From assembly GCA_022414725.1 (NCBI GenBank), contig JAJSRW010000760.1, forward strand, positions 27,950-91,949: a stretch of DNA of 64,000 nt. The letters run 5' to 3'. Source of the stretch: Microglena sp. YARC (lineage: Eukaryota > Chlorophyta > Chlorophyceae > Chlamydomonadales > Chlamydomonadaceae). Positions 1-64,000 of this stretch are shown piece after piece. Positions within the stretch are counted from its first letter, which is position 1, and every line of letters starts with the position of its first letter. Below the pieces are notes generated by a model that worked only from the letters and a program-made list of their open reading frames with translations, was not told the DNA's origin and did not search any database. The translations under genes were made by a program, and so were the position numbers.

Positions 1-840
1 TTTCTACTAGGGTGGGGTGAGAAGTAAATAGAGTGATCAGCTGATCCCTTGATTGATGCACTACTGCATGCCTGCGTTGGATCAATCTCTGCCTCCCCAA
101 GCTCTCAGTTGGTTGGACATGTGTGAATGTCTCAATAATAGGGCTACTCCCCTGAGCACTCTTTTGCTGTAAGGGTAAGGTGGGATTTGTTAAGGGAATA
201 TATGTGCAGGCCTTGACTGATGGTCTTGGTGTGTCAGTGTGAGGTTTGGGTGAGGTGGGAAACAAAAACTATGATCAGCTGGTCTCTTACTAGTTGCACT
301 AAAAGAGTGATCAGCTGGTTGCTTACTAGTTGCACTAAAAGAGTGATCAGCTGGTTGCTTGCGCGGTGCACTAAAAGAGTGATCAGCTGGTCCCTTACTA
401 GTTGCACTGAAAGAGTGATCAGCTGGTCCCTTGCGCATTGCACTTATAGAGTGAACAGCTGGTCGCTTGCGCGTTGCACTAACACATGACTCATTTGGAT
501 AAACCTCCGCTTCCCTCAGCATTCTGTCAGGTAACGATGTGTGTACGTCTCTAAAATATAGGTTTTCCAACTAGGGTGGGGTGAGAAGTAAAAAGAGTGA
601 TTAGCTGGCCCATTGATTGATGTTCTTAGACATGGCTGAGGTGGATAAATCTCTGCCCACCTAAGCACTCAGTTGATTAACGATGTGTGTAGGTCTCTCA
701 AATATATATAATATATTTTATGATAGGGTGGGGTGTTCAGTATAATCAGTGATAGTCCCTTTCGCGTTCCCTCATGATTGCTGAGTTGAATCAATCTCTG
801 CCTCCCTACGCATTCTGTTGGTTAGCAATGTGTTCTAAAC
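1..840. repeat. Diverged direct-repeat block
   Basis: Three diverged copies of a ~130-bp segment lie near 5-150, 565-700 and 720-835. They share a GGGTGGGGTG(AGAAGTAAA) start, an AATCTCTGCC core and a TCAGTTG(G/A)TT end. A 36-bp array sits between the first two. No coding potential is recognised. Confidence 0.5.
273..488. repeat. 36-bp tandem repeat, six copies
   Basis: GATCAGCTGGT recurs at 273, 309, 345, 381, 417 and (as GAACAGCTGGT) 453, exactly 36 bp apart. Units vary between a CTTACTAGTTGCAC and a CTTGCGCRTTGCAC form. The period is a multiple of three, which explains the open frames on both strands here. Confidence 0.9.
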
Positions 841-931
841 AGGTCCTTTTCTGTAGGACTAGGTTGGGAATTACTTGCAGGGGCGTCCCTGGTCCCCTGG
901 TTTCATTGGTAGATCATCGAATCTGAAGGGA

Positions 932-948
932 GGGGGGGGGGGGGGGGG
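932..948. repeat. Poly-G tract
   Basis: Seventeen consecutive G residues. Similar G or C runs of 17-40 bases recur across the window, so their assembled lengths are uncertain. Confidence 0.95.
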
Positions 949-949
949 T

Positions 950-2125
950 TGGTAGGGATGCTTGCAAGCCCAGTCTACAACGGTGCATCCAACGCTGGAG
1001 CTATTCATTCATTGACAGCGTTTTTCAGCAGGTGGAGAGAGGAGGTGATTAATTTGCGCACATGGTCCGAGGGGGAAACGAATATGCCGCATGCGCATGC
1101 GCAAATGCACGAAGCTCGGGCGAATAGTGCATGGAAGCGCAATTCAAGAGTCAAAATTCGAGCTGTTTAGGTGATTTACCGACGCATGGCCCTATCGAAA
1201 CGTCGAATCTGAGGAGAGGGGGAACTGTTTCCCGCGACCAAGCTCATGCGCAGGTAGCACTTACAACATCAGAATTGTCTGCCAGCGGTCCCAAGGGGTT
1301 GTTATCAGTCGCTTCAGTCATTGCTGCTTCTGCTGTCTGCTAATGCTGTCGACAAGCAATGGTGCAGGTCCAATGGGTAGGTCCAATGTCACACCCTACG
1401 CTATATTGATATAGATCTAGCTAGCTAGGTTTCAGCAGAGGAGAATGGTGCGCCGAGCGCGTTTGTATCACGAATTCGGTGATGTGTGAGGATTGGAACA
1501 GCGTGTGTTTGTTGGACTTTCAAAACAGCTGTCAGGGCTTCCCCGGAGCTGGATTCAGCTACGACATCAGCTGTGCTGAGCTGGATTCAGCTACATCAGC
1601 TGCTTGTCAGTTCGCGAGGTGATCTAAAAGTGATGTCGCCCCAACCAGGGTTGTTCAGAACGCGTCTTGCGTCACAGACACAATGTGGGGACGGTCGGGG
1701 ACGGTCCGTTGCGTCGCAGACGCAGATTTTAGAGGGCCCGTTGCATCTCAGAGGGTCTGGCTGCGTAGCAGAGTTCAGGGGGCAGTTGTCGCATCGGTGT
1801 TGAAAAGGGAGCCAGCCAGCATGAAACTGGTTGCGTCTCAAGAAGCAGATTTTTGGCGGAGACCCCTCTTCAAAGGGGCGGGAGCCCCCATGTTTACCCA
1901 TTTGTCCGTTTGACCGGGAAAAAGTCGAAGCCTGACACGTCAGCCAACGGTCGCGTACCTAACTCGCTTCGGTTAGCTCCATCAATGCCACCTTTCGCTC
2001 CGTCGCCAACACACTCCGCCAATTTTCTGCGTCGCTTCCGACGCTGCATAGGACTTGTTGAACAGCTGTTTCTCGAGTACTATCTGTTGAAGTCTTTTGG
2101 TTGGCGGGGCTGGTTCAAGGAAGGC
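950..2125. other. Unassigned region, no gene recognised
   Basis: Several frames of 70-105 codons are open on both strands, but none resembles a known family or has convincing splice partners. A short duplicated motif (GAGCTGGATTCAGCTAC) occurs near 1548 and 1579. I see nothing else here. Confidence 0.5.
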
Positions 2126-2129
2126 CGCA

Positions 2130-2549
2130 TTCTTTATTGATTGGAACATTCTTTCCTATGTTCTTCCCGCATCAGCACATGGTACATATAAAATATTACA
2201 CTTCTGTGGTTGGTAGGTAGCTAGACTATAAGGTAACATACATTCTTTATTGATTGGAACATTCTTTCCTGTGCTCTTCCCGCATCAGCACATGGTACAT
2301 GTAATAATGTATTACACTCCTGTGGTTGGTAGGTAGCTAGACTATAATGTAACAAACCTTTATTGACTGGGACATTCTTTCCTATGCTTTTCCCGCACCA
2401 GCACATGGTACGTACAATTAATTATTACACTCCTGTGGTTGGTGGGTAGCTAGACTATAAGGTAATTACATATTATAATATGGTAAAGGTAGGTAGCATA
2501 TTATGATTGTAACATTATTTCCTATGCTCTACTCACTCCGACAAATGAT
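2130..2549. repeat. 112-bp satellite, left block
   Basis: About four units with a ~112-bp period. Each carries TTTATTGATTGG, ACATTCTTTCCTATG, CACATGGTACAT and ACTCCTGTGGTTGGTAGG in that order. The array stops abruptly near 2549 inside a unit and resumes at 3700. On the minus strand each unit has an acceptor-like CCACAG followed by GAGTGTAATA, so it might also derive from an exon edge, but this is weak. Confidence 0.85.
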
Positions 2550-2550
2550 T

Positions 2551-3699
2551 CAGCGTTTTTCCTAAGCACGATTAATCGTGCAGGCACGATTATTAATGTT
2601 TCTCGCGAAATGGTCCATCGTTTTCTCAGGTCTGGGTAATGTTTTCAAGCTCGCGAAACTTTAGCCTGGGCATCGTTCATGCACGATTATTAATGTTTCC
2701 GGTCGACCCAAACGCTGGCTGCAGCATCGTGCAGAACGATTATTAATGTTTAGCATCAGCCATACTGTTGGCTCAGGCATCGCGCATCCCAAATCCCCCA
2801 TCACATGGGAGCATGCTCTTGACAGGACACTGGGTGACACGCTGGACAGAATCCAGCCAGCTCATCTGGGGGGAGGCGAAAGGAGCAGGGGGGAATTGAG
2901 GCCACGTACCCGGCACGTACCCCATGAAATAACCTCGTAACAGGGCTTTGTGAAACCTCGATCTCGCTTGCTGTTAAGCCCCAACTCGCGACTTACTTCA
3001 CTGCCAGCTCTTGCTGAAACACCTAACCTTGCAGCTTCCTCGTCACAGCACTCGCTTCTCCCCCTCCTGCGCTGTTTCTCTTCCTCGCTCGCTGACTGCA
3101 TTTCCATCGCGTGCTCCCCAGCATCATGCTCCTCGCTAAATATTTCAAACTACACAAGCATGGACCAGCACTGGGAGCTTCGAATCAGCGACAGGCACAT
3201 GTTAAAGACCAGTATTGGCCAAAACTCAGTCGCTTATGAGCGCTCACTCTGAGGGTATTCCTCCACAACTAGCTAATGGGCATCGCATTTACTCCTGCAC
3301 ACATCTGTCTGATTTGTAGGAACCGAGCGAGTATTGGGTTAATGAGTCGGTGGGGTGGGAAGGGTTCACTCGCGAGATGGGGCGCGCCTGCGACCAATAT
3401 GCTAACTGGATGCTATTTCCCCTTGCCCTCTCACTTCGGGCAAACCTGTAAGGCATCGCAATTATAGACAACTGAACAACCCAGAAGCCATCGTGTTTAA
3501 AACCCCACCCCCTGGGCCGACCTCCAGGGGACCCGCCAGGACCCCCTACCATTTCTATCGTTTTTCTTCCAGCAAAACTGTAATCGTGCAGAATCGTTCA
3601 GAACGATTATTAATGTTTTTATGTTCCCGAAGTGCAGACCCAGGAATCGGGCCCAAACGATTATTAATGTTTTGTCCCAAAACCTTAGGAAAATCACTG
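2551..3699. mobile_element. Non-autonomous hAT-like DNA element
   Basis: A ~1149-bp segment splits one unit of the 112-bp satellite. Its ends form 16-bp terminal inverted repeats, CAGCGTTTTTCCTAAG at 2551-2566 and its reverse complement at 3684-3699, with 14 of 16 matches. They start with CAGNG, as in hAT elements. The flanks carry ACAAATGAT on the left and ACAAATGGT on the right, an ~8-9-bp target duplication of the size hAT elements make. Both flanks share an A that the other satellite units have as C. Subterminal copies of ACGATTATTAATGTTT occur three times near the left end and twice near the right, all in one orientation, and a perfect 16-bp palindrome lies at 2566-2581. No transposase is encoded, so it would depend on one in trans. 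The family assignment is inference from ends and target duplication only. Confidence 0.6.
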
Positions 3700-4645
3700 G
3701 ACAAATGGTACGAGTATTACACTCCTGTGGTTGGTAGGTACTGTAGGGAGCCTAGAAGGTAACATCCCTTCTTTATTGATTGGGACATTCTTTCCTATGC
3801 TCTACTCACACCTACACATGGTACATATAAGTATAACACTCCTGTGGTTGGTAAATAGTGAGACTGTGAGGTATCAGACCTTCTTTATTGATTGGGGCAT
3901 TCTTTCCTATGCTTTACTCACACCGACACATGGTACATATAAAGGATTACACTCTTGTGGTTGGTAGATAGTGAGACTGTGAGGTATCAGACCTTCTTTA
4001 TTGATTGGGGCATTCTTTCCTATGCTTTACTCACACCGACACATGGTACATATAAAGGATAACACTCACGTGGTTGATAGGTAGCTAGACTAGAAGGTAA
4101 CAGACCTTTATTGGTTGGAACATTCTTTACTATGCTCTGCTCACACCGACACATGGTACATATAAAGTATTACACTCCTGTGGTTGGTAAGTAGGTAGAC
4201 TATAAGGTAACATACCTTCTTTATTGATTGAAACATTCTGTCCTATACTCTACTCACACCGACACATGGTGCATATAAATGACACATGGTACATGGACAC
4301 ATGGTACATATAACGTATTGCACTCATGTGGTTGGTAATAAGAAGGTAGACTAGAAGGTAACAGACCTTTATTGATTGGAACATTATTTTCTATGCTCTA
4401 CTCACACCGACACATGGTACCGGTGCATATAAGTATTACACTCCTGTGGTTGGTAGGTAGCTAGACTATAAGTTAACAGACCTTCTTTATTGATTGGGAC
4501 ATTCTTTCCTATGCTCTACTCACACTGACACATGGTACATATAACGTATTACACTCCTGTGGTTGGTAGAAAGTGAGACTACAAGGTAACATGCCTTCTT
4601 TATTGATTGGGACATTCTTTCCTATGCTCTACTCACACCGACACA
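3700..4645. repeat. 112-bp satellite, right block
   Basis: About eight further units continue exactly where the left block stopped. CACATGGTACAT recurs at roughly 112-bp intervals from 3813. One unit near 4262 has an extra internal triplication of the CACATGGT motif. Units differ by scattered substitutions, so the array is not freshly made. Confidence 0.85.
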
Positions 4646-4701
4646 TGGTAAATGTACTGCATTATATGGTATGTGTCATAGCTTTTCTCTTCACCTACCA
4701 G

Positions 4702-4879
4702 CAGCAACTTCTAGGCAGCTGCCCTGGCTGGCTACCCAGCCTAACCTATAGCAATACAGTGCATCTGGAAGCTGACATAATTGTCTTTCCAGCTCTGCTG
4801 AAATCTTGGGGCTTGGCCCAGTGGATAGCTCAAGGAGCTGCCTTGAAGCTATTGCTTGTAGCTGAAGAGAAAAGCTATG
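4702..4879 (+). CDS. Possible isolated exon of unknown protein
   Basis: An open frame runs from an acceptor-like CACCTACCAG(CAG) to a good donor, CTATG|GTATGT. It encodes about 59 residues including LEADIIVFPALLKSW and AALKLLLVAEEKSYG. A diverged copy at 22,771-22,912 shares VHLEAD and the following segment but carries stop codons and no donor. Sharing at two sites 18 kb apart means either a dispersed repeat or a gene family fragment. I do not recognise the protein and see no partner exon, so this is only a candidate. Confidence 0.3.
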
Positions 4880-5300
4880 GTATGTTTACTGTATGACAGG
4901 TCCATGGTTGGCAATTAGCTAGGCTTCAAGGGATACCACATCCTTTCTTGACATTCTTAATTATTTCTTGTTTTTATGGGTGCTTACCTGTGAGCACGTG
5001 TCCTACCTTAAACTTAAACTTGGCTACAATGCTCTAGGCCTCTAGCCCTTACAGCTGCTCGCTGTCTTCGGCAGTAGCATCAAGAAGAAGCAAAGACTTA
5101 GTACTGCCTGAGATAAGAGGCAACATACATTGCATCATCCATTTGTCTTAGGCCCCCGTTGTGCACTCCTTAGGTTACCGGTATGCACTCTTATACGGAG
5201 ATGATTTGGATGGCCGATGCGGCGGATGGTCGACGGCGCGCCCTGATATGACGAATGGACGATGGGTCAGCCGACCGACCGACTCTGACCAGGATCAGAC
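4880..5300. other. Unassigned region
   Basis: No gene or repeat is recognised. A short inverted repeat (GGCAGTA / TACTGCC) brackets about 22 bases near 5085-5122. Confidence 0.4.
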
Positions 5301-5309
5301 CACTCCAAT

Positions 5310-5425
5310 CAGGGGATATATACCCGTCCGATATATACGCTTGCCCCTGACTCACATCTACTCGAATCCGCGGATATATCCCCTGCCGCGGAGATATATC
5401 CGCGGTATGGGGATATATACGCACG
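5310..5425. repeat. Cluster of GATATAT motifs with inverted repeat
   Basis: GATATATAC or GATATATCC occurs six times in about 115 bp. Two copies form a perfect 13-bp inverted repeat, CCGCGGATATATC at 5368-5380 and its complement at 5393-5405, separated by 12 bases. It could be a small structured repeat or a cluster of binding sites; the sequence alone does not decide. Confidence 0.6.
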
Positions 5426-6540
5426 CACATACCCTCTGTATACGCATGCCCACAATACTTTCACGGACGAAAGACGAACTCGTCCGGTATAAGTCATGTG
5501 GTAGGAGTGCACCGGATTGCCGACCGCACACCAAACACCAAGCGGCACAAATCTCGAAGACGGGTAAAGAATGCAGAACGAAGGTGCTGTCAGGTGTGCT
5601 TGGCATGAGGAAAACGGCTAGGTGGACGTCGAGACGATTATTACATTGCAATTGTCATAGGCAGACCGTGTTGACCCTAGACAAATTGCTGGCCGGAGCC
5701 ATGTTACCAAGTTCAAGTTGACCTAAGATAACCTCGCACCACAACTTATCGGGGGGTCCTCCAACAATCCTCTCTAAAATGATTTGAGATTCTGAGTAAG
5801 AATAACAAGACAAAAATTGCCTTACATTGATGCGCGAATCTAGTATACTTATTTCTTATTACTTATGGGAAGCACCCCCACATGAACCCACATACGAGTT
5901 TTGCATTAGTAAATGGATAGCATTGATTTGATGTGACGTTTCAGGTTTATCGTTTGTGGATCATACTACATTTCCCCCCTTAAGTGGAGCTGCGGCCTTT
6001 TTTTAGTTGTGAAAGGAATTTCACCCCAGGGGCCAAAGAGGTGGGTATCCCGACACATACCAGCGAGAACGAGGATTCAGTTCGAATGGCGTTGCCACGT
6101 TGTGGGCAGATGAAGGCATGTGACTGTTGGGTATCAATTGAAGAAAGATGGAGCCAAGGCCCCTCCCCCACCCAGTCACCCACCATCACACACACCCAGT
6201 CACCCACACACACGGCCCAACCACTCAGATCAACATCTAACATTTCTAGGCCCCTGACCCGCGAAGCAGCGAACAGGTTTGGCGAACCGAATGAGATGAG
6301 CTAATAGGAGACGAAAGGTCGACAGCTGTCCCCTCTCGGCGGGCGTTGGCCAATTGAATGATGACAAATTAGAGATCTCTGATGACAAATAGATCTTGCG
6401 AGACGATATGACTCGCAACTCCAAACGCGTCCTCTGCATCCGAGTGGAAAACCCGCGCACCAACCTGAGTCCGAGTGCCCGACAATGCCTGCCTACTCTT
6501 CTCCATACCCTCTTCACTACTCTTGTCCAGAGGGTCCCTC
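5426..6540. other. Unassigned region upstream of the MYB gene
   Basis: A 186-codon frame (5161-5721) has no recognisable domain and overlaps the GATATAT cluster, so I do not call it a gene. A stretch at 5637-5690 (CAATTGTCATAGGCAGACC) is similar to segments at 14,985 and 23,053. Otherwise nothing is recognised. Confidence 0.4.
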
Positions 6541-6550
6541 TGCTCTTGTC

Positions 6551-6560
6551 GTTTATAAAC
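6551..6560 (+). promoter_or_regulatory. TATA-like box upstream of the MYB gene
   Basis: GTTTATAAAC lies about 510 bases before the MYB start codon. If used, the 5' leader would be ~480 nt. No other TATA-like motif stands out nearby, but no transcript evidence exists here. Confidence 0.25.
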
Positions 6561-6683
6561 GTACGAGAAGCGCCCCGCGGCGGCATTTGGAGAAGTCTAC
6601 CATATCCTATAATCTTCGGTCCCGGCCAAAAAGTCTATGTCCAACGCCCCCTTATCTTTGCAGCACATGTGCACGTCAGCTGC

Positions 6684-6689
6684 CACGTG
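6684..6689. promoter_or_regulatory. G-box (CACGTG)
   Basis: CCACGTGTAC contains a perfect CACGTG, and a CACGTCA half-site lies 13 bases upstream. In plants and green algae such motifs bind bZIP and bHLH factors. Placement before the MYB gene suggests a regulatory role, unproven. Confidence 0.35.
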
Positions 6690-7055
6690 TACTTTTTGCG
6701 TTTTTTGAGGCTGCGTTATTTAGTTCAGGATAGGGATATTCGAGAAGCCGCGGAACCGTAGACAAATAACTTCGGGTTACTTGTTTTAATTCAAGCACCC
6801 TCTCTCCTATTATTTCGTGCCTCGCATCTACCAGTTCGAGTATCTGGCAAAGACCCGGCGCCTGCAATTTTAAATCTGCAAACTCAAGATTTGGGAGCCT
6901 GCGCTCCCCGGGCCGCTCTTACAATTCCTGTGTAGCTCCCTAGTGCGCTAAGCAGTTCGTTCTGCCGAAGCTAAAATTTGTGTTTTCGTGGCGGCTACAA
7001 TTACTAGCCCTGCGAACCGTCTCCTCAACCCTCCTGGGCTCAAATCTCCCACCAG

Positions 7056-7066
7056 CCAACCGTTAG
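7056..7066 (-). promoter_or_regulatory. MYB/MSA-like site next to the start codon
   Basis: The minus strand reads CTAACGGTTGG, ending two bases before the ATG. It contains a perfect c-Myb-type core (YAACKG) and matches 9 of 11 positions of the mitosis-specific activator consensus bound by three-repeat MYB proteins. Because the adjacent gene encodes such a protein, autoregulation is possible. Confidence 0.35.
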
Positions 7067-7068
7067 CA

Positions 7069-7175
7069 ATGAGGGACGATGCGTCTACAGGCAGCGACGG
7101 CGGTAACAGGAGCGGATGCGGGAAAGTTGTCCTGAAGGGCAATTGGAAGGGAGATGAAGATTTCATTCTCAAGAG
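7069..7175 (+). CDS. MYB exon 1
   Basis: Encodes the start and the first helix of R2 (KGNWKGDEDFILK). The donor is AAGAG|GTGAGA, leaving two bases of a codon that the next exon completes as Arg36. Confidence 0.8.
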
Positions 7176-9629
7176 GTGAGATGCAGTAAGCGAGATAGCT
7201 CGAACCGAGATAGCTCGAAGCTTGAACGTCCTCATCACCACCCGCTTGACGTTTCGGCAGACACGTCATGTTACTGACGTGGGGTGTACTGCTAGAGCTC
7301 GATACTGCTCTGAGAAGCGTCGAAGCAAGCTGCCCCATAGGTCGGAAGGCCGGGAGGGTATACAACCCATTTAGTGTCTCCACATCGTATTTTCGCCAAA
7401 TCAGCCACTTCAGCTCGAGGAGCATTTCCTCCCTCTCCAGGGACATCCCTCCCTCCCTCCCTCCCTCCCTCCCTCCCTCCCTAGCATCCTGTTGGGTACC
7501 CCAGCAGGCCCAAGCCCCAAACCAAACGATTGCAGGGGGGGGGGGGGGGGGGGGGGGGCTATGCAAGAAACCGCACTAGCCTGCTTCGGTATCTTACCTA
7601 CCCCCCAGAGACCAAGCTCGACGATCACCACTCATTCTGCCTAGGCCCCTGAGGCTAAGTAACCTTGTTTGCTACACTGCATAGATTTTTCGAGTTTTCC
7701 CCACCACATCGCTTCACTCCACTCCACTCCACTCCACTCCACTCCACTCCACTCCACTCCACTCCACTCCACTCCACTCCACTCCACTCCACTCCACTCC
7801 ACTCCACTCCACCACCCTGCACATTACTGTCACAACCTGGGATATGACCTGGGTGGCAATTAGGCCCCAAACCCAATCACCGAGACCTACAGCTCACTTA
7901 AAGCCTCACTTTGAGCCAACCCAGCCCAGGCCAGCACATACCAGCTTTAGCAACCCGGAGCTAGCTCCTATTACTACGAGAGCCCAGTTAGTTCCACCCT
8001 CACAACCTTGTCTAGTACCACACCACTCTGATCGCACAAACCACGTCACATTCCCTGGGCCTTACCTTGGACACCTGAAACCCCATCCCAACCCCCAGCT
8101 TCACCTAGACGCACACACCCTCAACCCCGCCACCCACTACCATCCCTCCCCCCTTTCTCTCCTGCCCCCTCTAACGCCCTCGCCTCTTTGCAGGGTGGGG
8201 GATATGACAGGGGCCAAGAACTGGACCACCATAGCCGAGCAATTCAACATGGAGATGGGAAGGGGCCCCCATAGCGGAAGGACAGGCAAACAGTGCCGAG
8301 AGCGATGGATCCACCACCTACGGCCAGACATCAAGACTGGCACCTGGAGCCTAGAGGAGGACATCATCATCATTGAGGCGCATAAAAAGTTCGGTAATCG
8401 ATGGAGAGACATTGCCAAGCTGCTAGTCGGCCGGACCGAGACATCAGTAAAGAACCACTGGAACTCTACCCTCCGGCAGAAGATTACCAACCTGGACCAG
8501 ATGTCTGCACTGAAGAGGTACATAGCAGGTTTGGACTCTGTGCAGGGCGTGAGGGGCCTTGGAGGAGCTCTCACAGGGGGCTGGGTGGACGAGGACCCTT
8601 ATGGCGATGGCAGTTGGCTTGGCAACCTCGGGAGGAGAGGCTCGAGCCGTGTGAGGAAGCGACGGACGCCTGACACTGAGGATGGTGATGACCTGGAGAG
8701 AGATGAGGGGGAGGATGAGCTGGACCAGGAGATGGAGGCGGGTGTGAAGGAGACCGTCTCGTGGAAGGTGAGCACAGATGATGATCAAGAGGGCCTCGTT
8801 CTCTTCAGTCTTTGTCGCCTGCCATTTCTTAGTTGACTCCCGTACCGCATTACACATCATAACGTAGCGGGCAACCATTTTCCCACTGGCAAAGGCGTCA
8901 GATCGCATGGCAACCAGACTACTGCCGTCCACCAGCCGGAACGCCCTCACCATGCCAATGACATGCACTTTCCAAAAGGGGAGGGGGAGGACTGCGGTGC
9001 TACTTAGGCTGCTGCAGATTAGGATGGTGGTGATGGCTTTGGGAGTGATGATGTGGAGGGGGAGGAAAAGGAGGGTGGTGATGAAGAGGGTGGGGAGAAA
9101 GAGGAGGATGGTGATGAGGAGGGGGTAGGAGGGTGGGAAGGAAGAGGGAGAGGGAGAGGAAGAGGCTGATGGTGATGTGGAGGGGGGTGAAGAGGGTGGG
9201 GAGGAAGAGGGAGAGGGAGAGGAAGAGGCTGATGCTGATGTGGAGGGGGATGAAGAGGGTGGGGAGGAAGAGGAGGATGGTGATGAGGAGGGGGGGGAAG
9301 AGGAGGATGGTGATGAGGAGGGGGATGAAGAGGGTGGAGAGGAAGAGGAGGATGGTGATGAGGAAGGGGAGGAAGAAGGTGGGGAGGAAGAGGGGGATGA
9401 AGAGGATGGGGAGGAAGAGGAGGATGGTGATGAGGAGGGGGAGGAAGAGGAGGATGGTGATGATGATGTTGAGGGGGATGAAGAGGGTGGGGAGGAAGAG
9501 GAGGATAGTGATGATGATGAGGGTGACAGCAACCTTGAAGGTGAACCGATGGAAATAATTGGGGGGGGGTAGGAGGGAGAAGAGAACTTGGACAAGACTG
9601 GTAGTAGTGAGATGACGCGGGAGATGATA

Positions 9630-9684
<55 letters not shown>

Positions 9685-12658
9685 ACATACAACTGGGATG
9701 GGTAGGTCCCTTGCAGGTGTAGGCTCACCTCCTGAATGACATGTCCCCTCCCCCCCCTCCCCTCACAACCCCTCTCCTCTCCCCCTCCCCTACCCCCCTT
9801 CCCCTCACTCCCTCCACCCCTCCACCCCTCACCCCCCCTCCCCTACCCCCCCTCACTCCCTTCCCCCTCCCCTAACTCCTCCCCTCCGCTAACTCCCCTC
9901 TCCCCTCCCATGCCCAGGACCCTGCCAGCCTGGACGTAGCAGGCCTTCTGGCAAGAGGGGTTTGCAACACAGCCCTACCCCCACTCTCGGCAGCCGCCAC
10001 AGCCTGTCTATCCCCCGCCTACTACCTCTCTCAATCACTCGACGTGGACCCTGGGTCGGCAGGGGCTCTTCTGGAGGCGGCTCTGAAGGGGACCTGTGGA
10101 CCCGGGCTACCGATGCCCGGCAGTACACTCAACAGGGGGGAGCATCTGAACAAGTACAAGTGCCCCCGGAGGGACGGGGACTGGAGTAGGGGCGGGGCGG
10201 ACAGCCTGACGGGTGACATGGACAGTACTCCCATGGCTCAACTCTCGGCTATTATTCAGGTATGTGTGCCGCTATCAGTGGGTCAGTGTATGTGGGTCTG
10301 TGTGTGTGTTTGGGTTCGTGTGTGTGCGTGTGTGTGTGTGTGTGGGGGGGGGGGGGGGGCAGTGTGTGTGTGTGCTTGAGTTACATAATTATATATTATA
10401 TGTGTGGGTTATTATGTGGTGGTGGTGTGGTGGTGTGGTGGTGGTTGTAGGAGAAATATCTAAGCTACATAATTTATGAGAGCCTTTACATTTCATTACC
10501 CGGGGCACAGACTGTGTGCATACACACATGAAAGCCTCGCATACCTTGGCTTGAGACCGACACGCATGCTTGTTCTTACACTCCCCCGTTCACTCACACG
10601 CACGCTCACGCTTGCACTCGCACTCGGATTATCAGCCACCCTCACCCTCACTCTCACCCTCGCTCTTACTCTAACCCTCACTCTCACCCTCACCCCCACT
10701 CTCACTCTCACTCTCATCTTCACCCTCTCTCTCACCCTCACCCTCACTCCCACACCCCTCTGCTTGCAGGCATGCCAAATGCCCCCTTCGGCCGTCAACA
10801 CCAACGCCATGGTCTCCTCCAGGGGGGGCTTCGACCCCAACTCACCCAACGCCCTGCTTGCCCTGCTGTCCTTGCAACAAGAACAACAGGCTGTGCAACA
10901 ACAACAGCTGCTCTTCCAACGACACTCACTGGGCAGCACCACAGCCACGCTCCAGGTATGGGGAAGTTAGCCTCCACTTCAGTAAACCCTAAACGCACCT
11001 AGACCCTGAACCCTAAACCCTACACCCCCCTATACCCTAAACCTTTTGGATCGAAACCTTAACCACTAAACCCTAAAACCCCTTAACTTATTTGGAGGCT
11101 AACTGAAGTGAAGGCTAACTAAACTATAAAAGCACTAAACACTAAGCACCAACCCCCCCCACCCATGCTCCAGGCAATGCTGATGCAGCAACATCAAGAG
11201 AACCAGCTGCTGCTCAGCCTCTTAGCTCAACAGCACGCAGTCACGCAGCGCCGCGTGAAGGATGAGGGCCAGGCCCTGAGCAGCGACCACAAGGGCTCCC
11301 TCGTGAGCAACGAGTCCGGCGACCACGACCAGGACAACTCCCACGCGACCGTCCACTCAGAGGGGGAGGAGAAGGGCAGCGAGCGAGGGAAGCACCGCTC
11401 CCCATCTCCTATCGACGTTGCCGGCCATTCCTCCCTTGCCTCCAAGCACTACCACCACCACCAGGCTGCGCTGAGTGTATTCGTCAAGAAAGAGGACACG
11501 CCCAGCACCGGCGGCCATCCCCCCCGTGGGCAGCGCGACTTGAAGGACGAGACCCATGTGGATGGACGGGTCCCCTCTGCCAGCTGCCAGCGCACCATGT
11601 CCCCTGAATGTGAGCCCCCCCTGAGGGCCCCAAGCGCCCAGACCTCCTGGGGCTCCCAACTCTCAGCCAGTCACGGTGACCAAGGCAGGAACCGGGTCCC
11701 CAGGCAGGAGGGGGCAGACTCCGGGAGGGCTTTGGACACCCCCTTGCGCTGGGGGGGCAAATCTGAGTCCCCAGCTCCTGAATCCTCAGCCCCAGCCAGG
11801 GCAGCCAGGGTGAGCGCAAGGGGCGCAGCCCCCCTGGGTCTCCAGTCCCACCCCTGCGAGGACTCCCTCTCCAGGGCCCTGTCAAGCCATTTGGCCACAA
11901 GTGGCATGGACCCAGTCCTCTTTCGCCCCTCTGGCGAGCCAACCGCCGCCCAGGTTAGCAACGCCCTGCTGGCTGCACTCATGACCAGCCCCCTGATCGC
12001 GGCGATCTCTGCCTCAGGAGGGGTGGCGGCTGCCCAGGCCCCCCCCCTGGCCCCGGAGTTGGGCGTGGACCCCCTCCTCTTGCACCAGGTCCTAACCAAC
12101 TGCGAGGGCTCCCACCTCAGCAAGCGCCTGAAGAGCGAGCTGCAAGCTTCAGTGGCCGCCCCTCTGTCCTCCATGGAACTGGAATCCAGCTTCCTGCCTG
12201 GCGCGCACTCTGCCAGCCTACGGGGCTTCACGGATGTCCTGCAGGCCGCCAGGAGAGGTGATCACCCCATGGGAGGGGACCTCCACCCATGGTTGCTGCC
12301 TGGCGGGGCCAATCCACCTGGCGTCGCTTGCAGCAAGCACATTGTCATTGCCCCGCCCTCCAACAACCCCCTGGGGGTGGGCGTAGCCCCCCCACAAGGC
12401 CTCCTACGTCATGACAGCTCAAGCTCCAGACGGGGTAGCGGAGGGGGGCCTGGAGCGGGGTCCTCCATTCGATCGGATTCAGTGCCCCCCCAGCTGAGGG
12501 TGGTGCTTGACCATGGTTTGGGCTGGGGCCCCCATGATCTGGATGGGACCATGAGCCAGCGGCGGTTGACACGCAGGCAACGATCTGACGGCATGGTGAG
12601 TGTGGGGCACTGTTTTTCTTACGGAAGGTTTCCGGAGTCCCCCCCCCTCCCCCCCCCC

Positions 12659-12689
<31 letters not shown>

Positions 12690-14575
12690 ACACACACACA
12701 CATTCAACCTCTCACACACACTCTCTCACACACACACACACAGTTCTGGGCAGGGATGGAAATGTTGTGTGGGTCATGGCCTTCTCTCATATCTCTCATA
12801 TCTCAACCCAACCCAACCCAACCCAACCCAAAACAGTGATCTTACCCTCTTACCCATCCATGTTTCAGGCCTGGGGAGAGGAGGAGGAGCGGACACTGGT
12901 GGCTGCCCACAAACTTGTTGGCAACAAGTGGTCCGAAATAGCAAAGCTCCTGGTGAGTCCCCCCTCTCGTGGCCGTGCTTGTTTTTGTATTTCTGTATCG
13001 CTTTGATGACCAGGTCATCTAGTGCTAACAAGTGGTCTGACATAGCTATGTGGTGAGTCCTCCCCCCTCCTGGCTCCCTAAACCCTAAACCCTGGTGTCA
13101 ACCTACCCTTAAACCTAAACTCTAAACCCTAAACCCTGGCTTGCATTGACACCTTCTGGTTTCAACATACCCTGACTCTAAACCCTACACCCTAAACCCT
13201 GGCTTGCATTGACACCATCTGGTTTCGACATGCCCTGACTCTAAACCCTAAACCCTAAACCCTAGCTTGCATTGACACCTTCTGGTTTCAACACACCCTG
13301 ACATGTTTGCTTTGTGCACACCCTGACATGTGTTGACATACCCTCACATGTTTGCTTTGTGCACACCTTGACATGTGTTGACACACCCTGACATGTGTTG
13401 ACATACCCTGACATGTGTTGACATACCCTGACATGTGTTGAAATACCCTGACATGTGTTGACAAACCCTGGCATGTGTTGACATACCCTGACGTGTTTGC
13501 TTTGTGCACACCGCAGAGGGGCCGAAACGAGAACTCGGTAAAGAACCACTGGAACACGGCCCTGAGGCGCAAACACCCTGCCAGATATGAGGTGAGCTTG
13601 TGCGGCAAACGTGTTCGTTTTAGTGTGTTTATTCATCTATCAGCCAGGTGCCGGGTTAGAACCCTACGGGGGTGCGCTTTAGTGTTAGCGGTCGCTGTCA
13701 ACCGCCATGGTAGCTTTGTTCAGGAAAAGTAGCAGCCCGTTCCCTACCGCCGAAAGACGGGGCTTAAACCTCGCCCCACCAGGCGTTATCATTACATCTA
13801 TCAGCCTTCAGGCTGCTCAAAGTCTGCTTGAGGAGTGAACCTGTGAAGTGTAAACAACACCACACGACACTGTATGGTCCATTACCCCTTCACCACCCTT
13901 TCACCTCCCTTTTACCACTCATTATTCACCCCTGCACCACCCTTTCACCACCTTATCTCCACCCCTGCACCACCCCTTCACCACCCCTGCACCACCCTTT
14001 CTCCTCTCCTGCACCACCCTTTCAACACCCCCAGGAGCAATTCAAAGGCAGCACTGTTCCACCCCTTATCCACCCCATCAACACCCTTTCACCCCCCCAC
14101 CTCAACCCCATCTCCACCCCTTCACCAAACCTTTCACCGCCCTTTTACCACCCCCAGGACATGCGTGTCAGCATGCTCGACAAGTACCAAGCGGAGATGG
14201 ACTTCAAGCAGTTCAAAGGCAGCGCTGCACCACCCCTTGTCCACCCCATCACCACCCTTTCACCACCCCATCTCCACCCCTTCACCACCCCTTCACAACC
14301 CTTTCAAAACCCCCCAGGACATGCGTGTCAGCATGCTCGACAAGTACCAAGCAGAGATGGACTTCAAGCAGTTCAAAGACAGTGCTGCCGAGGAGCTGCT
14401 GGCCGATGCGGAGGATGACCTGTTGGCCGCAGCTGACTCGATGATGGGCCTCTGCTCAGCCCTCCCGGTGGATCTGGTGAGGACCAAGGGGGGCGCAGCC
14501 CCCCTGCCCCTAATGGGGTCTGGGGCAGACCCCAAAAAACAGAAGCATGGGGGCTGCAAGGAGTTCGAGGAGTGA
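7069..14575 (+). CDS. MYB transcription factor with R2R3 pair and a distant third MYB repeat
   Basis: Spliced model of 1015 codons: 7069-7175, 8194-8767, 9918-10259, 10770-10955, 11174-12595, 12869-12952, 13517-13591 and 14318-14575. All introns are GT-AG and the frame is continuous. The protein is a nuclear DNA-binding regulator by family. R2 spans about residues 23-80 (Trp26, Trp46, Trp74) and R3 about 83-132 (Trp87, Trp106, Trp125), ending KNHWNSTLRQK as in c-Myb and three-repeat MYBs. Then come a basic cluster (183-193), an acidic tract (196-217), Gln-rich segments (377-391, 404-428) and a long disordered middle. A third repeat, residues 879-917, has Trp879, Trp898 and Trp917 at perfect 18-residue spacing. 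No R1 was found upstream. The start is the first in-frame ATG. An extra exon in the 8768-9917 intron cannot be excluded. Confidence 0.85.
7247..7280. promoter_or_regulatory. Three TGACGT sites in 34 bp
   Basis: TGACGT lies at 7247 and 7275 on the plus strand and at 7263-7268 on the minus strand, in the first intron close to exon 1. TGACGT is the core bound by TGA/CREB-type bZIP factors. The spacing suggests an intronic enhancer, but this is motif evidence only. Confidence 0.3.
7714..7812. repeat. (CCACT)n microsatellite
   Basis: About 20 pentamers in MYB intron 1, almost without interruption. Confidence 0.95.
8194..8767 (+). CDS. MYB exon 2 (most of R2, all of R3)
   Basis: Preceded by CTCTTTGCAG and followed by GTGAGC. 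It completes R2, encodes R3 and ends in an acidic segment after a basic cluster. R2 carries about nine extra residues (NMEMGRGPH region) between its second and third tryptophans, because Trp46-Trp74 has 27 intervening residues instead of the usual 18. Confidence 0.88.
9009..9572 (+). repeat. GA-rich acidic-codon minisatellite in MYB intron 2
   Basis: Irregular repeats of GAGGATGGTGATGAGGAGGG and GAAGAGGGTGGGGAGGAAG. One frame (9177-9572) reads Glu/Asp/Gly for 131 codons. The units resemble the acidic end of exon 2 (GAGGATGGTGATGA, GATGAGGGGGAGGATGAG), which lies ~300 bp upstream. It may be expanded donor-side exon sequence or an unrecognised exon; the GA-rich composition weakens either claim. 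Confidence 0.5.
9628..9690. repeat. (CA)n microsatellite
   Basis: About 63 bp of CA repeat with occasional CATA interruptions, in MYB intron 2. Confidence 0.95.
9745..9912. repeat. C-rich pyrimidine tract
   Basis: CCCCTCCC-type low-complexity sequence runs up to the exon 3 acceptor (CCATGCCCAG). It may act as an extended polypyrimidine tract. Confidence 0.8.
9918..10259 (+). CDS. MYB exon 3
   Basis: 114 complete codons between CCCATGCCCAG and GTATGT, phase 0 at both ends. Encodes an Ala/Leu-rich stretch (LDVAGLLARG, PPLSAAATA) and a Gly/Arg-rich part. No known domain. Confidence 0.7.
10290..10372. repeat. TG-rich and poly-G microsatellite
   Basis: TGTGTGTG runs interrupted by a G run of about 17, in MYB intron 3. 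Confidence 0.85.
10600..10757. repeat. (CTCACC/CTCACT)n hexamer repeat
   Basis: Irregular CTCACCCTCACT hexamers fill the last part of MYB intron 3 and lead into the acceptor TGCTTGCAG. Confidence 0.85.
10770..10955 (+). CDS. MYB exon 4 (Gln-rich)
   Basis: 62 codons, phase 0 at both ends. Encodes LLALLSLQQEQQAVQQQQLL, a Leu/Gln-rich segment typical of transcriptional activation or dimerisation surfaces. The donor is CTCCAG|GTATGG. Confidence 0.72.
10956..11173 (+). other. MYB intron 4 with telomere-like and inverted repeats
   Basis: 218 bp. Contains CCCTAAA-type repeats (10986-11075) and an imperfect inverted repeat, AGTTAGCCTCCACTTCAGT near 10965 against ACTGAAGTGAAGGCTAACT near 11108. Both splice junctions carry the same octamer, GCTCCAGG. 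Confidence 0.7.
11174..12595 (+). CDS. MYB exon 5 (large disordered region)
   Basis: 474 codons, phase 0, flanked by ATGCTCCAG and GTGAGT. Begins with another Gln-rich segment (MLMQQHQENQLLLSLLAQQH), then a charged, Ser/Pro-rich and Ala-rich region without a recognisable fold. It separates the N-terminal R2R3 from the distant repeat. Confidence 0.75.
12639..12742. repeat. Poly-C followed by (CA)n
   Basis: About 35 C residues, then CA repeats with short interruptions, in MYB intron 5. Exact lengths may be assembly-dependent. Confidence 0.9.
12869..12952 (+). CDS. MYB exon 6 (first half of third repeat)
   Basis: 28 codons between ATGTTTCAG and GTGAGT, phase 0. Encodes Trp879, Trp898 and WSEIAKLL, matching helices 1-2 of an R3-type MYB repeat. 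Confidence 0.8.
13025..13062 (+). pseudogene. Truncated copy of exon 6 donor edge
   Basis: AACAAGTGGTCTGACATAGC...GTGGTGAGTCC repeats the last ~30 bases of exon 6 plus its donor (AACAAGTGGTCCGAAATAGC...CTGGTGAGTCC), 73 bp downstream. It has no acceptor of its own and has lost codons, so it is a decoy donor edge. Confidence 0.65.
13078..13300. repeat. Interstitial telomere-like repeat array
   Basis: CTAAACCCTAAACCCT blocks alternate with GCTTGCATTGACACCTTCTG in units of ~65 bp, about three times, inside MYB intron 6. Confidence 0.8.
13300..13511. repeat. 20-bp repeats carrying the exon 7 acceptor region
   Basis: ACATGTGTTGACATACCCTG recurs at ~20-bp steps. TTTGCTTTGTGCACACC occurs three times; the third copy runs directly into the real exon 7 acceptor (CGCAG). 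This is duplication of the intron side of an acceptor. Confidence 0.8.
13517..13591 (+). CDS. MYB exon 7 (second half of third repeat)
   Basis: 25 codons, phase 0. Encodes the recognition helix region (SVKNHWNTALRRK, with Trp917). Joined to exon 6 it gives an uninterrupted R3-like MYB repeat. Confidence 0.8.
13646..13794 (+). mobile_element. 5'-truncated tRNA-derived SINE
   Basis: About 150 bp that closely match 16,790-16,935, including GGGTGCGCTTTAGTG, CGCTGTCAACCGCCAT and CAGGCGTTATCATTA. It begins inside the box B region (GGGTTAGAACCC). CATCTATCAGCC flanks it on both sides (13,634-13,645 and 13,795-13,806), a 12-bp target duplication. Truncation at the 5' end with such a duplication is what LINE-type mobilisation produces. 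It lies in MYB intron 7. Confidence 0.75.
13865..14317. repeat. CCACCC-rich repeats with truncated exon 8 copies
   Basis: CACCACCC(TTTCA) low-complexity sequence with two truncated copies of the exon 8 acceptor edge. The copy at 14,158-14,220 matches the first 60 bases of exon 8 almost exactly, 160 bp upstream of it. The copy at 14,028-14,066 keeps only CCCCAG, the TTCAAAGGCAGC segment and following bases. Neither copy has a GT donor. Confidence 0.8.
14318..14575 (+). CDS. MYB exon 8 (C-terminus)
   Basis: 85 codons plus TGA, after AACCCCCCAG. Encodes DMRVSMLDKYQAEMDF, a likely helix after the third repeat, and an Ala/Asp-rich helix, ending CKEFEE. The nearest acceptor is used in this model because only this copy continues into an open frame with a stop. 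Confidence 0.75.
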   Translation, partial: DMRVSMLDKYQAEMDFKQFKDSAAEELLADAEDDLLAAADSMMGLCSALPVDLVRTKGGAAPLPLMGSGADPKKQKHGGCKEFEE

Positions 14576-14623
14576 TCTGGGGGCGGTGAGATCTGTGATC
14601 TGTGAAGAGTTACCTCCTTGAAT

Positions 14624-14645
14624 GAGATCTGAGGTATCAGATCTC
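14624..14645 (+). other. Hairpin in the MYB 3' region
   Basis: GAGATCTGA and TCAGATCTC form a perfect 9-bp stem around GGTA, 48 bases after the stop codon. It could shape the mRNA 3' end; further AGATCTGA copies lie beside it. Confidence 0.5.
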
Positions 14646-14724
14646 AGATCTGAGTGACCAGGATCCTTGCGGCATGATTTTAGATCTGGAGCACATGGGA
14701 AGCCCCCCCCCCCCCCCCCCCCCC

Positions 14725-14995
14725 GAAGGGTTTGAAGAATGGAAGCCAACAGCTTCAAAAGCTTCTCGACCATGGATGGCGGCTCGTCAAATATATGTAT
14801 TAATATGTCAATCCGGGACCTTCATATTGTACTCGATAAGCAGTACCGCGGCTGGGTTTTTTGTTCCTCCAGCCATACTCCTTATTCACTCAATTGCCAA
14901 TTAGCAATACCGTAGTCTGGCTTGCAACAGTGAAAACACATTGTAGAATGAAATATGGCCTACTTGAAGAGGATTGTTTGATTCAATACATTACA
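14725..14995. other. Unassigned gap between convergent genes
   Basis: Follows a run of 22 C residues (14,703-14,724). No gene is recognised. Confidence 0.4.
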
Positions 14996-14998
14996 TTG

Positions 14999-15195
14999 TC
15001 ATAGACAGGCCAGTGTTGGCCCAAAACAAGCCCCCTCTCCAACTTCCGGGGGGCGGGGGGAGTCTTCCAAAAATAGTATGAATGTTGCGTGCATAGGCTC
15101 TGACGCAGCGTAGGAGAGAGCCCATAAAGCTTGTTCTTGGCAGTGAGTGACGGTGTCCAGCCAGCTTTCCTGGCCAGTCACTGGGCCCAACCTAA
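14999..15195 (-). CDS. Possible terminal exon of unknown gene
   Basis: Minus-strand frame ending in TGA at 14,999-15,001. It encodes about 60 residues including ESWLDTVTHCQEQALWALS and ILFLEDSPRPPEVG. TGTAA, the usual green-algal poly(A) signal, follows seven bases after the stop. Three upstream tandem copies of its first half carry an acceptor-like CCCACAG. I do not recognise the protein and see no linked exon. Confidence 0.25.
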
Positions 15196-15525
15196 AGTTT
15201 GTTGGGGGCGTGTATAGTCTATAACGCAATGTAGGACACTGGCCCATAAATCTTGTTCTCGGCAGTGTGTGACGTTGTCCAGCCAGCTCCCCTGGCCAGT
15301 CACTGGGCCCAACCTAAAGTCTGTGGGAGGCGTGCAACGGCTCTAATGCAGCGTAGGACACTGGCCCATAAAGCTTGTTCTCGGCAGTGAGTGACGGTGC
15401 CCATCCAGCTCCCCTGGCCAGTCACTGGGCCCAACCTAAAGTCTGTGGGAGGCGTGCAACGGCTCTAATGCAGCGGAGGACACTGGCCCATAAAGCTTGT
15501 TCTCGGCAGTGAGTGGCGGTGTCCT
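15090..15525 (-). repeat. 122-bp tandem repeat, four copies
   Basis: CCCATAAAGCTTGTTCT recurs at about 15,121, 15,243, 15,364 and 15,487. On the minus strand each unit contains GCCTCCCACAG or a variant followed by ACTTTAGGTTGGGCCCAGTG. The repeats lie upstream of, and partly match, the minus-strand frame at 14,999. Confidence 0.9.
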
Positions 15526-15829
15526 TAAGGGGCTTGCCCAACCTCGAAAATATTTTTGTATATTAACCTTAGATAGGCTGTGTGCTCTTCAGTATATATC
15601 GGTATGTATGTCTGTTACAGACCAGGGTTTAGCCAATCAGGCTAAGGGGTTTTGCCCTACATTGAGCAACCACGATCAATCCTAGATTATTGTAGCTTTT
15701 GCTTGATGGCTAACAAGATGGGTTGACAAGACTAGGGTTTCCATTCAAAGCTGAAAACAAGAACTCATTCTGAGTCATTCGGTGATGAAGAATCGATGGC
15801 AAGGTCTTATTATCTTTACTGTTCATGCG

Positions 15830-15995
15830 CCATATATTTACATATATATATACACATATATGTGTCGTATGTGTCATATATACACATATATATGCATATT
15901 GTGTGTCAGGTGCACGGTAGTTGCTTTGCCTGATCCTGCTTGCAACATGTCATAAAAAAATGCATTTATGTGTCATATATACATATCTGTATATG
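15830..15995. repeat. CATATA/TATATG-rich microsatellite
   Basis: Alternating CATATATACACATATATG-like sequence with two larger copies of TGTGTCATATATACA(T/C)AT. Non-coding in appearance. Confidence 0.8.
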
Positions 15996-16223
15996 TGTGT
16001 CAGATACACGTTGCTTTACCTTATCCTGCTTATACAATCACATTAAGGCGTGATCTGCAGGGGGGGGTCAACGTGATGTGTTGTGTCCCACATCCCCTTG
16101 CCCCTCACCCTCTCCCAGTCCAGTCCTGATTTTCCCCTCCGCAGCCGAGGCAAGACTGGTACACAAACAAAGGTTGCTATTTTCTTTTACTTGGGACAGG
16201 CGGAAGGGGGTAGGCCTGGTCTT

Positions 16224-16571
16224 CCCTACGACTGTATACACCCTGTTCAGGTTGTTAAACAGGTGTTCAGGGTGTTAAACACCTGTTCAGCAATTGCATT
16301 GATAAACAATGATGTACATCAACATGCGTTTATCACGTTTGACAGTTATGATGACGACTTGAAGAAAAAAGGAAAAGCGAAACCAGGGTCTGCGTAAATC
16401 TCTTCGACCCTCTTCAACCCTCATCGTGCGCAACGAAGAGGGTCGAAGAGGTCTTCGCAGACCTTGATTTCGTTTTTCCTTTTTTCTTCAAGTTTTCATC
16501 ATAACTGTCTATTGTGATAACACCCTGGACACCTGTTTAACAACCTGAACCGGGTGCATGCAGCCGTAGGG
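16224..16571. repeat. Long foldback hairpin
   Basis: A 348-bp imperfect inverted repeat. The inner stem is perfect: CTCTTCGACCCTCTTC at 16,400-16,415 against 16,435-16,450. The middle arms (16,341-16,394 and 16,457-16,510) match at most positions. The outer arms (from 16,224 and from 16,571) pair as well. The left arm has an extra ~56 bases (16,281-16,336). It could be a foldback MITE or a source of hairpin small RNA. Confidence 0.8.
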
Positions 16572-16722
16572 CTTGCTTGTTGCCCAATTCTTTCTCCCCT
16601 AGTCTTCAATTTTGACGAGGACAAGTATGCATGTTTCCGCTGCCTGGGATTTTTATTTTCGTATCCTATTCATTGAGTTTATATGTGGTTAATAGCTAAG
16701 GGAAGGCCCGGTGTGCTCATGT

Positions 16723-16939
16723 GATAATCCCGTTTCGGCGAAAGGCTCAATGATAGAGCTCGTTGAAACGATGAAGGTGTTGGGTTCGAATCCCTATGGG
16801 TGCGCTTTAGTGCTCGCAGTCGCTGTCAACCGCCATAGTAGCTTTGTCCAGGTAGAGTAGCAGGCCGTTTTCTACCCCCGTAAGACGGGGCTCACTGAAT
16901 ATCGTGCCCCAACAGGCGTTATCATTATCATTACTTTCG
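16723..16939 (+). mobile_element. tRNA-derived SINE, near full length
   Basis: The head is tRNA-like. GGCTCAATGATAGAGC (16,744-16,759) fits box A and a D arm. GGTTCGAATCC (16,783-16,793) is a perfect RNA polymerase III box B with a T-arm stem. The body matches the truncated copy at 13,646-13,794 and ends in ATCATTATCATTAC. Two imperfect 34-bp direct repeats flank it (16,688-16,721 and 16,940-16,973, 30 of 34 identical), longer than a usual target duplication. Confidence 0.75.
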
Positions 16940-17089
16940 GTGGATAGCTACGGGAAGGCTCGGTGTGCTCATTAGCAGCGTGTCCAACTGCTGTTCAAGT
17001 AATGTCATGGTAGAGAGACAGAGGACGTGAGAACCTGTATGGGTATTGCAACAATGTTTGACCCTAAATGATAGAGCTATAGAAGCGTG

Positions 17090-18960
17090 CATGTGAACTG
17101 TTTAGTCTAGGGGTCAGTGCCCGCACCCCTGTGGGTCTCGTAGCTTCGAGGTGTTACAGGACTACGTTTGTTTTGTAGTTCCCACCTACCAGTTTTTGAG
17201 GCTGTGCTACATTGTTGGCGTGGCTGGTGTTACCGCCGCTACTGATGTCGCCCATGCCTCCTAGGTGAAAGCTCTAGCCTAGGGGTCAGTGTCTGTACCC
17301 CTGTGTGTTCAGTAGCTTCAAGGTGTTCTAGGACTGCGCATGTTTTCTAGTGCCCACCTACCAGTTTTTGAGGCTGTGCTAAATTGTTGGCGTGGCTGGT
17401 ATTACCGCCGCCACTGATGTCGCCCATGCCTCCTAGGTGCAAGCTCTAGCCTAGAGTTCAGTGCCTGTACCCCTGTGGGTCCAGTAGCTTCAAGGTGTTA
17501 CAGGACTGCGCATGTTTTCTAGTGCCCACCTACCAGTTTTTGAGGCTGTGCTAAATTGTTGGCGTGGCTGGTATTACCGCCGCCACTGATGTCGCCCATG
17601 CCTCCTCGGTGAAAGCTCTAGCCTAGGTCAGTGCCTGTACCCCTGTGGGTCCAGTAGCTTTAAGGTGTTACAGGACTGCGCATGTTTTCTAGTGCCCACC
17701 TACCAGTTTTTGAGGCTGTGCTAAATTGTTGGCGTGGCTGGTATTACCGCCGCCACTGATGTCGCCCATGCCTCCTAGGTGCAAGCTCTAGCCTAGAGTT
17801 CAGTGCCTGTACCCCTGTGGGTCCAGTAGCTTCAAGGTGTTACAGGACTGCGCATGTTTTCTAGTGCCCACCTACCAGTTTTTGAGGCTGTGCTAAATTG
17901 TTGGCGTGGCTGGTATTACCGCCGCCACTGATGTCGCCCATGCCTCCTAGGTGAAAGCTCTAGCCTAGGGGTCAGTGCCTTTACCCCTGTGGGTTCAGTA
18001 GCTTCAAGGTGTTCTAGGACTGCACATGTGTTCTAGTGCCCACCTACCAGTTTTTGAGGCTGTGCTAAATTGTTGGCGTGGCTGGTATTACCGCCGCCAC
18101 TGATGTCGCCCATGCCTCCTAGGTGAAAGCTCTAGCCTAGAGTTCAGTGCCTGTACCCCTGTGGGTCCAGTAGCTTCAAGGTGTTCTAGGACTACGCATG
18201 CTTCCTAGTGCCCACCTACCAGTTTTTGAGGCTGTGCTACATTGTTGGCGTAACCGGTATTACCGCTACCAATGATGTTGCTCATGCTTCCTAGGTGAAA
18301 GCTCTAGCCCAGGTGTCAGTGCCTTTACCCCTGTGGGTCCAATAACTTCGAGGTATTTCAGGACTATGCATGTGTTCTAGTGCCCACGTAACAGTTTTTG
18401 AGGCTGCGCTACATTGTTGGCGTAACCGGTATTAACGATACCAATGATGTTGCCCATGCTTCCTAGGTGAAACCTCTAGCCCAGGTGTCAGTGCCTTTAC
18501 CCCTGTGGGTCCGATAGCCTGAGGTATTTCAGGACTATGCATGTGTTCTAGTGCCCACCTAACAGTTTTTGAGGCTGTGCTACATTGTTGGCGTAACCGG
18601 TATTACCGCTACCAATGATGTTGCTCATGCTTCCTAGGTGAAAGCTCTAGCCCAGGTGTCAGTGCCTTTACCCCTGTGGGTCCAATAACTTCGAGGTATT
18701 TCAGGACTATGCATGTGTTCTAGTGCCCACCTAGCAGTTTTTGAGGCTGCGCTACATTGTTGGCGGAACCGGTATTACCGCTACCAATGATGTTGCCCAT
18801 GCTTCCTAGGTGAAAGCTATAGCCCAGGTGTTAGTGCCCACCTATCAGTTTTTGAGGCTGTGCTACATTGTTCGCGTGGCTGCTGTTGCCAATGCCAATG
18901 ATGTTGCCCTTGCTTCCTGGGTGAATGCTTCAGTCTAGGGTTACCGGGGCGAGGGCTACG
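17090..18960 (-). repeat. 172-bp satellite containing a splice-bounded mini-exon
   Basis: About eleven units. CAGTTTTTGAGGCTGTGCTA recurs every 170-174 bp. Two subfamilies exist: 17.1-18.2 kb (GCCGCCACTGATGTCGCC) and 18.2-18.9 kb (GCTACCAATGATGTTGC). On the minus strand units read acceptor-like CACCTAG, then an open stretch of ~71 bases ending AQPQKL, then donor CTG|GTAGGTGGG. The frame stays open in both subfamilies despite substitutions. No further exon of such a gene was found. Confidence 0.9.
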
Positions 18961-19400
18961 TAGGTCAGACAATTTTGGGGGGCCTCTCCAGGGGCCTCAA
19001 CACCCTGTTACCAACGCTATAGAGGTGTTAGGCAATTGTTATTGGCATGTTGGGTGTGGGGTAACGTTAATATATTGCAAGGACAACAAGAGTTGTATTA
19101 AGGTGCCGATGTGTCACTCGGCCTCTGTGTGTTATTGTCCGACTTGTATGTCGGCACCCGAGTAGGCAAAGTACACATGGGTCCCTGTTCCCACCAGGAC
19201 CCGCGTTGTCTGCCGCCGGGCGTTCAGGCTAGCTTTGGCCTGCACGCCACTATGCAGTACTATGAAGTACGCATTAGATCTTTCCTATATATCGCCCTAT
19301 TGCGCTTAATTGCTAACTTCACTCCATTGAGTCTACAGTGTAAACAACTACGACTGAAACCGTGCAACACTTAATAAGTTGTAACAATTCTAATGAACTG
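18960..19400. other. Unassigned region
   Basis: An 87-codon plus-strand frame (19,111-19,374) has no recognisable family. Nothing else is supported. Confidence 0.4.
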
Positions 19401-19503
19401 CTTCTTGCCCAACCCCCCTAGAACAAACCTGGCCCAGGCTGATCTCTTGAGCTTCTTGCCCAGGCCCCCTAGAACAATCCTGGTCCAGGCTGATCCCTTG
19501 AGC
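19401..19503. repeat. 51-bp direct duplication
   Basis: Two copies of CTTCTTGCCCA...CTAGAACAA...CCAGGCTGATC, 51 bp apart, in the region downstream of the hydrolase gene. Confidence 0.85.
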
Positions 19504-19802
19504 TTCGCGTTGGTTAGCAATTATCTTAGCACAATATACAGACAGAAAATTCTATTAATTAAAAAGGACATAGAAAGGTAATAGACATGTCCAATCGTCG
19601 AGGTTCAGGGCTTTGATACACCACGGAACTATAAACAAACATAACTAAATAGTAACAATCCGACTCACGGCATCCTGTCCAAACATAATTTTTATAATTC
19701 CTATATAAACGACGCCTGTGGTCTGGATCCACTTGGACTTGCTCCAGGCCCAGAGTCCTAATATACCGGTGTAGGCTGGAGGGACTTGCCAACTCTTTAT
19801 TC

Positions 19803-19986
19803 CTAGATTGTGAATGAATACTGTAGGCCACTGCCTTCGCATACGTCCACAATCTTGCGTTGCAAGTCGCCTACTACCTCTGCATCAACAGGAGCTGCTT
19901 GCTTCGCAGACGCCATGGCAAGAGAGGCTCTTAAGTAAGACGCCCACAGCAGCAACATGGCTTGGCTTGTTTCTCGAACTTTGGAC
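19803..19986 (-). CDS. Hydrolase terminal exon
   Basis: After acceptor CTGCTTAG, G completes an Arg codon begun by the previous exon. Sixty residues follow, including AMLLLWASYLRASLAM, then TAG at 19,803-19,805. AATAAA overlaps the next bases on the minus strand. The Leu/Trp-rich helix fits the C-terminal helix that follows the catalytic His in this fold. Confidence 0.75.
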
Positions 19987-21451
19987 CTAAGCAGCATGAT
20001 GGGCATTGGCATTGGCATGGGTTTCGGTGTTTGTGCATGGCTTGGCTTCTTTCTAGAACTTGGGACCTAAGCAGCATGATGGGCATTGGCATGGGTTTCG
20101 GTGTTGGTGCATGGCTTGGCTTCTTTCTAGAACTTAGGACCTATGCAGCATGATGGGCATTGGCATGGGTGTCGGTGTTGGTGCATGGCTTGACTTGTTT
20201 CTAGAATTTGGGACCTGTATGTGAGTGGTTAATTGGGTATGAGGGGTTTGTGTGTAATTGGTTAATTGGATAATTGGTTAATTGGTTAATTGGGTATGAG
20301 GGGTTTGTGTGTATTTGGTTAATTGGTTAATTGGTTAATTGGTTAATTGGTTAATTGGGTATGAGGGGTTTGTGTGTAATTGGTTAATTGGTTAATTGGA
20401 TATGAGGGGTTTGTGTGTAATTGGTTAATTGGGTAATTGGTTAATTGGGTAATTGGTTAATTGGGTATGAGGGGTTTGTGTGTAATTGGTTAATTGGGTA
20501 TGAGGGGTTTGTGTGTAAGTTACATTCCAGGGGTAGGTCAAATAGGCTAAAGAAACTTTCCCAACCGTGATATGAAGGGCTTTAAAAGAAAAAGCATTGA
20601 TGAACTGAACCCCAAGGACCTTAGAGGCATGATGGGCATTGGCATTGGCAGGGGTTTCGGTGTTGGTGCTTTTTTGTGTTGGCGTTTGTTGGTGTTGGTG
20701 TTTGTTGGGTGTTGTGTTGGGTGTTGTGGTGTGGGTGGGTGTTGGTGTTGGTGCCCGTTGGGTGTTGGTGGGTATTGGAAGGGGGGTGAGTGTGGGTGTG
20801 TTTGAGAGGGAGGTTGCATGTAGTTGGTTTGGAGGTTGGATAGGGGAGTATAGGTTCGATGGTGGTGGTGTGGTGAAGCAGGATGATGGGAACAGGAAGG
20901 TGTGTGTGTGGGGTGCGGTGTGTGTGTATGTGTGTGTGTGTGTGGGGGGGGGCTGATTGATGCTATACAGCCAGACTGCCCTCTCTGACCCCAGGCAGTG
21001 AGCAGGCTTCGAAGGATGATAGGCCATGTAATCGAACTAGCCAAATATGCAAGTGGGCTGTTTGGTAGCTTAGGTCAAGGTCCTACCTGTTAGCCTTGTC
21101 CAACGAGCATGCGGAGCTCTGTCCACCCTGTCAGCCTTGCCCAACGAGCACACTGGGATCTGTCCTACCTGTCAGCCTTGCCCAACGAGCATACGGAGCT
21201 CTGTCCACCCTGTCAGCCTTGCCCAACGAGCACACTGGGATCTGTCCTACCTGTCAGCCTTGCCCAACGAGCATACGGAGCTCTGTCCACCCTGTCAGCC
21301 TTGCCCAACGAGCATACCAAGCTCTGTCCTACCTGTCAGCTTTGCAAAACGAGCACACTGAAATCCGTCCTACCTGTCAGCGTTGCACAACGAGCATGAT
21401 GAACACTGCAGAAATTTGAGCTGATCAAGGATGCTGACATGACCCCTGACT

Positions 21452-21523
<72 letters not shown>

Positions 21524-23313
21524 CAGGCGGGTCACATATATACATATGCATATATATATGTCTATATACTAATGTAATCAAAGTAGCCAACATTGTTTGA
21601 AATATGATTGGTAGCTTAGGTCAAATTGCAATCTGTCAGCCTTGCCCAACAAGCACACTGAGCTCTGTCCTACCTGTCAGGCTTGCTCGACGAGCACACT
21701 GAGACCCGTCCTACCTGTCAGCCTTCCCAACGAGCACACCGAGCTCTGTCCTACCTGTCAGGCTTGCCCAACAAGCACACCGAGCTCTGTCCTACCTGTC
21801 AGCCTTGCCCAACAAGCACACTGAGCTCTGTCCTACCTGTCAGGCCTGCCCAACAAGCACACCGAGCTCTGTCCTACCTGTCAGCCTTGCCCAACAAGCA
21901 CACCGAGCTCTGTCCTACCTGTCAGCCTTGCCCAACAAGCACACTGAGCTCTGTCCTACCTGTCAGCCTTGCCCGACGAGCACACTGAGACCCGTCCTAC
22001 CTGTCAGCCTTGCCCAACGAGCACACTGAGCTCTGTCCTACCTGTCAGCCTTGCCCAACGAGCACACTGAGCCCTGCAGAAATGTGAGCTGGTCCAGGAC
22101 GCTGAAGTGGCCCGCCTGCAAACACCCAGGTGCACATAATTGCATGTGCGTTAGGGTTTAGGGTTTAGGGTCTAGGGTAAGCCAAGTCTAGGGGTAGCCA
22201 AGTAGGCTAGAGGGACACCAGTGTGCGTTTACAGTGGCGTGTAGTGTGTAAACAGTGGCGTACAGCGTAGTGTAGTGTAGTGTAGTATAGTGTATTCAGT
22301 GCACCACACCCAGCCCCACCACCCAGCACCACACCGCAACATAAGCTGACTGTGGAGCGCACTGCCCTTTGGGGCTGACATGGACAGCTTGCAGGTGAGA
22401 ACCAGTGTGCGTATACAGTGTAGTGTAGTGTAGTGTAGTGAGGGAAAATGTGAGTTGATCCAGGACGCTGAAGTGGCCCGCCTGCAAACACACATGTACA
22501 CATGTTTGCATGTACATTATAGTCTAGGGGTAGCCAAATAAGCTAGAGGAAGTTGCAACCCTCAAATTATCAAAGCTTATCTTTTTTACTAGGAGCAGCA
22601 GCTTCTAGGCAGCTCCCTTGACTTGCAACCCTCAAATGATCTTAGCTTATCTTTTTTACCAGGAGCAGCAGCTTCTAGGCAGCTCCCTTGACTTGCAACC
22701 CTCAAATGATCTTAGCTTATCTTTTTTACTAGGAGCAGCAGCTTCTAGGCAGCTCCCTTGACTTGCAACCCAGCCAAACCAAAAGCAAAGTTGTGCATCT
22801 GGAAGCTGACAAAATCGGTTTTCCATTACTGTTCAAAATCTAGGGGCTTAGCCCAGTGGCTGCCTCAGGGAGCTGCTGAGAAGCTGCTGCCTGTAGTTGA
22901 AAAGAAAAACTAATGATCAACATGACTCTGGAATATTATAATATAATATCAATTATGATTCTGGAATATCAGGCAAAGCCGGATTAACAAATTCTTCTTT
23001 AGTGCATGGCCCGGTCCCTGACAAATCGCAATCACAAAACGGACACATATAACATATTACATTACATTGGCATCGACAAGCAATTGTTGACCCAAGCCAA
23101 GCCAAGCCATTGTTGACCCAAGCCAAGCCAATGTCATCGCCAAGCCACCGTTGACCCAAGCCAAGCCAAGCCAAGCCAAGCCATTGTCATCGACAAGCCA
23201 TTGTTAACCCAAGCCAAGCCAAGCCATTGTCATCGGCAAGCCATTGTTAACCCAAGCCAAGCCAAGCCAAGCCATTGCCTTTGTTGGCCCAAGATAAGCC
23301 CGCTCCACAACAT

Positions 23314-23355
<42 letters not shown>

Positions 23356-26300
23356 CTTCAACAAATCCTCAGAAAAAGAAAAGCAATATTGCAGCAAGCA
23401 AGCAAGCATTATTATCAGCACTTATTATATAACCTAACCGATTTTAATCATCATCTGAGCCGCCTTCTTATCCAGCTATGCTCCAGTTGTCAAAACATTG
23501 TGAGTCTAGCTGCTCCGGAGGGTTTAGGGTTCAGGGTTTTTAGGGTTCAGGGTTTGGAGTTTTAGTCTCCATTTGGCAAGGCATTGGAATTCCAAACAAC
23601 AAAGAAAGCACAAATATCATAATAACCACACCTGTCTGATTTCAACCATCACCTGAGCTGCCCTATTATCCAGCTTTGCTCCAGTTGTCAGAACATTAGG
23701 AGTCTAGCTGCTCTCCCTTTGTCAATGCATTGGAATTCGAAACAACACCGAAAGCACAAACATCATCATAACCCCACCTCTCTGATTTCAACCATCACCT
23801 GAGCCGCCCTATTCTCCAGCTGTGATTCTCTTTTCTTGTTTGTGTGTTGGAATCACGAACAACACATGCAGCACACCATGCATTTGATGGTATAGGTACC
23901 CACCTCTCTGATTTTAACCATCACTTGAGCCGCCCTAATCTCCAGCTGTGGTTCTCTTGTCTTGTTTGTGCGTTAGAATCACGAACAACACATGCAGCAC
24001 ACCATGCATTTGATGGTATAGGTACCCACCTCTCTGATTTTAACCATCACTTGAGCCGCCCTAATCTCCAGCTGTGGTTCTCTTGTCTTGTTTGTGCGTT
24101 AGAATCACGAACAACACATGCAGCACACCATGCATTTGATGGTACCCACCTCTCTGATTTTAACCATCACTTGAGCCGCCCTAATCTCCAGCTGTGGTTC
24201 TCTTGTCTTGTTTGTGCGTTAGAATCACGAACAACACATGCAGCACACCATGCATTTGATGGTATAGGTACCCACCTCTCTGATTTTAACCATCACTTGA
24301 GCCGCCCTAATCTCCAGCTGTGGTTCTCTTGTCTTGTTTGTGCGTTAGAATCACGAACAACACATGCAGCACACCATGCATTTGATGGTATAGGTACCCA
24401 CCTCTCTGATTTTAACCATCACTTGAGCCGCCCTAATCTCCAGCTGTGGTTCTCTTGTCTTGTTTGTGCGTTAGAATCACGAACAACACATGCAGCACAC
24501 CATGCATTTGATGGTATAGGTACCCACCTCTCTGATTTTAACCATCACTTGAGCCGCCCTAATCTCCAGCTGTGGTTCTCTTGTCTTGTTTGTGCGTTAG
24601 AATCACGAACAACACATGCAGCACACCATGCATTTGATGGTATAGGTACCCACCTCTCTGATTTTAACCATCACTTGAGCCGCCCTAATCTCCAGCTGTG
24701 GTTCTCTTGTCTTGTTTGTGCGTTGGAATCACAAACAACACATGCAGCACACCATGCAGTTGATGCTATAGTGTTTGTCTTCTTCGACCTTCGTGTCATG
24801 GTTGGGCAAGTCCCTTTAGCCTATTTGGCCTACCCCTCTACTGTAACATACAAGTCAATAGGAACACACCTCTTTGATTTCAACCATCACTTGAGCCGCC
24901 CTCTTATCCAGCAGCTCTCCATTAGTCAAAGCTTCAAAGAACTTCTTGTAGTTAGCACTCTTTGGGATGCAGTCACCGTTCTTGGCCAGCCCTACCACCA
25001 GTGCAGGCGGCTTACACTCTTGTAGACCAGGCAGCGAAGAAGGGTACCTGTCAAACACATAAGTTGAAATCGGTTCAAAAACAACAAAAAAATGGGGGCA
25101 GGATGCTTGTAGTTAGCACTCTTTGGGATGCAGTCGCCGTTCTTGGCACGCCCTGCCACCAAAGCAGGGGGTCTGAATGCTTGCAGGCCAGGCAACGAGG
25201 AAGGGTACCTGTGAAACAAATAGGTAACGTCCCCAAAACAACAAGTCAGAATGCTTGCAGTTTGGTGGAAATCCTTCAGTACATATCGAAGCAGGATGCT
25301 TTCAGTCAGCACTCTTCGGGGTGCAGCCGCCATTCTTGGCAAGCCCTACCACCAAAGTAGGGGGTCTGAATGCCTGCAGACCAGGCAGCGAAGAAGGGTA
25401 CCTGTCAGACAAATAGGGTGAAAATCCTTTCAAAAAATAGATATAAAAAGGAGTAGGATGCTTGTAGTTAGCACTCTTCTGGATGCAGTCACCATTGTTG
25501 GCCAGCCCTACCACCAGTGCAGGCGGATTACACTCTTGTAGACCAGGCAGCGAAGAAGGGTACCTGCCAAACACATAAGTTGAAATCGTTTCAAATACAA
25601 ACAAAAAATGGGGGCAGGATGCTTGTAGTTAGCACTCTCTGGGATGCAGTCACCGCTCTTGGCAAGCCCTACCACCAATGCATGGGGACTGAATGCTTGC
25701 AGTCAAGGCAGCGAGGAAGGGTACCTGCCAGACAAATAGGGTGAAAATCCTTTCAAAAACAATCGATATAAAAAGGAGTAGGATGCTTGTAGTTAGCACT
25801 CTTTGGGATGCAGTCGCCGTTGTTGGCAAGCCCTACCACCAAAGCAGGGGATCTGAATGCCTGCATACCAGGCAGCGAAGAAGGGTACTTGCAAAACACA
25901 TAGGGTAACAATCCTTTCAATAAAATAAACAAAATGGAGCAGGAGGCTTGTAGTTAACATGTTTTTGAATGCAGTCTCCGTTCTTGGCAAGCTCTATCAC
26001 CAATGCATGGGGACTGAATGCTTGCAGACCAGGCAGCGAATAAGGGTACCTGTAAAACAAATAGGAAAGGTCCCTAAAACAAGCCTCCAGTTGTACCTCC
26101 CCCCCCCCCCCCCCACACACACACACACCACCACCATGTAGAGTGCAAAGCTGACACAGACAGCCCTGGAGGGCCATCCTCTCTGAGCTGCCCAAAATGG
26201 ACACCTAGGACTTGCCCATGAGAAGGGACCAGGCGCTGTCATCCCTTTGGGAAAGAGGAGGTGCAATCCATGAATACTGGTATCAAAGGACAATCCATCA

Positions 26301-26838
26301 TAAAACCCTATCAAACATGTCATCCCCCCCCCCCCCCCCCCCACCACCACCGCCCTGGTTCACACTTGCACCACTTGCAATTGTACAGACAGGGCAAAAC
26401 AAAACATGTAAACAAGCCATTAGCATACGTAGATCGAAGTATACCACCCCTCCCACCCACCCCCACTACTCCCCCACTACTCCCCTACCATGTGTGCAAG
26501 CCTGACGCAGACAATCAATTAATAACAGATGCATCGCATCCATACACATCTTTTCTCATACCTCCCCCCCCACCCCCACCCCTCACACACCCCAACACCC
26601 CCCCACTACTCCCCCACCATGTGTGCAAGCCTGACGCACAGACAATCAATTAATAACAGATGCATCACATCCATACACATCTTTGCTCATAACTACCCCC
26701 CCCCCCCCCCTACTCACACACCCCCAACACACACCCCCACTACTCCCCCACCATGTGTGCAAGCCTGACGCAGACAATCAATTAATAACAGATGCATCAC
26801 ATCCATACACATCTTTGCTCATACCTACCCCCCCCCCC

Positions 26839-26869
<31 letters not shown>

Positions 26870-28417
26870 CACACACACCCCACTACTCCCCAACCATGTG
26901 TGCAAGCCTGCCGCAGTTATCAATTAATAATAGATGCAACATATCCATACACATCTTTCCCTCCCCCCCCCCCCCCCCCCCCCCCCCCCTGGAGGAAAGA
27001 AGCTAGACCAGAATTTTCCAGCCCGGGGATAACCGGTCACCCTTAAGCCCTAAACCCTGAATCCCCTAAACCCTACCCCCCCCCCCCCCCCCCCCGGGCT
27101 GGAAAAGTCCGGTCTAGCCTCCCCCCCCCCCCACACACCATGTTGTGTGCAAAACCTGACACAGATAATACCCCAGGAGTGGACACATTACATCCACCCT
27201 CCAGTCCTACCTACTCCCCCCCACCGTGTCCTGCGCAAACCTGACACAGACAATAAATCAATAATGGATGCAACCCATCCATCCGCATCTCGGCTCATAC
27301 CTGCCAGCTACCCTGCGCCATTGCACTTGATCATCATCTATCAGATGATGGGAATTGAACCCACGCGGAATATGTCTAAGCGCTTTAGTCAGCTACACTG
27401 CCCCAATGCACTCGATCATCATCTGTATCTGATGATGGGAATTGAACCCACGCAGAATATATCTACACACTTTGGTCAGCGATACTGCCCCAATGCACTT
27501 GATCATCGTCTGTATCAGATGCAGAAGATGGGACTCAAACCCACGCGGAATATATCTACGCACTTTAGTCAGCTATACTGCGCCAATGCACTCAATCACC
27601 ATTTGTATCAGATGATGGGAATTGAACCCACGCGGAATATATCTACACACTTTAGTCAGCTATCCTGCGCCAATGCACTCAATCACCATCTGTATCAGAT
27701 GATGGGACTCGAACCCACACAGAATATATCTACGCACTTTAGTCAGCTATACTGCGCTAATGCACTCAATCACCATCTGTATCAGATGATGGGTCTTGAA
27801 CCCACGCAGAATATATCTACGTGCTTTAGTCAGCTGTTCTGCGCCAATGCACTCAATCACCATCTGTATCAGATGATGGGACTCGAACCCACGCGGAATA
27901 TATCTACGCACTTTAGTCAGCTATCCTGCGCTAATGCACTCAATCATCGTCTGTATCAGATGATGGGTCTTGAACCCACGCAGAATATATATACGTGCTT
28001 TAGTCAGCTATCCTGCGCTAATGCACTCAATCACCATCTGTATCAGATGATGGGTCTTGAACCCACGCGGAATATATCTACGCACTTTAGTCAGCTATAC
28101 TGCGCCAATGCACTCAATCACCATCTGTATCAGATGATGGGTCTTGAACCCACGCGGAATATATCTACGCGCTTTAGTCAGCTATTCTGCGCCAATGCAC
28201 TCTGGATTGCCTGCCTCAGCATCCCTTCCCTTCACGCTCCCCTTCCCGTCCTTCTTTCCTCCTCTAGTTTGTTTCCTCTCTTGGACTTGACCTAGTTTGT
28301 TTTTTCAGGTTTATGGGGGCGCCTCAAAAACCCTCGTGCTTCCTGTTATAAAATTGGATGGTCTGCAGGCTGTGCTGCTGTCCTGTCTCAGCAGTGATTT
28401 GCTGAGTTGATGTAACG

Positions 28418-28476
<59 letters not shown>

Positions 28477-29507
28477 CTCGATCATCACCTGATCAGATGA
28501 TGATCGATTACAGTGGCATAGTATACCTGACAATACCTACCCCCCCCCCCCCCCCCCCCCCTGTACTAAAGTTTGGGGTGGGGTGGGGTGGGGATAAGAC
28601 TCCAGGACCACAGATATTTAGGGCGATTTAGAGCATAGGTTACTTTATAAAATGACCGTCAAATCGATGAGCGCGGCCCGGGTACAGACAAGACATTATG
28701 GAGGTGTACGGTGACTTTAGCCAGCTCCGGCTTACGCTATGGAGTCCTTAACTTCACGTCCTGAGTAAACGGTATTACACGGATGTAAGAATTTCAATTT
28801 CAATTATGGAGGTGTGTTTGTAATGGATAAATATGTAAAAATATGACAAATCAGACAAATAATTAAATAATTTCGATGATAAAACCCCTGAAATCTCATA
28901 CGCTCATACCTGATCCCCTCCACCACATACATATATATGTATATTTATACCAGTAAAAACTAAGCATATTTATATATCTATATATCTAATCTCTGCACAA
29001 ACCTGATCCCCTCCACCATATCCATATATAGATAACAGTACAAAATAAACATATATAAATATCTATATATCTAATCTTTGCTCATACCTGATCCCCTCCA
29101 CCATATACATATATATATGCCGGTACAAAATATATGTATATAAATATCTATATATATAATCTCTGCTCATACCTGATCCCCTCCACCATATACATATATA
29201 TCTGCCGGTACAAAATAAATATATATAAATATCTATACATATAATCTCTGCTCATACATAATCCCCTCCAACATATACATACACATCTGCCGGTACAAAA
29301 TAAAAATAAATAAATATCTATATCTATAATCTCTGCTCATACCTGATCCCCTCCACCATGTACATATATATCTGCCGGTACAAAATAAATATATACAAAT
29401 ATCTATATAAAATCTTTGCTCATACCTGATCCCCTCCACCATATCGTATGAACCGTCTACAGGGTCTAGAAGCATTAGACCTGCAATGCTGATGCCAGCC
29501 AGACCAC
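19803..29507 (-). CDS. CLH: Chlorophyllase-like alpha/beta hydrolase, C-terminal four exons
   Basis: Partial gene; the N-terminal exons lie beyond the upstream repeat array, outside the window. Exons on the minus strand are 29507-29426, 25047-24870, 22115-22042 and 19986-19803. All junctions are GT-AG and phases join exactly, giving 171 residues and a stop. Family evidence: LLDPVDG (Asp at visible residue 14), a C-x-P followed by NYKKFF (53-64), and AGHFSVLDQ (His89). These match the acid and histidine of the chlorophyllase Ser-Asp-His triad. The Asp-His distance of 75 is close to the ~71 I recall for plant enzymes. The Ser nucleophile motif (GHSxG) should lie in a missing upstream exon. The expected role is hydrolysis of chlorophyll or a related ester, probably plastid-associated. 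Substrate is inferred from family only. Introns are 2.1, 2.8, 4.4 and at least 34.5 kb. Confidence 0.72.
19987..20230 (-). repeat. Acceptor-edge copies of the hydrolase terminal exon
   Basis: About three ~79-bp units. On the minus strand each reads GCCCATCATGCTGC, acceptor TTAG, then GTCCCAAGTTCTAGAAA, a diverged copy of the exon start GTCCAAAGTTCGAGAAA. A further fragment lies near 20,612-20,650. They sit upstream of the real exon and are cut off inside it. Confidence 0.8.
20220..20520. repeat. TTGGTTAA / GTATGAGGGGTTTGTGTGTAA repeats
   Basis: Octamer TTGGTTAA runs alternate with six or so copies of GGGTATGAGGGGTTTGTGTG, in the last hydrolase intron. Confidence 0.9.
20650..20955. repeat. 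GTGTTGGTGTTTG-rich low-complexity region
   Basis: G/T-rich sequence of irregular GTTGGTG units, ending in a GTGTGTG tract with a short G run. Long minus-strand frames here are low-complexity artefacts. Confidence 0.8.
21085..21373 (-). repeat. 41-bp donor-edge repeats, second block
   Basis: About seven 41-bp units. On the minus strand each reads GCTCGTTGGGCAAGGCTGACAG, split as CAG|GTAGGACAGA, the end and donor of the GHFSVLD exon. They lie directly downstream of the nonfunctional exon copy at 21,374. Confidence 0.88.
21374..21445 (-). pseudogene. Frame-damaged copy of the catalytic-His exon
   Basis: Encodes a GHVSILDQ-like segment and ends in GACAG|GTAGG like the real exon. It is 72 nt instead of 74 and its AG acceptor (GTAGTCAG) leaves it out of phase with the preceding exon, so inclusion would break the frame. 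It has its own donor-edge array beneath it. Confidence 0.7.
21454..21522. repeat. (TA)n microsatellite
   Basis: Nearly uninterrupted AT repeat. GCAGGCGGGTCAC just after it (21,523-21,535) resembles the acceptor edge of the His exon in inverted orientation. Confidence 0.9.
21630..22041 (-). repeat. 41-bp donor-edge repeats, first block
   Basis: About ten units of period 41 bp directly downstream of the intact His exon. Each holds roughly the last 26 bases of that exon, the donor GTAGGACAGA and a few intron bases. They differ by rare substitutions (CGACGAGC against CAACAAGC). Confidence 0.92.
22042..22115 (-). CDS. Hydrolase exon with catalytic His
   Basis: 74 nt after GTGTTTGCAG, phase 0 at the start. 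Encodes AGHFSVLDQLTF and ends with AG, completed as Arg by the next exon. GHxxxLD is the family's histidine motif. Donor GACAG|GTAGGA. Confidence 0.75.
22200..22445. repeat. GTGTAGTGTA-rich repeats
   Basis: Two blocks of TGTAG pentamers follow near-identical CCAGTGTGCGT(T/A)TACAGTG motifs. Fills part of the third hydrolase intron. Confidence 0.8.
22448..22505 (-). pseudogene. Acceptor-edge copy of the His exon
   Basis: Minus strand reads TGTGTTTGCAG then GCGGGCCACTTCAGCGTCC and runs ~39 bases into the exon before ending in TGTAG repeats. It lies 333 bp upstream of the real exon and has no donor. Confidence 0.75.
22555..22770 (+). repeat. 72-bp tandem repeat, three copies
   Basis: Each unit holds CTTATCTTTTTTACTAG, then GAGCAGCAGCTTCTAGGCAG. 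The second part matches the start of the candidate exon at 4702 (CAGCAACTTCTAGGCAG), so these are acceptor-edge copies upstream of the decayed exon copy that follows. Confidence 0.85.
22771..22912 (+). pseudogene. Decayed copy of the exon at 4702
   Basis: Shares GTGCATCTGGAAGCTGACA and most later bases with 4760-4879. Stop codons interrupt the frame and the donor is lost (CTAATGATC). It lies antisense inside a hydrolase intron. Confidence 0.65.
23050..23285. repeat. AAGCCAAGCC / TTGACCC repeats
   Basis: AAGCCAAGCCATTGTCATCG-like units of irregular length. The first segment (CATTGGCATCGACAAGCAA) resembles dispersed segments at 5637 and 14,985. Confidence 0.8.
23315..23354. repeat. Poly-G tract of 40
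   Basis: Longest homopolymer in the window. The assembled length is likely approximate. Confidence 0.95.
23430..24865 (-). repeat. Donor-edge repeats of the FFEAL exon, 126-bp units
   Basis: Eight near-identical units (23.86-24.77 kb; period 126 bp, once 120) and three diverged ones (23.43-23.82 kb). On the minus strand each has acceptor-like ACCACAG, 42 bases encoding LEIRAAQVMVKIRE, then donor GAG|GTGGGTACC. The 42 bases copy the end of the exon at 24,870 (LDKRAAQVMVEIKE). The plus-strand open frame of 393 codons here is a by-product of the period. Confidence 0.88.
24870..25047 (-). CDS. Hydrolase exon with NYKKFF motif
   Basis: 178 nt. One base completes an Arg codon, then 59 codons follow. 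Encodes PPALVVGLAKNGDCIPKS, NYKKFFEAL and LDKRAAQVMVEIKE. Acceptor GTTTGACAG, donor AAAGAG|GTGTGT. Only this copy joins the 5' half (repeated upstream) to the 3' half (repeated downstream). Confidence 0.78.
25106..26056 (-). repeat. Acceptor-edge repeats of the NYKKFF exon
   Basis: Six copies, 155-195 bp apart, at about 25.21, 25.40, 25.56, 25.72, 25.89 and 26.05 kb (acceptor positions). Each has a CAG or AAG acceptor, GTACCCTTCTTCGCTGCC and ~100 bases of the exon up to GCTAACTACAAG, then diverges (CATCCT). Some keep the frame; the copy at 25.72 kb has an early stop. None has a donor. Confidence 0.88.
26095..27310 (-). repeat. ~125-bp repeats with poly-C, diverged donor-edge units
   Basis: About six units contain, on the minus strand, GTATGAGCAAAGATGTGTAT, an A/T-rich stretch, TCTGCGTCAG, CTTGCACACATGGTGGGG and a C/G run. 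GTATGAGCAAAGAT equals the start of the intron after the DPVDG exon, so the units probably derive from that donor edge. Runs of 14-30 C occur at 26,100, 26,325, 26,695, 26,830, 26,957 and 27,080. CCCTAAACCCT lies at 27,043-27,077. Confidence 0.7.
27320..28205 (-). repeat. Tandem array of tRNA-like units, ten copies
   Basis: Period 87-88 bp (once 95). On the minus strand each unit reads TGGCGCAGTATAGCTGACTA and, 44 bases later, GGTTCGAGTCC or GGTTCAATTCC. These fit RNA polymerase III box A and box B at tRNA-like spacing, and the second forms a T arm (GTGGG/CCCAT). No acceptor stem pairs, so these are not functional tRNAs. The 382-codon plus-strand frame is a by-product of the 87-bp period. Confidence 0.75.
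28421..28473. repeat. (CT)n microsatellite
   Basis: About 26 CT dinucleotides in the first visible hydrolase intron. Confidence 0.95.
28562..28895. other. Unassigned intron sequence
   Basis: Unique-looking sequence with a short GGGGT repeat at its start. No feature is recognised. Confidence 0.4.
28895..29425 (-). repeat. Donor-edge repeats of the DPVDG exon, ~84-bp units
   Basis: Six copies downstream of the exon. On the minus strand each reads ATATGGTGGAGGGGATCAG then GTATGAGCAGAGATT, the exact end and donor of the exon, followed by TATATAAATA-rich intron. Copies start near 28,910, 29,003, 29,086, 29,170, 29,262 and 29,343. Confidence 0.9.
29426..29507 (-). CDS. Hydrolase exon with DPVDG motif
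   Basis: 82 nt: two bases, 26 codons and two bases. Encodes AGLMLLDPVDGSYDMVEGI. Acceptor CAACGCAG (minus strand), donor ATCAG|GTATGAG. The acceptor choice is supported by phase and by similarity of the upstream array units. A later AG (CATCAG or TTGCAG) is possible and would shorten the exon by 14-22 bases. Confidence 0.7.
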
Positions 29508-29790
29508 CTGCGTTGGGTGGTGATGGGTTGGGTTGGGTTAAGTTGGCTTGGTTTGGTTTGGGATTAGACCTGTTACGCTGATGCCAGCCAGACCACCTGC
29601 GTTGGGTGGGGATGGGTTGGGTTGGGTTGGATTTAGTTGGGTTTAGTTGGTTTGGTTTGTTTATGCATTAGACCTGCAACTCTGATGCCAGCCATACCAC
29701 CTGCATTGGGTTGGGATGGGTTGGGTTGGGATGGCTTGGGTTGGCTTGGTTTGTTCATGGATTATACCTGCAACACTGATGTCAGCCAGA
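29508..29790 (-). repeat. Transitional units at the array edge
   Basis: The first three units next to the DPVDG exon are the most exon-like. They keep the acceptor AG (AACGCAG, AACGCAG, AATGCAG on the minus strand), GGCATCAG and GTCTAAT as in the exon. From the fourth unit on, the acceptor is AATGCGG and the last motif is GTATAAT. Confidence 0.85.
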
Positions 29791-32700
29791 CCACCCGCAT
29801 TGGGTTGGGATGGGTTGGGTTGGGTTGGGATGGCTTGGGTTGGCTTGGTTTGTTTATGGAATATACCTGCAACACTGATGTCAGCCAGACCACCCGCATT
29901 GGGTTGGGATGGGACGGGTTGGGTTGGGATGGCTTGGGTTGGCTTGGTTTGTTTATGGATTATACCTGCAACACTGATGTCAGCCAGACCACCCGCATTG
30001 GGTTGGGATGGGATGGGTTGGGTTGGGATGGCATGGGTTGGCTTGGTTTGTTTATGGATTAAACCTGCAAAACTGATGTCAGCCAGACCACCCGCATTGG
30101 GTTGGGATGGGTTGGGTTGGGTTGGGATGGCTTGGGTTGGCTTGGTTTGTTTATGGATTATACCTGCAACACTGATGTCAGCCAGACCACCCGCATTGGG
30201 TTGGGATGGGATGGGTTGGGTTGGGTTGGGATGGCTTGGGTTGGCTTGGTTTGTTTATGGATTATACCTGCAACACTGATGTCAGCCAGACCACCCGCAT
30301 TGGGTTGGGATGGGTTGGGTTGGGTTGGGATGGCTTGGGTTGGCTTGGTTTGTTTATGGATTATACCTGCAACACTGATGTCAGCCAGACCACCCGCATT
30401 GGGTTGGGATGGGTTGGGTTGGGTTGGGATGGCTTGGGTTGGCTTGGTTTGTTTATGGATTATACCTGCAACACTGATGTCAGCCAGACCACCCGCATTG
30501 GGTTGGGATGGGTTGGGTTGGGTTGGGATGGCTTGGGTTGGCTTGGTTTGTTTATGGATTATACCTGCAACACTGATGTCAGCCAGACCACCCGCATTGG
30601 GTTGGGATGGGTTGGGTTGGGTTGGGATGGCTTGGGTTGGCTTGGTTTGTTTATGGATTATACCTGCAACACTGATGTCAGCCAGACCACCCGCATTGGG
30701 TTGGGATGGGTTGGGTTGGGTTGGGATGGCTTGGGTTGGCTTGGTTTGTTTATGGATTATACCTGCAACACTGATGTCAGCCAGACCACCCGCATTGGGT
30801 TGGGATGGGTTGGGTTGGGTTGGGATGGCTTGGGTTGGCTTGGTTTGTTTATGGATTATACCTGCAACACTGATGTCAGCCAGACCACCCGCATTGGGTT
30901 GGGATGGGTTGGGTTGGGTTGGGATGGCTTGGGTTGGCTTGGTTTGTTTATGGATTATACCTGCAACACTGATGTCAGCCAGACCACCCGCATTGGGTTG
31001 GGATGGGTTGGGTTGGGTTGGGATGGCTTGGGTTGGCTTGGTTTGTTTATGGATTATACCTGCAACACTGATGTCAGCCAGACCACCCGCATTGGGTTGG
31101 GATGGGTTGGGTTTGGGTTGGGATGGCTTGGGTTGGCTTGGTTTGTTTATGGATTATACCTGCAACACTGATGTCAGCCAGACCACCCGCATTGGGTTGG
31201 GATGGGTTGGGTTGGGTTGGGATGGCTTGGGTTGGCTTGGTTTGTTTATGGATTATACCTGCAACACTGATGTCAGCCAGACCACCCGCATTGGGTTGGG
31301 ATGGGTTGGGTTGGGTTGGGATGGCTTGGGTTGGCTTGGTTTGTTTATGGATTATACCTGCAACACTGATGTCAGCCAGACCACCCGCATTGGGTTGGGA
31401 TGGGTTGGGTTGGGTTGGGATGGCTTGGGTTGGCTTGGTTTGTTTATGGATTATACCTGCAACACTGATGTCAGCCAGACCACCCGCATTGGGTTGGGAT
31501 GGGTTGGGTTGGGTTGGGATGGCTTGGGTTGGCTTGGTTTGTTTATGGATTATACCTGCAACACTGATGTCAGCCAGACCACCCGCATTGGGTTGGGATG
31601 GGTTGGGTTGGGTTGGGATGGCTTGGGTTGGCTTGGTTTGTTTATGGATTATACCTGCAACACTGATGTCAGCCAGACCACCCGCATTGGGTTGGGATGG
31701 GTTGGGTTGGGTTGGGATGGCTTGGGTTGGCTTGGTTTGTTTATGGATTATACCTGCAACACTGATGTCAGCCAGACCACCCGCATTGGGTTGGGATGGG
31801 TTGGGTTGGGTTGGGATGGCTTGGGTTGGCTTGGTTTGTTTATGGATTATACCTGCAACACTGATGTCAGCCAGACCACCCGCATTGGGTTGGGATGGGT
31901 TGGGTTGGGTTGGGATGGCTTGGGTTGGCTTGGTTTGTTTATGGATTATACCTGCAACACTGATGTCAGCCAGACCACCCGCATTGGGTTGGGATGGGTT
32001 GGGTTGGGTTGGGATGGCTTGGGTTGGCTTGGTTTGTTTATGGATTATACCTGCAACACTGATGTCAGCCAGACCACCCGCATTGGGTTGGGATGGGTTG
32101 GGTTGGGTTGGGATGGCTTGGGTTGGCTTGGTTTGTTTATGGATTATACCTGCAACACTGATGTCAGCCAGACCACCCGCATTGGGTTGGGATGGGTTGG
32201 GTTGGGTTGGGATGGCTTGGGTTGGCTTGGTTTGTTTATGGATTATACCTGCAACACTGATGTCAGCCAGACCACCCGCATTGGGTTGGGATGGGTTGGG
32301 TTGGGTTGGGATGGCTTGGGTTGGCTTGGTTTGTTTATGGATTATACCTGCAACACTGATGTCAGCCAGACCACCCGCATTGGGTTGGGATGGGTTGGGT
32401 TGGGTTGGGATGGCTTGGGTTGGCTTGGTTTGTTTATGGATTATACCTGCAACACTGATGTCAGCCAGACCACCCGCATTGGGTTGGGATGGGTTGGGTT
32501 GGGTTGGGATGGCTTGGGTTGGCTTGGTTTGTTTATGGATTATACCTGCAACACTGATGTCAGCCAGACCACCCGCATTGGGTTGGGATGGGTTGGGTTG
32601 GGTTGGGATGGCTTGGGTTGGCTTGGTTTGTTTATGGATTATACCTGCAACACTGATGTCAGCCAGACCACCCGCATTGGGTTGGGATGGGTTGGGTTGG

Positions 32701-35700
32701 GTTGGGATGGCTTGGGTTGGCTTGGTTTGTTTATGGATTATACCTGCAACACTGATGTCAGCCAGACCACCCGCATTGGGTTGGGATGGGTTGGGTTGGG
32801 TTGGGATGGCTTGGGTTGGCTTGGTTTGTTTATGGATTATACCTGCAACACTGATGTCAGCCAGACCACCCGCATTGGGTTGGGATGGGTTGGGTTGGGT
32901 TGGGATGGCTTGGGTTGGCTTGGTTTGTTTATGGATTATACCTGCAACACTGATGTCAGCCAGACCACCCGCATTGGGTTGGGATGGGTTGGGTTGGGTT
33001 GGGATGGCTTGGGTTGGCTTGGTTTGTTTATGGATTATACTGCAACACTGATGTCAGCCAGACCACCCGCATTGGGTTGGGATGGGTTGGGTTGGGTTGG
33101 GATGGCTTGGGTTGGCTTGGTTTGTTTATGGATTATACCTGCAACACTGATGTCAGCCAGACCACCCGCATTGGGTTGGGATGGGTTGGGTTGGGTTGGG
33201 ATGGCTTGGGTTGGCTTGGTTTGTTTATGGATTATACCTGCAACACTGATGTCAGCCAGACCACCCGCATTGGGTTGGGATGGGTTGGGTTGGGTTGGGA
33301 TGGCTTGGGTTGGCTTGGTTTGTTTATGGATTATACCTGCAACACTGATGTCAGCCAGACCACCCGCATTGGGTTGGGATGGGTTGGGTTGGGTTGGGAT
33401 GGCTTGGGTTGGCTTGGTTTGTTTATGGATTATACCTGCAACACTGATGTCAGCCAGACCACCCGCATTGGGTTGGGATGGGTTGGGTTGGGTTGGGATG
33501 GCTTGGGTTGGCTTGGTTTGTTTATGGATTATACCTGCAACACTGATGTCAGCCAGACCACCCGCATTGGGTTGGGATGGGTTGGGTTGGGTTGGGATGG
33601 CTTGGGTTGGCTTGGTTTGTTTATGGATTATACCTGCAACACTGATGTCAGCCAGACCACCCGCATTGGGTTGGGATGGGTTGGGTTGGGTTGGGATGGC
33701 TTGGGTTGGCTTGGTTTGTTTATGGATTATACCTGCAACACTGATGTCAGCCAGACCACCCGCATTGGGTTGGGATGGGTTGGGTTGGGTTGGGATGGCT
33801 TGGGTTGGCTTGGTTTGTTTATGGATTATACCTGCAACACTGATGTCAGCCAGACCACCCGCATTGGGTTGGGATGGGTTGGGTTGGGTTGGGATGGCTT
33901 GGGTTGGCTTGGTTTGTTTATGGATTATACCTGCAACACTGATGTCAGCCAGACCACCCGCATTGGGTTGGGATGGGTTGGGTTGGGTTGGGATGGCTTG
34001 GGTTGGCTTGGTTTGTTTATGGATTATACCTGCAACACTGATGTCAGCCAGACCACCCGCATTGGGTTGGGATGGGTTGGGTTGGGTTGGGATGGCTTGG
34101 GTTGGCTTGGTTTGTTTATGGATTATACCTGCAACACTGATGTCAGCCAGACCACCCGCATTGGGTTGGGATGGGTTGGGTTGGGTTGGGATGGCTTGGG
34201 TTGGCTTGGTTTGTTTATGGATTATACCTGCAACACTGATGTCAGCCAGACCACCCGCATTGGGTTGGGATGGGTTGGGTTGGGTTGGGATGGCTTGGGT
34301 TGGCTTGGTTTGTTTATGGATTATACCTGCAACACTGATGTCAGCCAGACCACCCGCATTGGGTTGGGATGGGTTGGGTTGGGTTGGGATGGCTTGGGTT
34401 GGCTTGGTTTGTTTATGGATTATACCTGCAACACTGATGTCAGCCAGACCACCCGCATTGGGTTGGGATGGGTTGGGTTGGGTTGGGATGGCTTGGGTTG
34501 GCTTGGTTTGTTTATGGATTATACCTGCAACACTGATGTCAGCCAGACCACCCGCATTGGGTTGGGATGGGTTGGGTTGGGTTGGGATGGCTTGGGTTGG
34601 CTTGGTTTGTTTATGGATTATACCTGCAACACTGATGTCAGCCAGACCACCCGCATTGGGTTGGGATGGGTTGGGTTGGGTTGGGATGGCTTGGGTTGGC
34701 TTGGTTTGTTTATGGATTATACCTGCAACACTGATGTCAGCCAGACCACCCGCATTGGGTTGGGATGGGTTGGGTTGGGTTGGGATGGCTTGGGTTGGCT
34801 TGGTTTGTTTATGGATTATACCTGCAACACTGATGTCAGCCAGACCACCCGCATTGGGTTGGGATGGGTTGGGTTGGGTTGGGATGGCTTGGGTTGGCTT
34901 GGTTTGTTTATGGATTATACCTGCAACACTGATGTCAGCCAGACCACCCGCATTGGGTTTGGGATGGGTTGGGTTGGGTTGGGATGGCTTGGGTTGGCTT
35001 GGTTTGTTTATGGATTATACCTGCAACACTGATGTCAGCCAGACCACCCGCATTGGGTTGGGATGGGTTGGGTTGGGTTGGGATGGCTTGGGTTGGCTTG
35101 GTTTGTTTATGGATTATACCTGCAACACTGATGTCAGCCAGACCACCCGCATTGGGTTGGGATGGGTTGGGTTGGGTTGGGATGGCTTGGGTTGGCTTGG
35201 TTTGTTTATGGATTATACCTGCAACACTGATGTCAGCCAGACCACCCGCATTGGGTTGGGATGGGTTGGGTTGGGTTGGGATGGCTTGGGTTGGCTTGGT
35301 TTGTTTATGGATTATACCTGCAACACTGATGTCAGCCAGACCACCCGCATTGGGTTGGGATGGGTTGGGTTGGGTTGGGATGGCTTGGGTTGGCTTGGTT
35401 TGTTTATGGATTATACCTGCAACACTGATGTCAGCCAGACCACCCGCATTGGGTTGGGATGGGTTGGGTTGGGTTGGGATGGCTTGGGTTGGCTTGGTTT
35501 GTTTATGGATTATACCTGCAACACTGATGTCAGCCAGACCACCCGCATTGGGTTGGGATGGGTTGGGTTGGGTTGGGATGGCTTGGGTTGGCTTGGTTTG
35601 TTTATGGATTATACCTGCAACACTGATGTCAGCCAGACCACCCGCATTGGGTTGGGATGGGTTGGGTTGGGTTGGGATGGCTTGGGTTGGCTTGGTTTGT

Positions 35701-38700
35701 TTATGGATTATACCTGCAACACTGATGTCAGCCAGACCACCCGCATTGGGTTGGGATGGGTTGGGTTGGGTTGGGATGGCTTGGGTTGGCTTGGTTTGTT
35801 TATGGATTATACCTGCAACACTGATGTCAGCCAGACCACCCGCATTGGGTTGGGATGGGTTGGGTTGGGTTGGGATGGCTTGGGTTGGCTTGGTTTGTTT
35901 ATGGATTATACCTGCAACACTGATGTCAGCCAGACCACCCGCATTGGGTTGGGATGGGTTGGGTTGGGTTGGGATGGCTTGGGTTGGCTTGGTTTGTTTA
36001 TGGATTATACCTGCAACACTGATGTCAGCCAGACCACCCGCATTGGGTTGGGATGGGTTGGGTTGGGTTGGGATGGCTTGGGTTGGCTTGGTTTGTTTAT
36101 GGATTATACCTGCAACACTGATGTCAGCCAGACCACCCGCATTGGGTTGGGATGGGTTGGGTTGGGTTGGGATGGCTTGGGTTGGCTTGGTTTGTTTATG
36201 GATTATACCTGCAACACTGATGTCAGCCAGACCACCCGCATTGGGTTGGGATGGGTTGGGTTGGGTTGGGATGGCTTGGGTTGGCTTGGTTTGTTTATGG
36301 ATTATACCTGCAACACTGATGTCAGCCAGACCACCCGCATTGGGTTGGGATGGGTTGGGTTGGGTTGGGATGGCTTGGGTTGGCTTGGTTTGTTTATGGA
36401 TTATACCTGCAACACTGATGTCAGCCAGACCACCCGCATTGGGTTGGGATGGGTTGGGTTGGGTTGGGATGGCTTGGGTTGGCTTGGTTTGTTTATGGAT
36501 TATACCTGCAACACTGATGTCAGCCAGACCACCCGCATTGGGTTGGGATGGGTTGGGTTGGGTTGGGATGGCTTGGGTTGGCTTGGTTTGTTTATGGATT
36601 ATACCTGCAACACTGATGTCAGCCAGACCACCCGCATTGGGTTGGGATGGGTTGGGTTGGGTTGGGATGGCTTGGGTTGGCTTGGTTTGTTTATGGATTA
36701 TACCTGCAACACTGATGTCAGCCAGACCACCCGCATTGGGTTGGGATGGGTTGGGTTGGGTTGGGATGGCTTGGGTTGGCTTGGTTTGTTTATGGATTAT
36801 ACCTGCAACACTGATGTCAGCCAGACCACCCGCATTGGGTTGGGATGGGTTGGGTTGGGTTGGGATGGCTTGGGTTGGCTTGGTTTGTTTATGGATTATA
36901 CCTGCAACACTGATGTCAGCCAGACCACCCGCATTGGGTTGGGATGGGTTGGGTTGGGTTGGGATGGCTTGGGTTGGCTTGGTTTGTTTATGGATTATAC
37001 CTGCAACACTGATGTCAGCCAGACCACCCGCATTGGGTTGGGATGGGTTGGGTTGGGTTGGGATGGCTTGGGTTGGCTTGGTTTGTTTATGGATTATACC
37101 TGCAACACTGATGTCAGCCAGACCACCCGCATTGGGTTGGGATGGGTTGGGTTGGGTTGGGATGGCTTGGGTTGGCTTGGTTTGTTTATGGATTATACCT
37201 GCAACACTGATGTCAGCCAGACCACCCGCATTGGGTTGGGATGGGATTGGGTTGGGTTGGGATGGCTTGGGTTGGCTTGGTTTGTTTATGGATTATACCT
37301 GCAACACTGATGTCAGCCAGACCACCCGCATTGGGTTGGGATGGGTTGGGTTGGGTTGGGATGGCTTGGGTTGGCTTGGTTTGTTTATGGATTATACCTG
37401 CAACACTGATGTCAGCCAGACCACCCGCATTGGGTTGGGATGGGTTGGGTTGGGTTGGGATGGCTTGGGTTGGCTTGGTTTGTTTATGGATTATACCTGC
37501 AACACTGATGTCAGCCAGACCACCCGCATTGGGTTGGGATGGGTTGGGTTGGGTTGGGATGGCTTGGGTTGGCTTGGTTTGTTTATGGATTATACCTGCA
37601 ACACTGATGTCAGCCAGACCACCCGCATTGGGTTGGGATGGGTTGGGTTGGGTTGGGATGGCTTGGGTTGGCTTGGTTTGTTTATGGATTATACCTGCAA
37701 CACTGATGTCAGCCAGACCACCCGCATTGGGTTGGGATGGGTTGGGTTGGGTTGGGATGGCTTGGGTTGGCTTGGTTTGTTTATGGATTATACCTGCAAC
37801 ACTGATGTCAGCCAGACCACCCGCATTGGGTTGGGATGGGTTGGGTTGGGTTGGGATGGCTTGGGTTGGCTTGGTTTGTTTATGGATTATACCTGCAACA
37901 CTGATGTCAGCCAGACCACCCGCATTGGGTTGGGATGGGTTGGGTTGGGTTGGGATGGCTTGGGTTGGCTTGGTTTGTTTATGGATTATACCTGCAACAC
38001 TGATGTCAGCCAGACCACCCGCATTGGGTTGGGATGGGTTGGGTTGGGTTGGGATGGCTTGGGTTGGCTTGGTTTGTTTATGGATTATACCTGCAACACT
38101 GATGTCAGCCAGACCACCCGCATTGGGTTGGGATGGGTTGGGTTGGGTTGGGATGGCTTGGGTTGGCTTGGTTTGTTTATGGATTATACCTGCAACACTG
38201 ATGTCAGCCAGACCACCCGCATTGGGTTGGGATGGGTTTGGGTTGGGTTGGGATGGCTTGGGTTGGCTTGGTTTGTTTATGGATTATACCTGCAACACTG
38301 ATGTCAGCCAGACCACCCGCATTGGGTTGGGATGGGTTGGGTTGGGTTGGGATGGCTTGGGTTGGCTTGGTTTGTTTATGGATTATACCTGCAACACTGA
38401 TGTCAGCCAGACCACCCGCATTGGGTTGGGATGGGTTGGGTTGGGTTGGGATGGCTTGGGTTGGCTTGGTTTGTTTATGGATTATACCTGCAACACTGAT
38501 GTCAGCCAGACCACCCGCATTGGGTTGGGATGGGTTGGGTTGGGTTGGGATGGCTTGGGTTGGCTTGGTTTGTTTATGGATTATACCTGCAACACTGATG
38601 TCAGCCAGACCACCCGCATTGGGTTGGGATGGGTTGGGTTGGGTTGGGATGGCTTGGGTTGGCTTGGGTTTGTTTATGGATTATACCTGCAACACTGATG

Positions 38701-41700
38701 TCAGCCAGACCACCCGCATTGGGTTGGGATGGGTTGGGTTGGGTTGGGATGGCTTGGGTTGGCTTGGTTTGTTTATGGATTATACCTGCAACACTGATGT
38801 CAGCCAGACCACCCGCATTGGGGGTTGGGATGGGTTGGGTTGGGTTGGGATGGCTTGGGTTGGCTTGGTTTGTTTATGGATTATACCTGCAACACTGATG
38901 TCAGCCAGACCACCCGCATTGGGTTGGGATGGGTTGGGTTGGGTTGGGATGGCTTGGGTTGGCTTGGTTTGTTTATGGATTATACCTGCAACACTGATGT
39001 CAGCCAGACCACCCGCATTGGGTTGGGATGGGTTGGGTTGGGTTGGGATGGCTTGGGTTGGCTTGGTTTGTTTATGGATTATACCTGCAACACTGATGTC
39101 AGCCAGACCACCCGCATTGGGTTGGGATGGGTTGGGTTGGGTTGGGATGGCTTGGGTTGGCTTGGTTTGTTTATGGATTATACCTGCAACACTGATGTCA
39201 GCCAGACCACCCGCATTGGGTTGGGATGGGTTGGGTTGGGTTGGGATGGCTTGGGTTGGCTTGGTTTGTTTATGGATTATACCTGCAACACTGATGTCAG
39301 CCAGACCACCCGCATTGGGTTGGGATGGGTTGGGTTGGGTTGGGATGGCTTGGGTTGGCTTGGTTTGTTTATGGATTATACCTGCAACACTGATGTCAGC
39401 CAGACCACCCGCATTGGGTTGGGATGGGTTGGGTTGGGTTTGGATGGCTTGGGTTGGCTTGGTTTGTTTATGGATTATACCTGCAACACTGATGTCAGCC
39501 AGACCACCCGCATTGGGTTGGGATGGGTTGGGTTGGGTTGGGATGGCTTGGGTTGGCTTGGTTTGTTTATGGATTATACCTGCAACACTGATGTCAGCCA
39601 GACCACCCGCATTGGGTTGGGATGGGTTGGGTTGGGTTGGGATGGCTTGGGTTGGCTTGGTTTGTTTATGGATTATACCTGCAACACTGATGTCAGCCAG
39701 ACCACCCGCATTGGGTTGGGATGGGTTGGGGTTGGGTTTGGGATGGCTTGGGTTGGCTTGGTTTGTTTTATGGATTATACCTGCAACACTGATGTCAGCC
39801 AGACCACCCGCATTGGGTTGGGATGGGTTGGGTTGGGTTGGGATGGCTTGGGTTGGCTTGGTTTGTTTATGGATTATACCTGCAACACTGATGTCAGCCA
39901 GACCACCCGCATTGGGTTGGGATGGGTTGGGTTGGGTTGGGATGGCTTGGGTTGGCTTGGTTTGTTTATGGATTATACCTGCAACACTGATGTCAGCCAG
40001 ACCACCCGCATTGGGTTGGGATGGGTTGGGTTGGGTTGGGATGGCTTGGGTTGGCTTGGTTTGTTTATGGATTATACCTGCAACACTGATGTCAGCCAGA
40101 CCACCCGCATTGGGTTGGGATGGGTTGGGTTGGGTTGGGATGGCTTGGGTTGGCTTGGTTTGTTTATGGATTATACCTGCAACACTGATGTCAGCCAGAC
40201 CACCCGCATTGGGTTGGGATGGGTTGGGTTGGGTTGGGATGGCTTGGGTTGGCTTGGTTTGTTTTATGGATTATACCTGCAACACTGATGTCAGCCAGAC
40301 CACCCGCATTGGGTTGGGATGGGTTTGGGTTGGGTTGGGATGGCTTGGGTTGGCTTGGTTTTGTTTATGGATTATACCTGCAACACTGATGTCAGCCAGA
40401 CCACCCGCATTGGGTTGGGATGGGTTGGGTTGGGTTGGGATGGCTTGGGTTGGCTTGGTTTGTTTATGGATTATACCTGCAACACTGATGTCAGCCAGAC
40501 CACCCGCATTGGGTTTGGGATGGGTTGGGTTGGGTTGGGATGGCTTGGGTTGGCTTGGTTTGTTTTATGGATTATACCTGCAACACTGATGTCAGCCAGA
40601 CCACCCGCATTGGGTTGGGATGGGTTGGGTTGGGTTGGGATGGCTTGGGTTGGCTTGGTTTGTTTATGGATTATACCTGCAACACTGATGTCAGCCAGAC
40701 CACCCGCATTGGGTTGGGATGGGTTGGGTTGGGTTGGGATGGCTTGGGTTGGCTTGGTTTGTTTATGGATTATACCTGCAACACTGATGTCAGCCAGACC
40801 ACCCGCATTGGGTTGGGATGGGTTGGGTTGGGTTGGGATGGCTTGGGTTGGCTTGGTTTGTTTATGGATTATACCTGCAACACTGATGTCAGCCAGACCA
40901 CCCGCATTGGGTTGGGATGGGTTGGGTTGGGTTGGGATGGCTTGGGTTGGCTTGGTTTGTTTATGGATTATACCTGCAACACTGATGTCAGCCAGACCAC
41001 CCGCATTGGGTTGGGATGGGTTGGGTTGGGTTGGGATGGCTTGGGTTGGCTTGGTTTGTTTATGGATTATACCTGCAACACTGATGTCAGCCAGACCACC
41101 CGCATTGGGTTGGGATGGGTTGGGTTGGGTTGGGATGGCTTGGGTTGGCTTGGTTTGTTTATGGATTATACCTGCAACACTGATGTCAGCCAGACCACCC
41201 GCATTGGGTTGGGATGGGTTGGGTTGGGTTGGGATGGCTTGGGTTGGCTTGGTTTGTTTATGGATTATACCTGCAACACTGATGTCAGCCAGACCACCCG
41301 CATTGGGTTGGGATGGGTTGGGTTGGGTTGGGATGGCTTGGGTTGGCTTGGTTTGTTTATGGATTATACCTGCAACACTGATGTCAGCCAGACCACCCGC
41401 AATTGGGTTGGGATGGGTTGGGTTGGGTTGGGATGGCTTGGGTTGGCTTGGTTTGTTTATGGATTATACCTGCAACACTGATGTCAGCCAGACCACCCGC
41501 ATTGGGTTGGGATGGGTTGGGTTTGGGTTGGGATGGCTTGGGTTGGCTTGGTTTGTTTATGGATTATACCTGCAACACTGATGTCAGCCAGACCACCCGC
41601 ATTGGGTTGGGATGGGTTGGGTTGGGTTGGGATGGCTTGGGTTGGCTTGGTTTGTTTATGGATTATACCTGCAACACTGATGTCAGCCAGACCACCCGCA

Positions 41701-44700
41701 TTGGGTTGGGATGGGTTGGGTTGGGTTGGGATGGCTTGGGTTGGCTTGGTTTGTTTATGGATTATACCTGCAACACTGATGTCAGCCAGACCACCCGCAT
41801 TGGGTTGGGGATGGGTTGGGTTGGGTTGGGATGGCTTGGGTTGGCTTGGTTTGTTTATGGATTATACCTGCAACACTGATGTCAGCCAGACCACCCGCAT
41901 TGGGTTGGGATGGGTTGGGTTGGGTTGGGATGGCTTGGGTTGGCTTGGTTTGTTTATGGATTATACCTGCAACACTGATGTCAGCCAGACCACCCGCATT
42001 GGGTTTGGGATGGGTTGGGTTGGGTTGGGATGGCTTGGGTTGGCTTGGTTTGTTTATGGATTATACCTGCAACACTGATGTCAGCCAGACCACCCGCATT
42101 TGGGTTGGGATGGGTTGGGTTGGGTTTGGGATGGCTTGGGTTGGCTTGGTTTGTTTATGGATTATACCTGCAACACTGATGTCAGCCAGACCACCCGCAT
42201 TGGGTTGGGATGGGTTGGGTTGGGTTGGGATGGCTTGGGTTGGCTTGGTTTGTTTATGGATTATACCTGCAACACTGATGTCAGCCAGACCACCCGCATT
42301 GGGTTGGGATGGGTTGGGTTGGGTTGGGATGGCTTGGGTTGGCTTGGTTTGTTTATGGATTATACCTGCAACACTGATGTCAGCCAGACCACCCGCATTG
42401 GGTTGGGATGGGTTGGGTTGGGTTGGGATGGCTTTGGGTTGGCTTGGTTTGTTTTATGGATTATACCTGCAACACTGATGTCAGCCAGACCACCCGCATT
42501 GGGTTGGATGGGTTGGGTTGGGTTGGGATGGCTTGGGTTGGCTTGGTTTGTTTATGGATTATACCTGCAACACTGATGTCAGCCAGACCACCCGCATTGG
42601 GTTGGGAATGGGTTGGGTTGGGTTGGGATGGCTTGGGTTGGCTTGGTTTGTTTATGGATTATACCTGCAACACTGATGTCAGCCAGACCACCCGCATTGG
42701 GTTGGGATGGGTTGGGTTGGGTTGGGATGGCTTGGGTTGGCTTGGTTTGTTTATGGATTATACCTGCAACACTGATGTCAGCCAGACCACCCGCATTGGG
42801 TTGGGATGGGTTGGGTTGGGTTGGATGGCTTGGGTTGGCTTGGTTTGTTTATGGATTAATACCTGCAACACTGATGTCAGCCAGACCACCCGCATTGGGT
42901 TGGGATGGGGGATGGGTTGGGTTGGGATGGCTTGGGTTGGCTTGGTTTGTTTATGGATTATACTCTGCAGCACTTGATGTCAGCCAGACCACCCGCATTG
43001 GGTTGGGATGGGTTGGGTTGGGTTGGGATGGCTTGGGTTGGCTTGGTTTGTTTATGGATTATTCCTGCAACACTGATGTCAGCCAGACCACCCGCATTGG
43101 GTTGGGATGGGTTGGGTTTGGGTTGGGATGGCTTTGGGTTGGCTTGGTTTGTTTATGGATTATACCTGCACAACTGATGTCAGCCAGACCACCCGCATTT
43201 GGGTTGGGATGGGGTTGGGTTGGGTTGGGATGGCTTGGGTTGGCTTGGTTTGTTTATGGATTATACTGCAACACTGATGTCAGCCAGACCACCCGCATTG
43301 GGTTGGGATGGGTTGGGTTTGGGTGTGGGGATGGCTTGGGTTGGCTTGGTTTGTTTATGGATTATACCTGCAAACACTGATGTCAAGCCAGACCACCGCA
43401 TTGGGTTTGGGATGGTTGGGTTGGGTGGGATGGCTTGGGTTGGCTTGGTTTGTTTATGGATTATACCTGCAACACTGATGTCAGCCAGACCACCCGCATT
43501 GGGTTGGGATGGGTTGGGTTGGTTGGGATGGCTTGGGTTGGCTTGGTTTGTTTATGGATTATACCTGCAACACTGATGTCAGCCCAGACCACCCGCATTG
43601 GGTTGGGATGGGTTGGGTTTGGGTTGGGATGGCTTGGGTTGGCTTGGTTTGTTTATGGGATTATACCTGCAACACTGATGTCAGCCAGACGCCGCATTGG
43701 GTTTGGGATTGGGTTTGGGTTGGGTTGGGATGGCTTGGGTTTGCTTTGGTTTGTTTATGGATTATACCTGCAACACTGATGTCAGCCAGACACCCGCATT
43801 GGGCATTGGGATGGGTTGGGTTGGGTTGGGATGGCTTGGGTTGGCTTGGTTTGTTTATGGATTATACGCACCTGCAACACTACAGATGATGTTCAGCCAC
43901 GACGCGATTGGGTTTGGGAATGTGGTTTGGGTTTTTGGGTTTGGGATGATTGGGTTGGGTTGGGTTTGGGCTGGCTTTTGGGTCTTGGTATGGATTATAC
44001 CGTGCAAACACTGATGTGCAGCCAGACCACGCGGTTGGGAGTGGGTTTGGGTGGTGGGGGTTGTGGGGTGGCTTTTGGTGTTGGTCTTTGGGTGTGTGTT
44101 ATTGGGCAAGCACTTGGGAGACCACCCGGCGATGGGGATTGGTGGATGGTGGGTTGGGTTGGGAATGGATGCTTGGGTTGGCTTGGTTGTTTATGGATTA
44201 TACCTGCACACTGATGTCAGCCAGACCACCCGCATTGGGTTGGGATGGGTTGGGTGGGTTGGGATGGCTTGGGTTGGCTTTTTTTATGGTTATACCTCAA
44301 CACTGATGTCAGCCACGACCCCCGCATGTTTATGGCTTGGGTTTGCGCTTGGTTTGTTATTATACCTGCAACACTGATGTCAGCCAGACCAACCCGGGAG
44401 TGTGGGATTGGGGTTGGTTGGGATTGGGGATGGCTGTGGGTGGCTTGGTCTTGTTTATTTAAATACCTGCAACAGCTGGTTGGATTGGGTTGTTGTTGGT
44501 GTGGGTTTGGGATGTGCTATGGGTTTTAGGGTTGGGATGTGGCTTGGGTTGGCTTGGTTTGTTTATGGATTAATACCTGCAACACTGATGTCAGCCAGAC
44601 CACCCGCACAGTGGGTTGGGATGGGTTGGGTTATGGGGTTTGGGATGGCTTGGGTTGGCTTGGTTTGTTTATGGAATTATACCTGCAACACTGATGTCAG

Positions 44701-47700
44701 CCAGACGCACCCGCATTGGGTTGGGATGGGTTGGGGTTGGGTTGGGATGGCTTGGGTTGGCTTGTTTGTTTGGGTTGGGTTGGGATGGGTTTGGGTTGGG
44801 TTGGATGGCTGATGGATTATACCGTGCAACACTGATGTCAGCCAGACCACCCGATTGGGTTGGGATGGGTTGGGTTGGGTTGGGATGGCTTGGGTTGGCT
44901 TGGTTTGTTTATGGATTATACCTGATGTCAACACCCGCAATGGTTGGGAGCCGAGATTGTGGGTTGCACTCGCCGCATTGGGATGGGTTGGGTTGGGTTG
45001 GGATGGCTTTGGGTTGGGATGGGCTCTGGTTTGTTTATGGATTATACTGCAAAACACTGAAGTCAGCCAGACCACCCGCATTGGGTTGGGATGGGTTGGG
45101 TTTGGGTTGGGATGGTTGGTTGGGGATTTATACCTGCAACACTGATGTCAGCAGAACCACCGCCGCATTGTTTGGGATGGTGAGTGGGTTGGGTTGGGTA
45201 TGGCTCTGCGGGTTGGGATGGAGTTGGTTGGTTGGGATGGCTTGGGTTGTTTGGGTTTGGGGGTTTGGGGGATCGGCCTTGGGTCCCGCATGGCTTGGCT
45301 GATGGATTATAGCAAACCCTTGGCGATTCATTGGGTTGGGGGTTGGCTTGGTTGGGATTTGGGATGGATTATAACGTTGGTTCAGTTGGCTTGGTTTTAT
45401 ATGCTACATGGATGCAACACTGATGTCAGCCAGACACTTGTTGCGGGATGGGTTGGGTTGGGATGGCAGTTTGGGTTGGCTTGGGTTCGGATGGGTGGGT
45501 TGCTATGTTGGTCACCAGACCACCCGCATTGGCTTGATGGATTATACTGCCTGCAACACTGATGTCAGCCAGACCACCCGCACTTGGGTTGGGATGGTTG
45601 GGTTGGGTTGGGATGGCTTGGGTTGGCTTGTGTTTGTTTTATGGATTATACCTGCAACACTGGATGTCAGCCAGACACGCCGCATTGGGTTGGGATGGGT
45701 TGGGTTGGGTTGGATTGGCTTGGGTTTGCTTGGTTTGTTTATGGATTATACCTGCAACACTGATTGTCAGCCAGACCACCCGCATTGGGTTGGGATGGGT
45801 TGGGTTGGGTTGGGATGGCTTGGGTTGGCTTGTTTGTTTATGGATTAACCTTATTACAGACCACCCCCATGGATGTCAGCCAGACCACCCGCATTGGGTT
45901 GGGATGGGTTGGGTTGGGTTGGGATGGCTGGGTTGGCTTGGTTTTGTTTATGGATTATACCTGCAAACACTGATGTCAGCCAGACCACCCGCATTGGGTT
46001 GGGATGGGTTGGGTTCTTGCTTGGTTTGTTTTGGGTTGGGATGGATATATACCTGCAACACTGATGTCAGCCAGACCACCCGCATTGGGTTGGGATGGGT
46101 TTGGGTTGGGTTTGGCTGTTGGCATTGTTTGTTTAGGATGGAATATGGCTTGGGTGGCTTGGTTTGTTTATGGATTTAATACCTGCAACACTGATGTCAG
46201 CCAGACCACCCGCATTGGTTGGGATGGGTTGGGTTGGGTTGGGATGGGCTTGGGTTGGCTTGGTTTTGTTTATGGATTAAATACCTGCAACACTGATGTC
46301 AGCCAGGACACCCGCATTGGGTTGGGATGGGTTGGTTGGTTGGGATGGCTTGGGTTGGCTTGGCTTTGTTTATGGATTATACCTGCAACACTGATGTCAG
46401 CCAGACCACCCGCATTGGGTTGGGATGGGTTGGGTTGGGTTGGGATGGCTTGGGTTGGCTTTTGGTTTTGTTTATGGATTATACCTGCAACCACTGATGT
46501 CAGCCAGACCCACCCGCGCCAGACCACCGCATGTGGTTGGGATTTGGGTTGCGGTTGGGTTGGGATGCTTTTGGGTTGGCTTGGTTTTGTTTATGGATTA
46601 TACCTGCAACACTGATGTCAGCCAGACCACCCGCATTGGTTGGGATTGGGTTGGGTTGGGTTGGGATGGCTTGGGTTGGCTTGGTTTGTTTATGGATTAT
46701 ACCTTGCAACACTGATTGTCAGCCAGACCACCCCGCATTAGTGGTTGGGGTTGGATTGGGTTGGGTTGGGATGGGGTTGGCTTGGTTTGTGTTATGGATT
46801 ATACCTCAACACTGATGTCAGCCAGACCCCCGCATTGGGTTTGGGGGATGGGTTTGGGATGGGTTGTGGGATTGGCTTGGGTTGGCTTGGTTTGTTTATG
46901 GATTATACCTGCAACACTGATGTCAGCCAGACCACCCGCATTGGGTTGGGATGGGTTGGGTTTGGTGGCTTGATGGATGTCTTGGTTCCCTTGGGATTGC
47001 TTGGCTTGGGTTTGTTTGTTTATGGATTATACCTGCACACACTGATGTCAGCCAGACCACCCGCGCATTGGGTTGGGATGGGTTGGGTTTGGGTTGGGAT
47101 GGCTTGGGTTGGCTTGGTTTGTTTATGGATTATACCTGCAACACTGATGTCAGCCAGACCACCCGCATTGGGTTGGGATGGGTTTGGGTTGGGTTGGGAT
47201 GGCTTGGGTTGGCTTGGTTTGATTTATGATTATACTGCAACACTGATGTCAGCCAGACCCCCCGCATTGGTTGTTGGGATGGGTTGGGTTGGGTTGGCGT
47301 TGGGATGGCTTGGGTTGGCTTGGTTTGTTTATGGATTATACCTGCAACACTGATGTCAGCCAGGACCACCCGCATTGGGGTGGGATGGGTTGGGTTGGGA
47401 TGTTGGGGCTTGGTTGGCTTGGTGTTGTTTTATGGATTATACCTGCAACACTGGATGTCAGCCAGACCACCCGCATTGGGTTGGGATGGGTTGGGTTGGG
47501 TGGCTTGGGTTGGTTGGTTTGTTTATGGATTAACTTGGGTAGTTGGCTTGGTTTGGTTGGGATGGCTTTGGGTTTGGCTTGGTTTTTTATGGATTATACC
47601 TGCAACAACTGATGTCAGCCAGACACCCGCATTGGGTTTGGGATGGGTTGGGTTGGGTTGGGATGGCTTGGGTTGCTTGGTTTGTTTATGGTTATACGCC

Positions 47701-50700
47701 AGACGCACCGCATTGTTGGGATGGGTGGGGTTGGGTTGGGATGCTTGGGTTGGCTAAGTTATACCTCAACACTGATGTCAGCCAGACCACCGCATTGGGT
47801 TGGGATGGGTTGGGTTGGGTGGGATGGTTGGTTGGCTTGGTTTGTTTATGGATTATACCTGCAACACTGATTTTGGCAGCCAGACCACCACGCATTGGGT
47901 TGGATGGGTTGGGTTGGTTGGGATTGGTTGGCTTTGGTTTGTTTTATGGCCACCGCATTGGGTTTGGGGATGGGTTGGCTTGGGTAGGGATGGCTTTGGG
48001 GGTTTTGTTTATGGATTATACCTGCAACACTGATGTCAGCCAGACCGCATTGGGGATGGTTGGGTTGGGAGTTTGGGATGGCTTGGGTTGGCTTGGTTTG
48101 TTTATGGATTATACCTGCAACACTGATGTCAGCCAGACCACCCGGCATTGGGTTGGTGATGGGTGGGTTGGGTTGGGATGGCTTGGGTTGGGCTTGGTTT
48201 GTTTATGGATTATACTGCAACACTGATGTCAGCCAGAACCACCCGCATTGGGTTGGGATGGGTTGGTTGGGTTGGGTTGGGATCTTGGGTTGGCTTGGTT
48301 TGTTATGGATTATACCTGCAAACACTGAATGTCAGCCAGACCACCCGCATTGGGTTGGGATGGGGGTCCTTGTGGATGGCTTGGGTTGGCTGGTTTGTTT
48401 ATGGATTATACCTGCAACACTGATGTCAGCCAGACCACCCGCATTGGGTTGGATGGGTTGGGTTGGGTTGGGATGGCTTGTTGGCTTGGTTTGGTATGAT
48501 TATACCTGCAACACTGATGTCTAGCCAGACACCCGCATTGGGTTGGGTGGGTTTGGGATGGGTTGGGTTGGGCAGCCAGACAACCAGCATTGGTTGATGG
48601 GTTGGGTTGGGGTTGGATGGTTTTTTATGGGATTATACCTGCAACACTGATGTAGCCAGACACGCCGCATTGGGGTGGGATGGGTTGGGTTGGGTTGGGA
48701 TGGCTTGGTGTTGGCTTGTTTGTTTATGGATTAACCTGCAAACACTGATGTCAGCCAGACCACCCGCATTGGGTATGGGATGGATTGGGTTGGGTTGGGT
48801 TGGCTTGGGTTGTTTATGGAATTATACTGGCAACACTGATGTCAGCCAGACCACGCCGATTGGGTTGGGGATGGTTGGGTTGGGGTTGGGATGGCTTGGG
48901 TTGGCTTGGTTTGTTTATGGATTATCTCTGCACACTGATGTCAAGCAGACACCATTGGTTGGGATGGGTTGGGTTTGGTTGGGATGGCCCTGCAACACGA
49001 TTTGGTTGGGATGGGTTTGGGTTGCGTTGGGATGGCTTGGGTTGGCTTGGTTTGTTTATGGATTATAACCTGCAACACTGCATGTCAGCCAGACCACCCG
49101 CATTGGGTTGGGATGGGTTGGGTTGGGTGGGGATGGCTTGTTATTATGGATTATACCGCAACACTGATGTCAGCCAGACCACCCGCATTGGGTTGGGATG
49201 GGTTGGGTTGGGTTGGGATGGCTTGGTTGGCTTGGTTTGTTTATGGATTATACCTGCCAACACTGATGTCAGCCAACCCACCCGCATTGGGTTGGGATGG
49301 GTTGGGTTGGGTTGGGATGCTTGGCTTGCTGGTTTGTTTGGGTGGGATGGGTTGATGTCAGACCAGACCACCCGCATTGGGTTGGATGGGTTGGGTTGGG
49401 TTGGATGGCTTGGGTTGGTTTGTTGGTTTTGCTTTTATGGATTATACCTGCAACACTGATGTCAGCCAGACCACCCGCATTGGGTTGGGATGGGTTGGGT
49501 TGGGTTGGGATGGCTTGGGTTGGCTTGGTTTGTTTATGGATTATACCTGCAACACTGATGTCAGCCAGAACCACCCGCATTGTGGTTGGGATGGGTTGGG
49601 TTGGGTTGGGATGGCTTGGGTTGGCTTGGTTTGTTTATGGATTATACCTGCAACACTGATGTCAGCCAGACCACCGCATTGGGTTGGGATGGGTTGGGTT
49701 GGGTTGGGATGGCTTGGGTTGGCTTGGTTTGTTTATGGATTATACCTGCAACACTGATGTCAGCCAGACCACCGCATTGGGTTGGGATGGGTTGGGTTGG
49801 GTTGGATGGCTTGGGTTGGCTTGGTTTGTTTTATGGATTATACCTGCAACACTGATGTCAGCCAGACCACCCGCATTGGGTTGGGATGGGTTGGGTTGGG
49901 TTGGGATGGCTTGGGTTGGCTTGGTTTGTTTATGGATTATACCTGCAACACTGATGTCAGCCAGACCACCCGCATTGGGTTGGGAATGGGTTGGGTTGGG
50001 TTGGGATGGCTTGGGTTGGTTTGTTTTGTTTATGGATTATACCTGCAACACTGATGTCAGCCAGACCACCCGCATTGGGTTGGGATGGGTTGGGTTGGGT
50101 TGGGATGGCTTGGGTTGGCTTGGTTTGTTTATGGATTATACCTGCAACACTGATGTCAGCCAGACCACCCGCATTGGGTTGGGATGGGTTGGGTTGGGTT
50201 GGGATGGCTTGGGTTGGCTTGGTTTGTTTATGGATTATACCTGCAACACTTGATGTCAGCCAGACCACCCGCATTGGGTTGGGATGGGTTGGGGTTGGGT
50301 TTGGGATGGCTTGGGTTGGCTTGGTTTGTTTATGGATTATACCTGCAACACTGATGTCAGCCAGACCACCCGCATTGGGTTGGGATGGGTTGGGTTGGGT
50401 TGGGATTGGCTTGGGTTGGCTTGGTTTGTTTTATGGATTATACCTGCAACACTGATGTCAGCCAGACCACCCGCATTGGGTTGGGATGGGTTGGGTTGGG
50501 TTGGGATGGCTTGGGTTGGCTTGTTTGTTTATGGATTATACCTGCAACACTGATGTCAAGCCAGACCACCCGCATTGGGTTGGGATGGGTTGGGTTTGGG
50601 TTGGGATGGCTTGGGTTGGCTTGGTTTGTTTATGGATTATACCTGCAACACTGATGTCAGCCAGACCACCGCATTGGGTTGGGGATGGGTTGGGTTGGGT

Positions 50701-53700
50701 TGGGATGGCTTGGGTTGGCTTTGGTTTTGTTTATGGATTATACCTGCAACACTGATGTCAGCCAGACCCCCGCATTGGGTTGGGATGGGTTTGGGTTGGG
50801 TTGGGATGGGCTTGGGTTGGCTTGGTTTGTTTATGGATTATACCTGCAACTGCCACTGATGTCAGCCAGACCACCGCATTGGGTTGGGATGGGTTGGGTT
50901 GGGTTGGGATGGCTTGGGTTGGCTTGGTTTGTTTATGGATTATACCTGCAACAACTGATGTCAGCCAGACCACCCGCATTGGGTTGGGATGGGTTGGGTT
51001 GGGTTGGGATGGCTTGGGTTGGCTTGGTTTGTTTATGGATTATACCTGCAACACTGATGTCAGCCAGACCACCCGCATTGGGTTGGGATGGGTTGGGTTG
51101 GGTTGGGATGGCTTGGGTTGGCTTGGTTTGTTTATGGATTATACCTGCAACACTGATGTCAGCCAGACCACCCGCATTGGGTTGGGATGGGTTGGGTTGG
51201 GTTGGGATGGCTTGGGTTGGCTTGGTTTGTTTATGGATTATACCTGCAACACTGATGTCAGCCAGACCACCGCATTGGGTTTGGGATGGGTTGGGTTGGG
51301 TTGGGATGGCTTGGGTTGGCTTGGTTTGTTTATGGATTATACCTGCAACACTGATGTCAGCCAGACCACCCGCATTGGGTTGGGATGGGTTGGGTTGGGT
51401 TGGGATGGCTTGGGTTGGCTTGGTTTGTTTTATGGATTATACCTGCAACACTGATGTCAGCCAGACCACCCGCATTGGGTTGGGATGGGTTGGGTTGGGT
51501 TGGGATGGCTTGGGTTGGCTTGGTTTGTTTATGGATTATACCTGCAACACTGATGTCAGCCAGACCACCCGCATTGGGTTGGGATGGGTTGGGTTGGGTT
51601 GGGATGGCTTGGGTTGGCTTGGTTTGTTTATGGATTATACCTGCAACACTGATGTCAGCCAGACCACCCGCATTGGGTTGGGATGGGTTGGGTTGGGTTG
51701 GGATGGCTTGGGTTGGCTTGGTTTGTTTATGGATTATACCTGCAACACTGATGTCAGCCAGACCACCCGCATTGGGTTGGGATGGGTTGGGTTGGGTTGG
51801 GATGGCTTGGGTTGGCTTGGTTTGTTTATGGATTATACCTGCAAACACTGATGTCAGCCAGACCACCCGCATTGGGTTGGGATGGGTTGGGTTGGGTTGG
51901 GATGGCTTGGGTTGGCTTGGTTTGTTTATGGATTATACCTGCAACACTGATGTCAGCCAGACCACCCGCATTGGGTTTGGGATGGGTTGGGTTGGGTTGG
52001 GATGGATTGGGTTGGCTTGGTTTGTTTATGGATTATACCTGCAACACTGATGTCAGCCAGACCACCCGCATTGGGTTGGGATGGGTTTGGGTTGGGTTGG
52101 GATGGCTTGGTTGCTTGGTTTGGTTTATGGATTATACCTGCAACACTGATGTCAGCCAGACCACCCGCATTGGGTTGGGATGGGTTGGGTTGGGTTGGGA
52201 TGGCTTGGCTTGGCTTGGTTTGTTTATGGATTATACCTGCAACACTGATGTCAGCCAGACCACCCGCATTGGGTTGGGATGGGTTGGGTTGGGTTGGGAT
52301 GGCTTGGGTTGGCTTGGTTTGTTTATGGATTATAACCTGCAACACTGGATGTCAGCCAGACCACCCGCATTGGGTTGGGATGGTTGGGTTGGGTTGGGAT
52401 GGCTTGGGTTGGCTTGGTTTGTTTATGGATTATACCTGCAACACTGATGTTCAGCCAGACCACCCGCATTGGGTTGGGATGGGTTGGGTTGGGTTGGGAT
52501 GGCTTGGGTTGGCTTGGGTTTGTTTATGGATTATACCTGCAACACTGATGTCAGCCAGACCACCCGCATTGGGTTGGGATGGTTGGGTTGGGTTGGGATG
52601 GCTTGGGTTGGCTTGGTTTGTTTATGGATTATACCTGCAACACTGATGTCAGCCAGACCACCCGCATTGGGTTGGGATGGGTTGGTTGGGATTGGGATGG
52701 CTTGGGTTGGCTTGGTTTGTTTATGGATTATACCTGCAACACTGATGTCAGCCAGACCACCCGCATTGGGTTGGGATGGGTTGGGTTTTGGGATGGCTTG
52801 GGTTGGCTTGGTTTGTTTATGGATTATACTGCAACACTGATGTCAGCCAGACCACCCGCATTGGGTTGGGATGGGTTGGGTTGGGTTGGGATGGCTTGGG
52901 TTGGCTTGGTTTGTTTATGGATTATACCTGCAACACTGATGTCAGCCAGACCACCCGCATTGGGTTGGGATGGGTTGGGTTGGGATGGCTTGGCTTGGCT
53001 TGGTTTGTTTATGGATTATACCTGCAACACTGATGTCAGCCAGACCACCCGCATTGGTTGGGATGGGTTGGGTTGGGTTTGGCCTGCAACACTGATGTCA
53101 GCCAGACCACCCGCATTGGGTTGGGATGGCTTGGTTTGTTTATGGATTATACCTGCACACTGATGTTGGTTGGGGCTTGGGTTCTTGGCTTGGTTTGTTT
53201 ATGGATTATACCTGCAACACTGATGTCAGCCAGACCACCCGCATTGGGTTGGGATGGGTTGGGTTGGGTTTGGATGCTTGGGTTGGCTTGGTTTGTTATG
53301 TTATACTGCAACACTGATGTCAGCCAGACCACCCGCATTGGGTTGGGATGGGTTGGGTTGGCGGATGGCTTGTTGGCTTGGTTTATGGATTATACCTGCA
53401 ACACTGATATCAGCCCAGACCACCCGCACTTGGGATATACCTGCAACACTGATGTTGGGTTGGATGGCTTGGATTGGCTTGGTTGGCTTGGGAATGGATT
53501 ATACCTGCAACACTGATGTCAGCCAGACCACCCGCATTGGGTTGGGATGGGTTGGGTTGGGTTGGGATGGCTTGGGTTGGCTTGGTTTGTTTATGGATTA
53601 TACCTGCAACACTGATGTCAGCCAGACCACCCGCATTGGGTTGGGATGGGTTGGGTTGGGTTGGGATGGCTTGGGTTGGCTTGGTTTGTTTATGGATTAT

Positions 53701-56700
53701 ACCTGCAACACTGATGTCAGCCAGACCACCCGCATTGGGTTGGGATGGGTTGGGTTGGGTTGGAGATGGCTTGGGTTGGCTTGGTTTGTTTATGGATTTA
53801 TACCTGCAACACTGATGTCAGCCAGACCACCCGCATTGGGTTGGGATGGGTTGGGTTGGGTGGGTGGGAATGGCTTGGGTTGGCTTGGTTTGTTTATGGA
53901 TTATACCTGCAACACTGATGTCAGCCAGGACCACCCGCATTGGGTTGGGATGGGTTGGGTTGGGTTGGGATGGCTTGGGTTGGCTTGGTTTGTTTATGGA
54001 TTATACCTGCAACACTGATGTCAGCCAGACCACCCGCATTGGGTTGGGATGGTTTGGGTTGGGTTGGGATGGCTTGGGTTGGCTTGGTTTGTTTATGGAT
54101 TATACCTGCAACACTGATGTCAGCCAGACCACCCGCATTGGGTTGGATGGGTTGGGTGGGTTGGGATGGCTTGGGTTGGCTTGGTTTGTTTATGGATTAT
54201 ACCTGCAACACTGATGTCAGCCAGACCACCCGCATTGGGTTGGGTTGGGATGGGTTGGGTTGGGTTGGATGGACTTGCAACATGGTTGGCTTGGTTTGGT
54301 TTGTATTATGGATTATACCATGCAACACTGATGTCAGCCAGACCACCCGCATTGGGTTGGGATGGGTTGGGTTGGGTTGGGATGGCTTGGGTTTGGCTTG
54401 GTTTTGTTTTATGGATTATACCTGCAACACTGATGGTCAGCCAGACCACCCGCATTGGGTTGGGATGGGGTTGGGTTGGGTTGGGATGGCTTGGGTTGGC
54501 TTGGTTTGTTTTATGGATTATACCTGCAACACTGATGTCAGCCAGACCACCCGCATTGGGTTGGGATGGGTTGGGTTGGGTGGGATGGCTTGGGTTGGCT
54601 TGGTTTGTTTATGGGATTATACCTGCAACACTGATGTCAGCCAGACCACCCGCATTGGGTTGGGATGGGTTGGGTTGGGTTGGGATGGCTTGGGTTGGCT
54701 TTGGTTTGTTTATGGATTTATACCTGCAAACACTGATGTCAGCCAGACCACCCGCATTGGGTTGGGATGGGTTGGGTTGGGTTGGGATGGCTTGGGTTGG
54801 CTTGGTTTGTTTATGGATTATACCTGCAACACTGATGTCAGCCAGACCACCCGCATTGGGTTGGGATGGTCAAGGACCACCCGCATTGGGGGATGGGTTG
54901 GGTTGGGTTGGGATGGCTTGGGTTGGCTTGTTTGTTTATGGATTATACCTGCAACACTGATGTCAGCCAGACCACCCGCATTGGGTTGGATGGGTTGGGT
55001 TGGGTTGGGATGGCTTGGGTTGGCTTGGTTTGTTTATGGATTATACCTGCAACACTGATGTCAGCCAGACCACCCGCATTGGGTTGGGTTGGGTTGATGG
55101 CTTGGGTTGGGTGGTTTGGGATGGCTTATGGATTATACCTGCAACACTGATGTCAGCCAGACCACCCGCATTGGGTTTGGTGTTGGGATGGGGGGTTGGG
55201 CAACACTTGGGTTGGGTTGGGATGGCTTGGGTTGGCTTGGTTTGTTTATGGATTATAACCTGCAACACTGATGTCAGCCAGGACCACCCGCATTGGGTTG
55301 GGATGGGTGGCTTGGGTTGGCTTGGTTTGTTTATGGATTATAACCTGCAACACTGATGTCAGCCAGACCACCCGCATTGGGTTGGGATGGGGGTTGGGTG
55401 GGGGGTTGGGTTGGGATGGGATGGCTTGGGTTGGCTTGGTTTGTTTATGGATTATACCTGCAACACTGATGTCAGCCAGACCACCCGCATTGGGTTGGGA
55501 TGGGTTGGGTTGGGTTGGGATGGCTTGGGTTGGCTTGGTTTGTTTATGGATTATACCTGCAAACACTGATGTCAGCCAGACCACCCGCATTGGGTTGGGA
55601 TGGGTTGGGTTGGGTTGGGATGGCTTGGGTTGCTTGGTTTGTTTATGGATTATACCTGCAACACTGATGTCAGCCAGACCACCCGCATTGGTTGGGATGG
55701 GTTGGGTTGGGTTGGGATGGCTTGGGTTGGCTTGGTTTGTTTATGGATTATACCTGCAACACTGATGTCAGCCAGACCACCCGCATTGGGTGGGATGGGT
55801 TGGGTTGGGTGGCTGGGATGGCTGATGTCAGCCAGACCACCCGCATTGGGTTGGGATGGGTTGGGTGGTTGGGGATTGGCTTGGTTTGGTTTTATGGATT
55901 ATACCTGCAACACTGATGTCAGCCAGACCACCCGCATTGGGTTGGGATGGGTTGGGTTGGGTTGGGATGGCTTGGGTTGGCTTGGGTTGGATGTTTGTTT
56001 ATGGATATACCTGCAAACTGATGTCAGCCAGACCACCCGCATTGGGTTGGGATGGGTTGGGTTGGGTGTGGATGGCTTGGGTTGGTGGTTGGGTTGGGAT
56101 GGCTTGGTTTTGGTTTGTTTATGGATTATACCTGCAACACTGATGTCAGCCAGACCACCCGCATTGGGTTGGGATGGGATGGCTTGGGTTGGCTTGGTTT
56201 GTTTATGGATTATACCTGCAACACTGATGTCAGCCAGACCACCCGCATTGGGTTGGGATGGGTTGGGTTGGGTGGGATGCTTGGGTTGGCTTGTTTGTTT
56301 ATGGATTATACCTGCAACACTGATGTCAGCCAGACCACCCGCATTGGGTTGGGATGGGTGGTTGGGTTGGATGGCTTGGGTTGCTTGGTTTGTTTATGGA
56401 TATACCTGCAACACTGATGTCAGCCAAGACCACCCGCATTGGGTTGGGATGGGTTGGGTTGGGTTGGGATGGCTTGTTGGCTTGGTTTGTTTATGGATTA
56501 TACCTGCAACACTGATGTCAGCCAGACCACCCGCATTGGGTTGGATGGGTTGGGTTGGGTTGGGATGGCTTGGTTGGCTTGGTTTGTTTATGGATTATAC
56601 CTGCAACACTGATGTCAGCCAGGACCACCCGCATTGGGTTGGGGGTTGGGTTGGGATGGGTTGGGTTGGGATATACTGGATGGCTTGGGTTGGCTTGTTG

Positions 56701-59700
56701 TTTATGGATTATACCTGCAACACTGATGTCAGCCAGACCACCCGCATTGGGTTGGGATGGGTTGGGTTGGGTTGGATGGCTTGGGTTGGCTTGGTTTGTT
56801 TATGGATTATACCTGCAACACTGATGTCAGCCAGACACCCGCATTGGGTTGGGATGGGTTGGTTGGGTTGGATGCTTGGGTTGGATGGCTTGGGTTGCTT
56901 GGTTTGGCTTTTTGTTTATGGATTATACCTGCAACACTGATGTCAGCCAGACCACCCGCATTGGGTTGGGATGGGTTGGGTTGTTTATGGTTGGGATGGC
57001 TTGGGTTGGCTTGGTTTGTTATGGATTATACCTGCAAACACTGATGTCAGCCAGACCACCGCATTGCGGTTGGGATGGGTTGGGTTGGGTTGGGATGGCT
57101 TGGGTTGGCTTGGTTTGTTTATGGATTATACCTGCAAGCACTGATGTCAGCCAGACCACCCGCATTGGGTTGGGATGGGTTGGGTTGGGTTGGGATGGCT
57201 TGGGTTGGCTTGGTTTGTTTATGGATTATACCTGCAACACTGATGTCAGCCCAGACCACCCGCATTGGTTGGGATGGGTTGGGTTTGGGTTGGGATGGCT
57301 TGGGTTGGCTTGGTTTGTTTATGGATTATACCTGCACACTGATGTCAGCCAGACCACCCGCATTGGGTTGGGATGGGTTGGTTGGGTGATGGCGTTGGCT
57401 TTGTTTATGGATTATACCTGCAACACTGATGTCAGCCAGACCACCCGCATTGGGTTGGGATGGGTTGGGTTGGGTTGGATGGCTTGGGTTGGCTTGGTTT
57501 GTTTATGGATTATACCTGCAACACTGATGTCAGCCAGACCACCCGCATTGGGTTGGGATGGGATTGGGTTGGGTTGGGATGGCTTGGTTGGCTTGTTTGT
57601 TTATGGATTATACCTGCAACACTGATGTCAGCCAGACCACCCGCATTGGGTTGGGATGGGTTGGGTTGGGTTGGGATGGCTTGGGTTGGCTTGGTTTGTT
57701 TATGGATTATACCTGCAACACTGATGTCAGCCAGACCACCCGCATTGGGTTGGGATGGGTTGGGTTGGGTTGGGATGGCTTGGGTTGGCTTGGTTTGTTT
57801 ATGGATTATACCTGCAACACTGATGTCAGCCAGACCACCCGCATTGGGTTGGGATGGGTTGGGTTGGGTTGGGATGGCTTGGGTTGGCTTGGTTTGTTTA
57901 TGGATTATACCTGCAACACTGATGTCAGCCAGACCACCCGCATTGGGTTGGGATGGGTTGGGTTGGGTTGGGATGGCTTGGGTTGGCTTGGTTTGTTTAT
58001 GGATTATACCTGCAACACTGATGTCAGCCAGACCACCCGCATTGGGTTGGGATGGGTTGGGTTGGGTTGGGATGGCTTGGGTTGGCTTGGTTTGGTTTTA
58101 TGGATTATACCTGCAACACTGATGTCAGCCAGACCACCCGCATTGGGTTGGGATGGGTTGGGTTGGGTTGGTATGGCTTGGGTTGGCTTGGTTTGTTTAT
58201 GGATTATACCTGCAACACTGATGTCAGCCAGACCACCCGCATTGGGTTGGGATGGGTTGGGTTGGGTTGGGTTGGGATGGCTTGGGTTGGCTTGGTTTGT
58301 TTATGGATTATACCTGCAACACTGATGTCAGCCAGACCACCCGCATTGGGTTGGGATGGGTTGGGTTGGGTTGGGATGGCTTGGGTTGGGCTTGGTTTGT
58401 TTATGGATTTATACCTGCAACACTGATGTCAGCCAGACCACCCGCATTGGGTTGGGATGGGTTGGGTTGGGTTGGGATGGCTTGGGTTGGCTTGGTTTGT
58501 TTATGGATTATACCTGCAACACTGATGTCAGCCAGACCACCCGCATTGGGTTGGGATGGGTTGGGTTGGGTTGGGATGGCTTGGGTTGGCTTGGTTTGTT
58601 TATGGATTATACCTGCAACACTGATGTCAGCCAGACCACCCGCATTGGGTTGGGATGGGTTGGTTGGGTTGGGATGGCTTGGGTTGGCTTGGTTTGTTTA
58701 TGGATTATACCTGCAACACTGATGTCAGCCAGACCACCCCGCATTGGGTTGGGATGGGTTGGGTTGGGTTGGGATGGCTTGGGTTGGCTTGGTTTGTTTA
58801 TGGATTATACCTGCAACACTGATGTCAGCCAGACCACCCGCATTGGGTTGGGATGGGTTGGGTTGGGATTGGTATGGCTTGGGTTGGCTTGGTTGTTTAT
58901 GGATTATACCTGCAACACTGATGTCAGCCAGACCACCCGCATTTGGGTTGGGATGCGGTTGGGTTGGGTTGGGATGGCTTGGTTGGCTTGGTTTGTTTAT
59001 GGATTATACCTGCAACACTGATGTCAGCCAGACCACCCGCATTGGGTTGGGATGGGTTGGGTTGGGTTGGATGGCTTGGGTTGGCTTGGTTTGTTTATGG
59101 ATTATACCTGCAACACTGATGTCAGCCAGACCACCCGCATTGGGTTGGGATGGGTTGGGTTGGGTGGCTTGGGTTTATGGATTATACTTGGCTTGGCTTG
59201 GGTTTGGTTTATGGATTATACCTGCAACACTGATGTCAGCCAGACCACCCGCATTGGGTTGGATGGGTGGGGTTGATGGGTTTGGGTTGGGTTGGGATTG
59301 GCTTGGGTTGGCTTGGTTGGCTGTTTTTTATGGATTATACCTGCAACACTGATGTCAGCCAATGACACCCGCATTGGGTTGGGCATGGGTTGGGTTGGGT
59401 TGGGATGGTTGGGTTGGCTTGGTTTGTTTATGGATTATACCTTGCAACACTGATGTCAGCCAGACCACCCGCATTGGGTTGGGATGGTTGGGGTTGGGTT
59501 GGGTTGGGGATGGTTGGGTTGGCTTGGTTTGTTTATGGATTATACCTGCAACACTGATGTCAGCCAGACCACCCGCATTGGGTTGGGATGGGTTGGGTTG
59601 GGTTGGTGATGGCTTGGGTTTGGCTTGGTTTGTTTATGGATTATACCTGCAACACTGATGTCAGCCAGTCCACCCGCATTGGGTTGGGATGGGTTGGGTT

Positions 59701-61099
59701 GGGTTGGGATGGCTTGGTTGGCTTGGTTTTTTATGGATTATACCTTGATGTCAGAGACGCATGTCAGACCAGATGGATTATTTCTGGTTTGGGTTGGATG
59801 GGTTGGGTTGGGTTTGGGGATGGCTTGGGTTGGCTTGGTTTGTTTATGGATTATACCTGCAACACTGATTGTTCAGCAGACCACCGCATTGGGTTGGGCA
59901 TGGGTTGGGTTGGGATGGGATGGCTTGGGGTTGGCTTGGGTTTGGTTTATGGGATTATACCTGCAACACTGATGTCAGCCAGACCCACCCGCATTGGGTT
60001 GGAATTGGGTTCGGGGTTGGGTTGGGTTGGGTTGGGATGGCTTGGGTTGGCTTGGTTTGTTTATGGATATACCTGCAACACTGATGTCAGCCAGACCACC
60101 CGCATTGGGTTGGGATGGGTTGGGTTGGGTTGGGATGGCTTGGGTTGGCTTGGTTTGTTTATGGATTATACCTGCAACACTGATGTCAGCCAGACCACCC
60201 GCATTGGGTTGGGATGGGTTGGGTTGGGTTGGGATGGCTTGGGTTGGCTTGGTTTGTTTATGGATTATACCTGCAACACTGATGTCAGCCAGACCACCCG
60301 CATTGGGTTGGGATGGGTTGGGTTGGGTTGGGATGGCTTGGGTGGCTTGGTTTGTTTATGGATATACCTGCACACTGATGTCAGCCAGACCACCCGCATT
60401 GGGTTGGGATGGGTTGGGTTGGGTTGGGATGGCTTGGGTTGGCTTGGTTTGTTTATGGATTATACCTGCAACACTGATGTCAGCCAGACCACCCGCATTG
60501 GGTTGGGATGGTTGGGTTGGGTTGGGATGGCTTGGTTGGCTTGGTTTGTTTATGGATTATACCTGCAACACTGATGTCAGCCAGACCACCCGCATTGGGT
60601 TGGATGGGTTGGGTTGGGTTGGGATGGCTTGGGTTGGCTTGGTTTTGTTTATGGATTTATACCTGCAACACTGATGTCAGCCAGACCACCCGCATGGTGG
60701 GTTGGGATGGGTTGGGTTGGATTGGGATGGCTTGGGTTGGCTTGGTTTGTTTATGGATTATACCTGCAACACTGATGTCAGCCAGACCACCCGCATTGGG
60801 TTGGGATGGGTTGGGTTGGGTTGGGATGGCTTGGGTTGGCTTGGTTTGTTTATGGATTATACCTGCAACACTGATGTCAGCCAGACCACCCGCATTGGTT
60901 GGGATGGGTTGGGTTGGGTTGGGATGGCTTGGGGCTTGGCTTGGTTTGTTTATGGATTATACCTGCAACACTGATGTCAGCCAGACCACCCGCATTGGGT
61001 TGGGATGGGTTGGGTTGGGTTGGGATGGCTTGGGTTGGCTTGGTTTGTTTATGGATTATACCCTGCAACACTGATGTCAGCCAGACCACACCGCCTTGG

Positions 61100-64000
61100 C
61101 GTTGGGATGATGGGTTGGTTGGGGGTTGGGATGGCTTGCTTTGGGCTTGGTTTGTTTATGGAGTTATGGATACCTGCAACACTGATGTCAGCACAGACCA
61201 CCCGCATTGGGTTGGGATGGGTTGGGTTGGGTTGGGATGCTCTTGGCGCAACACATCGCGCACTGCTTGGTTCTGTTCTCATGGACTTTACCCCTCATAC
61301 CTGCAACACTATCAGATGCTCAGCCCAGGCACCGCATGGTTGGCGATGGGATGGGTCTGGGTTGGGTTGCGGATGGCTGTGTGGCCTTGGTTTGTTTATG
61401 GAATTAACCTCTGCCAACCATGCTGAATGTCAGCCCAGACCACAGACCGCGCATTGGGTTGGGACGGGGTTGGGTTGGGGTGGATGGCTTGGCTGGCTTG
61501 TTGTTTATGGACCACCTACTGACCAGGCTGCAAATGACAGACCTCAGCCACCACCCGCCCATCTGTGCTGTTGGCATGGTTATCGGGTTGGGTTGGAATG
61601 GCTTCGGGCTTTGGCCTTGGCTTATGTGTCACCACTGGACTCACCTCATATCCTTGCAACACTAATGTCAGCCAGGCCACCCGACATGATGGATGTTGGC
61701 GCACTGGGTTGGTTGGTTGTATGTGGGATCTTTGGCTTGAGTTTGCTTGGTATTTGTTTATGCAAGCTATACCTCTGCCACGACTCGATCGTCAAGCAGA
61801 CCGACCCGCCACTCTGGTTGGGCATGGGTTGGGTTGGTTGGATGGCTTTGGCGTTGGCTTGGTTTGTTATCGATTTTTATACCCCTGCAGACAGCTAATG
61901 TCACGCGCAGCACCACCGCAGTTGCAGAGTTACAGGAATGGGTCTGGGATTTGGAGTTGGGATGGCCTGGCGTTGCTTGGTTCTGTTCATGGATGCTCGG
62001 TAAGAGTGACCTGCAACACGTATGATGTCGAGCCAGTATAGGGTCCAACCCGCGATTGGTGGAGGGCTATGGGCGCTTGGGTTTTCGCTGCGTTGGGATA
62101 TAGGCTGGGTTGCTTGGTTGTTTATGATTCATATATACCATGACTCACTGCGATGTCAGCCAAGGACCACCACGCAGTTTGGGTTGGATGGGTCTGCGAG
62201 ATTGGGCCTTGGGATGGCTTGGTTGGCTTAGGTTTGTTATGATTTATGACCCTGCCAAACTGATGTCAGCCCGAGACCACCCGCATTGGTTGGATGCTTG
62301 GTGGGCCTGGATTCGCTTGGGATTCGGCGGCGTTCTGCTCTTCATCCGCCCACCCTGCCAAACACTGATGTCCCACCAGACCCCCCGCCATTTGGCCAGT
62401 TGGGAGGTTGGCGTTGGAGTGCCGAATGCGCTTAGGTTGGCTTGTTATGTTTATGGATAGTCCCTATTTACCTCTCAAACACCCTAGATGTCACGCTCAG
62501 ACACCCGCATGCGGTTCGGATGGGTCTGAGTTGGCTTGGCATGGCTTGGGTTGCGCTTGGCTTTGTTTATGAGGATTATACCGTGGACCAACCCACTCGA
62601 TAATCAGCCCAGACGTCACCCGCATTTGGTTGGGATTGGGTGGCGTTTGCGTTGGGATAGGCTTTGGGTTGGTGCTTGGTTGTTATGGATTATATACCTG
62701 CAAACACGTGATGTCAGCCAGGACCACCCGACATTAGGTTGGTACTGGGATTGGGCTGGGTTGGATGCTTGAGGTTGGGCTTGGCTTGTTTATCTGGATT
62801 CTACACGCTCAACAACGGATAGTAGCCAGACGCCACCCTCCATGTTGGGTTGGGATTGGGTTGGGTTGGCTTGGTTTTGTTTATGGATTTAGAACCCTGC
62901 AGAACTCACTGAATGTCAGCCCAGACCCGACCCGCATTGGGTTGGATGGGTCACCAGATAGGGTTGCACTGTTTGGGGTGGCTTGGTTGGCGTGCGTCTT
63001 GTTTATGGATATCCCTTAACCGCGAGACAGCTGAGGTCAGAGCCAAAGCCACCCACATTGGGTTGGGATGAGGATGGGTTGGGTTGGTGGGATGCATGGG
63101 TTGGTCAGCTCCTTCGGTTTGTTTATGGATCCGTGAATAACTCTGCTAACACTCATGTCCAGCCAGAACCACCCGCACTTTGGGTTGAGGATATGGGTTG
63201 GGTCTGGGGTCTGGGTTGGGTTGGAGATGGCTTGGGTACCATGACATGCGCTTGTGTTTGTGTTTATGGTACCCATACCCAACACTGATGTCAGCCAACC
63301 ACCCGCATTGTTGGCGATGGTGTGGGTTGGGTTGCCGATTGGCCTGGGCTGGCCCCTTTTGCTATTGATTAACTACCCCTGCAAACACTATGTCAGCCAG
63401 ACCCAACACGCATTGCCACGAGTTGGGATGGATGGGATTGGTCTGGATGTTGGACTGGACCTGGTTGGCTTGGTTTGTTTATGCGATTATACCTGCAACA
63501 CTGATGTATCACCAGACCACGCATGGTGTGATGGATTGGTTGGGGTTGGAGTACTCAACACTGATGTCAGCTCACGCTGATTCCCCGCACCATTGGGCTT
63601 GGGGATGGTTTTGTGGGTTGGGTTGGGATGGCATTGGGTTGGCTTGGGTTGTTTATGGGATTTACCCTGCAACAGGTAACTGACGTCAGCCAGACCACCC
63701 GAGGTGGGTTGGGATGGGATGGGTTGGGTTGGGTTTGGGATGGCTTGGGTTTGGGCTTGGTTTGTTTATGGAGTTAATACCTGCAACAAATGATGTCAGC
63801 ACAGACCACCCCGCATTGGGTTGGTGATGGGTTGGGCACTCGGGTTGGGTGGCTTGGGTTGGCTTGGTTTGTTTATGGATATAGCCTGCAACACTGATGT
63901 CAGCCAGGCCACCCGCATTTGGGTTGGGATGGGTCTGGGTTGGGTTGGGATGGCTTGTGGTTGGCTTGGTTTGTTTATGGAATTAACCTGCAACCATCAC
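61100..64000. other. Error-rich end of the satellite array
   Basis: Units are recognisable but carry many scattered insertions, deletions and substitutions that neighbours do not share. The pattern looks like uncorrected long-read sequence at low coverage rather than inherited divergence. Confidence 0.6.

Follow-up and report, generated by a model that had tools for sequence, protein, structure and literature searches.

Introners are known in algae; they form dispersed families, each insertion of which makes up an entire intron. The minisatellites called "mirages" in lancelets were reportedly first published in NAR in 2002. The accounts cited here place mirages in Adh3, the globins BflGb6 and BflGb9, TnC and PGBD5 (PMC3087553, PMC3902484). 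According to PMC3087553, their tandem units span an exon-intron boundary, either 5' or 3', AG or GT is kept in many copies, the units within a cluster evolve in concert, and one exon is authentic. These accounts describe few genes, with units of 10–160 bp and BflGb6 haplotypes of 3 and 6 units, and splicing was reported as normal by RT-PCR. In the model of Rogers, introns are gained when genomic segments that carry AGGT are duplicated in tandem (PMC3087553), and potato RdRp is presented as a case of such gain (PMC4974935).

Herein, we analysed a window of 64,000 nt from Microglena sp. YARC (contig JAJSRW010000760.1, assembly GCA_022414725.1), the end of which is the contig end. A first-pass annotation of this window had described truncated exon copies in its introns and held that no described process has their polarity; the lancelet mirages, however, were already on record.

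Edge-copy arrays in the window

The gene concerned lies on the minus strand and was classified as a chlorophyllase-like hydrolase by a weak Pfam match (Chlorophyllase, PF07224; 14.3 bits, below the gathering score of 26; E = 0.018), no other family being listed for this gene, which the contig contains only in part. The spliced product found no homologue as a protein query at E 1e-3 and no match in the PDB up to E 1. Its four exons are A (DPVDG, 29507-29426), B (NYKKFF, 25047-24870), C (the His exon, GHFSVLD, 22115-22042) and the terminal D with the stop codon (19986-19803). The predicted splices A/B, B/C and C/D are all in frame with AG/GT borders, and an alternative in-frame acceptor would start exon A at 29480.

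Direct repeats spanned 7/7 internal splice junctions of these exons. Junction probes of 32 nt, with up to 10 mismatches allowed, found acceptor copies only upstream (274 for A, 6 for B, 1 for C and 2 for D) and donor copies only downstream (6 for A, 9 for B and 18 for C), with no wrong-side or other-strand match for any of the seven probes.

The arrays themselves, all on the minus strand, differ in unit length. Upstream of exon A, a 99-bp acceptor-edge unit fills 29508-64000, its 274 probe matches lying between 29596 and 63912; this array reaches the contig end and is degraded at ~43–49 kb and ~61–64 kb. Downstream of exon A, six copies of an 85-bp donor-edge unit occupy 28909-29425. A 132-bp array at 26471-26985 carries 16 exact nucleotides around donor A (AG/GTATGAGCAAAGAT, the slash marking the junction), with a score of 32 against a highest score of 26 among 500 shuffles; it may be a donor-edge array that has decayed, with poly-G. 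For exon B, six acceptor-edge copies of a 161-bp unit (25048-26065) were found as first annotated, whereas the donor-edge array (126-bp unit, 23429-24869) holds about ten copies rather than eleven, namely the nine probe copies and a decayed one at 23464-23429, beyond the probe limit. The three acceptor-edge copies given for exon D (74-bp unit, 19987-20223) were recovered, two by probe and the third, beyond its limit, at 20223-20184.

Exon C is more complex. Its lone acceptor-edge copy (22446-22491, first exon base 22481) and the ten donor-edge copies of its first array (41-bp unit, 21632-22041, GT kept in nine) had been noted, but a second donor-edge array with 8 donor junctions (21080-21373; GT in five, GG in three) had been missed. 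The first of these junctions (run 21373-21086) belongs to C', at 21374-21445, where the His exon is present a second time at full length. C' is 72 nt long, 2 nt short of the 74 nt of exon C, and splicing at its AG would change the frame. The description of one intact exon between the copies is thus true only as one frame-compatible exon.

A second gene of the window, MYB-like and on the plus strand, also has edge copies. The exon presumed to be its last (we infer that this exon is part of the gene) has its acceptor edge at 14318, copied at 14158 and, in part, at 14035 (14035-14360), and its donor edge at 12920-12952 has, as read from the sequence, a weak copy at 13024-13052 (12920-13052 in all), for which blastn at 1e-4 gave no match. 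Separately, a tRNA reading of an 87-bp array was rejected, as ARAGORN found none and Rfam none at the gathering score (positions 1-30000).

GT was kept in 14/18, 9/9 and 6/6 donor copies of the window, and AG in 5/6, 1/1 and 2/2 acceptor copies. In the exon A acceptor copies, the AG of the first possible acceptor was kept in 2/274 and lost in 272/274, whereas the alternative acceptor (CAG/GT, in frame, 27 nt further in) was kept in at least 244/274. Hundreds of decoy sites were first proposed; the live decoy count depends on which exon A acceptor is true.

In-gene counts alone were rejected as proof of a boundary effect, as interior points of the introns are nearly as covered: repeats also spanned 72, 67 and 73% of interior points in the three hydrolase introns (region 19300-33000), so that 7/7 junctions is only an event of ~0.1 probability inside this gene. 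The strong evidence for junction-spanning repeats is in other genes, outside the window.

Junction-spanning repeats in other genes

Such repeats recur elsewhere in the 568-Mb genome. In a kinesin sample of 50 loci, 30 from a search and 20 chosen by us, with splice sites inferred by scoring without transcripts, 28/41 acceptors were spanned with the partner upstream (downstream, 0) and 21/32 donors with the partner downstream (upstream, 0). Rates were alike in the search loci (15/22 acceptors, 11/18 donors) and the chosen loci (13/19 and 10/14). Inverted copies were found at 0/41 acceptors and 0/32 donors, and the shuffled loci used as the control were likewise spanned at 0/41 and 0/32. A test of the kind proposed with the first-pass annotation, a search for splice junctions inside repeat units of other genes, was thus positive. 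Truncated copies of three protein families (257 places) agreed: 43/45 could be classified, all with the polarity that tandem duplication forces (every one of the 25 copies of a donor edge was downstream, and every one of the 18 of an acceptor edge upstream), and 2 were of other kinds. Hence, the claim that acceptor copies lie upstream and donor copies downstream, never reversed, was borne out by the window probes, the kinesin sample and the protein families.

As introners are known from algae, one could imagine that a mobile element of the introner type brought the copies in, or that they came through retroposition or reverse splicing. However, they run without a break into their own intron flank, none was inverted at the 73 scored junctions and none lay on the wrong side; this origin is hardly credible and was rejected. 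A DNA search with 28900-29700 gave at least 109 matches of 69–89% identity on many contigs, most of them over query positions 610-760 (38 of 292 candidates scored).

Divergent copies, mostly ~70–97% alike, overlapped the exon match in 25/30 kinesin loci. Together with those in two dynein genes, on several large contigs, they speak against the arrays being an assembly artefact, a reading suggested by the contig end inside the 99-bp array and by the degraded stretches of that array, and one that we regard as extremely improbable. Copy number is uncertain for the 99-bp array alone.

In the two dynein paralogues the breakpoint on the exon side is the same and the repeat units are homologous, while the copy numbers differ. 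Long unit alignments were 83–89% alike in one gene and 85–92% in the other, compared with 71–76% between genes. Indels in the units lower this last figure; between the two genes, alignments that are short and lie mostly in the exon were 85–86% alike. From this one pair, turnover and homogenisation of the arrays within a gene may be inferred.

Mismatches at codon positions 1, 2 and 3 were 8.1, 7.3 and 16.6%, and the intronic part of the same hits differed by 14.0%. The third position is level with the intron and the first two are at about half that level, a pattern consistent with copies that are dead next to a single exon under constraint. An indel lay somewhere, in the exon or the intron part, in 182/251 exon-overlapping hits. 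These results bear on whether the splice-site arrays serve recursive or alternative splicing, which the AG or GT kept in many window copies, and CAG/GT in no fewer than 244 of the 99-bp copies, might suggest. The neutral codon pattern, the frequent indels and the near-complete loss of the first possible exon A acceptor make such a function very unlikely, and the recursive-splicing reading was rejected.

Probable duplication blind to the boundary

We consider that the arrays probably arose by in-place tandem duplication blind to the boundary, followed by array turnover, and were tolerated while one intact exon stayed. Ordinary tandem duplication would ignore the boundary, with units that reach past the splice site into exon sequence, and would do no harm, as one whole exon survives each time. 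For a duplication across an acceptor, the truncated copy must end up upstream of the intact exon; across a donor, it must end up on the downstream side. The polarity thus calls for no additional cause. Once formed, arrays would turn over and homogenise within the gene, with unequal exchange or slippage as the presumed means, and the copies would be dead DNA. As half-exons offer one of the two splice sites needed for exon definition, exon definition probably keeps splicing accurate. In this way, introns of ordinary algal length (~200–350 bp) could have been grown to kilobases by duplications; median introns in six volvocine algae are given as 198–343 bp (PMC8226300).

The forced polarity rests on this geometry and on a boundary-blind simulation with parameters chosen by us. 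In 160 simulated loci, 127 spanned junctions had the partner on the forced side and 2 on the other, indicating that the special process once thought necessary for the polarity is not required. The neutral reading, mentioned and then set aside in the first annotation, is the better one.

The main rival is duplication focused on the boundary, in which some feature of exon-intron junctions, for instance an R-loop, a stalled fork or a nucleosome positioned there, would provoke tandem duplication. In the kinesin sample, junctions were spanned more often than intron interiors (49/73, 0.67, vs 0.51), and donor coverage was uneven, with a local high of 0.66 at the junction vs 0.47–0.50 at +50 to +70, and 0.53–0.69 at +80 to +210 (n = 32). 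Acceptor units centred on the junction (exon part median ~70 nt) and departed from uniform placement (exon share mean 0.39; KS p = 0.015, n = 22/28, units >260 bp being dropped); donor units gave KS p = 0.73 (n = 16/21). The median unit lengths, 158.5 and 175 bp, are close to nucleosome size, to which they may be linked. However, acceptor coverage had no peak, staying flat at 0.68 at -150, 0 and +30, level over 150 nt of the intron side, and dropping only inside the exon; exon midpoints were covered in 13% of 53 kinesin exons, next to whose matches no full-exon copies were found. Edge-derived copies made up ~40% of the repeat-covered flank, so ~60% was not edge-derived, and 67–73% of the interior points of the hydrolase introns were spanned. 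The stated dominance of edge copies over intronic repeats therefore did not extend to kinesin loci; it holds in the window, where edge arrays are most of the repeat length owing to the single 34-kb array.

Blind simulations that started from introns of 150–340 bp, run under two schedules, divide on this point. With insertions after duplications, simulated junction rates of 0.50–0.76 and interior rates of 0.39–0.56 enclosed the observed 0.67 and 0.51, so that one of the two schedules allows the blind model to match the junction rate. With insertions interleaved with the duplications, the junction rate was 0.33–0.40 at an interior rate of 0.50–0.55, below that observed, which favours a boundary focus. 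Runs that reached the junction rate overpredicted exon midpoints (0.30–0.68 vs 0.13) and the edge-derived share (0.44–0.84 vs 0.40). Taken together, boundary-focused duplication appears unlikely, and its strongest form, a boundary-aimed process with junction-centred, nucleosome-sized units as the main engine of intron growth, yielding half-exons for new introns and exons, is equally doubtful. A mild boundary preference would remain compatible with these results, given the schedule that underpredicts the junction rate.

Comparison with known systems

Accounts of intron growth usually turn on transposons; in this genome, roughly two thirds of the kinesin junctions scored sit in tandem repeats. 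The truncated exon copies span many degrees of decay and offer natural replicates for asking how the spliceosome finds the true site amid many nearly identical decoys, whether introns grow without regard to boundaries, and whether intron gain draws on half-exons. They are also a warning to gene-prediction programs, as copies may be called exons.

With intronic minisatellites in general, these arrays share head-to-tail units and turnover, but their units cross into coding sequence. With introners they share an algal genome and intron sequence derived from repeats; unlike introners, the repeats are head-to-tail copies of the adjoining exon edge. With intron gain by AGGT duplication they share tandem duplication in or near exons with splice signals, but that model makes a new intron inside an exon, whereas in the present genome it is introns already in place that lengthen, with the exon remaining single.

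The likeness to lancelet mirages is closest. In the hydrolase, kinesin and dynein genes, too, tandem units span the exon-intron boundary; both boundaries are affected (28 acceptors and 21 donors in kinesin loci), AG or GT is kept in many hydrolase units although not in all, and the single dynein pair, with identity higher within than between genes and the difference partly due to indels, would fit concerted evolution. The literature searches made found no genome-wide account of mirages in an alga. In lancelets few genes are affected; in the alga the proportion is about two in three of the kinesin junctions scored, up to 274 probe matches extend over 34 kb, and often both edges of one exon are copied. 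The phenomenon is thus one already described as lancelet mirages, and what is new is the lineage, a green alga, the extent and the scale.

Edge copies in the hydrolase gene and its surroundings

The hydrolase gene lies on the minus strand, and predicted in-frame splicing joins exons A (DPVDG, 29507-29426), B (NYKKFF, 25047-24870), C (His, GHFSVLD, 22115-22042) and D (terminal, 19986-19803) into a 171-residue piece with a stop codon at its end. The 5' exons are missing because the contig stops at the last base of the window. Chlorophyllase was the sole Pfam match (residues 8-122 against profile 145-265, E = 0.018, 14.3 bits, cut-off 26), and the gene is provisionally named chlorophyllase-like.

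Truncated copies of exon starts (acceptor-edge) and exon ends (donor-edge) were counted with 32-nt probes across each splice junction. The probes matched 274 copies of the exon A acceptor and 6 of its donor, 6 and 9 for exon B, 1 and 18 for exon C, and 2 of the exon D acceptor; a third exon D copy and a tenth B donor copy were located separately. All acceptor matches lay upstream, all donor matches downstream and none on the opposite strand, as the first-pass annotation had stated in calling placement never reversed. Its acceptor counts for B (six), C (one) and D (three) were also borne out, whereas its eleven B donor copies were too many and its ten C donor copies too few, a second 41-bp array having been overlooked. 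The single intact exon that it placed amid the copies needs qualifying for exon C, as a second full-length His exon lies at 21445-21374, though it is 72 nt rather than 74. Donor A and a 132-bp array (26471-26985) have 16 exact nt in common. Direct repeats span 7/7 junctions, which is only a ~0.1 event because the interiors of the three introns are spanned nearly as often (72, 67 and 73% of points). A boundary effect is not demonstrated by the window taken on its own.

The plus strand carries a MYB-like gene (Pfam 5.4e-23 for 7685-8836), whose exons we infer to be parts of one gene; downstream, the exon presumed to be its last begins at 14318, with its start copied at 14158 and partly at 14035. 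A weak donor-edge copy (13024-13052) was read by eye behind the exon end at 12952. The arrays at 2128-4650 (113 bp), 15087-15524 (122 bp) and 17103-18838 (172 bp) had no link to any exon identified, and telomere-like CCCTAAA repeats also occur. An 87-bp array (27305-28202, ~10 copies) carries in many copies a GGTTCAAGACCC-like motif resembling a tRNA T-loop, for which ARAGORN and Rfam reported nothing. The otherwise near-uniform 99-bp array is degraded at 43500-49000 and 61500-64000, reflecting either assembly noise or an old array.

Kinesin and dynein genes elsewhere in the assembly

Within the same assembly (568 Mb, 2,390 contigs), kinesin motor exons served as a test family selected blind to repeats. 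The sample comprised 30 loci supplied by the search, of 128 places, and 20 hand-picked from the same table, where some rows already pointed to copies. A scoring matrix was used to predict splice sites, and 41 acceptors and 32 donors of 53 exon matches were scored, those below the score limits or at a profile end being dropped. Direct repeats spanned 28/41 acceptors (near-identical duplicates L021 and L035 both included), with the partner upstream in all, and 21/32 donors, with the partner downstream in all. The supplied loci contributed 15/22 acceptors and 11/18 donors, and the picked loci 13/19 and 10/14. Inverted repeats crossed none of the 41 acceptors or 32 donors, and shuffled loci likewise gave 0/41 and 0/32. 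Thus, splice sites inside repeat units, and acceptor copies 5' and donor copies 3' of the exon, recur beyond the window as the annotation had anticipated. One 9-kb stretch had 17 partly overlapping acceptor-edge matches, 2.2 to 0.04 kb before the exon, and 3 donor-edge matches after it.

L021 (C1:190.745 Mb) and L035 (C1:190.771 Mb), ~26 kb apart, share a near-identical exon and the same acceptor array, and are probably a recent gene duplication that took its array along. The intron of another kinesin locus, L039, holds a 2-kb satellite (3220-5274; 82 copies of 25-bp units) without a match to the exon edges tested. Fourteen weak kinesin matches (43-54 bits; e.g. C505:20564-21244, C2346:58315-58989) start at profile positions 1-44, reach 239-243 and lie in a single open frame of 330-1017 aa; they are perhaps a separate intronless kinesin-like family.

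A protein-level survey of the kinesin, AAA_6 and DHC_N2 tables (257 places) with a simple rule for truncated copies yielded 45: 25 donor-edge copies, every one downstream, 18 acceptor-edge copies, every one upstream, and 2 of neither kind. In one dynein gene, seven truncated copies follow the P-loop exon. The end assigned to this exon is consistent with dynein heavy chains of known structure, the majority of which align across all 107 residues; the best matches were to entry 8glv, from Chlamydomonas. Together with the chlorophyllase-like gene and the telomere-like CCCTAAA repeats, these matches suggest that the genome is a green alga's. Tandem copies across junctions with forced polarity are present in the window gene and in kinesin and dynein genes.

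Polarity and preference for the boundary

Duplication across an acceptor would copy the exon head ahead of itself, with the last head alone continuing into the exon, whereas after duplication across a donor the intact exon would belong to the first copy. In a boundary-blind simulation (160 loci, four starting lengths), the partner was upstream at 65 acceptors and downstream at 1, and downstream at 62 donors and upstream at 1. Polarity, which had been taken as a sign of a special growth process, is thus no clue to one, since the geometry of tandem duplication forces it; it does argue against dispersed insertion of exon pieces.

Kinesin acceptor coverage was level from intron through junction (0.68 at -150, 0 and +30) and dropped to 0.15-0.24 at 80-100 nt inside the exon. 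Donor coverage stood at 0.66 on the junction itself, 0.47-0.50 between +50 and +70 and 0.53-0.69 between +80 and +210. In the intron interior, beyond 250 nt, 51% of 13,160 points were spanned, and exon midpoints in 13% of 53 cases. Edge-derived copies made up a mean of 40% of the repeat-covered flank, so the dominance over purely intronic repeats claimed earlier does not hold in this sample.

Boundary-blind coverage was simulated with each setting run on 40 loci. When insertions were interleaved and introns started at 150-340 bp, the junction reached 0.33-0.40 and the interior 0.50-0.55, and junction coverage is too low. With insertions after duplications, the values were 0.50-0.76 and 0.39-0.56, matching the observed 0.67 and 0.51; for starting introns of 2,000 bp and fewer events, junction coverage was 4/40 and 8/40. 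Short starting introns are reasonable given median introns of 198-343 bp in six core-Reinhardtinia algae (PMC8226300). The runs that fit give too much coverage of exon midpoints (0.30-0.68 vs 0.13 observed) and too large an edge share (0.44-0.84 vs 0.40). With units above 260 bp excluded, the exon content of real acceptor units was below that expected under uniform placement (KS p = 0.015, n = 22/28), and donor units showed no departure (KS p = 0.73, n = 16/21). The shortage could arise if long-exon copies were mis-spliced and purged. The proposed focus on boundaries is therefore not needed, as a blind model reaches 0.67 under one schedule, and targeting is the less likely reading, with the underprediction under the interleaved schedule in its favour.

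Fate of the copies and known parallels

Exon and truncated copy mismatched at 8.1% of first, 7.3% of second and 16.6% of third codon positions, compared with 14.0% over the intronic stretch of these matches; the matches are not mutually independent, so no weight is placed on the p-value calculated from them. Third positions thus diverge about as the intron does, and the rate at the other two is roughly half that. This is the pattern predicted when a copy drifts freely next to an exon under constraint. The retrieved sequence flanking the 53 kinesin exon matches contained no full-exon copies. The paralogous dynein genes L060 and L061 share an edge array with an identical exon-side breakpoint and a homologous unit, differing in copy number and unit length. 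Counting indels, identity over long unit alignments was 71-76% between the two genes, as against 83-89% and 85-92% within each. Since breakpoint and unit are common yet likeness is higher within genes, the array likely predates the gene duplication and was homogenised afterwards.

The copies probably arose through slippage or unequal exchange acting regardless of where the boundary lies, and would be tolerated as the intact exon still remains. Decoys would do little harm, putatively through exon definition, because a half-exon carries only one of the two needed sites. Among lancelet mirage minisatellites, tandem repeats whose units span an exon-intron boundary, Adh, TnC and PGBD5 are further cases (PMC3902484). 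The present case has the structural features of that kind and differs from it in lineage, extent and scale.
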